Shown here piece after piece: positions 1 to 60,416 of a stretch of 60,416 nucleotides of DNA; within the stretch, counting starts at the first letter, position 1; each line of letters opens with the position of its first letter. The position numbers and the translations under genes were made by a program. Origin of the DNA: Tannerella sp. (GTDB taxonomy: Bacteria > Bacteroidota > Bacteroidia > Bacteroidales > Tannerellaceae); assembly GCA_031276175.1 (NCBI GenBank), contig JAISNP010000117.1:1-60416 (forward strand), given 5' to 3'. The notes below the pieces were generated by a model. It was not told the DNA's origin. It worked only from the letters and a program-made list of their open reading frames with translations, and did no database searches.

Positions 1-1
1 T

Positions 2-418
2 CGCGACATGATCCTTACGCTGACGCCGCTTGCCTCGCTGCCGTCCGGCTACGTGCCGCAGGTGACGACGGATCGCCGGCTCGTGCCCGACAGCGAGCAG
101 AGCATCGAGATACTGCCTGATGCCGACGGCACGTACACCGTCCGCATCCGCAGCGTGCTGGAGGCTGCCGTCGTCACGGTTACGGCCGTAGCGTTCCAGT
201 CTGCCGAACAGGCTGTGCCGGCGCAGGTGTGGAGCTACGGCAGGCAATTGTATATTGCGTCGTCCGTTTCCGGCCGTGCGTATATATATAATGTAAGCGG
301 CCGGGTGGTGAAGATCGTCCCGACCGTGGCCGGCGAAACGGTTGCGCAGGCGCTATCGCCGGGGATATATTTCGTCTCTACGGGCGGGAAAAGCTTTAAG
401 GTGGTGATTACCGAATAA
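2..418 (+). CDS. C-terminal part of a secreted protein with T9SS-like sorting domain (5' truncated by window)
   Basis: The reading frame is open to the window edge, so only the last 138 residues of a larger protein are visible. The final ~65 residues resemble a Por secretion (type IX) C-terminal domain: a beta-rich stretch with LYIAS, then YIYNVSGR, then SPGIYFVSTGGKSFKVVI. In this family the domain guides export across the outer membrane and is usually removed. The tail closely resembles the end of the protein encoded at 1456-2637 on the other strand. The passenger function cannot be judged because the N-terminal part lies outside the window. A hairpin with a T-run follows the stop codon. 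Confidence 0.7.
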   Translation, partial: RDMILTLTPLASLPSGYVPQVTTDRRLVPDSEQSIEILPDADGTYTVRIRSVLEAAVVTVTAVAFQSAEQAVPAQVWSYGRQLYIASSVSGRAYIYNVSGRVVKIVPTVAGETVAQALSPGIYFVSTGGKSFKVVITE

Positions 419-452
419 TTTTTTTTCCATTTTGTTTTTTTGGTTTGAAAGG

Positions 453-488
453 GAGAGGGGTGGCTTTCGGGCTGCCTCTCTTTTTTTT
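453..488 (+). terminator. Rho-independent terminator
   Basis: A 6-bp stem (GAGAGG at 453-458, CCTCTC at 475-480) is followed directly by eight T. It lies about 35 bp after the stop of the T9SS-tailed protein. Confidence 0.6.
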
Positions 489-565
489 CCGTCAGCGGCA
501 ACAAGGGAACACATCTGCCTCCAGGCCCCGCAGGGGCGACACTTTATTACTATAAAAAACATGCG

Positions 566-573
566 TACTTTTG
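566..573 (+). promoter_or_regulatory. -7 promoter box TACTTTTG
   Basis: Matches TAnnTTTG. The predicted start of transcription near 580 gives a leader of about 18 nt to the ATG at 599 but only ~9 nt to the GTG at 590, which favours the ATG as the translation start. A weak TTT-type -33 element lies about 20 bp upstream. Confidence 0.55.
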
Positions 574-598
574 CGCACAAATATCAATTGTGTCGGGA

Positions 599-1435
599 AT
601 GAATCATCGTATTACTTTTTTCGAATCGGTTCTTGGGGAAAAGATTATTGTTTTTCCGTCGCATCGAGGTTGTGTACGGACGGAATCGGGGCGTGTTTAC
701 TTTTTCAAGAGCGGCCCGGAAAGCCGTACTTTCCGTTGCGAGGCTCGCGGATTGCAGGAACTGGCATCGGCCGGCGCCATCCGTGCGGCCGATGTCGTGT
801 CGGTGGGCGACGATTATATCCTGACATGCCATGTCGACGATACGCGCCCCCGGAACGGATTTTTCGAGCAGTTCGGACGTGCACTGGCACAACTGCATCG
901 CCATACCGCCGCATCGTTCGGGTTTTGCGAAAACAATTTTATCGGCGCCAACCGGCAAATGAATGTGCCTTCGGAAACGGAACGCAACGACTGGACAACA
1001 TTTTATTTCAACAAACGGTTGCTCTATCAGTTCCGTTTGGCGGAACGGAGAGGATATGCCATCCCTGAATTAAGGAAGGGGTTTGCCCGTCTGGAATCGA
1101 AAATCGAAAGTATCCTGAAAGGCAGCGACGATCTTCCCGCTCTGCTGCACGGCGATTTGTGGTCGGGTAATTTCCTGTGCGACCCGTTAAACCGTCCGGT
1201 ACTGATTGATCCTGCCGTGTATTATGGGCACAGAGAGGCCGAGCTTGCAATGACGACGCTTTTCGGCGGCTTTCCGCAGGAGTTTTACGATGCCTACTCC
1301 GAAGCCTTTCCCCTGAAACCGGGCTATGACTATCGCCGGGACGTGTATACGCTCTATCACGTCTTGAATCATCTGAATATTTTCGGCGAAGCGTATATGC
1401 ACGAAGCGTTAAGCCTGCTGAAGAGGTACGAATAG
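599..1435 (+). CDS. Fructosamine-kinase / aminoglycoside-phosphotransferase-fold family protein
   Basis: A cytosolic kinase-fold protein of 278 residues, the usual length for the fructosamine-kinase family, whose members phosphorylate protein-bound or free ketoamines (or ribulosamines) as a deglycation step. Visible signatures are the catalytic-loop motif LLHGDLWSGNF and the metal-binding motif LIDPAVYYGHREAELAMT near residues 180-215. The substrate cannot be told from sequence. The frame also allows a GTG start nine bases upstream; the promoter position favours the ATG. It is transcribed alone and faces a convergent gene 20 bp downstream. Confidence 0.82.
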   Translation: MNHRITFFESVLGEKIIVFPSHRGCVRTESGRVYFFKSGPESRTFRCEARGLQELASAGAIRAADVVSVGDDYILTCHVDDTRPRNGFFEQFGRALAQLHRHTAASFGFCENNFIGANRQMNVPSETERNDWTTFYFNKRLLYQFRLAERRGYAIPELRKGFARLESKIESILKGSDDLPALLHGDLWSGNFLCDPLNRPVLIDPAVYYGHREAELAMTTLFGGFPQEFYDAYSEAFPLKPGYDYRRDVYTLYHVLNHLNIFGEAYMHEALSLLKRYE

Positions 1436-1455
1436 CCGCGCCATGCCTTTTTAAG

Positions 1456-2637
1456 CTATATGCCGGCGATTGCCGCTTTCCATGTCCTCCCGTGTATTGC
1501 GACGATATATACGCCCGGAGGCATCGAGACGGCGGCGGTCTGTCCGGACGTGAATGTAACGGTTTTTATCAACTGTCCGGCCACGGTGTACACCTGTGCC
1601 TGTCCGGACGTCGCGCCTGCGATATACAGTTGTGCGCCGGATGCCCATACGCGGACGGCGTCGTTTCCCGGAACGGATTCGACGGAAGAAGCGGGAAGTT
1701 TGTTGGGGTAGAGAACGATATATTCCGAAAGCAGGCTGTCGTAATACGTATAACAGGCTCCCGGTTTTCCATCCGTGCCGTATTTCCACTCGTGTGCGTA
1801 GCTGTGGCTTTTATCATTGTATATTCTTGATGAAAAATAGTTTTCGTCATAGTATTTGAAGAGTTCCCGGTATTCCGTTTTACCGTATTCGTACAGCGCT
1901 TTGGAAAGAATTTTTCCCTGTGCGTCGTACTCGGCTGTTCCCTTGACGCGACTTGTCCATGTAGCGTTTTCTTCATCCCGGTCATAGCTGTCGATCAATG
2001 TGACGTATCCGTAACTGTTATATTCGTAATGCGCTTTAAAGAACAGTTTATCTTCGCCACCCGAATGTTGCTGTCCTTCTATGGATACGGGATTGTTTGC
2101 GGCGTTGTATGCGAACACGAATTTGTTCCAACTGTTGTTGCCGTATATTACCTTGAAAGATGTCAGATTCCGGTTTTTATCATATTCCGGTTCAAACTCC
2201 CTGCCCACAGGACATGGAAGAGCAAAACGACCGGAGCCGATGCAGGGAATGTTGAACCATACTTTACCGTCGCTTATTTTATATGAAATCTTCGACGACT
2301 GCGCGTTGAATTTTTCCCTGTTATACCTTGGCGAAGGAATTATCCATACATCCGGCATCTGCGATATAAGTTTCCATGAATTGTTTTCCCACACATATCT
2401 TCCGTATTCTTCGCCCAGCAGGTAAACCTGTTTACTGCGTTTTTGTCCGTCCGGGCTAAAGACGATGATGCTGTCCGGCAACGTTTCGTCCTCCTGAAAC
2501 TGTCTTTCCCGTATGGAATCGTTTTCTACCCTGTCCGTTCGCACGGCAGCCTTTTCCTGTCCCGCTACTGTCGGGACGCACATGCTTGCAAGCGCCAGCA
2601 TCACTCCTGCCGACGCGACTGTGAATTTTCTTTTCAT
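1456..2637 (-). CDS. Secreted protein with T9SS-like C-terminal domain, function unknown
   Basis: Starts with a clear signal peptide (MKRKFTVASAGVMLALASM...), so the ATG at 2637 is preferred to an in-frame ATG 147 bases upstream that would bury the signal. The middle is rich in Tyr, Asn and Ser with repeated EYN/YDxxGK-type strands, typical of secreted beta-structured Bacteroidota proteins. The last ~65 residues (VRVWASGAQLYIAG ... PPGVYIVAIHGRTWKAAI) look like a T9SS sorting domain and parallel the tail of the protein at the window start. No enzymatic motif was recognised. The length is 393 residues, and the leader from the promoter at 2809-2816 is about 165 nt. Confidence 0.75.
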   Translation of the reverse strand: MKRKFTVASAGVMLALASMCVPTVAGQEKAAVRTDRVENDSIRERQFQEDETLPDSIIVFSPDGQKRSKQVYLLGEEYGRYVWENNSWKLISQMPDVWIIPSPRYNREKFNAQSSKISYKISDGKVWFNIPCIGSGRFALPCPVGREFEPEYDKNRNLTSFKVIYGNNSWNKFVFAYNAANNPVSIEGQQHSGGEDKLFFKAHYEYNSYGYVTLIDSYDRDEENATWTSRVKGTAEYDAQGKILSKALYEYGKTEYRELFKYYDENYFSSRIYNDKSHSYAHEWKYGTDGKPGACYTYYDSLLSEYIVLYPNKLPASSVESVPGNDAVRVWASGAQLYIAGATSGQAQVYTVAGQLIKTVTFTSGQTAAVSMPPGVYIVAIHGRTWKAAIAGI

Positions 2638-2808
2638 AAAAATGTAATGTTTTAATCGGATTGTAACCGGGTTAATGTGTATCGCCGTATGCGGACATGC
2701 GACTTCATGCCTGCCTGCATTTCGTGTATTTCCGTTTGCCGTTTTCCGCGCAGGGAAATGCTGACTAAAATTAAGTAATTTCATTTCTCACTCTCTCTCT
2801 TAATGTTG

Positions 2809-2816
2809 CAAAGATA
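2809..2816 (-). promoter_or_regulatory. -7 promoter box TATCTTTG
   Basis: Exact TAnnTTTG match on the minus strand, upstream of the T9SS-tailed secreted protein. It implies a long leader that contains a GA-rich run. Confidence 0.55.
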
Positions 2817-2886
2817 CTCATATTCTTTTATTTGAGCAACATTTTATTCGCAGTGGGTCGAAGGGAACAATCCTTCGATAAGGCAC

Positions 2887-2934
2887 AAAAAAACGTGCGA
2901 CGGGAAAGCAGAATCTTGCTTTTCCCGTCGCACG
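2887..2934 (-). terminator. Rho-independent terminator of pgk
   Basis: Long stem of about 17 bp (2894-2910 with 2917-2934, one bulged base) with a 6-nt loop. On the minus strand it is followed by seven T (2887-2893). It lies 18 bp after the pgk stop codon. Confidence 0.88.
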
Positions 2935-2951
2935 CGTATCAATCGGCGCCG

Positions 2952-4211
2952 TTATCCCTGAATGGCGGCAATGCCGGGCAATGTTTTGCCTTCGATGGCT
3001 TCGAGCAGTGCGCCTCCGCCGGTAGATACGTACGAAACCTTGTCGGCAAGCCCGAATTTGTTGATGCAGGCCACCGAATCGCCGCCGCCTACGAGCGAGT
3101 ATGCGCCGTTCTTCGTCGCTGCGACGATGGCTTCGGCTACGGCGCGTGAGCCGTGCGTGAAGTTCTCGAACTCAAATACGCCGGTCGGGCCGTTCCACAG
3201 TATGGTTTTCGACTTTCCGATTATTTCGGCATAGAGGGCTTCCGTTTTCGGGCCGATGTCGAGGCCTTCCCATCCGTCGGGTATCTTGTTCACATCGACA
3301 TATTTCGTATTGGCGTCGTTACTGAAGCTGTCGGCAATTTTGGCGTCGATGGCAAGTACAAGATTCACCTTGTTGGCTTCCGCCTTTTGCAGCAGTTCGA
3401 GGGCAAGGTTCAACTTGTCGTCTTCGCAGATGGAATTACCGATTTCTCCGCCGAGCGCTTTGGTAAACGTATACGTCATGCCGCCTGTAATAATCAGGTT
3501 GTCTACTTTACTCAGCAGATTTTCGATGATTTCGATTTTCGACGATACTTTAGACCCTCCCATGATGGCGGTAAACGGCCGCTGGCTGTCTTTCATCACC
3601 TTTTCAATGGCGTTCACTTCATTTTTCATCAGAAAGCCGAACAGTTTGTGGTCGGCGTCGAAATAGTCGGCAATCAACGCCGTCGAAGCATGTGCGCGGT
3701 GCGCGGTGCCGAATGCGTCGTTCACATACACGTCCGCATACGATGCAAGGGTTTTGGTAAAACTCTTCTGGCTCTCCTTCACTTTTTTCTTTGCAGCCTT
3801 CTTTTCATCCTCGGAAACGTCTTTGGCCAATCCGCGCGGTTTGCCTTCTTCCTCCGCATAGAAGCGAAGGTTTTCGAGCATGAGGGCTTCTCCGGGTTGC
3901 AGGGCGGCAGCTTTGGCTTTGGCTTCTTCGCCGATGCAGTCGCTCGCAAACTGCACGTCGACGCCCAGCAGTTCGGATACTTTCGGAAGGATATGTTTCA
4001 GCGAAAACTTGTCCGACGCGCCTTCGGGACGCCCCAGATGCGAACCGATAATGATACTTCCTCCGTCGGAGAGGATTTTTTTCAGCGTCGGGAGCGCTGC
4101 ACGGATACGTGTGTCGTCCGTAATGTTAAAATTGTCGTCGAGCGGGACGTTGAAATCCACCCGCACAAATGCCTTTTTACCGGCAAAATTAAAATTCTCA
4201 ATCGTTTGCAT
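2952..4211 (-). CDS. pgk: Phosphoglycerate kinase
   Basis: Glycolytic enzyme that transfers phosphate from 1,3-bisphosphoglycerate to ADP in the cytosol. The protein is 419 residues long, normal for bacteria. It shows the N-terminal signature [14 protein letters not shown] with its substrate-binding residues, the hinge region [16 protein letters not shown], and the C-terminal nucleotide-binding motifs [11 protein letters not shown] and LVGGGDSVA. The start was placed at [15 protein letters not shown] because family members begin there; the 38 codons upstream have no family resemblance. A -7 box lies at 4266-4273 and a strong terminator follows, so it is probably a single-gene transcript. Confidence 0.97.
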
Positions 4212-4265
4212 AATAAGATTATTGATAATGTTATAAGATATTCCTAACTGTTGCAGTTCATGGTG

Positions 4266-4273
4266 CAAATGTA
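4266..4273 (-). promoter_or_regulatory. -7 promoter box TACATTTG for pgk
   Basis: TAnnTTTG match on the minus strand about 55 bp before the chosen pgk ATG. This also supports the shorter start, because the longer frame would begin upstream of the promoter. Confidence 0.55.
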
Positions 4274-4382
4274 TGAAGGAATTGTTAAACCGCCATGAGT
4301 AAATACATTTTTTTCGTGTCGGCACAATTTTTTTCAGTCATGCAGCGTTTATAGATAGAACGCATCAAAAAAGAAAAACAGT

Positions 4383-4571
4383 ATGGATATGAAACCTTTG
4401 TTATTATCTTTCTTTGTGGTGATATTGTGTTACTCATTGTTCTTTAACGACGACGAGATTCATAATCATGTAGATGACACAAATTACACGATTCGTCCGG
4501 AGGCACACAAAAGTTTCCTGACGCCGGATTCGGCTTCTTTCTATGCGAAAATGACAGGAATTTCCAGATAA
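4383..4571 (+). CDS. Small exported or membrane-anchored protein, unknown
   Basis: Encodes 62 residues: a hydrophobic N-terminal segment (KPLLLSFFVVILCYSLFF) followed by an acidic, His-rich stretch. It ends 8 bp before the beta-propeller lipoprotein gene and is probably co-transcribed with it. In Bacteroidota, small secreted peptides (the NVEALA type) often precede 6-bladed propeller genes; position and size fit, but no NVEALA motif is present, so this link is an inference. An alternative ATG lies two codons in. Confidence 0.45.
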   Translation: MDMKPLLLSFFVVILCYSLFFNDDEIHNHVDDTNYTIRPEAHKSFLTPDSASFYAKMTGISR

Positions 4572-4579
4572 GCATACCA

Positions 4580-5608
4580 TTGAAAACGCCTGTTTTCCTT
4601 TTGTTTTTCGCCATCGTGTCGTGTGTGCATCATAGCAGTATGCCGTTGTCCGGCGTATATGACAATCCTGATGTAACGGAACGTTTATCCTCTATTGCCT
4701 GCAAGGTTACGGCCGTGCCGCTGGAGACAAGCGCCGCATGTCCTGTCGACAAACCGGAGAAGGTGATTTGTATAGATAATAGTGTGTTCGTACTTTGCAA
4801 TAACCGGATTTACCGCTTCAATCGCCACGGAGATTTTCAAAACAGCATTTCGGCAGACGCCAACAGCCGGATTCATGATTACACGGTTAATCCTCAATGG
4901 AAACAGTTGATTGTGCTCGACAATTTCCGTCAGGTTCATTTTTACACGTTCGACGGCATCAAACAAAGGCAGGAGGATTTGAGCGCGCCGACCGGCATGC
5001 AAACGGTGCATCGCATGTCATACTATTCCAATTCCCTGTGGTTTACGTTTGAGAGCCTGTCTCCGGAAAGCGCCTTCGAAAACAGATTGCTGCGCTTCGA
5101 CCTTGCAGACCGGAGTACGGAGAGTTTCGGCCTGACGGATGTGGAGTTGGGACACAACAGTCTGCATCGCCATTTTGCGACCGAATTTGCAGTATCGGAA
5201 AATGTGCCTTATGTGTATTCTCCGTTTGTCGGCAAGGATAATATCCTGCGAGATACGCTCTATCTGCTTTCGCACGAAGCGTTCGACCGTCGTAAGCGCG
5301 CCGAAAAACCGTTTTGCATCTATCCCGTACGCATCAACCGCCGCTATCTGATCGCTTCGTATTGCGAGAATGTGACGAAACAATCGAATTTCCTGTTTAT
5401 CTATGACCGTAAAAACCTGACTTTTTTCGATATGGCCGGGTTTAAAGATGATTTCTTCGAAACGGGAGTCGTGACCGATATGCAGCCGCTGAATATGAAC
5501 GACAGCGAATACTATTTCTACAAAACGGGAGGCGACGCCATGAAACTGTTTCCCGAACGTGGAGAACACGACAATCCGGTACTCTTCTTCGTTTGTCTGA
5601 ACGGGTGA
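4580..5608 (+). CDS. 6-bladed beta-propeller lipoprotein
   Basis: A 342-residue protein with a lipoprotein signal peptide (MKTPVFLLFFAIVSC, lipobox cysteine at residue 15), so it is probably anchored in an outer membrane or periplasmic leaflet. The pattern VPLETS...KPEKVICIDNSVFVLCNNRIYRFNRHGDF followed by recurring ~40-residue strands resembles the 6-bladed propeller/DUF4934 group common in Bacteroidota, whose role is unknown. The only start that keeps the signal peptide intact is a TTG codon. The downstream gap to the convergent mfd gene holds a palindromic repeat array. Confidence 0.7.
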   Translation: MKTPVFLLFFAIVSCVHHSSMPLSGVYDNPDVTERLSSIACKVTAVPLETSAACPVDKPEKVICIDNSVFVLCNNRIYRFNRHGDFQNSISADANSRIHDYTVNPQWKQLIVLDNFRQVHFYTFDGIKQRQEDLSAPTGMQTVHRMSYYSNSLWFTFESLSPESAFENRLLRFDLADRSTESFGLTDVELGHNSLHRHFATEFAVSENVPYVYSPFVGKDNILRDTLYLLSHEAFDRRKRAEKPFCIYPVRINRRYLIASYCENVTKQSNFLFIYDRKNLTFFDMAGFKDDFFETGVVTDMQPLNMNDSEYYFYKTGGDAMKLFPERGEHDNPVLFFVCLNG

Positions 5609-5650
5609 CGATTGCGGGTGGTTCCGCACGGCGGAACTTACCGGTTCCAT

Positions 5651-5736
5651 GCGGCTCACCTTATAAGGTGAGTGCGGCTAACCTTGCAAGGTGAGTGTGG
5701 CTAACCTTATAAGGTGAGTGCGGCTAACCTTGCAAG
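5651..5736. repeat. Tandem array, 23-bp units with alternating palindromes
   Basis: Three full units start at 5651, 5674 and 5697, with a partial fourth at 5720. Each contains GYGGCT(A/C)ACC and a 12-bp palindrome, alternating between ACCTTATAAGGT and ACCTTGCAAGGT. It sits between the convergent ends of the beta-propeller gene and mfd. There is no T-run, so a simple terminator role is doubtful. Confidence 0.85.
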
Positions 5737-5754
5737 TTCCGTTCCGCTCCTTCA

Positions 5755-8700
5755 TTATACACATTCCTCCAGTTGTTCGATTTCGTTCAGACTGCGGCAG
5801 GCTGCGGATACGCCGGTAATATTGCGGATGACGATGCTGCGCTTGTTGCCATGCTCGCGGAAGTTGCAGGCGCGGGGATGAAACCGGACGTAGGCGATGA
5901 TTTTGCCGAACGTGCGGCTTTGATAATAAGGGCTGTCGGGCGCAGACGGCAGATACATGGTCATCGTGCCGTTCTTGAGCGCCAGCCTTTCGATGCCCAG
6001 CTTCTTTGCCGATTTGCGCAGGCTGACGACGCGTATCAGTTCTTCGCTTTTTTCCGGGATTTTGCCGAAGCGGTCGGTGAGTTTGTCGACGAATACGGCA
6101 AGCTGCTTTTCGTCGGTTATCGAATTCAGTTCGCGGTAGATGCCGACACGTTCGGAATCGTTCGGGATATAGGTCGGCGGAAACATGAGTTCCAGATCGC
6201 TTTCGATAAACGTTTCACGCACGTAACGTTCGCCCGTGTCGCTTTCCGGCGGAAAAAGTTCCGGAAATTCGTCGGCTTTGAGTTCGTCGACGGCTTCTTC
6301 GAGGATTCTCTGATACGTTTCGTAGCCCATGTCGGCAATGAATCCGCTCTGCTCGGCGCCGAGTATGTTGCCTGCGCCCCGTATGTCGAGGTCTTGCATG
6401 GCGATGTGGATGCCGCTGCCAAGTTCGGAGAGGTTTTCGATGGCCTGCAGGCGGCGGCACGATTCGGAAGAGAGCGTCGGGAGAGGCGGAGAAAGGAGAT
6501 AGCAAAACGCCTTGCGGTCGCTGCGCCCGACGCGTCCGCGTAACTGGTGCAGTTCCGAAAGGCCGAACCGGTGGGCGTCGTTCACGATAATGGTGTTCAC
6601 GTTCGGTATGTCGATGCCGTTCTCGACGATAGTCGTTGCAATCAGCACATCGTATTCGAAGTTGACGAAGTCGAGGATGATTTTTTCCAGTTTCTCCGGT
6701 TCCATCTGTCCGTGTCCGACGGCGATTCGTGCGTCGGGTATTTCGCGGCGGACGATTCTTTCTATCTCCGGAATGTTGCTTATGCGATTGTTAATGATAA
6801 ACGTTTGCCCGTTGCGGCTCATCTCAAACCCGATGGCTTCGCGGATAATGTCCGGGTTAAAACGCTGTATCTCCGTCTGCACGGGATAGCGGTTGGGAGG
6901 TGGGGTATGAATATTGCTCAGGTCGCGCGCGCCCATCAGCGAGAACTGAAGCGTGCGCGGGATGGGCGTTGCCGTCAAGGTCAGCGTATCGACGTTCGTC
7001 TTCATGCGGCGGAGTTTTTCCTTGACCGCTACGCCGAATTTCTGTTCCTCGTCGATGACGAGCAGTCCCAGATCCTTGAATACAACGTCGCTTCCGACCA
7101 GACGGTGCGTACCTATCAGGATGTTCAGTTTGCCGTCTTTCAATCGTTTGAGAATATCTCTGATGTCCGACGCCGGGCGGGCGCGGCTGATGTAATCGAC
7201 CGTGCACGGAAAGTCTTTGAGCCGTTCGGTAAATGTCTTGAAATGCTGGAAGGCCAGCACGGTAGTAGGCACGAGCACGGCCACCTGTTTGTTGTCCGTC
7301 ACGGCCTTGAAGGCGGCGCGGATGGCCACTTCCGTTTTGCCGAACCCTACGTCGCCGCAAATCAGGCGATCCATCGGGCGGTCGCTTTCCATATCGGCTT
7401 TCACTTCGGCGGAGGCCTTCATCTGGTCAGGCGTATCTTCGTAGATGAAACTTGCCTCCAGTTCGTCCTGAAGGAAGCTGTCGGGGCTGAAGGCGAATCC
7501 CTTCTCCTGCCGGCGCCGGGCGTAGATGCGAATCAGGTCGCGGGCAATGTCTTTGACTTTTTTCTTTGTGCGGTCTTTTATTCGTTCCCACGTCCCGCTC
7601 CCAAGTTTGTGCAACACGGGCGGCTCGCCGTCTTTCCCCTTGTATTTGGACAGCTTGTGCAACGCATGGATACCGACAAAGATAATGTCGCTGTTGCGGT
7701 ATACGAGTTTGACGGCTTCCTGCTTACGGCCGTTCACTTCGGTGCGGACAAGCCCTCCGAACATCCCGATGCCGTGGTCTGCGTGCACAATAAAATCGCC
7801 TGTCGCGAACTGATTCAGTTCCTTCACCGAAAGCATCATCTTTCCGCTGCGCACCCTGTCGCTTGCAAGGCTGTACTTGTGGTATCGCCCGAAAATCTGG
7901 TGATCGGTAAAGACGCATATCTTCATCGTATTGTCGACAAAGCCGGCATGGACTGTCCTGTCGATATGCGTGAAGGGAATATCGTCGCCCCTGTCGGCGA
8001 AAATGTCGCGCAGCCGCCCGGCCTGTCGGGGGCTGTCGGTAGATATATATAATGTATACCCGCTGTCGAGGTATTGACGAAACGAGCGGGCGACAAGATC
8101 GAAATTTTTCCGGTACGGCAGTTGCGGTTTGTTGTCGAAGGCCACCACCGCATCGGCCGTGTCGAACGCACGGTTGCCCGTCTCCAGCCGGTTGAACGAC
8201 GTCACGGATTCGAGAAACTCCGTTTTGTTTATCAGCGCCCCGCGCATGTCTTCGACGGAGGCGAACGACTCCGTTTCGCCGGCAACGGGCTTTTCGTTCC
8301 ACAAACTCTCTATCCGCTCCGCGCACCAAAGCAGGTTGGGCGCAACGATAACGGCATCGTCGGGCAAAAGGCCGAACAGCGATACTTTGCGACCCTGCCG
8401 GTTCGTTTCGGAAACGAGGGTGACGGCTTCGCGTTTTTCCCTCGACAGTTGCGTGTCGATGTCGAACGTGCGGATACTGTCGATCTCGTTACCGAAAAAG
8501 TCGATACGGTACGGATATTCATGAGAAAAAGAAAATACATCCACAATGCTGCCGCGCACGGCATACTGTCCCGGCTCGTACACGTAGTCCGTCTGCTCGA
8601 AACCCAGCGCGTCGAGCATTTCCACGACAAACAGGATGTCGACCGTTTCGCCGACGCGCACTTGCAGCATGTTTTCCTTCAGCGTTTCGCCGGAAGATAC

Positions 8701-9108
8701 CTTTTCGGCCAGCGCTTCGGGATAGCTGACGATGAGCGCATCGAGACGTTTCGCACCGCCGTAAAGCGCCATGAGCGTTTCGGTACGCAGGATTTCGTTC
8801 GGCGCATCGGGATGTCCGTACTTGATATGCCGACGATAGGCGGACGGAAAGAAAAGGACGTGCCGGCCGGTCATTTGCACAAGGTCGTTGTAGAAATACC
8901 CTGCATCTTCGGCGCTGTCGAGCACGCATAAAACACATCCCCCCCGCTTCATATAAAGCGAAGCTACCGTCATCGCCGTCCCCGACCCGTGCAATCCCTT
9001 CAACAATACAGTCTGTCGCCTGCTTTGCTGTTCATACAGGGCACAAATCGCTTTCACCTGCGGATGATCGGAGTATAACCGTATCAACTCGGAAAGATTC
9101 AAGCTCAA
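5755..9108 (-). CDS. mfd: Transcription-repair coupling factor
   Basis: An ATP-driven DNA translocase that removes stalled RNA polymerase from lesions and recruits UvrA. It is 1117 residues long, typical for Mfd. The N-terminal UvrB-like region includes YVYEPGQYAVRGSIVDVFSFS; the RNA-polymerase interaction region follows (GDFIVHADHGIGMFGGLV). The helicase domains carry Walker A (GDVGFGKTE, residues 585-593) and DEEQ (686-689), then LTATPIPRTL, the translocation segment and a C-terminal TRCF domain. No ATG fits the N-terminus; a TTG lies about 11 nt after the predicted transcription start. uvrA is also in this window, but in another transcription unit. Confidence 0.96.
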   Translation of the reverse strand: MSLNLSELIRLYSDHPQVKAICALYEQQSRRQTVLLKGLHGSGTAMTVASLYMKRGGCVLCVLDSAEDAGYFYNDLVQMTGRHVLFFPSAYRRHIKYGHPDAPNEILRTETLMALYGGAKRLDALIVSYPEALAEKVSSGETLKENMLQVRVGETVDILFVVEMLDALGFEQTDYVYEPGQYAVRGSIVDVFSFSHEYPYRIDFFGNEIDSIRTFDIDTQLSREKREAVTLVSETNRQGRKVSLFGLLPDDAVIVAPNLLWCAERIESLWNEKPVAGETESFASVEDMRGALINKTEFLESVTSFNRLETGNRAFDTADAVVAFDNKPQLPYRKNFDLVARSFRQYLDSGYTLYISTDSPRQAGRLRDIFADRGDDIPFTHIDRTVHAGFVDNTMKICVFTDHQIFGRYHKYSLASDRVRSGKMMLSVKELNQFATGDFIVHADHGIGMFGGLVRTEVNGRKQEAVKLVYRNSDIIFVGIHALHKLSKYKGKDGEPPVLHKLGSGTWERIKDRTKKKVKDIARDLIRIYARRRQEKGFAFSPDSFLQDELEASFIYEDTPDQMKASAEVKADMESDRPMDRLICGDVGFGKTEVAIRAAFKAVTDNKQVAVLVPTTVLAFQHFKTFTERLKDFPCTVDYISRARPASDIRDILKRLKDGKLNILIGTHRLVGSDVVFKDLGLLVIDEEQKFGVAVKEKLRRMKTNVDTLTLTATPIPRTLQFSLMGARDLSNIHTPPPNRYPVQTEIQRFNPDIIREAIGFEMSRNGQTFIINNRISNIPEIERIVRREIPDARIAVGHGQMEPEKLEKIILDFVNFEYDVLIATTIVENGIDIPNVNTIIVNDAHRFGLSELHQLRGRVGRSDRKAFCYLLSPPLPTLSSESCRRLQAIENLSELGSGIHIAMQDLDIRGAGNILGAEQSGFIADMGYETYQRILEEAVDELKADEFPELFPPESDTGERYVRETFIESDLELMFPPTYIPNDSERVGIYRELNSITDEKQLAVFVDKLTDRFGKIPEKSEELIRVVSLRKSAKKLGIERLALKNGTMTMYLPSAPDSPYYQSRTFGKIIAYVRFHPRACNFREHGNKRSIVIRNITGVSAACRSLNEIEQLEECV

Positions 9109-9125
9109 AATGTTAAAATCGCCGG

Positions 9126-9133
9126 CAAAGATA
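9126..9133 (-). promoter_or_regulatory. -7 promoter box TATCTTTG for mfd
   Basis: Exact TAnnTTTG match. It places transcription only about 11 nt before the TTG start of mfd. Confidence 0.6.
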
Positions 9134-9519
9134 CCATTTAATCCGAAATAAAGGAAAAACGGACAAAAAAATTTATTTTGCCCTGCCGATTAATAGCTTT
9201 ATGTTTTTTGCGACGGGAAATACACCTGACGCCGGAGGCGTTTCTCTGAAACAGGGGACATTTCCGGGGAAGGCCGTGGATGAAAGGTTAACGATAAACG
9301 ATGACCTGTAAACGATGAGTGATGGACGGCTATCGGTTAGTTTTAACGCCTGCGGCGTTAAGCATCTCTTTACACGATTCTTTTTGCCCTGCACTGCGCT
9401 ATGCCTGTACGGGGTTATCGGAAGGGAAACGCCGCAGGCATACGGTGCAGTATGTATGTCTCCTGTATCAAGATATAAAATTTTGCTCGAAACTCAGGCA
9501 AGAATACCGTGCGGCCACA
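9134..9519. other. Non-coding spacer with short hairpins
   Basis: No convincing gene on either strand. It contains short GC-rich hairpins, ACGCC-GGA-GGCGT (9229-9241) and TAACGCC-TGC-GGCGTTA (9344-9360), and a low-complexity stretch with repeated AACGAT words near 9290-9320. Confidence 0.5.
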
Positions 9520-9750
9520 ACTTGAAAACGCGAATTTATGACTTGTAAATTCGAATCTATGACTTATAAATTTGAATTTATAACTTGTAAATTTGAATCT
9601 ATGACTTGTAAATTTGAATTTATAACTTGTAAATTCGAATCTACAACTTGTAAATTCGAATTTATAACTTTAAAACTTGAGTATAAAACCTGAAAATCCG
9701 CGTTTACGACTCAAAAACGTCCGTGATTCACTCATCGTCCGTGATTTATT
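9520..9750. repeat. Tandem array, 21-bp AT-rich units (about 11)
   Basis: Eleven consecutive 21-bp units start with ACTTGTAAATT or a variant. Units 2-7 (9541-9666) are well conserved and roughly alternate endings GAATCTATG and GAATTTATA; units 1 and 8-11 are progressively degraded. Several contain the TTCGAA palindrome. The plus strand is open as seven-residue repeats for 51 codons (9538-9693), which is expected for a 21-bp repeat and is not taken as a gene. It lies between mfd and mgtE. Confidence 0.88.
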
Positions 9751-9932
9751 GTTCGCTGTTTTTAAAAAAAATGCTCCCCCGGCCTCCGGTGCGTGGAGGA
9801 GGGGCGGGAAAGTTTTCGGGAGGGGGAGGAAGAAATGTTTTCACGAATGGTGCGCCATGCTGCACACGGCACGGGAGGGAATGAGGGCTTTCAGTCGGGA
9901 CGATGACGGTCGGGACGGAGAAAACAAGCGAA

Positions 9933-11282
9933 TCAGTGCATTAATGCCGAAGAGATAAGCATGTAGATAAGCATCCCGATGATGTCGTTGGTGATGGAGA
10001 TGAACGGCCCGGTGGCAAGGGCGGGGTCTATGCGCAGGCGGTTGAGGAGCATGGGTACGACCGTTCCGAAGATGCTGGCGAACAGTACTACGGAGAAAAG
10101 GCTTGCGGAGACGGAAATCGTGATGTTCTGGTCGCCCAGCGTAAAGACGTTGTAGAGGAAAACAATCATGCTGATAATCGTTGCATTGATAAGCGCGACG
10201 GCGGCTTCTTTTGCGATCTGGCGGAAGATGCGGTTTTGCTTGAGGGAGTTGTTTGCCAGTCCCTGCACGACGATGGCGGAGGACTGAATCCCGACGTTTC
10301 CGCCCGTTCCGCCGATAAGGGGGATAAAGAGCGCCATCTTGGGATTGTCGGCAAAGCCGAGTTCGAATCCGCCAAGTATCACCGAATTGCTCAGTCCGCC
10401 GATCATCCCGATCAGCAGCCACGGGAGGCGTGCGACGGTTTGGAGGAAAACTTTGTCGGACGATTCGACGTCGTGCGAGATACCCGAAGCCAGCTGGTAG
10501 TCGCGCTCGTGCTGTTCCTGCATTTCGTCCATGACGTCGTCCACGGTGATGTGCCCCACAAGGCGCCCGATGCTGTCGATTACGGGGAGCGAGACGAGGT
10601 CGTATTTTTTAATCATTTCCGTCACGGTCTCGATGCTGTCGCTGTCGTGCACGAGGACGGGGTCGCGCTGCATCACGTGTTTGATTTTGGATATCGACGG
10701 GTTGGTGATGAGTTTCTGCAACGGCAACATGCCTCGCAGCCGGTCGTCGTTGTCGACGACGTATACATTATATATTTCGTCCATCTCTTCGGCCTGCTTG
10801 CGCATTTCTTCGATACACTGGGGCATACTCCAGTTTTCGTTTACCACGATCATTTCCGTGCCCATAAGTCCGCCGGCGGTATCTTCGTCGTACTTGAGCA
10901 GGTCGACGATGTCTCCCGCCTGCTCCACGTCCTCGATGTGCGAAAGGATTTCTTCCTGCGTATCTTCGTCGAGGTCGCGCATCAGGTCTACGGCGTCGTC
11001 GGTATCCATTTTGTCGATAAACCGTTTGGCGATCTGTTCCGAGGGGATTTCCTTGAGCAGGCGTCGCCGGTCTTCCTCTTCGAGTTCCATAAGCACGTCG
11101 GCCGTCTTGTCGCCGTCCATGAGCATGTAGAGGTAGATGACTTCCTGAAGGTCCAGTTCACGGTACAGTTCGGCAATGTCGGCCGCATGCAGTTCGTCCA
11201 GCAGGGCAAGCGCCTTTGCATCTTCTTTTGCGGCGATAATGCGCCGGAGGTTTTCGATGTATTCTTTTGTAAATTCAATCAT
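9933..11282 (-). CDS. mgtE: Magnesium transporter MgtE
   Basis: An inner-membrane Mg2+ channel gated by cytosolic magnesium. Its 449 residues show the family order: N-terminal helical superhelical domain (residues 1-125), two CBS domains (about 130-255, with HVMQRDPVLVHDSDSIETV and HITVDDVMDEM), a plug helix, and five membrane helices including PLIGGTGGNVGIQSSAIVVQGLA and the C-terminal SITNDIIGMLIYMLISS. The start at MIEFTKEYIE overlaps the end of rsmA by eight bases, indicating translational coupling. Longer frames run back into rsmA and are rejected. Confidence 0.95.
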   Translation of the reverse strand: MIEFTKEYIENLRRIIAAKEDAKALALLDELHAADIAELYRELDLQEVIYLYMLMDGDKTADVLMELEEEDRRRLLKEIPSEQIAKRFIDKMDTDDAVDLMRDLDEDTQEEILSHIEDVEQAGDIVDLLKYDEDTAGGLMGTEMIVVNENWSMPQCIEEMRKQAEEMDEIYNVYVVDNDDRLRGMLPLQKLITNPSISKIKHVMQRDPVLVHDSDSIETVTEMIKKYDLVSLPVIDSIGRLVGHITVDDVMDEMQEQHERDYQLASGISHDVESSDKVFLQTVARLPWLLIGMIGGLSNSVILGGFELGFADNPKMALFIPLIGGTGGNVGIQSSAIVVQGLANNSLKQNRIFRQIAKEAAVALINATIISMIVFLYNVFTLGDQNITISVSASLFSVVLFASIFGTVVPMLLNRLRIDPALATGPFISITNDIIGMLIYMLISSALMH

Positions 11283-12102
11283 GACTGTCGGGTGTTTTTT
11301 CCGCCTGCCGCTTTTCCTTTTCCAGAAAGTCTTCGGCGATAAGCGTGAGTTCGACAAATTGTTCGACGGAAAGTTGTTCGGGACGCTTGTCGAAAACGGG
11401 CATATCGTAGCCGGGAAATTCCGTACCGAGCACAGGCCTCATTGAGTTTCGCAACATCTTGCGCCGCCGGTTGAACGACGTCTTGACCACCTGCCGGTAA
11501 AGCGTTTCGTCGCATCCGAGCGTCTTCCGGTCGTTTCGCGTCATCCGTATGACGGCGCTTTTGACCTTCGGCGGCGGATCGAAAGCCTCTTCGTCGACCG
11601 TAAAAAGGTATTCCACATCGTACCACGGCTGTATCAGTGCGCCGATGATTCCGCACGTCCTGCGTCCGGCCGGCGGCGAGGCAGCCAGCCGTTCCGCCAC
11701 TTCCTTTTGCACCATTCCCGTGCAGCAGACGACCTGTTCCCTGGCGTCGAGTACCTTGAACAGAATTTGACTGGAGATATGATAGGGATAATTGCCCGTG
11801 ATGCAGCACGTGGAGGGATAGAGTGTGTGCAGGTCGAGACGGAGGAAATCGGCGGCGATGATTCGCCCTTCGAGTGCGGGAAAATGCCGGCGGAGATGTT
11901 CGACCGATTCCGTGTCGATCTCCACTACCGAGAGGTCATGCGCTTCTTCGAGCAAGAAACGGGTGAGCATACCCGTTCCTGCCCCCACTTCCAGTACGGG
12001 CAGGCCGCGATACGCGGATAGCGTCTCCGCAATACGTCGCGCAATTCCCGCGTCTTTCAGGAAATGCTGTCCCAATGCCTTCTTCGGCCGTATGATTTTC
12101 AT
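11275..12102 (-). CDS. rsmA: 16S rRNA dimethyladenosine transferase
   Basis: Dimethylates two adjacent adenines near the 3' end of 16S rRNA during 30S assembly (also called KsgA). The 275 residues begin with the characteristic PKKALGQHFLKD. The S-adenosylmethionine motif VLEVGAGTGM (37-46) and catalytic NYPY (104-107) are present, followed by the C-terminal helical domain. It is first in a two-gene unit with mgtE, and its promoter faces that of the divergent membrane-protein gene. Confidence 0.96.
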   Translation of the reverse strand: MKIIRPKKALGQHFLKDAGIARRIAETLSAYRGLPVLEVGAGTGMLTRFLLEEAHDLSVVEIDTESVEHLRRHFPALEGRIIAADFLRLDLHTLYPSTCCITGNYPYHISSQILFKVLDAREQVVCCTGMVQKEVAERLAASPPAGRRTCGIIGALIQPWYDVEYLFTVDEEAFDPPPKVKSAVIRMTRNDRKTLGCDETLYRQVVKTSFNRRRKMLRNSMRPVLGTEFPGYDMPVFDKRPEQLSVEQFVELTLIAEDFLEKEKRQAEKTPDSHD

Positions 12103-12142
12103 CCGTTTTCAATGTTTTCCGCGTTTATCCGAAAAATATATT

Positions 12143-12150
12143 TATATTTG
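12143..12150 (+). promoter_or_regulatory. -7 promoter box TATATTTG
   Basis: Plus-strand TAnnTTTG match about 44 bp before the ATG of the LPG-synthase-like gene. It lies only 6 bp from the opposing box for rsmA. Confidence 0.6.
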
Positions 12151-12156
12151 CGGCCA

Positions 12157-12164
12157 CAAAGGTA
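12157..12164 (-). promoter_or_regulatory. -7 promoter box TACCTTTG for rsmA
   Basis: Minus-strand TAnnTTTG match about 55 bp before the rsmA start. It is back to back with the plus-strand box at 12143-12150, so the two promoters overlap physically. Confidence 0.6.
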
Positions 12165-12193
12165 TGAATTTTTTTTAATAGCTTGATATATTC

Positions 12194-13186
12194 ATGAGTT
12201 TAAAGACATTCCTCCGTAAAGTTATTCGGATTGTGCTTCCTCTGGGGCTGGGTTGCCTGCTGCTGTGGTACTTGTATCAGGATCAGGATCTGTCTCAGAT
12301 GATGACTACCGTAAAGACCGGCGTACGTTACGACATTATCTTCTTATCGCTCCTCTTCGGCCTTGGCGCCAACATAGCGCGCGGGTTCCGCTGGGGGCTT
12401 TTAATTGATTCGCTCGGGAAAAGAGTAGGGCGGCTCAATACCGTACTGGCCGTGCTCGGCAGCTATGCCATCAACATGGCGTTGCCGCGCGTGGGCGAGA
12501 TATGGCGTTGCGGTATCATTTCCAAATACGAAAAAGTATCGTTCTCCAAACTGCTGGGCACGCTGTTTATCGACCGCGTGATGGATACGCTCATCGTCGG
12601 CCTGCTCACGCTGTGCGTCGCCGTGTTCAACATCAGCTTTTTCAACCGCTATTTCTCGGAACATCCTGAATTTCTTACCGGCTTCAGCGCCTTTTTCTCG
12701 TCCGTCTGGATTTATGCGGCGCTTATCGTAGCGGGTTCCTGCCTGTGGCTTATGTTTACAAGGTTGAGCCACCTCTCCTTCGTGCAGAAAATCAAACAAC
12801 TGCTGCTGAACGTCTGGGAAGGAATCAAAAGCCTCTGGAAAATGAAACATAAAGTGCGTTTCATCCTGCAGACGGCAATGATATGGGGGGGATACTTCCT
12901 GTACTTTTACATCACGTTCTACGCCTTCGACTTTACCCGCGATCTCGGCCCGCGAATCGGGCTGATTGTCTTTACCATGAGCAGCATTGCGGTCGCCGTA
13001 CCCGTTCAGGGCGGAATCGGCGTATGGCATTTTGCGGTGATCAGCACGCTGATTTGCTTCGGCGTCTCGGAAAGCGACGCCTCGGCATTTGCCCTCGTCG
13101 TATATACGGTTCAATCCGTATTATGGATTGTCTCGACAGGTATTATCAGCATTTTGACCCTGCCGGTCATCAACCGGGGAAAATAA
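12194..13186 (+). CDS. Lysylphosphatidylglycerol synthase transmembrane-domain (YbhN-like) protein
   Basis: A 330-residue polytopic membrane protein with about seven to eight hydrophobic segments. The arrangement GANIARGFRWGLLIDSLG ... NMALPRVGEIWRCGIISKYEKVSFSKLLGTLFIDRVMDT ... VPVQGGIGVWHFAVISTLICFG is characteristic of the LPG_synthase_TM/UPF0104 family. The soluble lysyl-transferase domain of true MprF is absent, so the substrate is unknown; proposed roles include lipid flipping or translocation. It heads a plus-strand run with pepD and uvrA (gaps of 52 and 54 bp). Confidence 0.87.
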   Translation: MSLKTFLRKVIRIVLPLGLGCLLLWYLYQDQDLSQMMTTVKTGVRYDIIFLSLLFGLGANIARGFRWGLLIDSLGKRVGRLNTVLAVLGSYAINMALPRVGEIWRCGIISKYEKVSFSKLLGTLFIDRVMDTLIVGLLTLCVAVFNISFFNRYFSEHPEFLTGFSAFFSSVWIYAALIVAGSCLWLMFTRLSHLSFVQKIKQLLLNVWEGIKSLWKMKHKVRFILQTAMIWGGYFLYFYITFYAFDFTRDLGPRIGLIVFTMSSIAVAVPVQGGIGVWHFAVISTLICFGVSESDASAFALVVYTVQSVLWIVSTGIISILTLPVINRGK

Positions 13187-13238
13187 TCCTGTTCGGAATT
13201 ATCTTAAACTATATATCAAACAAATAAACAAAAGAATT

Positions 13239-14690
13239 ATGTCGGCAGAAATAAAAAAACTTGCCCCCCTGCCCGTGTGGAACTATTTTTACGAACTCAC
13301 GCAGATTCCCCGTCCGACCCACTCGATGGCGCGCATCACGGCACACATGCTTGCTTTCGGGAAATCACACGATCTGGAAACCCGACAGGACGAAGCGGGA
13401 AACGTCTTGATCCGCAAGCCTGCCGCACCGGGCTACGAACATCGCCGGACGGTCGTGATGCAGGCGCATTTGGATATGGTGCCGCAAACCCTCGTCGAGC
13501 ATGATTTTCTGAAAGATCCGATCGATGCCTATATCGACGGCGAATGGGTGAAGGCGCGCCAAACGACGCTCGGCGCAGACAACGGCGTAGGCGTGGCGCT
13601 GATAATGGCCGTACTCGCCGACAAGTCGCTGAAGCACGGGGCGCTGGAAGCCCTGTTCACGACGGACGAGGAAGAGGGCATGACGGGGGCCAACGGTCTG
13701 AAACCGGACTTGCTGAAGGGTCGTATCCTGCTGAACTGCGATTCCGAAGAAGAAGGATCGCTGTTTGCCGGCTGTGCAGGCGGAGCAGACCTGAACATCG
13801 CGTTCCGGTACAGGAAAGGCGCGCCGCTGATAGAAGGCGACGTGGCCGTAAAAATCAGCCTGAGCGGACTGAAAGGCGGTCATTCGGGCATTGACATTCA
13901 TCTCGGACGCGCCAATGCCAACAAACTGATGTTCCGTTTCCTGAAAGTGGCCGTCCGCGATTTCGGCGCACGTCTGGCGTCCGTCGACGGCGGCACGTTG
14001 CGCAACGCCATCCCGCGCGAGGCCGTCGCCGTCATCACCCTGCCCGGCGACAATGCGGAGGCGCTGTGGGAACTGGTAGCGGACTATCAGGAACTCTTCG
14101 CGACGGAATATGCGGGAATCGAAACGGACATCCGTTTTACTGTCGAAATGGCCGAACATCCGTCATGCCTTATCCCCGAAGAAATTCAGGACGATTTGAT
14201 CAATGCCGTCGAAGGCTGCCCGAACGGCGTAGCCAGCATGTTGCACGACTTTCCCGACACGGTAGAATCGTCGTCGAATCTGGCATCCGTCAAGTCCGGG
14301 AAAGGCACGATTGACATCAAGATACTTGTACGCGCCTCGTCGGACAGCAGGAAAGAATGGGTTTGTTCGTCGCTCGAAAGCGTCTTCTCGATGGCCGGAG
14401 CAAAGGTCGAATACGGCTCGGCTTACGGCGGATGGCAACCCGACGTCTGCTCGCCCATATTGAAAACGATGCGGGACACGTATCTGAAACTGTACGGGCG
14501 GAAACCTTCCGTCAAAGTGATACACGCCGGACTGGAGTGCGGCATCATTCAGGAAACATATCCCGATATGGACATGATTTCGTTCGGCCCCGACCTGATT
14601 CATCCCCATTCGCCCGACGAAGCCGTAAGGATCGCTTCCGTGCAAAAACTGTGGGATTTTACCATCGCGGTTCTGGAAAATATTCAATGA
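13239..14690 (+). CDS. pepD: Aminoacyl-histidine dipeptidase (M20 family)
   Basis: A cytosolic zinc dipeptidase of broad specificity, including Xaa-His dipeptides. The length is 483 residues. Metal-binding and catalytic residues are visible: H77 and D79 in MQAHLDMVPQ, D114 in LGADNGVGVA, the acidic pair at 145-146 in TTDEEEGMTG, and D168 in LLNCDSEEEG. The inserted lid/dimerisation domain occupies roughly residues 185-385. The spacing to both neighbours suggests one transcript with the upstream membrane protein. Confidence 0.94.
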   Translation: MSAEIKKLAPLPVWNYFYELTQIPRPTHSMARITAHMLAFGKSHDLETRQDEAGNVLIRKPAAPGYEHRRTVVMQAHLDMVPQTLVEHDFLKDPIDAYIDGEWVKARQTTLGADNGVGVALIMAVLADKSLKHGALEALFTTDEEEGMTGANGLKPDLLKGRILLNCDSEEEGSLFAGCAGGADLNIAFRYRKGAPLIEGDVAVKISLSGLKGGHSGIDIHLGRANANKLMFRFLKVAVRDFGARLASVDGGTLRNAIPREAVAVITLPGDNAEALWELVADYQELFATEYAGIETDIRFTVEMAEHPSCLIPEEIQDDLINAVEGCPNGVASMLHDFPDTVESSSNLASVKSGKGTIDIKILVRASSDSRKEWVCSSLESVFSMAGAKVEYGSAYGGWQPDVCSPILKTMRDTYLKLYGRKPSVKVIHAGLECGIIQETYPDMDMISFGPDLIHPHSPDEAVRIASVQKLWDFTIAVLENIQ

Positions 14691-14744
14691 TTCGATTAAA
14701 CTTCGGCACGTCACAGGAGGCGCCGAACGGCATTTTTTAAGCAC

Positions 14745-17534
14745 ATGCGAAACGATACCTGCATACATATAAAGGGCGCACGGGTGAATAACCTGAAAAA
14801 TATCGACGTGGACATTCCGCGCGACAAGTTGATAGTCATCACCGGACTGTCGGGCAGCGGAAAATCTTCGCTCGCCTTCGACACGCTGTATGCGGAAGGG
14901 CAACGCCGATACGTGGAAAGCCTGTCGGCCTACGCCCGGCAGTTCCTCGGAAGAATGAGCAAACCGGAATGTGACTACATCACGGGCATCCCGCCCGCCA
15001 TCGCCATCGAGCAGAAAGTGAACGTCCGCAACCCGCGTTCGACGGTCGGAACGTCTACAGAAATATACGAATACATCCGCCTGCTGTATGCACGAATCGG
15101 CAAAACCATATCGCCCGTATCGGGACAGGAAGTAAAAAAACATCAGGTGAGCGACGTGGTAAAAACGGCGTTGAGCTATCCCGAAGGCACACGTTTTGCC
15201 GTCTATGCGCCGGTCGTCGTCCCCGAAGGACGCACGCTGAAAGAGCAACTGGAGATTCTGCTGAAAGAAGGTTATACGCGGCTGGAAGCGGACGGTAACG
15301 TAATGCGCATCGGCGAAGCGCTGAACGACGGCGAAGCGTTGCAATCGAAAAACGTAGAACTCCTGATAGACCGGCTCGCCGTTTCGGATGACAAACTGCT
15401 GAAAAGTCGGCTTGCCGACTCCGTCGAAACGGCATTCTACGAAGGGCACGACCTGTGTCGCCTGCGGGTATACCTGCCCGGGGAAACGGTAGTGCACGAG
15501 TTTTCAAAGAAATTCGAAGCCGACGGAATCACATTCGAAGAGCCGTCCGAACTGATGTTCAACTTCAACAACCCCGTCGGCGCATGTGAACAATGCGAAG
15601 GATTCGGGCGCGTGCTCGGTATAGACAAGCATCTGGTAGTGCCCGACGAAAACCTGTCCGTCTACGAGGGCGCTGTCGCATGTTGGAAGGGCGACAGCAT
15701 GAGAGAATGGCAGCGCGACTTTATTCAAAAGTCGGTACTGCACAATTTCCCGATACACCGCCCTTACCGCGAATTGAGCAGTGCGGAGAAAGATTTGCTG
15801 TGGCACGGCGCGCCGGATACGGATATGCCGTGTATCGACGAATTTTTCCGCTTTGTAGAGAACAACCTCTACAAGATACACTACCGCGTGATGCTGTCGC
15901 GTTACAGGGGGAAAACGATATGCCCGTCGTGCCACGGAAGCCGGCTGAAAAAGGAGGCGCTGTACGTGCGCGTCGGGGAGCAGCCGATTGCCGCGCTGAT
16001 GTGTATGCCCGTTTCCGAACTGAAGGTGTATTTCGACAATCTGCAATTGAACGAGACGGATGCCGCCGTCGCCAAACGACTGCTGGTAGAAATAAAAAGC
16101 CGCCTGCAGTTTCTGACGGACGTAGGATTGGACTATCTGACGCTTGACCGGCTGTCGTCGTCGCTTTCGGGCGGCGAGAGTCAGCGGATAAATCTTGCCA
16201 CGTCGCTCGGCAGCAGCCTGACCGGCTCGCTGTATATCCTCGACGAACCGAGCATCGGCCTGCATCCGCGCGACACCGATCGCCTGATCAAAGTCCTGCA
16301 CCGGCTCCGGGATCTGGGCAATACGGTGGTCGTAGTCGAACACGACGAGGAAATAATCCGCGCGGCAGACTACATCATCGACATCGGCCCGAACGCAGGG
16401 CGGCTGGGCGGCGAAATCGTCTTTCAGGGTACGATAGACAAGATGGACAAAGACAGCGACAGCTATACCGTCCGCTACCTGACGGGACGGGAAACCATTG
16501 AGATGCCTGAAGTCTCCCGCAAATGGAATGAGTACATCGAAATAAAAGGCGCGCGCCTGCACAACCTCAAACGGGTGAACGTGAAATTCCCGCTGCACGT
16601 CATGACGGTCGTATCGGGCGTAAGCGGCTCCGGCAAAAGCACGCTCGTGCGCGACATACTGTACGAAGGCCTGCGCCGGATAATGGTGTACTCGCCGCCG
16701 TCAGTCGAATGTGACGAAATATCGGGAGACGTGAGGCGCATCCGCTCCGTCGAGTTTATCGACCAAAACTCCATCGGGAAAAGTTCGCGCTCCAACCCGG
16801 TCACTTACGTCGGGGCATACGACGAAATTCGCAAACTCTACGGCAACCAGCCCCTTTCGAGGCGGATGGGATACACCGCGGCGCATTTCTCGTTCAACAA
16901 AGAAGGCGGACGTTGCGAAGAATGTAAAGGCGAAGGAAAGATAGTAGTCGAGATGCAGTTCATGGCCGACATAACGCTCGAATGTGATGCCTGCCACGGC
17001 AAGCGTTTCCTTCCCGACATACTGGAAGTCGAAGTGCTCGGAGCAAACATCTACGACATACTCGAAATGACGGTCAACCGCGCGATTGAATTTTTCGAAT
17101 CCTGCCACGAATACGGTTCAAGAAAGATTGTAAAAAAACTCAAGCCGCTGCAAGCCGTCGGACTGGGCTACATCAAACTGGGACAAACCTCCTCCACGCT
17201 CTCCGGCGGCGAAAACCAGCGGGTCAAACTGGCTTGCTACCTGGGAATGGAGCGGCACGATTCGACAATGTTTATCTTCGACGAACCGACGACGGGACTG
17301 CATTTCCATGACATCCGAACGCTGCTGAACGCCTTCTCTGCGCTGATTGCCCACGGACACACGGTAGTCGTCATTGAACACCATCCCGACGTAATCAAAA
17401 GCGCCGACTACGTAATCGACCTCGGCCCCGAAGGCGGAAAAAACGGCGGCAACCTCGTCTGCGCCGGCACGCCCCGCGAAATAGCCGCCTGCGAAGCCTC
17501 GTATACGGGGCGGCATTTAAGCCGGAAGCAGTAA
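14745..17534 (+). CDS. uvrA: Excinuclease ABC subunit A
   Basis: The damage-sensing ATPase of nucleotide excision repair, acting with UvrB and UvrC on DNA. The 929-residue protein carries two ABC modules: Walker A GLSGSGKS (34-41) and GVSGSGKS (625-632), with signature motifs LSGGESQR and LSGGENQR. Zinc-binding cysteine pairs are seen in [17 protein letters not shown] and the C-terminal CEECKGEG ... CDACHGKRF. It is last in a plus-strand run and ends convergently with plsC. Mfd, its coupling partner, is encoded in this window in a separate unit. Confidence 0.97.
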
Positions 17535-17616
17535 TCGCCCCGCGCGAAATCATAACAACCCGATCCTGTCCTGCGTACGGCGCCTGCAAGAATTACCGGA
17601 ACAAGCTGCATCCTTC

Positions 17617-17644
17617 GTACCTTTGCGTCAAGAAAAAAAGGTAC
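17617..17644 (+). other. Inverted repeat containing a promoter-like box
   Basis: A perfect 8-bp inverted repeat, GTACCTTT and AAAGGTAC, separated by 12 bp, lies in the gap between the convergent uvrA and plsC genes. The left arm plus the next base gives TACCTTTG (17618-17625), an exact -7 match that would fire antisense into plsC. Either a weak terminator or an antisense promoter is possible. Confidence 0.4.
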
Positions 17645-17668
17645 AAGACAGGCATGGGTGTAGCCTCG

Positions 17669-18409
17669 TCATTTAAATTCGTCCCAAAGGTCGACGGCAA
17701 TGATTTGCCTCACGTTGTCGGCAAAAGTCTGCAGTCCATTTTTTTCATTATTCACGTGCTCGTCTATCCGCACGGGTGCATGTATCCACATTTCCATCCT
17801 GTGAGGATGGGCAGTCAGCGTACCTTTGGGCAGTATTTTGTAAGCGCCGTTGATGGTGACGGGGACGATGGGGAGGTGTTGCGACATGGCTACGAGGAAG
17901 GCTCCTTTGTGGAAACGATTCACCTTCCCGTCGCGGCTGCGAGAGCCTTCGGGAAAGATTATCAGCGATGCGCCGTGTTGCAGGCAAGTTTTCGCTTTGG
18001 CGATACTGCGTTGGGCTGCTTGTGGTGACGAGTGATCTACAAAGACAAATCCGGCTGCACGACAGGCTGTTCCGACAAAGGGGATTTTTGCAATCCCGCG
18101 CCTCAGCATCCATTTAACGGGATGCCGCAGGAATCCATACAGCAGGAAAATATCAAAAGCGCTCTGGTGATTTGCTACAAAAACGTAGGATTGTTTCCTG
18201 TCCAGCAACTCCCGTCCCTTCACCTTGACGGGGCACAGCGCCAGATAGCAGGTGAGGCGCGACCAGATCATGCCGGGATAATAGGAGAAAAAACGTTCGC
18301 CTCCCAGCAGACAACCAATCATGACCACCGATGCGGTCAAAATGGTAATAATACAGAAAACAGGCATTACGACGAGCCAAAAGTACAGACTGTAAAGTAT
18401 TTGAAGCAT
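17669..18409 (-). CDS. plsC: 1-acyl-sn-glycerol-3-phosphate acyltransferase
   Basis: An inner-membrane enzyme that acylates lysophosphatidic acid to phosphatidic acid. The start at MLQILYSLYFWLVV gives 246 residues with one N-terminal membrane anchor (residues 5-35); 36 further upstream codons lack family features. The acyltransferase HX4D motif is NHQSAFD (H81, D86), and the phosphate-binding motif IFPEGSRSR lies at 151-159, with VPVTINGAY further on. A near-consensus TACATTTA box lies about 25 bp upstream. Confidence 0.92.
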   Translation of the reverse strand: MLQILYSLYFWLVVMPVFCIITILTASVVMIGCLLGGERFFSYYPGMIWSRLTCYLALCPVKVKGRELLDRKQSYVFVANHQSAFDIFLLYGFLRHPVKWMLRRGIAKIPFVGTACRAAGFVFVDHSSPQAAQRSIAKAKTCLQHGASLIIFPEGSRSRDGKVNRFHKGAFLVAMSQHLPIVPVTINGAYKILPKGTLTAHPHRMEMWIHAPVRIDEHVNNEKNGLQTFADNVRQIIAVDLWDEFK

Positions 18410-18544
18410 ATTATTTTCTTTTTCGCGAATGTAAATGTACGTAAAAATTACCATTGTCGTGATTTTTATCCGAAAATATTTTTCGGTTCGGATTATTATT
18501 GCGTTATTTGCAAGCATAAATTAATCAATAAAACATTATAAATA

Positions 18545-18712
18545 ATGAGTGCATTGAAATACTTGGGAATACTTGTACTCCTTGTCGGAGTTGCAATTTT
18601 GACGATCCCTACGATAATCGGGGCATCGAGTAACACGATTTTGCTGGTTGGGTTGCTGGTTGTCATTGCAGGGTTCTTCTGTCATATTTTATTGAACAAA
18701 AAATTCGAGTGA
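18545..18712 (+). CDS. Small two-helix membrane protein (55 residues)
   Basis: Begins MSALKYLGILVLLVG and ends FFCHILLNKKFE. It has two hydrophobic segments (residues 6-24 and 31-48) joined by a short turn with TIIGASSN, giving a hairpin in the membrane. A strong terminator follows 30 bp after the stop, which supports a real transcript. It is divergent from plsC with about 135 bp between starts. The function is unknown; short proteins of this design seem common in Bacteroidota. Confidence 0.7.
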   Translation: MSALKYLGILVLLVGVAILTIPTIIGASSNTILLVGLLVVIAGFFCHILLNKKFE

Positions 18713-18741
18713 AATCTTTATTGAATTTAGGTTAGTGGTTG

Positions 18742-18772
18742 AAAAACCGGACTGTCGCAGTCCGGTTTTTTT
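18742..18772 (+). terminator. Rho-independent terminator
   Basis: Perfect 13-bp stem (AAAAACCGGACTG with CAGTCCGGTTTTT) with a TCG loop; the T-run extends to 18772. It ends the 55-residue membrane protein transcript and directly abuts the 5' end of the group II intron fragment. Confidence 0.9.
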
Positions 18773-18773
18773 G

Positions 18774-19331
18774 GTGTGTACCGTGCATGACATATAATTA
18801 GGTGGTGTAAGTCCACTATGGGTGGGGGTAGGTAGCGATCAACCGTTAGCTGAAAGCAAGGGTGTCCATAGCGATGTGGAATCCGAAGGAAGCCTGCGAC
18901 AAAATCCCGGCTGAGGAACACGAACATCATATAAGGCTCAAGTCGCAGGATGAGTTTGCCGAACAAAACAAAGTCCGAAAGCTATCCGGAACGGCGGAGT
19001 AAATGATGCGGATATATGGGATGAAGGTTATTAATCTTACCACGGGAGATCTCACGGACGTGCGGACGTTTTTTTCGGAAACATGGCTAACAATTGCAGT
19101 GAGAAGTCAGCCGAAGTCATAGCAGATACGGACACAGGCCTGCAAGAGAAAAAGAGCAGGACGTCTCACGAAGTATTAAAGAACAGAACCTTATTGTAAG
19201 TGAGTAGTAAAAGAATGTTACCTGAGTGTAAGAACGGATGCAGAGTATATCAGTATCGAATGATAGCTACCTTGAAAAAGACAGGACGGAATCCGAAGTC
19301 AATCAAGGAGTGCAGACTTTCCTTGGGATAA
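18774..19331 (+). mobile_element. Truncated group II intron (5' RNA domains only)
   Basis: Starts with GTGTG, fitting the group II 5' consensus GUGYG. It continues with landmarks known from bacterial group II introns: GGTGGTGTAAGTCCACTATG, TAGGTAGCGATCAACCGTTA, AGCAAGGGTGTCC, ATCTTACCACGGGAGATC, and AGTCAGCCGAAGTCATAG near 19106. No reverse transcriptase and no domain V/VI hairpin is present before guaA, so the element cannot splice. A 38-codon open frame (19215-19331, ending [17 protein letters not shown]) may be a leftover of the intron-encoded region, but it is not recognisable as a reverse transcriptase. The 3' limit is uncertain. Confidence 0.8.
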
Positions 19332-19398
19332 CAGCAAACAAACTCTATATTTTTCAACCTGTCCGGCCGGAAACAAGACCTTTCTCACAGAATATTTT

Positions 19399-19406
19399 TA
19401 TCTTTG
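19399..19406 (+). promoter_or_regulatory. -7 promoter box TATCTTTG for guaA
   Basis: TAnnTTTG match 23 bp before the guaA ATG at 19430. This supports that start over a 64-codon upstream extension that would read through intron remnants. Confidence 0.6.
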
Positions 19407-19429
19407 CACACTTAAAAAATAAGTCACTC

Positions 19430-20950
19430 ATGTGCGATAAAATTATCATCCTTGATTTCGGTTCACAGACTACTCAACTGATCGGACGCCGAATCCGAGA
19501 ATTAAACACGTATTGCGAAATACTGCCTTATAACCGTTTCCCGGAAGACGACGAACACATCAAAGGCGTTATCTTTTCCGGCAGTTCCTGTTCGACGGAC
19601 GACAGCAATGCATTCAGAACAGATCTGACGGCCATTCGCAAAAAATATCCGGTATTGGGCATTTGCTACGGCGCCCAGCTGATGGCAAACGATTCGGGCG
19701 GAAAAGTCGAACCGGCTACCGTACGCGAATACGGCCGGGCGCATCTTTCGTACATTGACGGTAGCGACCCGTTACTGAAGGGCGTGAAAAACGGCTCGCA
19801 GGTATGGATGTCGCACGGCGATACCATCACCCAACTGCCTGCGTCGTTCGGGATTATCGCAAGCACAAACGACGTAAAGATCGCCGCATACCGCATCGAC
19901 GGCGAACCGACGTGGGGCGTACAATTCCATCCCGAAGTGTTTCACACGGAAGACGGGATGCACATTCTGAACAATTTCATTCATATATGTGGGTGCGCAA
20001 AAGATTGGACGCCCGCATCTTTCATTGAATCGACGGTGTCCGCCCTGAAAGCGCAACTGGGAGACGACAAGGTAATTCTGGCGCTGTCCGGCGGTGTAGA
20101 TTCGTCCGTGACGGCCATTTTACTACACAAAGCTATCGGTAAAAACCTCACTTGTATCTTTGTAGATCACGGATTGTTGCGCAAGCATGAATTTGAACAC
20201 GTCATGCACAGTTACGAACATCTGGGGCTGAACGTAATCGGAATAAAAGCCGGCGAAAAGTTTTACCGCCGTCTGGCAGGCGTGACGGAACCCGAACAAA
20301 AACGAAAAATCATAGGGCAAGGATTTATCGACGTTTTCGAGGAAGAAGCACAGAAATTAAAAGACATCAAATGGTTGGGACAAGGCACTATTTATCCCGA
20401 CGTAATCGAATCCCTTTCCATCACAGGCATGGTCATTAAGAGCCATCACAATGTGGGCGGCCTTCCGGACAGGATGAAACTCAAACTGGTAGAGCCTTTA
20501 CGCCTGCTTTTCAAAGACGAAGTGCGCCGCGTAGGCACGGAGTTGGGCATGATGCCATACCTGATTAACCGCCATCCTTTTCCCGGTCCGGGACTGGGTA
20601 TCCGCATACTTGGCGACATCACGGAGCAGAAAGTACATATCCTGCAGGATGCGGACGATATCTACATCTCGCTGATGCGCGAATGGGGATTATATGATAC
20701 GGTCTGGCAGGCAGGCGCCATCTTGCTACCGGTACGCTCGGTGGGCGTGATGGGCGATGAACGGACTTACGAAAATACCGTTGCCCTGCGTGCCGTGACT
20801 TCGACCGACGCAATGACGGCCGACTGGGCGCAACTGCCATACGACTTTCTGGCCAAAGTGTCGAACGAAATCATCAACAAGGTCAAAGGCGTCAATCGCG
20901 TAGTTTACGACATCAGTTCCAAACCGCCGGCCACAATCGAATGGGAATAA
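19430..20950 (+). CDS. guaA: GMP synthase (glutamine-hydrolysing)
   Basis: Converts XMP to GMP using glutamine and ATP in purine biosynthesis. The protein is 506 residues long. The class I glutamine amidotransferase domain contains the nucleophile C79 in GICYGAQL and a catalytic His-Glu in FHPEVFH. The ATP-pyrophosphatase P-loop is LSGGVDSSV (S220-S225 core), followed by the dimerisation domain ending [17 protein letters not shown]. The start at [17 protein letters not shown] matches the family. It is preceded by a -7 box and a degraded intron, and followed by a small gene 28 bp on. Confidence 0.97.
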
Positions 20951-20978
20951 CTTTTAAATCACTTAAACATATTCTACA

Positions 20979-21335
20979 ATGGGCTTTATAAGAAATGAAA
21001 CGACAACTTCGGACATGTTTAAACATGTCTACACTAACGTATCCAAAGATGAATTGGAACGAAAAATCAATACATTGCTGACAAGCTGGGGTTACAAATC
21101 GAAAGGAATTGAAAACGAATCGACGATTTTCGAGAAAGGAAACCGCACGGCGCGGATACTGCTGGGCGCATTCGTGAAGTACTCGAAAATATCCGTCCGC
21201 GTGACCGTAATCGGGCAGAACGAATTGATATGCGAAGTACGCAGTCTGTCATCGGGAATATCCGGCGGTCTGATTGGTATCAATCAAGTGAAAACCGAAA
21301 TAAGAAATCTCTTCACTGCCTTTCAAAGTTTTTAA
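20979..21335 (+). CDS. Hypothetical protein downstream of guaA
   Basis: Encodes 118 residues that I do not recognise. It is mixed alpha/beta, with a charged helical stretch (SKDELERKINTLLTSWGYKSKG) and a hydrophobic beta region (ARILLGAFVKYSKISVRVTVIGQNELICEV), then a Gly-rich turn SSGISGGLIGINQVK. No signal peptide or membrane helix is evident. It begins 28 bp after the guaA stop and precedes a likely terminator, so it is probably co-transcribed with guaA. Confidence 0.7.
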   Translation: MGFIRNETTTSDMFKHVYTNVSKDELERKINTLLTSWGYKSKGIENESTIFEKGNRTARILLGAFVKYSKISVRVTVIGQNELICEVRSLSSGISGGLIGINQVKTEIRNLFTAFQSF

Positions 21336-21366
21336 ACAGCATATTTAGAACGGACATTTCGTCCTT

Positions 21367-21414
21367 AAAATACCTCATTTTGCTCATAAAACGCGCAATT
21401 CGGGGTATTTTTTT
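21367..21414 (+). terminator. Probable terminator after the guaA unit
   Basis: Stem AAAATACC (21367-21374) with GGTATTTT (21404-21411) around a long loop, followed by more T. The large loop makes it weaker than the other terminators here. Confidence 0.45.
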
Positions 21415-21422
21415 CGAAAAGG

Positions 21423-21454
21423 TTTGGTTAATTGAAAGACTTTTCATTCCTTTG
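21423..21454 (+). promoter_or_regulatory. Promoter of the ECF sigma factor gene
   Basis: A TTTG at 21423-21426 is followed after 20 bp by TTCCTTTG (21447-21454), a one-mismatch match to TAnnTTTG. The spacing matches the Bacteroidota -33/-7 pattern, and the leader would be about 77 nt. Confidence 0.55.
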
Positions 21455-21537
21455 CAGGCAATAAAAAATATTGTGAAACGAATTAAATTCAATTGCCTAT
21501 TGCAAACATTACACGAAACCAGATAAATTGAAATGTA

Positions 21538-22131
21538 ATGAATAATTTGAAAACGATGACCGATGAAGAATTGGTTATCCTTTACGTGCAAGGCAGTAAT
21601 CCTGCATTTGACGTTTTACTGAACCGCCACAAAAATAGTATCTACACGTACATATATTATACTGTACGCGACAGTGACTTGACCGAAGATATTTTTCAGG
21701 AAACTTTTCTGAAGGTAATTACTACGATCAAGCAGGGACGTTATACGGAAAACGGCAAGTTTAAAGCGTGGATTATGCGCATCGCTCACAATCTGATAAT
21801 AGACAATTTCCGACAGGAACGCAATGAGAATGCCATTTCGAACGACGAACCGGAAATCGACCTGTTCAATGACGTACGGTTATGCGAAGACACGATAGAA
21901 GACCGGATGGTCAAAAATCAGGTGCTTGCCGACATCCGAAAGATGATCAAACATCTGCCTGTCAATCAACGCGAAGTACTGGAGATGCGTTATTATCACG
22001 ACATGAGTTTCAAGGAAATAGCGGATGCAACAGGTGTCAGTATCAACACGGCGTTAGGGCGGATGCGCTATGCAATCCTGAACATGCGCCGGATGGCGGA
22101 AGAACATAAAATCGAACTTTCCTACGTCTGA
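21538..22131 (+). CDS. RNA polymerase sigma factor, ECF type
   Basis: A 197-residue sigma-70-family factor. Region 2 (about residues 10-95) holds the core-binding segment DSDLTEDIFQETFLKV and the -10-recognition segment FKAWIMRIAHNLIIDNFRQER. Region 4 (about 130-185) holds the helix-turn-helix LPVNQREVLEMRYYHDMSFKEIADATGVSINTALGRMRYAI. No anti-sigma gene lies next to it, so its signal is unknown. It has its own promoter upstream and is followed by about 250 bp without a clear gene. Confidence 0.93.
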   Translation: MNNLKTMTDEELVILYVQGSNPAFDVLLNRHKNSIYTYIYYTVRDSDLTEDIFQETFLKVITTIKQGRYTENGKFKAWIMRIAHNLIIDNFRQERNENAISNDEPEIDLFNDVRLCEDTIEDRMVKNQVLADIRKMIKHLPVNQREVLEMRYYHDMSFKEIADATGVSINTALGRMRYAILNMRRMAEEHKIELSYV

Positions 22132-22384
22132 TTCTCCCTGCAAGGTCGGTATCCCGAATACATGAAGGGGATATTTTGTCGCGTAAGGTTTTTGTTTTAT
22201 ATAGCAGTTGTTGCATCATATGTGCTTTCCCGCGTGCTGCTCCACATAAATTTCGTGAAAAAACAAGGGATAAACAATATTTTCTCCAAGGTATCGTTTT
22301 TTTATGTAAGAATAAAAAATAAGGATGCCTATGAAAAATTTTACCCGATGTATTACAAATGAACATTCAGACAAAACCTCATGC

Positions 22385-22504
22385 ATGAAAAAGACAGCGC
22401 CAAAGCCTCGCTTGGAGACATTGGACTTCATTCGTCAATTTGCAAGGGTTTACCGGTTCGAATCCGGAATGAAAGAGCAATTCGGGAGTTATATCCTGAA
22501 TTAA
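22385..22504 (+). CDS. Short ORF, 39 residues
   Basis: Begins MKKTAPKPRLETLDFIRQFARVYR and ends FGSYILN. The regular helix-like pattern with a defined stop, and an A-rich region before the ATG, suggest a real small protein; I recall similar short Bacteroidota proteins of unknown role, but this is not verified. It stands alone between the sigma factor and a gene remnant. Confidence 0.4.
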   Translation: MKKTAPKPRLETLDFIRQFARVYRFESGMKEQFGSYILN

Positions 22505-22634
22505 AAAAGAGAAAGTAAGAAGGGGTACGTATCAATTCAATGGCGGAAATGCGGCGAGTTGATGCGTGCTCCTTTTGTTGTATTCCACTTGGCAGCGACA
22601 GGCATTATTGTAGATACGAATGCTTTACAGATTT

Positions 22635-22850
22635 TTATGCCGTCCATTCGATAATGTCTTTTTTGGAAACGCCGTAACCAATGTCCCAAATCGTACCTTT
22701 TTTGTTGCAATATAGGCAGAAAGGCATCGGCCGGCAAAGAAAATTCATGATTTCATCCATATCTTTCGCTTTATATATGTCCATATAATCGTCCTGCGTT
22801 ACCTCAAGATTTTTACCAAAGGGCAGATTCAAGTAGCGAATGCAACTTTT
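22635..22850 (-). pseudogene. C-terminal remnant of a radical SAM family protein
   Basis: About 70 codons remain: CIRYLNLPFGKNLEVTQDD ... MDEIMNFLCRPMPFCLYCNKKG ... YGVSKKDIIEWTA. The PFCxYCN motif and the closing VSKxEIxEWT resemble the tail of radical SAM proteins found in Bacteroidota polysaccharide loci. There is no start, an in-frame stop lies immediately upstream, and the SAM-binding CxxxCxxC core is absent, so this is a relic. Confidence 0.55.
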
Positions 22851-22945
22851 CTAAAGAACGTATCTTTAGGGGAAAGGATGAGCGAAGAAAAAGTGCTTTT
22901 TCTTACGTCGAACTCACGTTATCAATTCTCCGCCGCCTTCTTTTC

Positions 22946-23053
22946 AAACGATAACTATCTCTTGATAAAAAGATAACTATCGTTTCTCCAAACGATAGTT
23001 ATCTTTTTAAAATTCATCGGTAATCGTTTTTGAAAAGAACGGTAATCGTTTTA
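22946..23053. repeat. Degenerate ~22-bp repeat with a 19-bp perfect hairpin
   Basis: Related words ATAACTATC (22951), ATAACTATC (22973), ATAGTTATC (22995), TAATCG (23021) and TAATCG (23043) recur about every 22 bp. The centre is a perfect 19-bp inverted repeat (22967-22985 with 22990-23008) with a CTCC loop and A/T runs on both sides. It could act as a bidirectional terminator, for the minus-strand FG-GAP gene in particular (its stop is at 23071). Confidence 0.75.
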
Positions 23054-23070
23054 CTTCGCCTTTTCGTACA

Positions 23071-26000
23071 TCAATTATTTCCGACCAGCACCTTCCTGAC
23101 CGGATGCTCCCTGTTTCCCTGATGTGTTTTTACAAAATACATTCGGTTGGACGGAACGGGCACGGTAAGATGCGCGCCCGACACTTCGGCCCGATAGACG
23201 GTGACGCCTGAAATGTCGTATATTGTGACGCCCGAAACCGCTCCTTCGGAAAAATCAATATAAATCTTTCCTGCCCCGGCAGATACCCTGATGTTGTCGT
23301 CTTCAATCCGTTCCGCCCCTGTCGGAGCGCCGAAGCGCAGACTGAAACGCTCGTTCAGTTCCGTCATGCCGTTGCCGTTTGCGTCCGGCCGGACGACGAA
23401 AGTGTACGACGGCTGCCGCTGCAAATCAATTTCCTTGCTGTCCGATTCGAGGTCTGTCAGATACACCGGTCGTCCGAAGCGCTCAACGCCGGAAAAGTCG
23501 AGCGTGACGGGCTGACTTGTATTTTTCAGTCGGATACCCAGCCTCACAGGCATCTCAAATTCGTCGCTCCGGTTGATAGCCAGCGCTTCGTTGTCGGCCG
23601 TTATCGTGTATACCAGCACCGGCACGCCGTCGAGGAAGGCCTTGCGCGAATCCTCGTCGGGGTCGTACAGCGAAACGGCGCCGGCCTCATTAAGCAGTAT
23701 CGTCGAGTTGCGGTATGACTGCTGTTTCGCCGTAATGCGCAACACGCCTTCTTCTTCCGCCGAACTGCGCAGAACAAACGTTTCCGCCGGGCCGGCTGTC
23801 GTCACCATTGCCTGCTCGAATATCTGCAAAGTCTGGAACACTTCATTCTGTTGCTTCTCGACGAAAAAAGAGCGGAACGGCGCTATCCACTGCTCCGTAC
23901 CCGTGGTGATGCCGGCGTCCGAAATCGCATAACGCATCGTATCGCCCGTGAAAAGCACCGAAATAAAATCTTCGTTTACGTCGCCGTTCCATATCTTGTA
24001 TGTATTTTTTATCTTGCTGCTGTTCAGCGTAAGGAACTCGTCCACTTTCAGGTATGCCGCAAACGGGTTGACGACCTGTACCAGCGAATAAGCGCTGTCG
24101 CGAACCGGAAGATCCATCAGACCGGCAGAAGACAATACGCCGTCGGTGATGAAACGCCCTGCATTGACGCGCGACAATGTCCCGGTAGTAGTAATACTTC
24201 TTGCATCCGTATAAGAAGCGAACGCTTTCGGAAAAGTGAAACGCCTGCCTTCCGTATCCGGCAATATATGCACGTTAAATGCCTTGCCGAGCGGCAAAGG
24301 CGTACCCATACTGCCGAATGTCGCCGTATACGTTTTTTCGCGCGCCACGCTGCCCGGATAATCCGGATTGTCCGACTGGAAGAAATTCATGTATACCGGC
24401 CCCCAGTCCGGGTTATTGCTTGCCGTGGGGAAATGGTAATCGCCCGTATACATATCTTTCAACGGCGCCGACCACATGACGAAGCCGTCCTTCTCCCTCG
24501 AAACCGGCTCGAAATCCATCGACACCTTCTCATATTCAAGATGGTGGATGCCTGCTATCATTGCCCTGTTTTCCAGATGGATGTTGCGACATTCGGTAGC
24601 CTGCTCCAGTTCGGGATAATACGGACAGTCTTCGCCGAGGATGACGTCTACGCAAGCGGTAGGCGCCCACGTCACGGCTTTTGTCTTTCCGGCCTCTACC
24701 TGCACCCAGTTGTCCGGATTCAACCAGTTCCTGTCGACAGCGCCCGTCCAGCGCATCGTATCGGCGTTCGACACGCTTGTCACGTTGATTGTAAGTTTGC
24801 CTCTCGGAAAATCCTTTGTCCGGTATGAAGCCCATGTACCCGTCGTCACGTCTCTGAAATTGGGTTTCACGTAGAATGTCACGTCGGTCGCACTGTTTAT
24901 TACCGGAAACTCCGTCCCGATGTACGTGGCGTTATCCTCTCCGTACCACTCAAATATAAGGTTGTTATCCAGCGCCTTTTTAAGGCAAACCGTGTAATTG
25001 CTGTTTGCACAGGCGGCAAAATTTCCCGTACAACTCTCCAGAATAAATATATACACGGAAGTTTCCCGCGTGACGCCGCCGCACGTCAGTTTGTACGTAA
25101 ATTTCACCACGCCGCCGGATGCCGCCCCCGACGCCGTATACATGATTTTATTGTTCACAATCCGGACGACGCCGAAATCGCCGTTCAGAACGCCCGCTCC
25201 GGCAGGCGTCGTAATATCGGCGGCAACAAGCGTCTGATCGCTGCATGAGCCTTCCAGTATGTCGTTTGCCAGGACGTCGATCATGACCGTGCCGTAACGG
25301 GGCACGACGGCCAAATCTTCGCGAGGCAGAAACATCGCTACTTTCGCATGGTTATCCGCCCAGTTACACTCCCTCATGCTGCCCGGCTGGAATTCCCCGC
25401 CGACCAGCGTGCCGTCGCCGACAATAATATCGCCGACATCACCGGCATATTGTGCGGTATACGAATACACATTTGTAGTATCGCCGGGATAAAGCGTGAC
25501 GTCGATGGTGCCGGAAGACGCACTTACGTCGTTCCAATAGATTTTGAGCGGCGTACCGGCGGGCAGCGAAGCATCGCCGATATTTGTGATCCTGAAAGTC
25601 GCTATGCCTTGAGAGCCGGAAGCAACGATGCGTGCGTCAATAATTTGGGCGTCGGGCGTGCGTACTATCGGCCTGATGATTTCTTTGCTGTTCGCTGCTG
25701 TGGTACTCGACGAAATCACGGCCTGCATGATGTTGCTGTTGTAAAAATACGTCGGGTTGGCATCGGTTTCGTATTTATAAAAACGATAGTCGGGATCCAG
25801 CGGGTGGAAATTGGGCGACGGCGTCTGAAGATTTTCATATATCTTCATCGGGTGATAATGAAACTGGTTCCAGACCGTCGGCGCGGGAGCCAGATCGCGG
25901 TTTGCGCCTTCCACAACAAGGACATAACCTCTGGCATTATCCGGACCGCCGCTGCTGCGCCCCATTACGATTATATCCGCCGAACCGTCGGCATCCACAT

Positions 26001-27801
26001 CCGCAATGGCCGGATATTCAAAGCCTGTAAACGACATACACTCCTTTGACATACGAATCACACTCGTAGCGGATTCGCCAAGCGTCACATACGACTTGCG
26101 CGCCGATATGATACGTAGCGTGTGTTCATCGCGGTAGCAAATATCGGCCGTGCCGTCGTTATCGAAGTCGAACAGCGAAAAACCGGTATTGATTGAACGA
26201 TCTTCATGCTCCAGCATAAACGATACTTTCAGACGATCGCCGGCAGTCACACCGGTGTTGTTATCCCACGTAAATGAAACCAGACAGCCTCGTACATCGG
26301 CATCGGAGAATGATTTATTATGGATAATTCCTCCGTCCGTCACATTCGGATGCACCGGAATATCCATAACTAGATTTGTGTACGTGCTTGACACCTTGAA
26401 AGGCCGTCCGCTAATCAGGGATATTTCCGGCAGTTTTTTCCCGTTCTGTACCTTTCCGTCAATATCTCCTATATAGAGACACGAAGAAAAGCCCTGTGCG
26501 GCATTGTTTCGCGTATTAAAAGTCCTTGTTGCCACAGTGTGTCCCGTGGGGGCGCTCGGATTAGTCGTAAAATCCGGTTTCCAGACGCGCAACGTAAAGT
26601 CATAGCTGGAGTACCGATCAATTACATTACATGTCAGCGCCACGATTTCGGCTTCACCGTCGCCGTCTATATCGGCCACGGCCGTGCGACCATCCGGAAT
26701 TTCAGTATGATTCAGTGTTTTATAAGTCCCGGTCGTCAAGTTAATGTCATAATATATTTTCCCGCCTGCGATATAATCGTATTTCCCGTCGCCGTCTATA
26801 TCATAAACGGACGGAAAGGCAATGGACGATTCGTAATAAATATCTCTGTTATCGGGAAGACTGAATGACCCGACATAAGCCGACTTGCTTCCCGCACCGG
26901 GTTCTGCGCCCAGTTCGTCGAAATGCGCAAGGAGGTGGCCGTTAGTCGCATCATATACCTTATTATATACAACAAGTTCCGGCGTGCCGTCCCCGTTTAT
27001 ATCCACAATCTGGGGAATCGGATAATCATAATCATAATCGCCCGGATCATCCTGCTTTACGCCGTTATTCCACCAAAGACCATAATGATCCGTAGTTTTC
27101 CATTTTTGCGTAAGCGCGAACGAATTGCCTGTTACTTCGAATGAAGCAATCTGTTTTCGATACGCAGAAGCAGACGTACTGCTGAAACAAACAATAATTT
27201 CTCCGAACCCGTTTTTGTCGGCATCTACCAGCGCAATCTGTGACGGCGAGCCGTGGTATCCCGAACGGCAAGGCTCTACTACGGCAGGAAGTTCAAACTT
27301 ATTCAGCACCGCTCCTGTTTGCCCGTTAAGAATAAACAGGTAAGGCGATCTGGCACCTATCGGGCTGGTGCCATTAAGACTCAACGCCACGATTTCCGGC
27401 TTACCGTCGCCGTTCAGGTCGCCGACCAGCGGGACGGAAAAACCGTACAAGGCGTTGGCGGTCTGGTTGTCTTGCCAGAATTTCTGTTGCGGCGAGAAAG
27501 TTACGCTTCCCATATGCGTGAAGCAGCGTATCATGGAGGAATCGACGTATCCCAGCGGATAGGGCGCCGCGCGCAGCAGGGAGATGCCGGACAACGGGGC
27601 TTCCGGTTCGGCAATAATAAATTGCTTTGCATTAAACTCCAAGGGCTTCGCCGCCGGCAACGTATCCGGTGGCGCGGGCAACTCAACCGGAGCGGAAAAA
27701 CGATTGATCGTCGCACGCATACTCAAACCCAATCCCGAAATGATGACGATTAAAACGAGGATTCCACCGCCTGCCCTCATTTTTATATTCCTTATTTTCA
27801 T
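23071..27801 (-). CDS. Giant FG-GAP/VCBS repeat secreted protein with T9SS-like tail
   Basis: A 1576-residue exported protein with an N-terminal hydrophobic signal (residues 8-30). From about 125 to 610 it has at least seven calcium-binding FG-GAP-type motifs (GDLNGDGKPEIV, DINGDGTPELV, DIDGDGKYDYI, DIDGDGEAEIV, DFDNDGTADIC, DVDADGSADII), predicting a beta-propeller like those of surface adhesins. Next come beta-sandwich segments, including VMIDVLANDIL (~840), and a C-terminal ~75 residues resembling a T9SS sorting domain (GVTIYDISGVTVYRA). It lies downstream of four pilus genes on the same strand, across a 21-bp repeat array, and may be a surface or tip adhesin of that system. Confidence 0.8.
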   Translation of the reverse strand: MKIRNIKMRAGGGILVLIVIISGLGLSMRATINRFSAPVELPAPPDTLPAAKPLEFNAKQFIIAEPEAPLSGISLLRAAPYPLGYVDSSMIRCFTHMGSVTFSPQQKFWQDNQTANALYGFSVPLVGDLNGDGKPEIVALSLNGTSPIGARSPYLFILNGQTGAVLNKFELPAVVEPCRSGYHGSPSQIALVDADKNGFGEIIVCFSSTSASAYRKQIASFEVTGNSFALTQKWKTTDHYGLWWNNGVKQDDPGDYDYDYPIPQIVDINGDGTPELVVYNKVYDATNGHLLAHFDELGAEPGAGSKSAYVGSFSLPDNRDIYYESSIAFPSVYDIDGDGKYDYIAGGKIYYDINLTTGTYKTLNHTEIPDGRTAVADIDGDGEAEIVALTCNVIDRYSSYDFTLRVWKPDFTTNPSAPTGHTVATRTFNTRNNAAQGFSSCLYIGDIDGKVQNGKKLPEISLISGRPFKVSSTYTNLVMDIPVHPNVTDGGIIHNKSFSDADVRGCLVSFTWDNNTGVTAGDRLKVSFMLEHEDRSINTGFSLFDFDNDGTADICYRDEHTLRIISARKSYVTLGESATSVIRMSKECMSFTGFEYPAIADVDADGSADIIVMGRSSGGPDNARGYVLVVEGANRDLAPAPTVWNQFHYHPMKIYENLQTPSPNFHPLDPDYRFYKYETDANPTYFYNSNIMQAVISSSTTAANSKEIIRPIVRTPDAQIIDARIVASGSQGIATFRITNIGDASLPAGTPLKIYWNDVSASSGTIDVTLYPGDTTNVYSYTAQYAGDVGDIIVGDGTLVGGEFQPGSMRECNWADNHAKVAMFLPREDLAVVPRYGTVMIDVLANDILEGSCSDQTLVAADITTPAGAGVLNGDFGVVRIVNNKIMYTASGAASGGVVKFTYKLTCGGVTRETSVYIFILESCTGNFAACANSNYTVCLKKALDNNLIFEWYGEDNATYIGTEFPVINSATDVTFYVKPNFRDVTTGTWASYRTKDFPRGKLTINVTSVSNADTMRWTGAVDRNWLNPDNWVQVEAGKTKAVTWAPTACVDVILGEDCPYYPELEQATECRNIHLENRAMIAGIHHLEYEKVSMDFEPVSREKDGFVMWSAPLKDMYTGDYHFPTASNNPDWGPVYMNFFQSDNPDYPGSVAREKTYTATFGSMGTPLPLGKAFNVHILPDTEGRRFTFPKAFASYTDARSITTTGTLSRVNAGRFITDGVLSSAGLMDLPVRDSAYSLVQVVNPFAAYLKVDEFLTLNSSKIKNTYKIWNGDVNEDFISVLFTGDTMRYAISDAGITTGTEQWIAPFRSFFVEKQQNEVFQTLQIFEQAMVTTAGPAETFVLRSSAEEEGVLRITAKQQSYRNSTILLNEAGAVSLYDPDEDSRKAFLDGVPVLVYTITADNEALAINRSDEFEMPVRLGIRLKNTSQPVTLDFSGVERFGRPVYLTDLESDSKEIDLQRQPSYTFVVRPDANGNGMTELNERFSLRFGAPTGAERIEDDNIRVSAGAGKIYIDFSEGAVSGVTIYDISGVTVYRAEVSGAHLTVPVPSNRMYFVKTHQGNREHPVRKVLVGNN

Positions 27802-27860
27802 TGTTACTTATGATTTTTGTTTTTACTATTGCACTGCCTCTCGCATATGTCCTGTTCATG

Positions 27861-28091
27861 CCAACGAAGGTTCGGTTGTCTCCAACCAAAGTTCGGTTGT
27901 CTCCAACGAAGGTTTGGTTGTCTCCAACCAAGGTTTGGTTGGAGTCGCCGAAAGTTTGGTTGGCTCCAACCAAGGTTTGGTTGGAGTCGCCGAAGGTTTG
28001 GTTGCCTCCAACCAAGGTTTGGTTGGAGTCGCCGAAGGTTTGGTTGGAGTAGAATAAAGTTTGGTTGGCATCGCCCGGATAATTGTCGGTT
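27861..28091. repeat. Tandem array, 21-bp units (about 11) within the pilus locus
   Basis: Eleven 21-bp units in constant register from 27861. The common core is AAGGTTTGGTTG; units alternate between starts CCAACC and TCGCCG from unit 4 on. The CCAACC type forms a perfect hairpin CCAACCAA-GGT-TTGGTTGG. The last two units are degraded. It occupies most of the gap between the FISUMP fimbrillin gene and the FG-GAP gene. Confidence 0.9.
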
Positions 28092-28105
28092 ATTACTTAC
28101 CGTCA

Positions 28106-30397
28106 TTACTCATATTTCTCCTTCATGCACCTTACCGAAAAGCCGCTCGCTCTGGGCATGTGTTCGATTGTTGCGTTGCCGTTCCTGATATGAAGCGCCT
28201 TGGCCTGTGTTCCTGCGGTTTCTGCCGTCCAGTAGTAACCGTCCGTACCGACGTCGAACAATTGGCCTGAGCTGAAGTCCATTCCTCCTGCGGCGGGAAG
28301 TACAAGGCCGCCTTCGTAAGCCTGCCCGTAATTCCATCCGCCTGTGGGCGCGAGGGCGTTCAGAAATTCGGCCGAAGTGGGGAGCCTCCATCCGGCAGGA
28401 CAGGGGTCGTATACGGATTTTATACCGCCTGTTGTCCATAAATTATCAAGATCGCCCGTGCTCGACCAGGCGAAAGGCGGCAGGTCGCTTTTGATAAAGA
28501 CGGTGGGTCGTTTGTGCGACTGCTCCAGCGGATTGCTTCCGAGCGCCGCTACATCCTGTACGGTGACAGTCACGGGTGTAGCCCCCCTGTATACCGGCTG
28601 TATCGTATTTCCGGTTAATGCGGCGGCGCGCGGGAAAGGTTCTTTCCTCCCCCACTGGTATTTCAGCCCGTACGAGCCGACGTTTCCCGGAGCATTCGTC
28701 GTCGCACCCAGGTTTCTGTCCATGAATATGTTTCCTTTATAATTTACCTGAAAGACCTGACTGTCGGGGTTATAGCCGCGCCACACGTGCCATGTCCACA
28801 GGGTATCGCCGCTGCCGGTATTGCGCAATGCAAATACGGCGTTTCCGTCGTTTGCCAGCGTCACGGAGGCGGAACTGCCGGAAAGCGTAACCGTTGAATT
28901 GTTCTGGACGTCTTCCCAAACCAGCTGCACGTCATGAGAATTGGCCGGTATGTAGCGATTTACGCCGTCCATATTGGCCGTTTGGTAATAGAGGTTCACC
29001 GCCGGCGACGTGGTCAATACGGAGATGCAGCCTGTGAAAGATGCGTACTGGCGCACGCGGATAATTTTTTTCAGCGTACCCGCCGTGAAGGTGATCGTGC
29101 CTTCGCGCACATAGGAGGTGTGCAGTTCGCCGCAGTTGAAAGTAGAGGATACGCCGTCTTCGGTATTCGAAGTGAAAAGCGCGCCGCTGTAATCCACGCT
29201 CCACGGGGACGGATAGTTGGTTTCCACCCATATCTTTTTCGAGCCGCCGCCGGCGTCCGCAATCAGATCGCCTTCGCTCAGTCCGAGGTAATACTGTCCG
29301 TCGAAGACGAAGTCGCGCAGGTGTTCATCAATCGCCATCAGATCATATTCCAGATTTGCGCTCCTTGCGGCGGCAGCTTCGGCTTTGGTATTAAAGCCCG
29401 GCCGCGATATGCTTTTGATATTTATCAGGTAGCGGAAATTGCGCAGCAGAGGAAGCAAATGGCCGTCTTTGGCGGCGAAGTCGACGCGGTAAAACAACTC
29501 CATCCCCCCGTATGCGGCGCCTATCACAAGGAATACCGGCGGCTGATACGGATTCGTACTGTCTGCCTCCGTCACATATATTTCATTGAAAAACTTGTTG
29601 GCGGACGCTTCCGGCACGGTATATTCGTGCTCCACCGTATTGGCTGCGGAACCTGCGGGCACGCTGGGTTCCCTGACCTGCTTCATCGAAGCATTGAAAT
29701 TAGAGGGAGTGGGGATAAGCAATCCCCTGTTTTGCGTATTATACACATACACATGTTTTATCTTGAAGTGGGTACCAAATCCGATAGCCGGGTCGGAAGC
29801 AAACAGGTCGACACCGACATCTATCTTGGCAATGCTTCGCAGCATCGCTATTTCGAGACGTTTCATCACTACGGGATCCTGTATCAAGACATATTCCGAA
29901 GCCTCGCCCCACATGGGAAACGGCTTGCAGGGCGAAGTCGGCCATTTTTCCGTAAATTCGAATTTCAAGCGGTTGTAAATGCCCGTCAACGGTTCGCCCA
30001 CAGTAAGCGATGCGGCGTCCAGTACCGAAGACGCATTGGCAATCATCACAAGTTTCAACGGCGCCCTGTATCTTTGCATCCTGGCGGTTACATCTTTCTT
30101 GTTGCCGTAGATGCCGCCCAACGCATCTTCTATTTTTGCAGGATCTACCGACACACGATAACAAAACGTATCTACATTCGAACTGTTTTTCGAAAACGCC
30201 AGAATGTCCAGCGTCCGAATCTCATTTTCGTCCGTCGCCGAAGCGGCATAGGTCGACGGATGAACTGCTCCCGGTACTACCAGGGAAATTTTCACGTCGG
30301 ACGTTTCTCCTCCACTGTCGGGAACGACCGTTATGTCTTCAACGGAGCACGAAACGATGCACCATATCAGAAAAATTATGCAATCCCGTTTTTTCAT
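28106..30397 (-). CDS. Fimbrillin-like lipoprotein with C-terminal FISUMP domain
   Basis: A 763-residue lipoprotein (signal peptide with lipobox cysteine at residue 17, FLIWCIVSC). Residues ~25-340 resemble the Mfa-type fimbrillin/DUF4906 fold (EIRTLDILAFSKNSS ... PFPMWGEASEYVLI ... HVYVYNTQNRGLLIP). A BACON-like segment follows at ~360-450 (WVETNYPSPWSVDYSG). Residues ~555-763 are a FISUMP domain: FMDRNLGATTNAPG, YQWGRKEPFPRA, PCPAGWRLPTSAEF, YYWTAETAG, and SGFSVRCMKE at the end. It is probably an accessory or tip pilin of the type V pilus. It lies 36 bp downstream of the preceding fimbrillin gene in the same operon. Confidence 0.8.
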   Translation of the reverse strand: MKKRDCIIFLIWCIVSCSVEDITVVPDSGGETSDVKISLVVPGAVHPSTYAASATDENEIRTLDILAFSKNSSNVDTFCYRVSVDPAKIEDALGGIYGNKKDVTARMQRYRAPLKLVMIANASSVLDAASLTVGEPLTGIYNRLKFEFTEKWPTSPCKPFPMWGEASEYVLIQDPVVMKRLEIAMLRSIAKIDVGVDLFASDPAIGFGTHFKIKHVYVYNTQNRGLLIPTPSNFNASMKQVREPSVPAGSAANTVEHEYTVPEASANKFFNEIYVTEADSTNPYQPPVFLVIGAAYGGMELFYRVDFAAKDGHLLPLLRNFRYLINIKSISRPGFNTKAEAAAARSANLEYDLMAIDEHLRDFVFDGQYYLGLSEGDLIADAGGGSKKIWVETNYPSPWSVDYSGALFTSNTEDGVSSTFNCGELHTSYVREGTITFTAGTLKKIIRVRQYASFTGCISVLTTSPAVNLYYQTANMDGVNRYIPANSHDVQLVWEDVQNNSTVTLSGSSASVTLANDGNAVFALRNTGSGDTLWTWHVWRGYNPDSQVFQVNYKGNIFMDRNLGATTNAPGNVGSYGLKYQWGRKEPFPRAAALTGNTIQPVYRGATPVTVTVQDVAALGSNPLEQSHKRPTVFIKSDLPPFAWSSTGDLDNLWTTGGIKSVYDPCPAGWRLPTSAEFLNALAPTGGWNYGQAYEGGLVLPAAGGMDFSSGQLFDVGTDGYYWTAETAGTQAKALHIRNGNATIEHMPRASGFSVRCMKEKYE

Positions 30398-30433
30398 TCC
30401 CTTACCGTATTATTTATAACCTTCGATTTTCTC

Positions 30434-31831
30434 CTAAAGAGACTTTTGTACCAATTTAAACCTTTTCGTCATATTGCCCGCCCTGACATTAATATAACCT
30501 GTACGTCCTCCCGAAGGAGCGGTTGTGGACAATGTGATTTTCATATACCCGTTTTGCTTGTCTACGGAGATCCACGCATCTTCCGGCACGGCCGTCCATC
30601 CTTCGGGATGGTCTGTCTCCACGCCGACATAAAACACACCCTGCCCCGTTACTTCCAAACTGCTCCGGTTCAGGCTTAACATGTGCATTTCCTTTACTAC
30701 CACATTATTTATATCGGCCAGATTCCATGCAAGGATTTCGACGCCCATATTGCCTTTCTTGCCGTAAAACGCACTGTCGGGCGTATTATGTCCGTCGCCG
30801 GAAACGCTGTTAATGATAAACTGATAACGGTGGTTTCTGAGCAGCGAATGATAACTTTTGAACTTTCCCTCCGAGTCTTTTACCATGAAATCAAGGCGGT
30901 AATACTGCTTACGGCCATCCGGCACGTAGATTCCCCCGACGACAAGGCATGTAGCGGAGAAGTCGTCTCCGGAATTAACGGAGTCGGCCTCGTAAGTATA
31001 TATCGTATGCGTCAACTTATGCTCGGTGGGCGTAACCGGATAATGCAGGGGAGTCGGCACGTTAAGCGGCAGTGTCATGTTCACCGTCGGAATCGAGGGG
31101 GCTTTCACTTTTCTATCGACGGCAATGTATTTTATTCCGTCGGGAGCCACGCGGCCGTATACTTTCCGGTTGTAAAGGTAGACGTCTTCGAGCGTAAAAC
31201 GAGGTGTGACGGTCGCATTGTCCGCATAGACTTCTACCGAGACCACGCTCCGCAGGAGTGTGATGCCATTCGGCTTTCTCAAGTTCAAACCATCGTCAAT
31301 CCGTACCTTATCGCTTTCGCCCCACATGGGGAAAGGTCGATATGTATCCGTCTCCACAGGCCACGCTCCGGAATTATAGGAAAGCAACCGCTCCAGCAAC
31401 AATTCCTTGCGTGTATCTCTGGCCATAGTCATTGCAGTCAGTTCGTCCCGCACGTTCGCAAGAAATACCAGACGGCAATCTGTCGTGTCGTTTTTCCGAA
31501 GCGTCACCGTGAATTGTTTTTCATTCGTGTCTGTGGTTACAATCGACGAGCCTTCCACACGGTAATCGAAATATTCCGCCTGAGTCGCGTTGTCGACGCG
31601 GAAAACCAGTACGTCTATATTTCTTATATCATTTTCGGCAATATCGTTCATTGCGTACGTCTGTGGGGTAGCGTTGGGCATACGAACCGTAAAAGTCACA
31701 TGTTCTACGTCTTCCTTCACCGGGACAGGCTCTTCTATTATGGTCGTACACGACCATAACAGCGCAGGCAGGCAAATGCACAACGCGACAAGCTTCAATC
31801 CGCAGTACGATATTTTATATGCCTTCGTCAT
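30434..31831 (-). CDS. Fimbrillin-like lipoprotein (DUF4906 type) with BACON-like end
   Basis: A 465-residue lipoprotein (ALLWSC, cysteine 28). The N-terminal region EVxFTVRMPNATP-like strands, ENDIRNIDVLVFRVDN and PFPMWGESDKVRIDDG parallel the next protein in the operon, identifying it as a pilus-subunit paralogue. The last ~80 residues (SLEVTGQGVFYVGVETDHPEGW ... YINVRAGNMTKRFKLVQ) resemble a BACON domain, usually a carbohydrate- or surface-associated module. It starts 21 bp downstream of the Mfa2-type gene and is likely an accessory subunit comparable in position to Mfa3/Mfa4 of Porphyromonas. Confidence 0.75.
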   Translation of the reverse strand: MTKAYKISYCGLKLVALCICLPALLWSCTTIIEEPVPVKEDVEHVTFTVRMPNATPQTYAMNDIAENDIRNIDVLVFRVDNATQAEYFDYRVEGSSIVTTDTNEKQFTVTLRKNDTTDCRLVFLANVRDELTAMTMARDTRKELLLERLLSYNSGAWPVETDTYRPFPMWGESDKVRIDDGLNLRKPNGITLLRSVVSVEVYADNATVTPRFTLEDVYLYNRKVYGRVAPDGIKYIAVDRKVKAPSIPTVNMTLPLNVPTPLHYPVTPTEHKLTHTIYTYEADSVNSGDDFSATCLVVGGIYVPDGRKQYYRLDFMVKDSEGKFKSYHSLLRNHRYQFIINSVSGDGHNTPDSAFYGKKGNMGVEILAWNLADINNVVVKEMHMLSLNRSSLEVTGQGVFYVGVETDHPEGWTAVPEDAWISVDKQNGYMKITLSTTAPSGGRTGYINVRAGNMTKRFKLVQKSL

Positions 31832-31852
31832 TTTCTTTTATTTGTCTATCGG

Positions 31853-32929
31853 TTACATGAATAATTCGTTATCGCTCGAAGACAGTTTCCAGTTGCCGAT
31901 CTCTATTTCGACGGAAAGGGAACTTTCGTCGTCGGGATCGCCTTCAATATTAAACGTCAAGTAAAACTCATACATGGTAGTGAAATCCAGCGGGTCGCCA
32001 CTTTCTGCCGTATATTTTTCCGCCGTATATTGTTTGATAAGTTTTACCAGATCAATCCCTTCGTTCATCCCCCTGAGTTTCCACACTCTTCCGTTACGGA
32101 AAAATCGCAATACCGGTTTCCGATCATTGTCGACAAGCAACGTGGTGCGCGACGCATTCCATATCGTACGATCCGGGGTGGGATTAAAACCTGTTTTATA
32201 TATGTGCGTGGGAGCGCTGACAGGCTTGTTAGTGAAATCGTAACAACTGTTATTGTCGGTAATCAGCATTTCGAAAATTTCGCTGTCGTTGACGCCTATA
32301 CCGGAACCTTGTCTTACGGCGGATCCCGCAAGCTTTATATTAAATGTATATGTATCCTGCCGCAGGTGAATCCTTAAAGAATCGGATATGCGGATTGAGG
32401 TATTTTCAATTATGCCGTAATACAGATTCTCGACCGGCAATATAATGGTATCGCCTTCAAAACGGTAATTTACGGTAAAATCGTTAAACCGGCTGAGTTT
32501 TTTTGCAGGTGAAGCCGGCGTTACGGCAAAATCCGTTTTCTGCAACCCGCCCCATGCTACAAACGTATATTTGCCGGCAGACAGTTCAATCTCCATACAA
32601 TACGTGTCTTTTTGTCGTAAAAGAGGTTGCATGTCGGTATATTTGTCTATAAACACTCCCGTGGAATCGAAGATATACAAATCCACTTGTGATACGGACT
32701 CCAAATCGCCTCGGCGGATTCCTTTTCTAATCCCCATATCGGCGCTGCTCGTCTCCGTCGCTTCCATGTAGTCGAAGAATACGCGCACTTTCCCGACGGT
32801 GTCGTCAACTGACGGTGCGGGAACAGGGTTGCAATCACTCATGTCATCGTTGAGACACGATTGAAAAGACAAACTCATCGTCGCAACGCACATTGTCCAT
32901 AGAAAATATATTTTTGACAGCTGTTTCAT
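31853..32929 (-). CDS. FimB/Mfa2-family pilus anchor lipoprotein
   Basis: A 358-residue lipoprotein (SFQSC, cysteine 25) with the Mfa2/FimB pattern: SQVDLYIFDSTGVFIDKYTD, then ELSAGKYTFVAWGGLQ, and a transthyretin-like second domain ending LTFNIEGDPDDESSLSVEIEIGNW. In known type V pili this protein anchors the fibre in the outer membrane and controls its length. It is the second gene of the locus, downstream of the major fimbrillin and separated from it by a terminator-like hairpin. Confidence 0.85.
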   Translation of the reverse strand: MKQLSKIYFLWTMCVATMSLSFQSCLNDDMSDCNPVPAPSVDDTVGKVRVFFDYMEATETSSADMGIRKGIRRGDLESVSQVDLYIFDSTGVFIDKYTDMQPLLRQKDTYCMEIELSAGKYTFVAWGGLQKTDFAVTPASPAKKLSRFNDFTVNYRFEGDTIILPVENLYYGIIENTSIRISDSLRIHLRQDTYTFNIKLAGSAVRQGSGIGVNDSEIFEMLITDNNSCYDFTNKPVSAPTHIYKTGFNPTPDRTIWNASRTTLLVDNDRKPVLRFFRNGRVWKLRGMNEGIDLVKLIKQYTAEKYTAESGDPLDFTTMYEFYLTFNIEGDPDDESSLSVEIEIGNWKLSSSDNELFM

Positions 32930-33068
32930 TTTTTATTGTAATACGCTTCCTTTTCTCTTTTTTCTTCAAATTTTGAAGGGGTAATAGTTTAATGTGTAAG
33001 ATTTCCCCTTTTTTTCCTTATGCACTGCTACACTACACACCGTCACAATCCGCGTAATCATTCAAATC

Positions 33069-33116
33069 AAAAAAAGGGAGGGCTGCAAAGCCTTGAGGCG
33101 CGCCCTCCTCTTTTTT
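33069..33116 (-). terminator. Terminator/attenuator between major fimbrillin and anchor genes
   Basis: Stem GGAGGGC (33077-33083) with GCCCTCC (33102-33108) and a GCCTTGAGGC inner stem. On the minus strand it is followed by a T-run (A at 33069-33075). It sits about 20 bp after the fimbrillin stop and could limit readthrough so that the major subunit is made in excess over the anchor. Confidence 0.75.
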
Positions 33117-33130
33117 ATCGTCAGCCGCGA

Positions 33131-34579
33131 TTAAAGCGGACCAAGTTCATGCTCCGTAGTAATAAGCGACCAATTCTGGATGGTCACATCCACGGTAAGA
33201 TGCGTTTGGGTCCCAAGCGGATTGTTCGGATTGGGTTCATTCGGATTGGGATATCCCAAGGCATTGAATTTTTTGATGTTAAGCGTGTAGCAGAAATTAC
33301 GCGCCGTAGCGTAATCGCCGTAAATCGCTTTTTGTGCCGCTGTTTCGGGAGCCAGATAAATCAAATAAAAACAATAGCCGTTTTTATAATTACCGAGATA
33401 TTTACGGCCGGCCGCTTCCGGATTGTCGCTATCCGTAGCCCATGCAACAGTATCCGTCGCAGATGTGAAATACAAATATTCGCCACCTGCTGTGGTAAAT
33501 ACATACAAATCATTCTGCACAACGGTATTTCCTGATGTATCAATCACATTTGTAGTGGCATTATAACCGGTAACAACGTAGTCGGGATAGAAAAGCGCCC
33601 TTACGGATGCGTATGTCATCGCTCCTTGCAAATACGGTGATTGGCTGGTATTCTCAACCGCATATTTCGTGTTTCTGGCGGTTATAGCCGTAGAGGAAGC
33701 ATTGACGTCCACATATTCGGACGCAGTGGCATTCCATGGGGTAGCTCCGTAATCATTTACAAATTCGTTGAACAAACCGGGACTGGACGAATAGTTCGGG
33801 TCTTCAACCACCGAGCCTGATATTTTCTGTAAAGGATACGTCTTTGTATTTACATTACCCAAACAGAATTTCAATCCGTTGGCGATTTCAGGATGGAACG
33901 TAACGCCCGACGCCGTATTATTGGGTGCAGTGCCGATATTGTCCGCTTTTAAGGAAGTGACTTTGGACGCCAGACGCGCTACGGTTACAGGGAACACATT
34001 CTTGTTTTCGCCTCTCGGACTCGTTACACCCGATTCAATATTAAACGTCGTGTTAGCCGTCGTATTGACGCTGAACATGGCAAACCCTCCGCCGGCTGAA
34101 GTGATTGTATCTCTCAAAGCGGCCGAAACGGCTTCCTGATAAACACCATATGCGCCGCTGTTTTGAATCACCGCTTTAGCTGCCGCAGACAAGTTAAGCC
34201 CTACATAAATTTTCTTGCCGTTCCCGCTCAATACCTGAATCGAATCTTTCATTTTATACACGTCGCCATCCAGAGTGAAATCCGCAAGCGTCTTTGATAC
34301 ATGTTTTTCAAGCGATGCGCCGTAAACATATATGTCCGCCGTCTTAAATTGAACTTCAGCGCTCGTAGCATTATTATCCGCATATGTCGCTACTCTGGGG
34401 ATGGATATTGCCATTGCAGTCGGTTTTCCTTCGACAATCTCTTCTCCCCCATTATCCACCACCGTAGTGGTAGTACAACCTGCAAGCCCCGACATTGTCA
34501 GGACGCAAACAGCTAAGAAACCGAATGTTAACATCCGGACTTTTCCAATTCTCTCTTCTTCTCTTTTTTTCTTTTTCAT
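33131..34579 (-). CDS. Major fimbrillin, FimA/Mfa1 family
   Basis: A 482-residue lipoprotein precursor (LAGC, cysteine 35). Arg62 in AISIPRVATYADNN is a plausible trypsin-like cleavage site, matching the Arg-gingipain processing that primes type V pilin donor-strand exchange. The middle carries GGGFAMFSVN and FPVTVARLASKVTSL, typical of the fimbrillin fold; the C-terminus HLTVDVTIQNWSLITTEHELGPL resembles the Mfa1 donor strand region. It is first in the pilus operon, with AGGAG 9-13 bases before the ATG. Ser/Thr/Asn enrichment fits a surface polymer. Confidence 0.85.
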   Translation of the reverse strand: MKKKKREEERIGKVRMLTFGFLAVCVLTMSGLAGCTTTTVVDNGGEEIVEGKPTAMAISIPRVATYADNNATSAEVQFKTADIYVYGASLEKHVSKTLADFTLDGDVYKMKDSIQVLSGNGKKIYVGLNLSAAAKAVIQNSGAYGVYQEAVSAALRDTITSAGGGFAMFSVNTTANTTFNIESGVTSPRGENKNVFPVTVARLASKVTSLKADNIGTAPNNTASGVTFHPEIANGLKFCLGNVNTKTYPLQKISGSVVEDPNYSSSPGLFNEFVNDYGATPWNATASEYVDVNASSTAITARNTKYAVENTSQSPYLQGAMTYASVRALFYPDYVVTGYNATTNVIDTSGNTVVQNDLYVFTTAGGEYLYFTSATDTVAWATDSDNPEAAGRKYLGNYKNGYCFYLIYLAPETAAQKAIYGDYATARNFCYTLNIKKFNALGYPNPNEPNPNNPLGTQTHLTVDVTIQNWSLITTEHELGPL

Positions 34580-34691
34580 TTTTAAACTCCTCGTTTAGTT
34601 TTTAAATTACACTGTCTTAATAAAACACTAATTCTGAAAATCTTTCTCCAATTATTGAAACAATTTCGTAATTGTCTCATTATAATCAGTG

Positions 34692-34699
34692 CAAAGGTG
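34692..34699 (-). promoter_or_regulatory. -7-like box CACCTTTG upstream of the pilus operon
   Basis: One mismatch to TAnnTTTG on the minus strand, about 112 bp before the fimbrillin ATG. The leader contains the inverted repeat CAATTA...TAATTG. No pair of long inverted repeats suggesting a phase-invertible promoter was seen. Confidence 0.4.
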
Positions 34700-35301
34700 G
34701 GGACTTTTTCATAAACAGCGATACTTTATCAAGTTTTTTTCTTCATATATTTCTCCTAAAATATTTATGATATAAAATTACACCGCCTTAACTGTTCAAA
34801 AGTTCAGCGTTTTACGCTTTTAATGATGTATGTGCTCACGATTTATTTCAAAATATGCTCATATATCGCAGATTTACATATTTTCCGAAGAAACAGATGA
34901 AAAATAACGGAGTGTGGATTGAGGTGCCGAATCATCGGATTTGCTTCTCCGGATTGTTCTATCTTCCGCGATGCCGGAAATTGCATTTAGCGCCTGTTAT
35001 TATCCTGCCGGATTGCTTCCGCGAGACTGTTACAAACGGATATTTTAAATTTCAAGCGATACTTTCTGCATAGAAAGAAGATATTATGCCCCCCAGTCCG
35101 GTGTATTTCGTGCGGACGAGATTATATCCCGTTCGATTTATCCGGCGGGATTTCAATTCGCATGCAAATACGCAACCGAACGGAATCGGTAACGTGTATT
35201 GTACGCGATATGGTAATGCAAATGTACAAATCCACGTCGCACACAGTATAATTGCGTGAGTTCGACGCAATAAAAAGGCAAAAATATCAGGGAAAGAGAT
35301 A
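34700..35301. other. Non-coding spacer
   Basis: AT-rich region between the pilus promoter and the 35.3-kb array. No gene was recognised on either strand. A direct role in pilus regulation is possible from position alone. Confidence 0.5.
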
Positions 35302-35901
35302 ATTGTTCGCAATATTGTCGACGTCTCCGCCGAAAGTGTCGACGTCTCCGCCGAAAGTGTCGACGTCTCTGCCAAGAGTGTCGACGTCTCCGCCGAAAGT
35401 GTCGACGTCTGTGCCGAAAGTGTCGACGTCTGTGCCGAAAGTGTCGACGTCTCTGCCGAAAGTGTCGACGTCTGCGCCGAGAATGTCGACGTCTGTGCCG
35501 AAAGTGTCGACGTCTCCGCCGAAAGTGTCGACGTCTCTGCCAAGAATGTCGACGTCTGCGCCGAAAGTGTCGACGTCTCCGCCAAGGTTGTCGACGTCTG
35601 CGCCGAAAGTGTCGACGTCTGCGCCGAAAGTGTCGACGTCTGTGCCGAAAGTGTCGACGTCTCCGCCGAAAGTGTCGACGTCTGCGCCGAGAGTGTCGAC
35701 GTCTCCGCTGAAAGTGTCGACGTCTGCGCCAAGGTTGTCGACGTCTGCGCCGAAAGTGTCGACGTCTGCGCCAAGGTTGTCGACGTCTGCGCCAAGGTTG
35801 TCGACGTCTCCGCCGAAAGTGTCGACGTCTGCGCCGAGAGTGTCGACGTCGTGCGTGTCATTGTCGGCAATAAACCGGATATTGTCGACAATGCACGTTT
35901 T
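35302..35901. repeat. Tandem array, 25 perfect-register 21-bp units with distinct caps
   Basis: Twenty-five units run from 35317 to 35841 with no insertion or deletion. Every unit starts with the invariant GTCGACGTCT; the remaining 11 bases vary (for example CCGCCGAAAGT, GTGCCGAAAGT, GCGCCAAGGTT). Both ends carry units of another type: ATTGTTCGCAAT/ATTGTCGAC on the left (35302-35322) and ATTGTCGGCAAT/ATTGTCGACAAT on the right (35860 and 35881), as in the 47.4-kb array. It lies between the divergent pilus operon and the methyltransferase gene. Both strands are open in frame because the unit is seven codons. Confidence 0.93.
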
Positions 35902-35992
35902 TGCCTATTCAAAATAATTTCTCAAACTTACTTTCGGGTAATTTGCCGAGACTTCCGACGTCTCAGGTCATTCCGAAATCGGCGAAAGGTTG

Positions 35993-36000
35993 TACATTTG
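35993..36000 (+). promoter_or_regulatory. -7 promoter box TACATTTG, almost at the start codon
   Basis: Exact TAnnTTTG match ending four bases before the methyltransferase ATG at 36005. If used, transcription would begin at or very near the start codon and give a leaderless message. Confidence 0.45.
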
Positions 36001-36004
36001 CCCG

Positions 36005-37222
36005 ATGGAAGTATCGGAACGTTTGTTTTCGTTTATCGAGACACATGCGGCGGACGACCTGTCGCAGTTGCTGCTTTCGGCCGGGCGTTATCCCGAGGTC
36101 GACGTCCGTTTTGCGGTGGAGCAGATTGCGTCGCGACGCCATCTCCGCGGGAAATTACCGACGTGGGAGGCGGACGGGCGGTTGCTTTTTCCTTCGCGCA
36201 GGGCTGCGGAGCAGTGTTCGTCCGAATTTACGGCGCGCTACAAGCAGCGGTTGCTTGAGGGGGAGAGGCATCTCTGCGACCTGACGGGAGGGCTGGGGGT
36301 GGATGCGTATTATTTTTCTCTTCGTACGGAGGGCGTGACGTATGTGGAGTGCGACGGTGCGTGTTTCGAGACGGCGATGTATAATTTTGAGCGTCTGAAG
36401 GCCGGGAATATCACGGGATATAATGCAGATGCCCGCGCGGTGTCGGGCGAAATCGCCCGTCCGGACGTGTTTTACCTTGATCCTTCGCGGCGCGTGACGG
36501 GCAATACGCGCGTTTTCGCGCTGCGTGACTGTACGCCCGACTTGACGGAAATGTTGCCTTGTTTGCTGCGCCGTGCGCCCAAGGTGATTGCCAAACTTTC
36601 GCCGATGCTTGATGTGCGACATGCGCTTGATGTGCTGCCTGCGACGTGCGAGATACACGTTGTTTCGGTGCGGAACGAATGTAAGGAACTGCTTTTTGTT
36701 ATGCGGAGCGGTGCGAAAAGGGGCGACGATATGCCCGTGCAGTGCATCAACTTCACCGCGGACGGCGGAGAGCAGGTGTTCCGCTTTTGCCTCCGGGAGG
36801 AAAGGGAGGCGGAAAGTCGCATTTGCCGTCGGGTGCAGGCCTGGTTGTATGAGCCGAATGCGTCGATTCTGAAAGCCGGGGCATACAAGCTGATTGCGCA
36901 GCGGTACGGTGTGGAAAAGCTGCACGCAAGCAGTCATTTGTATACGTCCGACGATTGTTTGCACGCTTTTCCGGGGCGGGTATTTCGTGTCGAGGGGGTG
37001 TTTGCGTTCAATAATGCTTTTTGTCGCACGATTGTGCGCGACGTTCCGCAGGCGAATCTGTCGGTACGAAATTTTCCGCTGACGGCGGGCGAATTGCGCA
37101 AACGCCTCCGCATAGCCGATGGCGGCGACGTTTTTATGTTTGCCACTACACTGGCGGCGGGTAATGAAAAAGTCGTGATTCTTTGCCGTAAGGCGGAGCG
37201 AGTCAGCGTTCGGGCGGATTGA
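36005..37222 (+). CDS. Class I SAM-dependent methyltransferase with THUMP-like/PG1098-type C-terminal domain
   Basis: A 405-residue cytosolic protein. The N-terminal helical segment ends at about residue 75 (PTWEADGRLLFPSRRAAEQCSSEFTARYK). The SAM-binding domain shows DLTGGLGVDAYYFS (motif I), YVECD (motif II) and FYLDPSRR (motif IV). A C-terminal ferredoxin-like domain follows (YEPNASILKAGAYKLIAQRYGVEKLHASSHLY), as in the Bacteroidota PG1098-like group. The substrate is unknown. A frame extension of five codons upstream overlaps the promoter box and was not used. It overlaps recQ tail to tail by 20 bp. Confidence 0.82.
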   Translation: MEVSERLFSFIETHAADDLSQLLLSAGRYPEVDVRFAVEQIASRRHLRGKLPTWEADGRLLFPSRRAAEQCSSEFTARYKQRLLEGERHLCDLTGGLGVDAYYFSLRTEGVTYVECDGACFETAMYNFERLKAGNITGYNADARAVSGEIARPDVFYLDPSRRVTGNTRVFALRDCTPDLTEMLPCLLRRAPKVIAKLSPMLDVRHALDVLPATCEIHVVSVRNECKELLFVMRSGAKRGDDMPVQCINFTADGGEQVFRFCLREEREAESRICRRVQAWLYEPNASILKAGAYKLIAQRYGVEKLHASSHLYTSDDCLHAFPGRVFRVEGVFAFNNAFCRTIVRDVPQANLSVRNFPLTAGELRKRLRIADGGDVFMFATTLAAGNEKVVILCRKAERVSVRAD

Positions 37223-39134
37223 CAAGTGTCAGGATGATATTTTCCAGACGGAATTGCTCGTCGTGCGCAATCAGAAATTCGAGCGCCGTGATGTTTTTGT
37301 CCCTGTCTAACGGCAGTATATTCGCCAGCGTCGGGATGTCTTTCGCGCCTTCTCTGCTCAACAGTTCCACGAGCGTGTCGCGCACGGCGTTATATTCCCA
37401 CCGTTTCAACCCCGACGATGTCTTTTTCAGGCATATGTCGCATGTGCGGCAGGCGTGCGTATTTTTCTCTCCGAAATAACGGAGCAACATGCGCGTGCGG
37501 CAGTGGTTCGTTTCGCTGATGTATTCCAACACCCTGTTGATGCGCATTTCGTCGCGTTTCTTCCTTTCCTCGTATGCGAAGGGGGGTATGCGTACGTATC
37601 GCGTTTCTTCTCTTGACCGGACAAAGGTGATTTGGGGGATGCTTGAGGACGGGATATAATGAATAATCATTGCTTTCGAGAGTTGGCACAGCCGTTCGTA
37701 GACGTCCTGCCGCGTCGTATGCGCCTGCGAGGCAATCATCGCCTCGTCGATACGGGCATATTCGGCAAAAACACCGGTATAGGAGCGCAGGATAGCCCCG
37801 ATAATTGCGTCGGTCACGGCGTCCTGCCTATGCATCCGGTACAGTTCTTCGCGATTGACCGAAAACATCAGGCGCGAAGCGTTGTCGGGATCTTCGACGT
37901 ATTCGATATATCCGGCCAGTTCGAGGATACGGAGCGCATATTGCGCCTGCGTGAACGAGAACTTGTATGCCGTACAGAAGTCGTGGAGGGAAAAGTTGTA
38001 CGTTGTGTTGAATCCGTATCCCGCAGCAATCCGGAAGAAATTACCCAGGGCTTCGTAGACGCGAATAATAAAATGTTTTTCGGGGTATGTATCCGTGATG
38101 CGTTTTTTCAGTTTGGTGTCTTCGTTTCTTGCGTACAGTGCGACGGCATAAGCCTGCTTGCCGTCGCGTCCTGCGCGTCCCGCCTCCTGAAAATATTCTT
38201 CCAGCGAAGAAGGGATGTCCATGTGCACAACCAGCCGCACGTCGGGCTTGTCGATACCCATGCCGAAAGCGTTGGTCGCTACGATGACGCGGCAAGTGTC
38301 GTCTTTCCACCGGTTCTGGCGTTCGCTTTTTTCTTCGCGCGTCAGTCCTGCGTGGAAAAAGTGCGCCGTGAAGCCTTTGTCTTTCAACATCCCGGCAATC
38401 TCCTGCGTCCGGCGGCGGCTGCGAACGTACACGATGGCCGTTCCGGGCACCCTGTTCAGCAGGTAGACGAGCGCCTGCTCCTTGTCTTCCGCCTGGCGCA
38501 CCACATACGAAAGGTTTTTACGGGCGAAACTTTTGCTGAATACGTTCTTTTTCCGGAAAAGCAGTTTCTCCTGTATGTCGTCCACCACTTCAGGTGTAGC
38601 GGTAGCCGTAAGCGCCAGCACGGGTATGTCGGGCAGATATTGACGAATCGCGGCAATGTTCAGGTACGAGGGGCGAAAGTCGTATCCCCACTGCGAAATA
38701 CAATGGCTTTCGTCGACGACGAGCAGGTTTATGTGCATAGCCTGCAGTTTATTGAGAAACGTTTCCGAAGCCAGCCGTTCGGGCGAGATGTAGAGGAATT
38801 TGCAGTTGCTGTAAATGCAGTTGTCCAGCCGGGTGTTGATTTCTTCGCGCGCCATGCCGGAATACACCGTCGTGGCTATGATTTTTTTTGCCCGGAGATT
38901 GTCTACCTGATCCTTCATGAGCGAAATCAGCGGAGTGACGACCAGACAAAGTCCCGGCATAATCAAGGCCGGAACCTGAAAGGTGATGGATTTTCCGCCT
39001 CCGGTCGGCATAAGTCCGAGCGTGTCGTTTCCTTCGCAAACCGAACGGATAATGTCTTCCTGCAACGGGCGGAAGGCAGTGTATCCCCAATGCGCCTTTA
39101 AGGTTTCGAGCAATAGTGAAGAATCCGCTTGCAT
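37203..39134 (-). CDS. recQ: ATP-dependent DNA helicase RecQ
   Basis: A 3'-5' helicase of recombination and fork repair. The 643 residues contain the Q-motif region FRPLQEDIIRSV, Walker A TGGGKS (44-49), DESH (141-144), LTATATP, and motif VI QEAGRAGRDG. A zinc-binding RQC region with CRTCDICL follows. A typical HRDC domain is not evident at the C-terminus. It starts 9 bp after the recJ stop, so recJ and recQ probably share a transcript, a logical repair pair. Confidence 0.95.
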   Translation of the reverse strand: MQADSSLLLETLKAHWGYTAFRPLQEDIIRSVCEGNDTLGLMPTGGGKSITFQVPALIMPGLCLVVTPLISLMKDQVDNLRAKKIIATTVYSGMAREEINTRLDNCIYSNCKFLYISPERLASETFLNKLQAMHINLLVVDESHCISQWGYDFRPSYLNIAAIRQYLPDIPVLALTATATPEVVDDIQEKLLFRKKNVFSKSFARKNLSYVVRQAEDKEQALVYLLNRVPGTAIVYVRSRRRTQEIAGMLKDKGFTAHFFHAGLTREEKSERQNRWKDDTCRVIVATNAFGMGIDKPDVRLVVHMDIPSSLEEYFQEAGRAGRDGKQAYAVALYARNEDTKLKKRITDTYPEKHFIIRVYEALGNFFRIAAGYGFNTTYNFSLHDFCTAYKFSFTQAQYALRILELAGYIEYVEDPDNASRLMFSVNREELYRMHRQDAVTDAIIGAILRSYTGVFAEYARIDEAMIASQAHTTRQDVYERLCQLSKAMIIHYIPSSSIPQITFVRSREETRYVRIPPFAYEERKKRDEMRINRVLEYISETNHCRTRMLLRYFGEKNTHACRTCDICLKKTSSGLKRWEYNAVRDTLVELLSREGAKDIPTLANILPLDRDKNITALEFLIAHDEQFRLENIILTLVNPPER

Positions 39135-39143
39135 GGTCTGCTT

Positions 39144-40868
39144 TTACGTTTGCAGCGGGCGTATATCCTTTACCATCAACTGTACGGTAGTATTCCCGTT
39201 GTATGTATTTTCTTCTATGGTGTAGCAAATGTCGAACGGTTTCATTGCCTTGATGTAGCTGCTGTGGCGATGCATTCCGAAGGCGATGCCGTGCACCGGG
39301 CCGCCCCATTTGGAGCCGATGATTTCCAGTTTCAGATGTTCGAGGTCTTTTCCGACGCATTTGCTGGTGCCGTAGTCCTGCACGTTTCTTGTGCAAAAGA
39401 CCGGCTTTTCGTTTTCGGGACCTAACGGGTTCATCATTTTCAGTTCGTTGAGGAACCGCATGTTGATGTCTTTAAGTTCGATGACCGCATCAATGTCGAT
39501 TTGCGGCATCATCTGTTCCCGACTGATTTCTTCGTCGGCGATCTGCATGAACCGCCGGTTGAAGGCTTCGAGGTTTTCCTCGCGCAGCGAAAGGCCTGCG
39601 GCATACATGTGTCCTCCGAAATTTTCCAGCAAATCGCGGCACGATTCGATAGCCTTGTAGATGTCGAATCCTGAAATCGAGCGCGCCGACCCTGTAATCA
39701 GTTCGGACGATTTGGTCAGTACCACAGTCGGGCGATAGTACTGCTCCGTCAGCCGCGAAGCTACGATTCCGATTACGCCCTTGTGCCAGTTGGGGTTGTA
39801 GACGACGATGGCTTTCTGGTTTTCTATGTTCTTTGCTTCGGTGATGATGCTGTTTGCGTCGTCGGTGATACACTTGTCCAGTTCTCGCCTCTCGTCGTTG
39901 TACTGGTTGATGTTTTCGCTTTTTTCACGCGCCGCCTTCATGTCTTTGGAGAGCAGCAGGTCGACGGCTTCCCGTCCGTTCATCATACGTCCCGAAGCAT
40001 TGATGCGCGGCCCGATTTTGAAAACGATGTCGCTGATGGTGATTTCTTTCCCCGCCAGTCCGCAGATATTGATGATGCCTTTCATCCCTATGCTTGGGTT
40101 GCTGTTCAACTGCTGCAGCCCGTAGTAGGCAAGCGTCCTGTTCTCGCCCGTGATGGGCACAATATCCGCAGCAATGCTTACGGCCGTCAGTTCCAGCAGA
40201 TTTTCGAGACTTGAAAAGGGAATATCGTTGCTTTGGGCAAAGGCTTGCATGAATTTGAATCCGACGCCGCAACCCGAAAGGTGCTCGTACGGATATTCCG
40301 AATCGGTGCGTTTGGCGTCCAGCACGGCCACGGCAGCGGGGAGTTCGTCGTCGGGCATGTGATGGTCGCAGATGATAAAATCAATTCCCTTTTTGCCGGC
40401 ATAAGCCACTTTGTCGATGGCCTTAATGCCGCAATCCAGCGCGATAATCAGCGTTATCCCATTTTCGTCGGCATAATCTATGCCCTTGTACGAGATTCCG
40501 TAACCCTCGTCGTAGCGGTCGGGAATGTAATAATCCAGCAGAGACGAATAGGGACGCAGAAATTTGTACACCAGCGACACGGCAGTCGTGCCGTCCACGT
40601 CATAATCTCCATATATCAGGATTTTCTCCTTGTTCCCCAGCGCCTTGTTCAATCGTTTTACAGCCTTGAGCATGTCGGGCAGCAAAAACGGGTCGTGCAG
40701 ATCTTTTAAACTCGGTTTGAAGAATTTACGCGCCACCTCGGCGGTCGTTATTCCGCGCTGGGCAAGCAAGAGACATATCACCGGATTGATCTTTAATTCC
40801 GATGCCAGCATATTCGCAATTTGCCGGTCTTTCTCCGTATAGGGTCGAATATTCCATTTGTTTATCAT
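39144..40868 (-). CDS. recJ: Single-stranded-DNA-specific exonuclease RecJ
   Basis: A 5'-3' single-strand exonuclease of recombination and mismatch repair. The 574-residue protein has the DHH-phosphoesterase motifs YGDYDVDGTTAV (D88, D90, D92), DCGIKA and CDHHMPDDELP (D168, H169, H170), then RINASGRM and the DHHA1 motif GGHMYAAGLSL, with a C-terminal OB-like region. It is upstream of recQ in the same direction. A 9-bp hairpin lies in its leader at 40916-40936. Confidence 0.96.
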   Translation of the reverse strand: MINKWNIRPYTEKDRQIANMLASELKINPVICLLLAQRGITTAEVARKFFKPSLKDLHDPFLLPDMLKAVKRLNKALGNKEKILIYGDYDVDGTTAVSLVYKFLRPYSSLLDYYIPDRYDEGYGISYKGIDYADENGITLIIALDCGIKAIDKVAYAGKKGIDFIICDHHMPDDELPAAVAVLDAKRTDSEYPYEHLSGCGVGFKFMQAFAQSNDIPFSSLENLLELTAVSIAADIVPITGENRTLAYYGLQQLNSNPSIGMKGIINICGLAGKEITISDIVFKIGPRINASGRMMNGREAVDLLLSKDMKAAREKSENINQYNDERRELDKCITDDANSIITEAKNIENQKAIVVYNPNWHKGVIGIVASRLTEQYYRPTVVLTKSSELITGSARSISGFDIYKAIESCRDLLENFGGHMYAAGLSLREENLEAFNRRFMQIADEEISREQMMPQIDIDAVIELKDINMRFLNELKMMNPLGPENEKPVFCTRNVQDYGTSKCVGKDLEHLKLEIIGSKWGGPVHGIAFGMHRHSSYIKAMKPFDICYTIEENTYNGNTTVQLMVKDIRPLQT

Positions 40869-40915
40869 ATATATGTTTTTGTTTTTTCATTCCGTCCGAA
40901 AAACCATACTCCATT

Positions 40916-40936
40916 AATATAAAGCTTCTTTATATT
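40916..40936 (-). promoter_or_regulatory. Leader hairpin upstream of recJ
   Basis: A perfect inverted repeat AATATAAAG-CTT-CTTTATATT about 48 bp before the recJ ATG. A near-consensus -7 box TACCTTTA lies further upstream at 40961-40968. It could be a protein operator or an mRNA leader structure. Confidence 0.45.
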
Positions 40937-41170
40937 GAAATGAAGCAAGGTTTACGTCCGTAAAGGTAGGCAAAATAAATGAAACGGCAAGCGTGCGGCC
41001 TCCGAAATATGAATGGAGGCATGTTGCTTTTCGAATAAAAGCATACCTGCCGTGTTTGTAAGAATATATATGTATAAGCGCAGTGCCGGCAGCTTGCGGT
41101 GCGGAGATGAAACCCTCTCCGGCTGCCTGATTCGATGAATTGCGGAGTTTTCATTGCCGGCGAAAGCGAA

Positions 41171-41270
41171 TCATGTACGGCCAACACTAATCATGTATGG
41201 CCAACCCTAATCATGTATGGCCAACCCTAATCGTGTATGGCCAACCCTAATCGTGTACGGCCAAAACTAA
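41171..41270. repeat. Tandem array, five 20-bp units
   Basis: Five 20-bp units of the form TCRTGTAYGGCCAAMMCTAA with few substitutions, each with the TGGCCA or CGGCCA core. A partial sixth unit (TCATGG) ends inside the fmt 3' flank. It lies between the recJ leader and fmt. Confidence 0.9.
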
Positions 41271-41314
41271 TCATGGTTGAATGGAAATTTCCTGTTTTTT
41301 TGCGCGATGAACGG

Positions 41315-42289
41315 CTATTTGACGGCGGAAAAAGTTTGCCTCGTTCCGTTGAGCAGTTCCTTTACGGACATTCTTTTTTTCCCCTCCATCCGGAGGCTGT
41401 GCAGGCGGATAAAGCCGTCTTCTACGGCTACGTCCAGACGGCTTCCGATTGTGCGGATGGCGCCGACGGTCAGCGCGTGCGGCTCGCGGAGTATTTCGGA
41501 CTGAAATATTTGCAGCGATTTACTGTTGCCGTTGTCGAAAATCAGTTCCGTCCACGCCGCAGGGGCGGGCGACAGGCCGCGTATGAAATTGTATACTTTC
41601 TCGGCCGGTTGATACCAGTCTATTCGGCACGTGTCTTTGAATATCTTAGGGGCAGGACGAAGCGTGTCGGCGTCGCGGAGGAGTTGTTCCTGCGGTACGG
41701 TTGCGATGTAACCGTCGCGTGCGAGCAACAGGTCGACCGTCTCTATCGTGAGTTCGGCGCCGGCAATCATTAACCGGTCGTGCACCGTGCCGGCATCGTC
41801 CGTAAAAGCGACGGGCACGCGACGTTGCAGGATGATGCGGCCTGTATCCATTCCGTGCGTAAGGAAAAACGTGGTCGCGCCCGTTTCCGTTTCTCCATTG
41901 ATGACCGCCCAGTGGATGGGCGCTGCGCCGCGATATTGAGGCAGAAGGGAGGCGTGCAGATTGAACGTGCCGAAACGGGGCATGTGCCATACCGCTTCGG
42001 GCAACATGCGGAAGGCTACGACAATCTGCAAGTCGGCCTGCAACGCCTTCAGTTCGCGGAGAAACGCTTCGTCTTTCAGATTTTCAGGCTGAAAGACGGG
42101 CAGATGCTTCGACAGGGCATATTGTTTTACGGGGCTTGATTGCAACACATTGCCGTGTCTGCCGACGGGTTTGTCGGGCATGGTGACGACGCCGACGATG
42201 CGGTAGCCTCCTTCCGTCAGGGCACGCAAACTTTCGCACGCAAATTCGGGCGTACCCATGAATATTATCCGTAAATCGCTTTTTTTCAT
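41315..42289 (-). CDS. fmt: Methionyl-tRNA formyltransferase
   Basis: Formylates initiator Met-tRNA using 10-formyltetrahydrofolate. The 324 residues include IIFMGTPEFACESL at the N-terminus, the catalytic region FGTFNLHASLLPQYRGAAPIHWAVINGE with the essential Asn/His, and the Asp in LTHGMDTGRI. A C-terminal OB-like domain binds tRNA. The start MKKSDLRIIF lies 7 bp after the purA stop; a nine-residue upstream extension would overlap purA and is not used. It is the last gene of a minus-strand run fur-purA-fmt. Confidence 0.95.
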   Translation of the reverse strand: MKKSDLRIIFMGTPEFACESLRALTEGGYRIVGVVTMPDKPVGRHGNVLQSSPVKQYALSKHLPVFQPENLKDEAFLRELKALQADLQIVVAFRMLPEAVWHMPRFGTFNLHASLLPQYRGAAPIHWAVINGETETGATTFFLTHGMDTGRIILQRRVPVAFTDDAGTVHDRLMIAGAELTIETVDLLLARDGYIATVPQEQLLRDADTLRPAPKIFKDTCRIDWYQPAEKVYNFIRGLSPAPAAWTELIFDNGNSKSLQIFQSEILREPHALTVGAIRTIGSRLDVAVEDGFIRLHSLRMEGKKRMSVKELLNGTRQTFSAVK

Positions 42290-42296
42290 TACAGAT

Positions 42297-43568
42297 TCAG
42301 TCCGTATACCGCACAATTGTCTGTTCCCTGTCGGAACCTACGGAAACAATTTTGATCGGCACGCCCAGTTCCGCTTCGAGGAACGCGAGGCAGGCGTTAA
42401 ATTCTTCGGGGAATTCGTTTTCGCTTTTCATCCCCGTCATGTCGGTTTGCCATCCGGGAAGCTCCGCGTAAACGGGCTGCACGTCCGTTTCCGAAATATC
42501 GAAGGGAAATTCGGTGGTTTCCTCGCCGCCAATCCGGTAGGCAACACATGCCTTGATCGTTTCAAACGGATCCAGCACGTCGCTTTTCATCATGATAAGC
42601 TGTGTGACGCCGTTGATCATTACGGCATATTTCAGAGCGACAAGGTCAATCCACCCGCAGCGGCGCCGGCGTCCGGTGACGGAACCGAACTCGTTGCCGC
42701 GTTTGCACAATACGTCGCCCGTATCGTCCGTCAGTTCGGTTGGAAACGGCCCGCTGCCGACGCGCGTGCAATAGGCTTTAAATATGCCGTACACTTCGCC
42801 GATGTTTCGCGGCGCGATTCCCAGCCCCGTGCAGCATCCGGCGCAGACGGTGTTTGAGGAGGTTACGAACGGATACGAGCCGAAGTCGATGTCGAGCATC
42901 GTTCCCTGCGCACCTTCCGCCAGTACGGATTTCCCCTCGGCCAGCAGACGGTTGATTTCGTGTTCGCTGTCGATGATGCGGAACTTCTTCAGGTATTCCA
43001 GCGCGTCAAACCACCGGGATTCCAGCGCATCAATGTTGTAACTGTAATTCAGTCCGCGCAGAATGGCTTCGTGGTGGCGCCTGGCGTTGGCGTACTTTTT
43101 GTCGAAATCGTGAAACAGGTCGCCCACGCGCAGGCCGTTACGTCCCACCTTGTCCGTATACGCAGGGCCGATGCCTTTGCCCGTCGTCCCGATCAAATCG
43201 TTTCCCTTGGCGGCTTCGAGGGCGGAATCAAGGATGCGGTGGGCGGGGAGTATCAGGTGGGCTTTTTTTGAGATGTACAATCGGCTTGCAATGTCGTGCC
43301 CGCTTTTGGCCAGACTTTCGGATTCTTCTTTGAACAGCAGAGGATCCAGCACGACGCCGTTTCCGATAATATTGATTTTCTCACCCTGAAAAATACCCGA
43401 AGGGATGGAACGGAGGATATATTTCTCTCCGTTGAAAGACAGCGTATGGCCTGCATTCGGCCCGCCCTGAAATCGGGCAACGACATCATATCCGGGCGTC
43501 AGCACGTCGACAATCTTGCCTTTGCCTTCGTCGCCCCACTGCAATCCTAATAATACATCTACTTTCAT
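42297..43568 (-). CDS. purA: Adenylosuccinate synthetase
   Basis: First step from IMP to AMP: joins aspartate to IMP with GTP. The 423 residues start MKVDVLLGLQWGDEGKGKIVD with the phosphate-binding loop at 12-18 and continue with RFQGGPNAGHT, GTTGKGIGPAYTDKV, and the GTP-binding SVTGRRRRCGW. Another in-frame ATG eight codons upstream (43592) overlaps the fur stop as ATGA, a coupling arrangement, but homologues begin at MKVDV. It is probably co-transcribed with fur and fmt. Confidence 0.96.
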   Translation of the reverse strand: MKVDVLLGLQWGDEGKGKIVDVLTPGYDVVARFQGGPNAGHTLSFNGEKYILRSIPSGIFQGEKINIIGNGVVLDPLLFKEESESLAKSGHDIASRLYISKKAHLILPAHRILDSALEAAKGNDLIGTTGKGIGPAYTDKVGRNGLRVGDLFHDFDKKYANARRHHEAILRGLNYSYNIDALESRWFDALEYLKKFRIIDSEHEINRLLAEGKSVLAEGAQGTMLDIDFGSYPFVTSSNTVCAGCCTGLGIAPRNIGEVYGIFKAYCTRVGSGPFPTELTDDTGDVLCKRGNEFGSVTGRRRRCGWIDLVALKYAVMINGVTQLIMMKSDVLDPFETIKACVAYRIGGEETTEFPFDISETDVQPVYAELPGWQTDMTGMKSENEFPEEFNACLAFLEAELGVPIKIVSVGSDREQTIVRYTD

Positions 43569-43588
43569 GTCTTTTAATATGTTCTTGT

Positions 43589-44098
43589 TCATGTTTGTTC
43601 TTTTGCTGTTTTTTTGTTTTGCTCCGGAAGACGGTACTTGCATTTCGAGCACATGCCGTAGACGTACATCGAACAGTATTCCTGAGAGAATTTGGCAATC
43701 TTTAAATCCTTCATGAAGCGCATGATTTTGTCGCTTTTCACCTCCTTGATTGCGCCGCAATAGCAACATATGACGTGGAAATGTCCCGAAGCCACGCTCC
43801 TCAGTTCATACCGGACTGTTTGTTTGGAAAACTGGTGGCGTACGATCAGACAGGCGTTCATCAGCAGCTCAATGGTATCGTAGACGGAGGCCTTGCTGAC
43901 GTGGAAGTTGTTTTCTTCCATTCTTTCGTACAGCGTATCTATGTCGAAAGGCCCCTGAATTTGACAGATATGATCCAGAATGGTTTTGCGTTCCGGCGTT
44001 TTCCGGAGCCCCTGTCTCGTCAGATATTCGTTGAAAATCTTGCCTGTCTTTTCCGCATCGTATGGATCCGTATTTATTTTTTCCGTATGTTTTGCCAT
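43589..44098 (-). CDS. Fur-family metalloregulator
   Basis: A 169-residue DNA-binding repressor of the Fur/PerR/Zur family. The N-terminal winged helix spans residues ~20-95 (LRKTPERKTILDHICQIQGPFDIDTLYERM ... VSKASVYDTIELLMNACLI). The metal-binding dimerisation domain has GHFHVICCYCG and MCSKCKYRLP, giving the CxxC pair of the structural zinc site plus HxH. Which metal or stress it senses cannot be decided. The ATG is preferred over a TTG 15 bases upstream. It sits 16 bp after the DPP III gene and just before purA. Confidence 0.9.
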   Translation of the reverse strand: MAKHTEKINTDPYDAEKTGKIFNEYLTRQGLRKTPERKTILDHICQIQGPFDIDTLYERMEENNFHVSKASVYDTIELLMNACLIVRHQFSKQTVRYELRSVASGHFHVICCYCGAIKEVKSDKIMRFMKDLKIAKFSQEYCSMYVYGMCSKCKYRLPEQNKKTAKEQT

Positions 44099-44114
44099 GG
44101 CCGGTAAGGACAAA

Positions 44115-46169
44115 TTAATTATATGTCGGCAGGAAAGAATAATCTTTCCCGTATCGAAGCATCTGGCTTGCGTAATCCTCCGTATAGTCCGGCACGATGT
44201 CGACGACGTCGCCCCGGCTGTTGCGCACTTCTTTCAGCGCCGGATTGACGAATCCCCTGTACGGCGCAAGATTCAGTTTCGCATAGCGGGCGAGCGCTTC
44301 GTCGTGCAGCGCACGGTCTACTTTTACGCCATACGTTTCTACCAGCTGTTTACCGGCCTCAAAATCGCCTTCGCTTTTGATGCGCTGCACTTCGGCAAGC
44401 AACCGGCCGAACAGGGTGCGAAGCCCGTCGTAATCGTTCACCACCACGTATGTTTTCCCGTCACGCCGTTTCAGTTCGACGATGCGTTCGGGCAATCCTT
44501 TTTCGTACACCCAGCGGGCGATCAGCTGGCGGTTGCGCATGTGCGCTTCCTCAATCTGCTTGCCGGGCTTGATGCGCACCAGCTGGGTCATCAGCCCGTT
44601 CATGACGTAGCGATAATATTCGGCCTTGTATGCCTCCGCGTCGGAGAGCAGGCCGAGTTCGAGCAGTTTTTTGTCGGCCAGATAATAAAGCGCAAACAAG
44701 TCGGCACGCGCTTCTTCGAGCGTCGAGCCGTAGGCCCTCAGTCCGTCGGGGTCGACGCCCGGCAGGATGACGCCCGAACCATGTCCGAGACACTCATGCA
44801 GGTCGGTATGCAGGTTGTCGGTCACGAAGCCGTATTGCCGTGTCAGCGCGCGTTCCGCATCGCTCCACATAAACTCTTCGTTAAATCCGTTACCCTGCGA
44901 GGCTTTGTCATATGCTTCGGTGATGTTTTCGATGGTGACGGACTTGGAACCGTGCAGATGGCGTATCCAGCCGGAGTTGGGGAGGTTGATGCCGATCGGC
45001 GTGGCGGGATAGCAGTCGCCGCCCAGCATGACGGCGGTGATAACTTTGGCGCTGACACCTTTTACTTCCTTCTTTTTGAAGCGGGAATCGGCAGGCGAAT
45101 GGTCTTCGAACCATTGCGCGTTGTCGCTGATAATTTTCGTGCGGCGCGTCGCTTCTTTGTTGATGACGTTGACGATTGCTTCCCAGCTTGCCTTCCGTCC
45201 CAGCGGATCGCCGTAGGTTTCGATGAATCCGTTTACGAAATCGACGTCCGAATCAAGGTCTCCTACCCACAGCACCGAATATTCGTCGAACGTTTTCAAG
45301 TCGCCCGTGCGGTAATATTCCACCAATTTGGAGATGACAGCCTGCTGCCTGTCGCTTTCGGCGAAGGCGAGCGCTTTCTCCAGTTCGGACACTATTTTTT
45401 CGATGGCCTGCGTATACAGCCCTCCCGTTTTCCAGACCTTTTCCACGAGTGTGCCGTTTTCCCTGACCAAACGGCTGTTTAGACCCCAGGAGACGGGCGT
45501 GCTGTCATCCGGATCTTTCAGTGCGGCGTAAAAGGCTTCCACTTCGGCCATCGTGACGCCGTCGCCGTAATAGTTGTTTGCCGAAGCGGCAATCAAATCG
45601 CCGTCGCCGCTCTGCACCGTGCGTTTGGGCATCACTTCGGGCCGGAAAATCACAGGCATGATTTCGGCCAGCCATTCGTCGACCGTCTGCCCGTCGCGCA
45701 CGGGGACGAGCGATTTGTCCAGACGGCGGATGCACCGTTCAAAAAAGGCAGGCGTAAAGGCGGGCACAAACTTGTCTTCGGCATAATGGTGGTGGATGCC
45801 GCCGGCAAACCAGACCTGTTTCAGATAAACCTCCAGCGCCTCGAAATCGGGCGTATCGCGTTCGTCCCGGCAGTTCAGGTAAATGGCTTCCAGCGCGCGG
45901 CGGACGGCCAGGTTGTAGCGATTGTTCTGGTCGAACAGTATGTCGCGCCCCATCAGCGCCGCTTCGGAAAGATGATACAAAAGTTGCTTTTGCGGCAGGG
46001 AGAGCGACTCGAATCCGGGCGCCCGGTAGCGCAGCACTTCGATGTCGGCAAAACGGTCTGCCGTGTAACGGAACCCGTCTGCCTGCACAGCGGCCGACCT
46101 GTCTTCCCGATTTACGCAGGATGCCGCCGAAAGTATTGTAATTCCCATAAATATCACAGTTTTTTTCAT
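44115..46169 (-). CDS. Dipeptidyl peptidase III-type metallopeptidase (M49), lipoprotein
   Basis: A zinc exopeptidase that removes dipeptides from peptide N-termini. The start at MKKTVIFMGITILSAASC gives 684 residues with a lipoprotein signal (cysteine 18); a 56-codon upstream extension lacks a signal and is rejected. The M49 motif HEXXGH-type HECLGH occupies residues 458-463, and the second motif EEARAD, with the zinc-binding glutamate, lies at 485-490. Bacteroides relatives are often annotated as DPP III. A -7 box lies at 46195-46202, and fur follows within 16 bp. Confidence 0.9.
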   Translation of the reverse strand: MKKTVIFMGITILSAASCVNREDRSAAVQADGFRYTADRFADIEVLRYRAPGFESLSLPQKQLLYHLSEAALMGRDILFDQNNRYNLAVRRALEAIYLNCRDERDTPDFEALEVYLKQVWFAGGIHHHYAEDKFVPAFTPAFFERCIRRLDKSLVPVRDGQTVDEWLAEIMPVIFRPEVMPKRTVQSGDGDLIAASANNYYGDGVTMAEVEAFYAALKDPDDSTPVSWGLNSRLVRENGTLVEKVWKTGGLYTQAIEKIVSELEKALAFAESDRQQAVISKLVEYYRTGDLKTFDEYSVLWVGDLDSDVDFVNGFIETYGDPLGRKASWEAIVNVINKEATRRTKIISDNAQWFEDHSPADSRFKKKEVKGVSAKVITAVMLGGDCYPATPIGINLPNSGWIRHLHGSKSVTIENITEAYDKASQGNGFNEEFMWSDAERALTRQYGFVTDNLHTDLHECLGHGSGVILPGVDPDGLRAYGSTLEEARADLFALYYLADKKLLELGLLSDAEAYKAEYYRYVMNGLMTQLVRIKPGKQIEEAHMRNRQLIARWVYEKGLPERIVELKRRDGKTYVVVNDYDGLRTLFGRLLAEVQRIKSEGDFEAGKQLVETYGVKVDRALHDEALARYAKLNLAPYRGFVNPALKEVRNSRGDVVDIVPDYTEDYASQMLRYGKDYSFLPTYN

Positions 46170-46194
46170 CATGATAAAATATTTTATCGGGGGG

Positions 46195-46202
46195 CAAAGG
46201 TA
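46195..46202 (-). promoter_or_regulatory. -7 promoter box TACCTTTG for the DPP III gene
   Basis: Exact TAnnTTTG match on the minus strand, 26 bp before the ATG. It may drive DPP III, fur, purA and fmt together. Confidence 0.6.
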
Positions 46203-46319
46203 TGAAATAATTAAGAATCGGTTGTATGGAGAAAATTTTTTTTGAAACGGGGGTGAACGATAAACTATGAACGACAAACTGTCTCGTCCTGACTTGTCCT
46301 GAATTTTCTTTACAGTTTT

Positions 46320-46501
46320 TTGTTCTTCGTCCGGCATAGCCTTGACGAAAAGTTACCCGAAGATTCTCCCGCGCGTTTGATTAACCACGTCACAGACAGT
46401 CTTGACATAAGCCGCGTGATAGACATTTATCGCGGGGGAGGGACAAGTTCGCATCATCCCCGGACGTTGCTTAAGTCGGTTATCTTCGGATATTTGAACA
46501 A

Positions 46502-46508
<7 letters not shown>
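46320..46508 (+). pseudogene. N-terminal fragment of an IS1182-family transposase
   Basis: Encodes VRHSLDEKLPEDSPARLIN ... SLDISRVIDIYRGGGTSSHHPRTLLKSVIFGYLNNI, matching the usual start of IS1182-type transposases (LDELIPENHLVR...GGTSSYHPRMLLK). The frame ends exactly where a second element begins (its inverted repeat starts at 46502), so the rest of the gene was cut off by that insertion and later lost. No downstream continuation was found. Confidence 0.75.
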
Positions 46509-47332
<824 letters not shown>

Positions 47333-47377
47333 CTAATCACCGTTCCGATTTTTCCGGCTTAGCGTGAGTTCAATCTA

Positions 47378-47770
47378 TTAGAAACTGTTTTGAATTAGCA
47401 TAAATGTTTATCGGCAGGTAGTATTTCTTCTTTTTATTGTCGACGATAACTCATTTATTGTCGACAATAATTCGGTTATTGTCGACGGTAACTCATTTAT
47501 TGTCGACAGTAACTCGGTTATTGTCGACGATAACTCATTTATTGTCGACAATAATTCGGTTATTGTCGACGATAACTCATTTATTGTCGACAGTAATTCG
47601 ATTATTGTCGACGATAACTCATTTATTGTCGACAGTAACTCGGTTATTGTCGACGATAACTCATTTATTGTCGACGGTAATTCGGTTATTGTCGACGATA
47701 ACTCATTTATTGCCGACGGTAACTCGGTTATTGTCGGCAATATTTATGTTAATTCAAAACAGTTTCTTAA
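47378..47770. repeat. Tandem array of fifteen 21-bp units bracketed by an inverted repeat
   Basis: Units run from 47436 to 47750 in constant register. Each starts ATTGTCGAC (one has ATTGCCGAC, the last ATTGTCGGC), and endings alternate between ACTCATTT and TTCGGTT/CTCGGTT, giving a 42-bp dimer. On either side is an inverted copy of TTAGAAACTGTTTTGAATT-type sequence: 47378-47404 and 47743-47770, 27-28 bp with one mismatch and one indel. The right copy overlaps the last codons and the TGA stop of the FemAB-like gene. The whole looks like a small mobile-element-like unit with a repeat core. Confidence 0.9.
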
Positions 47771-48719
47771 TATATTTCCGAAATTTGATTCCGGCTCTGT
47801 CCGTCAGGCTCAATTTTCCCTTGCTTATTGCGAAATAGGGTGTTTGAACTGCTCCGAACTCACGGAAGAAGCGTTCGACGCCGGGTAACATGGAGCCTTC
47901 GAAATCGAATGTCTCCGAGTGAGCGGCGGCGAACCGTATGGCTTCCCAGAGGACAAGGCTATGCGCGCAGGAACGTCGGAGCGCAGGATCACCGCCACCG
48001 GCAATGTAATAAGCCGCGCTTTGTTGATATACGACGAAAGCCGTTGCGTGCAGTCTCTCCTGTCTGTCGTATCCTCCCCATATTTCGCCTTGCCCGCGCC
48101 GGCGGCATACGTGGACAAGACGGCGCAGTACGTGCGGATCTTGCCCGTTTCTTTTATTTTGTCGTTCGAAAGTCTGCGCCTGAAGCCGGAGAAGGTCGTC
48201 CGCAGGAACGCCCTGCCTGACTGTAATGTGGGCACATTCACGTGCCGCGTGGATGTTCCGCCGCATGTTCCGGTTCATGCCGTTCCACAGCAGTTCGCTG
48301 TTTTTCAGATTTCCGAGCAGATAGGTATAACGTGTGGTCTGGCCGTATCCGTTCCAGTAGAAAGGCAGCCAGTCGGTGAAGGAGTGATTGAAATTTTGCA
48401 GGAAACTGCGCGCGTCCAGTTTCTCAATTAATTGTTTACACAGCGTTTGCCGCTGTTCCAGCATCGTACCGTATTTCGTGTCGTTGCCTGACGGGGGGGC
48501 AAACCATATACCCATTGTTTGCGTGTAGGGGGGCATGGTGACGACGCCGCGCAAGGGCATGTAGAGAGGCCATGCGGCTAAAATTCTACCGTTTTTTTCG
48601 ATAAGCAGCACATCCCAGTTTGTTTCGCCGCACGTTGCGTCCAACCACCAGTCCTGCGAGAAGATGGGGATGCTTTTTTCCGTTCGACAAAGCGTACGGT
48701 ATGTCTGTTTTGACGTCAC
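47754..48719 (-). CDS. FemAB/GNAT-like acyltransferase family protein
   Basis: A 321-residue protein whose C-terminal half follows the GNAT-fold pattern of FemAB-like or BioF2-like transferases: NRNMRRNIHAARECAHITVR, DLLRLQAQTFERQNKRNG, then LHATAFVVYQQSAAYYIAGGGDPALR and FDFEGSMLPGVERFFREFGA. Members transfer aminoacyl or acyl groups, for example to peptidoglycan precursors; the substrate here is unknown. Translation probably starts at GTG. It begins 18 bp after the recA stop and its last codons lie inside an inverted repeat flanking the 47.4-kb array. Confidence 0.72.
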   Translation of the reverse strand: MTSKQTYRTLCRTEKSIPIFSQDWWLDATCGETNWDVLLIEKNGRILAAWPLYMPLRGVVTMPPYTQTMGIWFAPPSGNDTKYGTMLEQRQTLCKQLIEKLDARSFLQNFNHSFTDWLPFYWNGYGQTTRYTYLLGNLKNSELLWNGMNRNMRRNIHAARECAHITVRQGVPADDLLRLQAQTFERQNKRNGQDPHVLRRLVHVCRRRGQGEIWGGYDRQERLHATAFVVYQQSAAYYIAGGGDPALRRSCAHSLVLWEAIRFAAAHSETFDFEGSMLPGVERFFREFGAVQTPYFAISKGKLSLTDRAGIKFRKYIKKLF

Positions 48720-48737
48720 TCCGTTGTGCCGGATGTT

Positions 48738-49781
48738 TCAGTTCGCGTTTTTCAATGCGTCTGAAATGCGCTTTTCCAATTCTTCCGCAAGTTCGGGGTT
48801 GTCGCTAATGCACTGTTTGGCAGCATCGCGTCCCTGTCCGAGCTTGGTGTCTTCGTAGCTGAACCATGAGCCGCTTTTTTTGATGATATTCAGATTGACG
48901 CCCAGGTCGACGATTTCGCCTGCATGAGAGATTCCTTCTCCGAACATCATGTCAAATTCCGCCTTGCGGAACGGCGGCGCCACCTTGTTTTTAACCACCT
49001 TCACGCGCACCTGATTGCCGGTGATTTCTTCGCCGTCTTTCAATTTGCCCGTACTGCGAATGTCCAGACGGACGGATGCGTAGAATTTCAGTGCATTGCC
49101 GCCGGTCGTCGTTTCCGGATTGCCGAACATGATGCCGATTTTGTCTCGCAGTTGATTGATGAATACGCAAGTTGTATTTGTTTTGCTGATGGCGGCCGTC
49201 AGTTTGCGCAATGCCTGCGACATCAGGCGCGCCTGCAAGCCCATCTTGCTGTCACCCATGTCGCCTTCTATTTCGGCCTTGGGCGTCAGGGCTGCGACGG
49301 AGTCGATGACAACGATGTCTACCGCCGACGAGCGGATGAGTTGTTCGGCTATTTCGAGCGCCTGTTCGCCGTTGTCGGGTTGCGAAATCCACAGATTTTC
49401 GACGTCCACGCCGAGTTTTTCCGCATAGAAACGGTCGAATGCGTGTTCGGCGTCGATAAATGCGGCGATACCGCCTGCTTTTTGCGCCTCGGCAATGGCG
49501 TGGATGGCCAGCGTCGTCTTGCCGGACGATTCCGGACCGTAGATTTCTACAATTCGCCCGCGCGGATAACCACCCACACCCAGTGCGGCATTGAGGGCGA
49601 TCGAGCCGGTCGGAATCACGTCTATATCTACAACGGTCTCGTCGCCCAACTTCATGATGGCGCCTTTTCCGTAACTTTTTTCGATTTTGTCCATTGTGGC
49701 GCGGAGCGCTTTCAGTTTGTCCGCATTTAGGGCAGGTTTTCCTGCTTCTTCCGTAACATTCTTGTTTTCTGTTTTTGACAT
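48738..49781 (-). CDS. recA: Recombinase RecA
   Basis: Central homologous-recombination ATPase. It is 347 residues long with Walker A GPESSGKT (82-89), Walker [10 protein letters not shown], loop L1 region [20 protein letters not shown], and L2 region [28 protein letters not shown]. The N-terminal ~20 residues are an acidic/charged extension. It is followed by the FemAB-like gene on the same strand and preceded at 2 bp by bcp, so the three are probably transcribed together. Confidence 0.98.
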
Positions 49782-49783
49782 AT

Positions 49784-50242
49784 TTATTTGTTTAATATTT
49801 GATCGGCATGGTTGGCGGGAACAATTTCTTTGGGACCGATGATTCGCTCTACAATCCCTTCTTCATTAATAATAAATGTGGTACGGAGCGTGCCCATATA
49901 CTTGCGTCCGTACATGGTTTTTTCTGCCCGTACGCCGAACTCTTCCAGCAGTTTTACGTTCGTATCGGCAATCAGGTTGAAGGGCAGCGAATGTTTCCTG
50001 ATGAACCCCTGATGCGAGCCGGGGCTGTCTTTGCTGACGCCGAGTACTTCGTAGCCTGCATCCTGCAATTCCGAATAGCTGTTGCGAAGGCTGCACGCTT
50101 CTGCCGTACAAGCGCTCGTGTTGTCTTTCGGGTAGAAATACAGTACAAGTTTCTTCCCTTTGAAATCGGCTGATTGTATTTTCCTGCCGTTTTGGTCGAA
50201 TCCCAGTATTTCGGGAATTCTGTCTCCTGTTTGAATAGGCAT
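49784..50242 (-). CDS. bcp: Thioredoxin-dependent thiol peroxidase (Bcp/PrxQ)
   Basis: A 152-residue peroxiredoxin that reduces hydroperoxides. The peroxidatic Cys45 and resolving Cys50 are in [13 protein letters not shown], the Cx4C spacing of the atypical 2-Cys PrxQ type. [11 protein letters not shown] precedes them, and [15 protein letters not shown] lies near the end. The start [12 protein letters not shown] was chosen over a 19-residue upstream extension that overlaps the neighbouring gene. It stops 2 bp before the recA start. Confidence 0.93.
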
Positions 50243-50267
50243 AAATTTGTTATTAAAATGTGTGCAT

Positions 50268-51461
<1,194 letters not shown>

Positions 51462-51643
51462 ATCTTTCTTTCTGTTTATTAACTAATATTATATGCCGAC
51501 GGACAAATATACGAAATATAATTTGAGCGCGGCGGATTGAAGCAGGAGATTTTTACCGCCCTGGGCGAAAAGCGCATTGCGATACACGTTCGGCCTGCTG
51601 CGATGCCGCTCCCGACCGTCCGATCCTGCGTTTTCAAATTTCT

Positions 51644-52468
51644 TTATTCATTTCCGATTATTTGTACGCTGATAATGCGAATATCTTTTTTCGGACGGTC
51701 GTATGCGTCTCTCGGTTGGGCGGCGATGGCATCCAGTACTTCGAATCCTTCCGTCATTTCGCCGTATACCGTATACTCGCCGTCCAGATGCGGCGAGCCT
51801 CCTGCGGTAGTATATGCTTCTCGCTGTTGGGGAGTGAATATCAGATGTCCGGGCGTAACGCGTATCATCGAATCTATTTTTGCATTGATGGCGATAACAT
51901 GACGGTTATACGATTGTTTATCCGTGTGGAGGAGCGAATCCATCCGGGCTTTTACGGAATAGTAAAATTCTTCCATTGCTTTTTTCCGGATATTCCGGTT
52001 TGCCGCGAGTTCCAGCGTATCCAGTTGTCCGTGAGTATAGACTTTTCCCTGTACGATGAAGAATTGCGACATGTCGGACTTTTTCTTCGGATTGATGCCG
52101 GCATCCTGTCTTGGGGCTGCCAGCGCGCCTTTTTTGTGAATGTATTTGTCGTTAAATTCGGGCATGATTTCGGAAGCGGGGTCGCCGAACCCCGTACGTG
52201 CTCCGGGCGCCGCATTTTTGGAATCGGGGGCGCCGCCCTGAATCATAAAGCCGGGGATGACGCGCGTAAACAGCGTTCCGTTAAACAGTCCCTGTCCGGC
52301 GCGCCGGATGAACGTGCGCGCGTGGTTGGGCGTATCGTCGTAGAGTTTGATTTTGATCGTTCCTGCGGTTGTTTTGATTTCTACGACGGGTTCGGCCGAC
52401 AACGGCATGACCGACAGGTACAGACAGAATAAAATGCCGGGGGAAGAGGAAAGGTAGCGTTTCATCAC
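51644..52468 (-). CDS. Peptidyl-prolyl cis-trans isomerase, cyclophilin type, exported
   Basis: A 274-residue exported foldase: signal peptide (MKRYLSSSPGILFCLYLSVMPLSAEP) and a cyclophilin domain with TTAGTIKIKLYDDTPNHARTF, FNGTLFTRVIPGFMIQGGAP, MSQFFIVQG and YTVYGEMTEGFEVLDAIAAQ. An insertion of about 75 residues (residues ~140-215, rich in helices and charged) separates the QFFIVQG strand from the C-terminal strands; this is not in the smallest cyclophilins. It has its own promoter at 52504-52511. Confidence 0.9.
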   Translation of the reverse strand: MMKRYLSSSPGILFCLYLSVMPLSAEPVVEIKTTAGTIKIKLYDDTPNHARTFIRRAGQGLFNGTLFTRVIPGFMIQGGAPDSKNAAPGARTGFGDPASEIMPEFNDKYIHKKGALAAPRQDAGINPKKKSDMSQFFIVQGKVYTHGQLDTLELAANRNIRKKAMEEFYYSVKARMDSLLHTDKQSYNRHVIAINAKIDSMIRVTPGHLIFTPQQREAYTTAGGSPHLDGEYTVYGEMTEGFEVLDAIAAQPRDAYDRPKKDIRIISVQIIGNE

Positions 52469-52503
52469 TATAAATTATTGCTTATACTAATTTGTCGAGG
52501 TTG

Positions 52504-52511
52504 CAAAGATA
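52504..52511 (-). promoter_or_regulatory. -7 promoter box TATCTTTG for the cyclophilin gene
   Basis: Exact TAnnTTTG match on the minus strand, 36 bp before the ATG. It faces away from the plus-strand box at 52532-52539. Confidence 0.6.
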
Positions 52512-52531
52512 GAATGAATTGCAAAAAGGCC

Positions 52532-52539
52532 TACCTTTG
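52532..52539 (+). promoter_or_regulatory. -7 promoter box TACCTTTG for the transporter gene
   Basis: Exact TAnnTTTG match about 39 bp before the ATG at 52578. It forms a divergent pair with the cyclophilin promoter. Confidence 0.6.
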
Positions 52540-52577
52540 CAGCCGGATTTTATCAATAATTCTTATTATCATCTATT

Positions 52578-54254
52578 ATGGAATGGATTGAAAGTTTGCT
52601 GCGGGACGATAGCGTCGCCCGTTCGGTGATGTTGCTGTCGGCAGTGATTGCGCTGGGAATATTATCGGGAAAGATAAAGATCGGAGGTATTTCCCTGGGG
52701 ATTACTTTCGTGCTGTTTGTCGGGATATGTTTCGGTCATTTCGGATTCGGAATGCACGACGAGGTACTTCATTTTTTCAAGGAATTCGGGCTGATTCTCT
52801 TTGTGTATTCGATAGGGATGCAGGTAGGGCCGGGATTCTTTGCCTCGTTCAGGAAAGGGGGCGTCACGCTGAACATGCTTGCCACGGGCGTGGTATTCCT
52901 CGGCGTGCTTGTCACGCTGGCGCTGCATTTTGTCACGGGACTGTCGGTGCCGACGATGGTCGGTATCCTGTCGGGCGCCGTGACGAACACGCCCGGACTG
53001 GGCGCCGCACAGCAGGCATACTTCGACATTCACGGTACGGTAGACAATACCATCGCCACGGGATATGCCGTGGCCTATCCGCTGGGCGTGGTGGGGATTA
53101 TACTTGCCATCATCAGCCTCCGCTTCATTTTCGGCATTGATTTGAACAGGGAAGCGAAAAGGCTGGAGGCAGAAAACGATACACACGCCGGCGAAGCGCG
53201 TCCCATCTCGCTTCTGGTCAGGAATCCCGCCATATTCGGAAAGTCGATCGGAGAGCTGGCCGCACTGATGGCGCCGCGCGATTTCGTCCTTTCGCGCATC
53301 TGGTACAACCACAGCCAGAACATCGAACTGGTTTCGGCCGATACGGTTTTGCACGAGAATGACAGGATATTCGTCATCACGACCGAAAACGATGTGGAGT
53401 TCGTAAAAACTTTCGTCGGCGAGGAGTTGCCGATGGAACGCAAACAGTGGATTCGTCCCGAAAGCCAGTTTATCAGCCGCCGGATTCTGGTAACAAAATC
53501 AAACCTGAACGGCAAGCAACTTGGCGAACTGAAACTGCGCAAGCTGTACGGCATCAACATCACGCGCATCAACCGTTCGGGCGTCGATCTGGTGGCGTCG
53601 CCTCATCTGACGCTGCAGGTCGGCGACCGCGTCAACGTGGTAGGGACGGAATCGGCCATCGCCAATGTCGAAAAAGTGCTGGGCAACTCCATGAGACGGC
53701 TGAACGAGCCTAACCTGATACCCATCTTTCTGGGCATCGCGCTGGGAATCTTTGTCGGAAGCATCCCGTTTACCGTGCCGGGCATCCCGCAACCCGTGAA
53801 ACTCGGACTGGCCGGCGGGCCGCTGATTATCGCGATACTGGTAAGCCGTTTCGGATACAAATACAAGTTAGTCACCTACACGACGATGAGCGCCAACCTG
53901 ATGCTTCGCGAAACAGGCATTACCATCTTCCTTGCATGTGTCGGCGTGGGAGCGGGCGACGGCTTTGTCGATACCATCGTGCACGGGGGCGGACTGGCGT
54001 GGATTGGGTACGGTTTTGTGATTACGACCGTTCCGCTGTGGATTATCGGGATTATCGCGCGCAGGTTCTACAAGTTAAATTATTTCACACTGATGGGATT
54101 GCTTGCCGGAAGTATGACCGACCCGCCCGCGCTGGCGTATTCGAACTCGACGGCCGGCAACGACGCGCCCGCCGTAGGCTATGCCACGGTTTATCCGCTG
54201 ACGATGTTTCTGCGCGTACTGACCGCCCAGCTGATGATATTGCTGTTTGCCTGA
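52578..54254 (+). CDS. Putative transporter of the AspT/YidE family
   Basis: A 558-residue inner-membrane protein built as two similar membrane halves (about residues 10-190 and 380-558) flanking a soluble region with two RCK_C/TrkA_C-like domains (about 205-375). FALSIGMQ-type motifs appear as [24 protein letters not shown] and [37 protein letters not shown] and [14 protein letters not shown] are the paired signature loops. Members exchange amino acids or act as undefined transporters. A weak hairpin follows the stop. Confidence 0.88.
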
Positions 54255-54255
54255 C

Positions 54256-54282
54256 CACTCCGCAGTGCGCTTTTGCGGGGTG
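54256..54282 (+). terminator. Hairpin after the transporter gene
   Basis: CACTCCGCA with TGCGGGGTG, one G-T pair in a 9-bp stem. No T-run follows, so it is only a possible terminator or RNA-stabilising structure. Confidence 0.35.
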
Positions 54283-54612
54283 ACCGAAAGGAAAACGCCG
54301 GCATACGGGATTGCGGATTATTACATCCCGTTCGAATCCCGCTCCCCACTCATCTCTCATCACTCATCACTCACAACTCACAAGTTTTCCGAAGCGAAAA
54401 AAACGGAAACCTGCTGCTGCCGCACGGCAATTCCATGGACGGAACCATTTTCCCGTTTTCCTCCCCGGTTCCGACCGGATAATATTCCGGGGAAAAAGAG
54501 AGCCATGCCGAAACAAACGCCGTCTGCCGCCGCACTTCATCCGCATCCGGGCTGCGACAATCCGAAATGCACGCTTTTTCTCTCCGCCGCGCGATTAAAA
54601 CAAAAAAGCAAG
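54283..54612. other. Non-coding spacer with low-complexity CTCAT repeats
   Basis: No gene was recognised. It contains a run of TCATCACTCATCACTCACA-like words near 54345-54380, and related ACTCATTGCTCAC words occur near 55935. Confidence 0.5.
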
Positions 54613-54620
54613 TATCTTTG
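54613..54620 (+). promoter_or_regulatory. -7 promoter box TATCTTTG
   Basis: Exact TAnnTTTG match 29 bp before the ATG at 54649 of the PQQ-like beta-propeller gene. Confidence 0.6.
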
Positions 54621-54648
54621 TTTCGAAAATTAATAAATGTTTTATGGT

Positions 54649-55926
54649 ATGAAATCAAAAAGATTATTCAAAATTATCGGCGCATGTACGGTGTGTACAT
54701 GCCTGTGTGCGCCGCTGTCGAACGCACAACATTTTCACGGATGGCGAGGCGCCGGTCGCGACGGAATCTATCACGAAACCGGATTGCTGAAAACATGGGC
54801 CGAAAACGGCCCTCAACTGCTGTGGGAAACGCTCGACGCAGGCAAGGGATACTCAAGCCCCGTCGTTGCGGGCGACAGGCTTTACATCACGGGACTGAAC
54901 GACGACAACGACAGAGAAGTCTTTTCCGCCTACACGCTCGACGGGAAACAACTCTACCGCACCACCTGCGGCTCGCCATGGAACGACTCCTACATCGAAA
55001 GCCGCACTACGCCCACCATTGTCGGCGACAGGGCATACGTAGTGAGCGGAATGGGCGAAGTGGCGTGCATCGCCGTTGCCGACGGTAAAATCATCTGGAC
55101 GGTGAACGGCGAAAAAGAATTTGCACGCAAACAAGGTAACTGGGGCACTTCCGAATCGCCGCTGGTGTATGACAACAAGGTTTTCTACACGCCGGGAGGC
55201 GACAAAACGGCTATGGTTGCCCTCGATGCCGCTACGGGAAAGACCGTCTGGGAATCAAAACCGTTCAACGAATTCAGCGCCTACGTGTCGCCCCTGCTGA
55301 TTAATCACAAGGGAAAACGGCAAATCGTCGGCATGACGTCCGGACACGTCTTCGGCGTGAATCCCGACAACGGAAATATCGAATGGGCTTTCGACGACTT
55401 CGGCGGAGACAGAACGCCCGAAAACGGCGGTAAAATATCCACCAATACTCCCCTGTTTAAAGACGGACGGATATTTGTCTGCAACGGATACAACGACGCC
55501 TCCTTCATGCTGGAACTGAACGACGACGCTACCTCGGTCAAACTGCTCTGGCGCAACAGCGAATTAGATACGCACATCGGCGGCTTTGTACTGGTGAACG
55601 GCATCATCTACGGCTCCAACTGGATTAATAACGGCAACGGCAACTGGGTGGCCGTCGACTGGAATACCGGCGAAACCCGGTACGAAAATACCTGGACAGG
55701 CGGCAAAAGCAAAGGCTCCATAATCGCTGCGGACAATATGCTCTACTGCTACGACGAACGGCGCGGAACGGTCGGACTGGTGAATCCCGACCCGGAGAAA
55801 TTCGACGTCGTCAGCGAATTTCGCATCACCAAAGGCGAGGGACCGCACTGGGCGCATCCGGTCATCCATAACGGCACGCTGTACGTCCGTCACGGCTCGG
55901 CGCTGATGGCCTACAAAATCAAATAA
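54649..55926 (+). CDS. Secreted PQQ-like beta-propeller protein
   Basis: A 425-residue exported protein (signal peptide from MKSKRLFKIIGAC, cleavage likely near SNAQ). It has repeated ~40-residue modules with WxTLDAGKGYSSPVV, AYVVSGMGEVACIAVADGKIIW and MVALDAATGKTVWESKPF, the PQQ-like propeller pattern that also includes BamB-like proteins. The N-terminal HFHGWRGAGRDGIYHETGLLKTW is typical of Bacteroidota/Planctomycetes secreted members. No quinone site can be assigned. An ATG four codons upstream is possible. It converges with a second PQQ-like gene 19 bp away. Confidence 0.85.
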   Translation: MKSKRLFKIIGACTVCTCLCAPLSNAQHFHGWRGAGRDGIYHETGLLKTWAENGPQLLWETLDAGKGYSSPVVAGDRLYITGLNDDNDREVFSAYTLDGKQLYRTTCGSPWNDSYIESRTTPTIVGDRAYVVSGMGEVACIAVADGKIIWTVNGEKEFARKQGNWGTSESPLVYDNKVFYTPGGDKTAMVALDAATGKTVWESKPFNEFSAYVSPLLINHKGKRQIVGMTSGHVFGVNPDNGNIEWAFDDFGGDRTPENGGKISTNTPLFKDGRIFVCNGYNDASFMLELNDDATSVKLLWRNSELDTHIGGFVLVNGIIYGSNWINNGNGNWVAVDWNTGETRYENTWTGGKSKGSIIAADNMLYCYDERRGTVGLVNPDPEKFDVVSEFRITKGEGPHWAHPVIHNGTLYVRHGSALMAYKIK

Positions 55927-55945
55927 AAAAGGAATCACTCATTGC

Positions 55946-57082
55946 TCACTTTTCCCCAAAGCAAAACAGCGTGCCCTTTGTCGTCAGGATATAAAAACGT
56001 CCCTCGACGACGGCAGGGCAGGCCGTGATTTGCTCGCCGGTATCGTATTCCCACAGCAGAGTCCCCCCGTCGGCGTCGAGCAGGGAAACGATGCCGTTTT
56101 TGGCGCAGGAGATGACCTTGTCGCGACACACCACCGGCGAGCTTTCGCCCGAAGCGCCTTTCTGAAGATATTTCCAGCGCACCTCGCCCGTCTCGCGGTC
56201 GATCGCATACAGATGGCGGTCGCCGGAGAGGATGAAAAGCGTGGCGCCCGAAAGCGCAGGCACCGACACGAACGATTCGCCCTCGGCGGAAGCCTGCACG
56301 ATTTTGTGCGAACGGGCGATTTTCCCCTCCCTGAGCATGAGTGCATACACGTTTCCCGCATGGTCGGCGACGTAAGCGAAATCCCCGTCAATGGCGGGCG
56401 AGGCGGGCACATAGGTATCTAATTGGAGCGAATCGGACGGCGCGCCGGTCGTGCCGTCGATAATGCGCAACCATGCGTCACATCCGCCTGAAACAAAATA
56501 ACGCTGCCACAGGGCTACGGCGCCGTTGATGTAGTACCCCGACGGGAAGCGGCTGATCTCCACGCCGCGCACCCTGTCCACGCAATAAAGGTAATTGTCG
56601 TAGCTTCCGAACACCACGGCCTGCCTGCCCTCGAAAACCCCGATATTCGGCGAGGCCGAAACCTGCCCCATCGTTTCAAAATTCCAGAGCGTATCTCTGC
56701 CGGACAGCGAGAGCGCGCTCATGAAGCCGTCGATACGCCCGATGTAAAGCACGGAATCGCGTATCATCGGCGTGGCCTCGACGGCGGTTCGGAAGTCGTA
56801 ATCAAAACAGGCACGACCGTCTTTGTCTATGCCGTAAATATGTCCGCGCTTGCTGCACCAGTAAGCCGTGTGGTGATACACCACCGGAGAAGACGCCGTC
56901 CGCTCGTCGCTCCTGTACGTCCAGAGCAGCGAGGGCTTGTCGGGCAGGCGGACACGGGCACAGCCGCTCAGTTGCGCGTCGCCGCGAAACAGCGGCCACG
57001 ATGATGCGTCGCCGGCCGGCCGGGAGCAGGCCGCCGCAAGCGCCAGAAGACTTATATACGGTAAAGCGCGGAAACAGGACAT
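55946..57082 (-). CDS. PQQ-like beta-propeller lipoprotein
   Basis: A 378-residue lipoprotein; the start MSCFRALPYISLLALAAAC gives a lipobox cysteine near residue 19, while longer frames run into the preceding gene. Repeats such as SLLWTYRSDERTASSPVVYHHTAYW, LYIGRIDGFMSALSLSGRDTLW, YAIDRETGEVRWKYLQKGASGESSPVV and SLLDADGGTLLWEYDTGEQITACPAVV define the propeller. It overlaps the end of the 2Fe-2S protein gene by 31 bp, so it is translated from the same message and may sit at the membrane side of the same redox system. Confidence 0.83.
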   Translation of the reverse strand: MSCFRALPYISLLALAAACSRPAGDASSWPLFRGDAQLSGCARVRLPDKPSLLWTYRSDERTASSPVVYHHTAYWCSKRGHIYGIDKDGRACFDYDFRTAVEATPMIRDSVLYIGRIDGFMSALSLSGRDTLWNFETMGQVSASPNIGVFEGRQAVVFGSYDNYLYCVDRVRGVEISRFPSGYYINGAVALWQRYFVSGGCDAWLRIIDGTTGAPSDSLQLDTYVPASPAIDGDFAYVADHAGNVYALMLREGKIARSHKIVQASAEGESFVSVPALSGATLFILSGDRHLYAIDRETGEVRWKYLQKGASGESSPVVCRDKVISCAKNGIVSLLDADGGTLLWEYDTGEQITACPAVVEGRFYILTTKGTLFCFGEK

Positions 57083-58362
57083 AATTCGGCGACTTGTTCG
57101 TGGATGTTGTTTTCGTTCTCTTCGGGAAGCGTCACCTGCATCACAAATCCGCGCCCGCTGAACGTGAAGCCGTCGTCGGTGTTGTACACGCACAGGCCGC
57201 ACTTGATGCACTTTGCCGGCTCGAACACGATGTGTGCGCCTATCCTCCGGCGATGGAGCGCTTCGCGTGCGCCCTCCTTCGCGTAGCGTGTGTTTTTGAT
57301 GCCGTATTCCGTGGCATAGCGGCGCAGGCTGCAAGAGGTTTTCCCCGCGCAATCGCAGTACAGGCAGTTTGTTTGTGTGGAAGGAGGATGATTGTTCAGC
57401 CGGCGTTTTTCGGCGTCGGTAAAGCGCGGGTAGGTGGAATTGAAAACCCTCCCCTCCCCTTCTTCCGGCATACTGCCTGCGGAGAGCGACGCATGTATAT
57501 GCCCGGCCGTGCGACGGCCTTCCAACACCATGCGCGCCGGCTGTCTTGATTTCGTCTGCGGGATAATCGCGTCGAAATCGCCGGACGAAGGCGGTTCGGA
57601 GGTGTGCCGCAGCGTCACGCCCATCCTCCTGACGACCTCCGTTTCCAGTGCGAGTATGTCGGCGGGCACGCGCTCCGCATCAATGTAGGGAGCGAGCATC
57701 CGTCCCGACGGCTCGAATAGCGTGACGGCATACCCCAGCTTGCACAGATGGTAGGCGGCAGCCAGCGCGGCAGGGTCGGAGCCGGTAACGGCTATTTTCT
57801 TCCCGTTGCGCGCGGCGGGCGGGGCGATGGCGTCCAAATCGGTTTGCGCCACCAAGCTCTTCTTGATTTCGCGCACCGCGACGGGCTTGTCGACCGCGCC
57901 CTTGCGGCAAATCTTCTCGCACGGCGCCGGGCAGATGAAGCAGAGCGTGCCCGGTATCACCAGCGTGTCGCGCAGCAGGGCGAGCGCCTCGCCGGTTTTC
58001 CCCTCGTCGCACAGGCGGTTCATGGCGGCTACGTCCATGTTGCCCGGACAGGCCACGCCGCAGGGCGCCTCGCAATCGGCGCGATGGTCGCTCAGCAGGA
58101 GTTCGAGAGAAAGGGTGCGGCTCAGCCTGACTTCCTGAGTGTCGGTTTCGATCCTCATGCCCTCCGTCGGCATGGTCGTGCAGGCGGGGATAATCTGGCC
58201 GGTAGCGTCGTTCTTCACCGCGCATATCATGCACGACGATCGGTGCTTCGCGTCCTTCGCATAGCAGAGGGAGGGAATCGCGAAGCCTTCCCTGCGGGCT
58301 GTTTCTATCAGGCTTTCGCCCGGCAGCGCCGTTACTTCTTTGTTGTTGATGGACAGTTTCAT
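57052..58362 (-). CDS. Multi-cluster iron-sulfur protein with degenerate FAD-type fold
   Basis: A 436-residue redox protein. Residues 1-75 form a NuoG/HydA-like 2Fe-2S domain (C33, C44, C47, C61). Then CEAPCGVACPGNMDV and CFICPAPCEKICRKGAV match the 4Fe-4S region of GltD-like proteins, followed by a dinucleotide-fold stretch VTGSDPAALAAAYHLCKLGYAVTLFE whose second and third glycines are replaced. An unusual CLYCDCAGKTSC cluster and a C-terminal ferredoxin-like CIKCGLCVYN ... CPVSALY follow. It is likely a subunit partner of the NuoF/HydB-like protein at the window end, although other genes lie between. Substrate and donors are unknown. Confidence 0.72.
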   Translation of the reverse strand: MKLSINNKEVTALPGESLIETARREGFAIPSLCYAKDAKHRSSCMICAVKNDATGQIIPACTTMPTEGMRIETDTQEVRLSRTLSLELLLSDHRADCEAPCGVACPGNMDVAAMNRLCDEGKTGEALALLRDTLVIPGTLCFICPAPCEKICRKGAVDKPVAVREIKKSLVAQTDLDAIAPPAARNGKKIAVTGSDPAALAAAYHLCKLGYAVTLFEPSGRMLAPYIDAERVPADILALETEVVRRMGVTLRHTSEPPSSGDFDAIIPQTKSRQPARMVLEGRRTAGHIHASLSAGSMPEEGEGRVFNSTYPRFTDAEKRRLNNHPPSTQTNCLYCDCAGKTSCSLRRYATEYGIKNTRYAKEGAREALHRRRIGAHIVFEPAKCIKCGLCVYNTDDGFTFSGRGFVMQVTLPEENENNIHEQVAELCPVSALYRI

Positions 58363-58483
58363 TTATGAGTGATGAGTTTTAAAACCCCGCCCAAAGGGTA
58401 GTGCGGATGATTGTGCCATGCTGCTTCATAAGCAATATCTCGTCTGATTCGTTGTGCTTCGACATGACGACACTGTGATTCTT

Positions 58484-58996
58484 TCATGCTTTACGTTTTG
58501 AAGCACTTAAAAAATTATTTACTATACCCTCAATTTCATTTATGTCAGCGTCTTTTTTAACAGGCAATAGTTTATATTGTTTTACACTGTCGAAATGTAT
58601 TTCGTTCAAGCGTTCTTCAATCAATTCTAATTGCTTTATTTTATCGTCTGACAATTTCTTTGCATCAATTACTTGAATGAACAATATGTCTTTTAAGTCT
58701 ATGCTTTCTTTGTCCCGCATATATTGGGTTGACAAGGCAGAGGTAAGGTATTTGCCGCAAATCTTAGTCGGAATAAAACCGGATTCTTCGATTTCAATAA
58801 TAATACGCCCCAGCCCGTCTTGTATTATCATTGCGTCTACTTTACATAGCCGGTTTTTACGGCCTTTGTAATTCCCGGCAAAGAGCGATATTTGCTGACT
58901 TCCGCCACAAGCTTCATCACAAATGATTTTTATAATGCTTGTTTCAAGTAGAGATAAAATATCCCCAATTTTTTTGTGTAATGGATGTTCTAACAT
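58484..58996 (-). CDS. Hypothetical protein, possible nuclease-like core
   Basis: A 170-residue protein of unknown family. The stretch CKVDAMIIQ ... GRIIIEIEESGFIPTKICGKYL could fit the beta-strand and acidic residues of a PD-(D/E)xK fold (D, then ExE, then K), but this is speculative. The region is visibly richer in A/T than its neighbours, compatible with transfer. It sits between the redox gene and a hairpin-rich spacer and has no obvious operon partner. Confidence 0.6.
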   Translation of the reverse strand: MLEHPLHKKIGDILSLLETSIIKIICDEACGGSQQISLFAGNYKGRKNRLCKVDAMIIQDGLGRIIIEIEESGFIPTKICGKYLTSALSTQYMRDKESIDLKDILFIQVIDAKKLSDDKIKQLELIEERLNEIHFDSVKQYKLLPVKKDADINEIEGIVNNFLSASKRKA

Positions 58997-59114
58997 AATA
59001 CTGTTGTTTTAAGTTATACGATTAATAATTCCACACGGTGCGGTGCTTTCTTTTCCCCGCGCCGAATGCTTTTCCTTTAATTCTTTATAATGAGTATCGT
59101 ATTCATTGCCTAAT

Positions 59115-59362
59115 CAGCCTGAAGGGCTGTATTTTCATAACCGCAATGCCATTGCCGTTCGGACGAGATTCCATCTCGTTCGTGCTATCCGTGAGATTCC
59201 ATCTCACATAAATAATATTCGGATGAAATCCGCAGTGATAGACAGGACGAGCCGGCATCTCGCCCGAACGGAGGGTGTCCTGCCTTTCAGGCAGCCGTGG
59301 CGGAGCGACTTCCGTGCCGGCGGTAGCCGACCGCCGGTTATGAAAATTGCGGCTTTCAGCCG
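59115..59362. repeat. Series of at least eight short hairpins
   Basis: Consecutive perfect short inverted repeats: CAGCC..GGCTG (59115), GCAAT..ATTGC (59143), CGAGA..TCTCG (59164), GTGAGA..TCTCAC (59191), CGGAT..ATCCG (59220), CTGCC..GGCAG (59280), CCGGCGGT..ACCGCCGG (59317), CGGCT..AGCCG (59350). Many share a loop of type TTYCA. Stem sequences differ while pairing is kept. No convincing protein gene lies in the segment between 58997 and 59444. Confidence 0.75.
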
Positions 59363-59444
59363 AGTGAGGCAGCATATCCGATATACGTTTTATTGATTCC
59401 ATAATCACTACTGTTTATACAAAATTCGGGAAAGTATTTATTCA

Positions 59445-59690
59445 CTAATATTGAAGCACAAAGTCCTTATTGTTCATCATGACCGAAGCATAGAGCAAGC
59501 ACGCCGATATATCGTCCTGCCGGATGTAAGGATAGTCGGCAAGAATTTCGTTGAACGTCATGCCGGAGGCAATCAGTTCGAGCATTTGCGCCACCGTAAA
59601 ACGCATCCCCCTGATGGTGGGCTTTCCTTTGCATATCGACGCATCAATGGTGATGCGGGTCAGTAAGTCTTGTGTTGCCATATAATTCAT
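59445..59690 (-). CDS. DUF433-domain protein
   Basis: A small protein of 81 residues: LTRITIDASICKGKPTIRGMRFTVAQMLELIASGMTFNEILADYPYIRQDDISACLLYAS matches the DUF433 fold, a winged-helix-like domain proposed as an antitoxin, usually next to a DUF5615/PIN-like toxin. No toxin partner was found on either side, so it is an orphan here. The ATG at 59690 was chosen; another is three codons downstream. Confidence 0.85.
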   Translation of the reverse strand: MNYMATQDLLTRITIDASICKGKPTIRGMRFTVAQMLELIASGMTFNEILADYPYIRQDDISACLLYASVMMNNKDFVLQY

Positions 59691-59808
59691 TATTCTTTTC
59701 CTGCAAATATACGCTATATATTCATAATCCATGTACGATGAACGGGTTCATGCACAATCCCTCCTTCCGTTGAACGTCCCGCATAGCGGCGGAATCTGCC
59801 GGCTCGAA

Positions 59809-60166
59809 GTGTCCGCGACGAGAAATTCCGCTGAATTTTCTTCCGTGGAGTCTCCGGGACGAAAAATTCCATTGAATTTTCTTCCGTGGAGTGTCCGGGA
59901 CGAAAAATTCCGCTGAATTTTCTTCCGCGGAGTGTCCGCGACGAGAAATTCCGCTGAATTTTCTTCCGTGGAGTGTCCGGGACGAAAAATTCCATTGAAT
60001 TTTCTTCCGTGGAGTCTCCGGGACGAAAAATTCCGTTGAATTTTCTTCCGTGGAGTCTCCGGGACGAAAAATTCCGTTGAATTTTCTTCCGTGGAGTGTC
60101 CGGGACGAAAAATTCCGTTGAATTTTCTTCCGTGGAGTCTCCGGGACGAAAAATTCCGCTGAATTC
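59809..60166. repeat. Tandem array, 41-bp hairpin units (8.7 copies)
   Basis: Units start at 59809, 59850, 59891, 59932, 59973, 60014, 60055, 60096 and 60137 (partial), an exact 41-bp period. Each carries AAAATTC-N4-GAATTTT (or AGAAATTC in two units), a hairpin, and a GGAGTCTCC/GGAGTGTCC element. Because 41 is not a multiple of three, each minus-strand frame cycles through three copies and stays open for 41 residues per cycle; this is not taken as coding. It lies between the DUF433 gene and the ferredoxin-type gene. Confidence 0.92.
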
Positions 60167-60215
60167 CTGTTGCCGGAGCGCCGGATGTGATGTGAAACCT
60201 TTTCATCTACATTAA

Positions 60216-60416
60216 TTATTCTTTTGTTTCGGAAAATGCAACGCCGACCTTCCGTATCGCCTCGAAGCTGCACTGCTCCACGCACAGGCCGCACTGCACG
60301 CAGCGCTCCGTGTCGATGGAATGTACCGCATAGGGCGTGTAGGGGATGGCGTCTACGGGACAGGCCTTGGCGCACTTCGTGCAGCCGATGCAGCGGCCGG
60401 CGATCACTTCATATTT
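60216..60416 (-). CDS. C-terminal 2x[4Fe-4S] ferredoxin domain of a NuoF/HydB-like subunit (5' truncated by window)
   Basis: Only the last 66 residues are in the window and the frame is open to the edge. Two clusters are clear: CIGCTKCAKACPVDAI and CVQCGLCVEQCSFEAI. This tail resembles the ferredoxin-like end of NADH dehydrogenase subunit F / electron-bifurcating hydrogenase HydB. It is on the same strand as the 2Fe-2S protein at 57052-58362, which has a NuoG-like N-terminus, suggesting a common NADH/ferredoxin redox complex now separated by inserted genes and repeats. Confidence 0.7.
   Translation of the reverse strand, partial: KYEVIAGRCIGCTKCAKACPVDAIPYTPYAVHSIDTERCVQCGLCVEQCSFEAIRKVGVAFSETKE

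Follow-up and report, generated by a model that had tools for sequence, protein, structure and literature searches.

Intergenic tandem arrays of largely differing sequence share a unit length near two or four helical turns in Tannerella

The window, the whole 60,416-bp stretch analysed here, comes from a 2.79-Mb gut Tannerella MAG (G000) and carries mfd, mgtE and fmt among its genes. Eight tandem arrays had been placed in its intergenic gaps by a preliminary description; all eight were recovered by Tandem Repeats Finder (TRF), with starts offset by 0–14 bases, and all eight fall between genes in our own gene call. The arrays and the inverted repeats beside one of them are as follows.

5650..5731, unstranded: 23-bp array, 3.6 copies, with dyad ACCTTATAAGGT, in the gap where a beta-propeller gene and mfd converge (TRF; dyad p = 0.01)
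9519..9674, unstranded: 21-bp array, 7.5 copies, with a TTCGAA core, between mfd and mgtE (TRF, better as 42 bp, higher order; dyad p = 0.01); family of 5 in the sample
22945..22997, unstranded: 22-bp repeat of 2.4 copies, weak (70% match, TRF score 57) and doubtful as a member
27861..28075, unstranded: 21-bp array, 8.9 copies, with dyad CCAACCAAGGTTTGGTTGG (TRF, better as 42, with 42/84-bp higher order; dyad matched by 0 of 200 shuffles)
35316..35855, unstranded: 21-bp array, 25.7 copies, with a GTCGAC core every 21 bp, in a divergent gap (TRF; sequence; GTCGAC register)
41169..41275, unstranded: 20-bp array, 5.3 copies, downstream of fmt (TRF, slightly better as 40; dyad not significant, p = 0.84)
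47372..47408, forward strand: left inverted repeat beside the 47433 array, containing GAAACTGTTTTGAATT, a possible MITE end (local alignment of both flanks scoring 29, where the 99% quantile of the null is 17.3)
47433..47736, unstranded: 21-bp array, 14.5 copies, with core TTATTGTCGACAATAA (TRF, better as 42, a 42-bp alternation; dyad borderline, p = 0.065); family of 9 in the sample
47739..47776, reverse strand: right inverted repeat beside the 47433 array, overlapping the adjacent gene at its 3' end (flank alignment)
59808..60165, unstranded: 41-bp array, 8.7 copies, with dyad AAAATTC..GAATTTT (TRF; dyad p = 0.005); family of 4 in the sample

Robust TRF scores of 136–783 were obtained for seven arrays, the one at 22945 being weak. 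The units in the window stand head to tail, with no unique spacers of the kind that separate CRISPR repeats. The idea that each unit carries a palindrome held in part for the seven strong arrays: against shuffled units, dyads were significant at 5650, 9519, 27861 and 59808 (p ≤ 0.01) and borderline at 47433, but not significant at 41169 or at 35316, where the dyad beyond the GTCGAC core gave p = 0.675. The sequences, described as unrelated, are mostly so, but the 35316 and 47433 arrays have the GTCGAC core in common, and for five of the seven strong arrays, related arrays occur at other places in the sample. The 35316 array matches seven other places in the genome; two degenerate GTCG-type copies were seen by eye beyond it, up to ~35897. 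The 47433 array starts 17 bp past a stop codon, and the 5650 array is missing from the aligned gap of a relative (G020), which measures 38 bp compared with 157 bp.

Array statistics were gathered from 865,917 bp of the source genome (the own sample) and from 400 kb of a congeneric genome that is complete (G003). As the period of an array we took the shortest one that scored well in TRF, a rule that may favour 21 over 42, and genes were called with our own caller, which trims starts. Since both 21 and 42 divide by 3, arrays readily remain open as ORFs, and any ORF with over 40% of its length in an array was discarded as spurious; before this rule was applied, 22 of 80 arrays (score at least 50, 582,545 bp) lay in called genes, 10 of these with a period of 21 bp. 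First-order Markov shuffles of the 582,545 bp yielded no arrays, and three stretches of E. coli K-12 (150 kb) yielded two, with periods of 33 and 101.

The 82 intergenic arrays of the own sample form 44 sequence families, of which 32 have periods of 20–23 bp, 8 of 40–44 bp, none of 24–39 bp or below 20 bp, and 4 other periods. In G003, 78 arrays form 46 families, with 39 at 40–44 bp, one each at 20–23 bp, 24–39 bp and below 20 bp, and 4 at other periods. The dominant unit lengths are thus 21 and 41–42 bp, units of 22–23 bp accounting for 8 of the 44 own families, and a weaker peak at 20–24 bp was found in other Bacteroidota. Only 8 arrays of the own sample lay in genes after the discarding of array-filled ORFs, despite a coding share of 81%. 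The dozens of intergenic arrays predicted at 20–23 or 40–46 bp were therefore present in the sampled genome; neither scattered periods nor equally frequent hits in genes occurred there, and the proposed combination of near-constant length and free sequence is strongly supported in it. A codon effect is insufficient to explain the period, because 41 bp (16 families) and 42 bp (19) are nearly equal in G003, and the source genome has families of 23 bp (7) and 41 bp (3). Divergence of 21-bp dimers does not account for the 40–44-bp units of G003 (half-unit identity 0.261 vs a null of 0.25, 54 arrays), whereas it partly does for those of the own sample (0.38 vs 0.255, 14 arrays). Array density ranges from 0 to 195 per Mb across the genus samples, which argues against an essential role; in the array-rich G003 sample (400 kb), intergenic arrays of any period make up ~28% of called noncoding DNA.

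Many arrays proved to be members of dispersed families, which corrects the preliminary description: the 76 own arrays of the listed periods fall into 43 families, the largest with 9 members. GTCGAC cores in the own sample gave 147 nearest pairs 21 bp apart, with at most 3 at every other spacing up to 130 bp. The 100% core identity in the table of these cores is due to selection and was excluded as evidence; spacer identity between GTCGAC arrays (0.48, vs 0.34 for unrelated arrays) indicates that they are partly related.

Dyads significant against shuffles (p ≤ 0.05) were found in 30 of 73 own units and 30 of 63 G003 units, the majority (43 and 33, respectively) lacking one. Where present, dyads are conserved, variability at their positions being about half that elsewhere (0.071 vs 0.146 in the own sample, lower in 25 of 29 arrays; 0.043 vs 0.090 in G003, lower in 25 of 33). 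Among the eight dyad families with a 21-bp unit, the span of the dyad ranges between 12 and 21 bp while the period is unchanged. Two separate dyads occur in 17 of the 54 G003 units of 40–44 bp (8.7 expected), 14 of them offset by 18–21.5 bp (82%; null 44%); a second dyad was found in 7 of the 14 own 40–44-bp arrays (2.0 expected), and its position near the half period (4 of 7; null 48%) is not clearly above chance. Indels relative to substitutions are few within arrays (16/1618 and 18/1249, vs 20/435 in flank alignments; Fisher p = 1e-5), about four-fold rarer than in flanks, with the caveat that the TRF score penalises indels and so favours indel-free arrays. With the same bias in mind, the constant register and scarcity of indels are those of a phased protein-binding array. 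Compared with dyad-matched intergenic controls, G003 units show an excess 10.4-bp signal (purine p = 0.002, AA/TT 0.0004, A/T 0.03), while the 10.5-bp signal of the own genome was not significant (purine p = 0.077, A/T 0.96, AA/TT 0.88).

Outside arrays, periodic dyads were unsupported in the own genome: in array-masked intergenic DNA (the first 300 of 414 segments), dyads 18–23 bp apart were not in excess (5 vs 5.3 shuffled). The same segments showed raised dyad spacings at 27–29 (13 vs 1.7) and 51–53 (10 vs 1.7). Array-masked G003 gave excesses at 39–44 (14 vs 2.6) and 18–23 (10 vs 1.3) with most bins raised, probably due to degenerate arrays.

Among the three mechanisms originally offered, phased DNA sites fit best, given conserved dyads with other positions free, few indels and no RNA polarity, and length constancy with free sequence stood; stacked RNA hairpins are disfavoured. 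Hairpin arrays in 3' UTRs, stabilising or terminating transcripts as proposed for REP elements, would account for the enrichment of dyads, for 13 arrays in convergent gaps and for the position of own co-directional arrays, 27 of 36 of which are closer to the upstream stop than to the downstream start (scored starts, p = 0.004). This proximity weakens to 24 of 36 (p = 0.065, not significant) when longest-ORF starts are used, and it is absent in G003 (23/39 and 17/39); divergent gaps hold arrays too (14 own, 16 in G003). Stability does not favour the sense strand (16 sense vs 18 antisense of 36 own arrays, 14 vs 25 of 39 in G003), and distinct G.T-type changes are balanced between strands (42 vs 38 and 36 vs 36; sense 16 vs antisense 17, and 30 vs 27), with no difference in polarity between arrays (p = 0.94 and 0.29). 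Double compensations are as frequent as in shuffles (11 vs 10.4; 6 vs 5.8). Changes inside dyads without strand polarity or compensation place the pattern at the level of DNA, and the hairpin explanation is considered improbable. REP families within one genome have a common sequence, and the 44 sequence families among 82 arrays are not the one dispersed palindromic family that BIME/REP elements moved by a RAYT (Y1 transposase) would give. REPs in BIMEs are reported to be palindromes at regular spacing (PMC2817692). The arrays resemble REP/BIME and REPIN elements in being intergenic, palindromic, regularly spaced and of high copy number; known REPs differ in being RAYT-tied sequence families, not free sequence at fixed length. 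One Y1_Tnp match was found in the source genome, on contig C38, and around it lie a 41-bp array and two repeats that are longer and rich in hairpins. Such a match is absent from another genome (G027, 93% complete) that nevertheless has a 21-bp array with a palindromic unit at the mfd locus and 24 GTCGAC triplets in 21-bp register, so that RAYT/REP was rejected as a general cause and its involvement is judged highly improbable.

The main rival, and one that is quite conceivable, is that the arrays are selfish or neutral minisatellites produced by an intrinsic ~21- or 42-bp duplication step of the replication or repair machinery, with no host function, spread by gene conversion and as MITE cargo and lost by recombination. 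The dispersed families and the range of densities between congeners agree with it, as does unequal copy number among related genomes at one locus: 11.9 copies in G002 correspond to one well-matching unit at the same place in G001 (17/18) and G005 (18/18). Weak copies in 21-bp register in G005 (11/18 at +63, 10/18 at +21) suggest that its site may be a decayed array instead of a virgin one; no such register was seen in G001. This difference between three related genomes is the sole support for the repeat-generating process that had also been proposed. Two-copy intergenic repeats in G003 lean to 40–44 bp (7 of 12; 0 of 12 in coding DNA), but they may be array remnants, and those of the own genome have no 20–23-bp peak (5 of 31; 7 of 31 at 28 bp). 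A few arrays lie within MITE-like elements, a correction to the earlier account. Inverted flanks scored above the 99% null in 4 of 68 own arrays (37, 35, 29 and 21; the best at L143:5767, L209:13974 and window 47433), and one inverted-end sequence recurs in the genome, with 51 copies; above the 95% null, there were 9 of 68 (about 3 expected), against 11 of 68 in the direct-orientation control. In G003, 13 of 65 arrays exceeded the null in inverted orientation, 6 of them above 99%, and 8 did so in direct orientation. Terminal inverted repeats are thus not a property of the 68 own arrays as a whole, and since inverted ends are missing in most arrays and the direct control is equally frequent, MITE cargo was rejected as the full answer and retained for a few arrays. 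Halved variability at dyads and rare indels are not explained by the minisatellite reading alone.

Precedents for this rival exist in Porphyromonas gingivalis. In one report (PMC4596501), strain W83 has direct repeats of 22, 23 and 41 bp; the BrickBuilt MITE has a 23-bp spacerless intergenic tandem unit in 19 dispersed copies, partly TIR-flanked, and MITE464/PgRS consists of a 41-bp repeat. The 23- and 41-nt repeats are noted there as unrelated, and the sections consulted raise no common length rule. Intergenic tandem arrays with 22-, 23- or 41-bp units occur in Tannerella as well. The likeness to BrickBuilt lies in the spacerless intergenic array, the 23-bp unit and the dispersed copies, and that to MITE464/PgRS in the 41-bp tandem repeats, also within the order Bacteroidales and unrelated in sequence to BrickBuilt; but BrickBuilt is one family (P. 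gingivalis, P. gulae) whose copies have leader and tail in common, whereas Tannerella has tens of families, most arrays without detectable terminal repeats and with 21 or 41–42 bp dominant. In the titles and abstracts of the open-access literature, where BrickBuilt turned up, no statement of a shared two-turn unit length was found.

The preferred reading, to which we give a probability of about 0.4, is that the arrays are segments multiplied in situ that persist as sites in helical phase for a putative, mostly sequence-tolerant factor. Behind it stand the quantised period across many sequence families of the sampled genome, the intergenic location, the conserved dyads among freer positions, the few indels, the lack of RNA-strand polarity and the G002 locus, where the change in copy number would be a gain. 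Short stretches between genes, about two (or four) helical turns long, would be amplified into arrays where they stand, and these would be retained because each unit is a short site on the DNA, in many cases a dyad, at the same rotational position on the helix. A putative dimeric, largely sequence-tolerant factor, of nucleoid or DNA-bending type, could then line up along one helix face; the spacing would be read, under selection, by a trans-acting protein. Units of 22–23 bp, which depart from the length of two 10.5-bp turns, and the absence of three-turn periods, which phasing alone permits, count against phasing. Plasmid iterons are likewise ~20-bp direct repeats, bound by protein in helical register, but they form a single origin-linked array of one sequence, whereas many chromosomal arrays are found here. 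Rather unlikely, but worth stating, is a trans-acting ruler encoded by the genome, an amplifying recombinase or a polymerising DNA-binding protein, that would generate or preserve repeats, accept almost any sequence and measure two turns in one species and four in its congener, unit length being a genome-wide setting.

Bacterial minisatellites are usually viewed as locus-specific accidents or as the cargo of one mobile element. In this Tannerella, tens of sequence families in one genome share one length, and those of a congener share its double. If a protein measures the spacing, this would amount to a level of chromosome organisation not yet described in Bacteroidales; if a duplication bias is responsible instead, the arrays would offer a handle on what sets repeat length.

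The window is contig C90 of the Tannerella sp. MAG G000 (2,794,297 bases, 145 contigs, 90.8% complete), whose genus is represented by 41 genomes in the comparison. Its gene content includes mfd, uvrA, mgtE, guaA, recJ, fmt, a Mfa1-type fimbria gene and a T9SS-tail protein, and its Mfd protein was best matched by Tannerella sp. records (82% to L030 and 75% to L009). A Group II intron RNA match (RF02001, 126 bits) lies at 18865-19035, about 200 bp upstream of guaA. The eight tandem arrays claimed in the preliminary description, of unlike sequence and near-constant two-turn period, were all recovered by TRF, seven strongly and the one at 22945 weakly, and all eight fell between called genes, the calls being made for this analysis by hexamer scoring. 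The observation is real and extends beyond what the window alone could reveal.

The distribution of periods was determined at TRF scores of at least 100 in 865,917 bp of G000, comprising the window and, from every contig of C1-C60, a stretch of at most 20 kb. With predicted ORFs discarded when more than 40% of their length lay inside an array, 82 arrays were intergenic vs 8 in genes, and the period was exactly 21 bp in 45 of the 82. Without this discard rule, at scores of at least 50 in 582,545 bp, 58 arrays fell between genes and 22 inside called ones, 10 of the latter at 21 bp. Grouped by sequence, the G000 arrays formed 44 families, of which 32 had periods of 20-23 bp and 8 of 40-44 bp, with none at 24-39 bp or below 20 bp and 4 others (54, 62, 66 and 84 bp). 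Arrays occupied 12.4% of called noncoding DNA at a density of 94.7 per Mb, which scales arithmetically, rather than by count, to about 265 in the whole genome. An array lay within 130 bp of the contig end in 12 of 101 ends examined (L119-L158 and L199-L218 of the G000 sample); it is therefore probable that arrays interrupt the assembly and that their number is underestimated. In 400 kb (20 stretches) of the complete congeneric chromosome G003, 78 arrays were intergenic vs 4 in genes, with a density of 195 per Mb and a 27.8% share of noncoding DNA, and 39 of 46 families were at 40-44 bp, with one each at 20-23, 24-39 and below 20 bp and 4 others. Periods of two- or four-turn length were enriched in intergenic relative to in-gene arrays in G000 (73/82 vs 1/8, p 1e-5), and not significantly so in G003 (63/78 vs 2/4, p 0.19).

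Among other congeners, G020 (252,545 bp) contained 7 intergenic arrays, all at 21, 41 or 42 bp, and 1 in a gene. Five more were sampled at 70-80 kb each: G002 presented 7 intergenic arrays at scores of at least 100 (periods at scores of at least 50: 21 three times, 23, 42 twice, 77 and 83), G034 one (22 bp), G024 one (33 bp), and G001 and G005 none at scores of at least 100. G002 also contained an array outside the 21/42 rule, with a 77-bp unit repeated in tandem about 40 times and a 230-bp higher order (L258, 12077-15173). A survey of 75 of 80 mfd loci, five records named Tannerella being left out (1,334,606 bp, scores of at least 50), gave 58 intergenic arrays, with 28 at 20-24 bp, 5 at 40-46, 9 at 25-39 and 4 at 8-19. 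No arrays were found in 582,545 bp of shuffled DNA, and 150 kb of E. coli K-12 yielded two, with periods of 33 and 101.

Dyads were enriched in the units (p ≤ 0.05 in 30/73 arrays of G000 and 30/63 of G003), with cores varying by family (TTCGAA, GTCGAC, GTTAAC, CACGTG and others), and in the 21-bp families the dyad span ranged from 12 to 21 bp at constant period. In clear-dyad arrays, paired positions were roughly half as variable as those elsewhere, both in G000 (0.071 vs 0.146; lower in 25/29) and in G003 (0.043 vs 0.090; lower in 25/33). Two dyads were present in 17 of 54 G003 arrays of 40-44 bp (8.7 expected; the majority are without two), the second being 18-21.5 bp away in 14 of the 17. 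In G003, a second dip in variability lay at a distance of 16-19 bp from the first dyad, and the two unit halves showed no sequence likeness. The corresponding G000 arrays had two dyads in 7 of 14 (2.0 expected), with a separation of at least 18 bp in 4 of the 7 (null 48%). Indels were rare in the arrays, numbering 16 vs 1618 substitutions in G000 and 18 vs 1249 in G003, compared with 20 vs 435 in 38 flank alignments, although TRF itself favours indel-free arrays. In the intergenic DNA of G000 that lies outside arrays, an excess was seen at exactly 28 bp for direct repeats of two copies (7/31) and at 27-29 and 51-53 bp for the spacing of dyads, perhaps all reflecting one dispersed element.

The frequent core GTCGAC formed 264 register triplets, GTCGAC(N15)GTCGAC(N15)GTCGAC, on the G000 forward strand. 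Of the 41 genus genomes, 8 contained this pattern, as did 4 of the 295 genomes sampled across the order, a number that includes G000. The reversed control CAGCTG, also a palindrome, gave 0 in G000, 1 in G016 and 12 in G321 in the 21-bp register. Three genomes from other families within the order (G192 C29, G079 C148 and G120 C15) also carried GTCGAC in this register, and 89 stretches of IMG/VR viral contigs (L297-L376) each contained three in-register GTCGAC, a raw count.

RNA hairpins, phased sites and a repeat-generating process had been proposed for the constant period. Selection on RNA hairpins predicts stem changes that retain G.U pairs on the transcribed strand. No such strand bias was found among distinct stem changes (42 vs 38 in G000, 36 vs 36 in G003), sense and antisense changes were balanced (16:17 and 30:27), change polarity showed no heterogeneity across arrays, double compensations remained at the level of shuffles, and folding energy did not prefer the sense strand; RNA-hairpin selection is disfavoured. 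At the DNA level, a 10.4-bp helical signal exceeded dyad-matched controls in G003 (purine p 0.002, AA/TT 0.0004, A/T 0.03) and was not significant in G000 (0.077, 0.88 and 0.96, respectively).

Copy-number change was followed among G001, G002 and G005 (mfd identity 90.6-92.1%). Opposite a G002 array of 21 bp x 11.9 (L259:17996-18245), the aligned gaps held one well-matching unit (18/18 positions in G005, 17/18 in G001), with no further in-register match in G001 and weaker copies at +21 (10/18) and +63 (11/18) in G005, where a 21-bp step gave a higher mean match than any other step between 16 and 29; to the eye, the G002 array has a right flank that resembles this weak-copy pattern. Because of these weak copies the locus may predate the G002 expansion as a short decayed array, or G005 may have lost copies; the direction of change is one we infer at this single locus. 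Among the other G002 loci listed, L257 and L260 were matched in G005 by degenerate repeats rather than an empty site, and window array 5650 was missing from the aligned G020 gap (38 vs 157 bp).

As to mobility, 76 G000 arrays fell into 43 dispersed families. Those at L143:5767 and L209:13974 had a common end sequence with 51 genome copies at up to 3 mismatches, and window array 47433 had inverted ends of its own. With 8 of the 76 excluded for flanks under 100 bp, inverted flanks exceeded the 95% null in 9/68 G000 arrays (4/68 above 99%) and the direct-orientation control in 11/68; in G003, 13/65 (6 over 99%) compared with 8 direct. Inverted ends are thus convincing for a few arrays only. This agrees with the P. 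gingivalis precedent of BrickBuilt (23 bp) and PgRS (41 bp), both ends being retained in only 4 of 19 BrickBuilt copies (PMC4596501). In G000 C38 (L156, 14004-15824), a Y1-transposase match lies amid a 41-bp array and a different hairpin unit, CGAGATTCTATCTCG, repeated at periods of 165 and 207 bp, a RAYT-like arrangement.

A neutral, length-biased process generating the arrays is nearly as likely as the explanation considered best, which is moderately supported: units would be amplified in place, and the arrays would then be retained as helically phased DNA sites for a putative factor.
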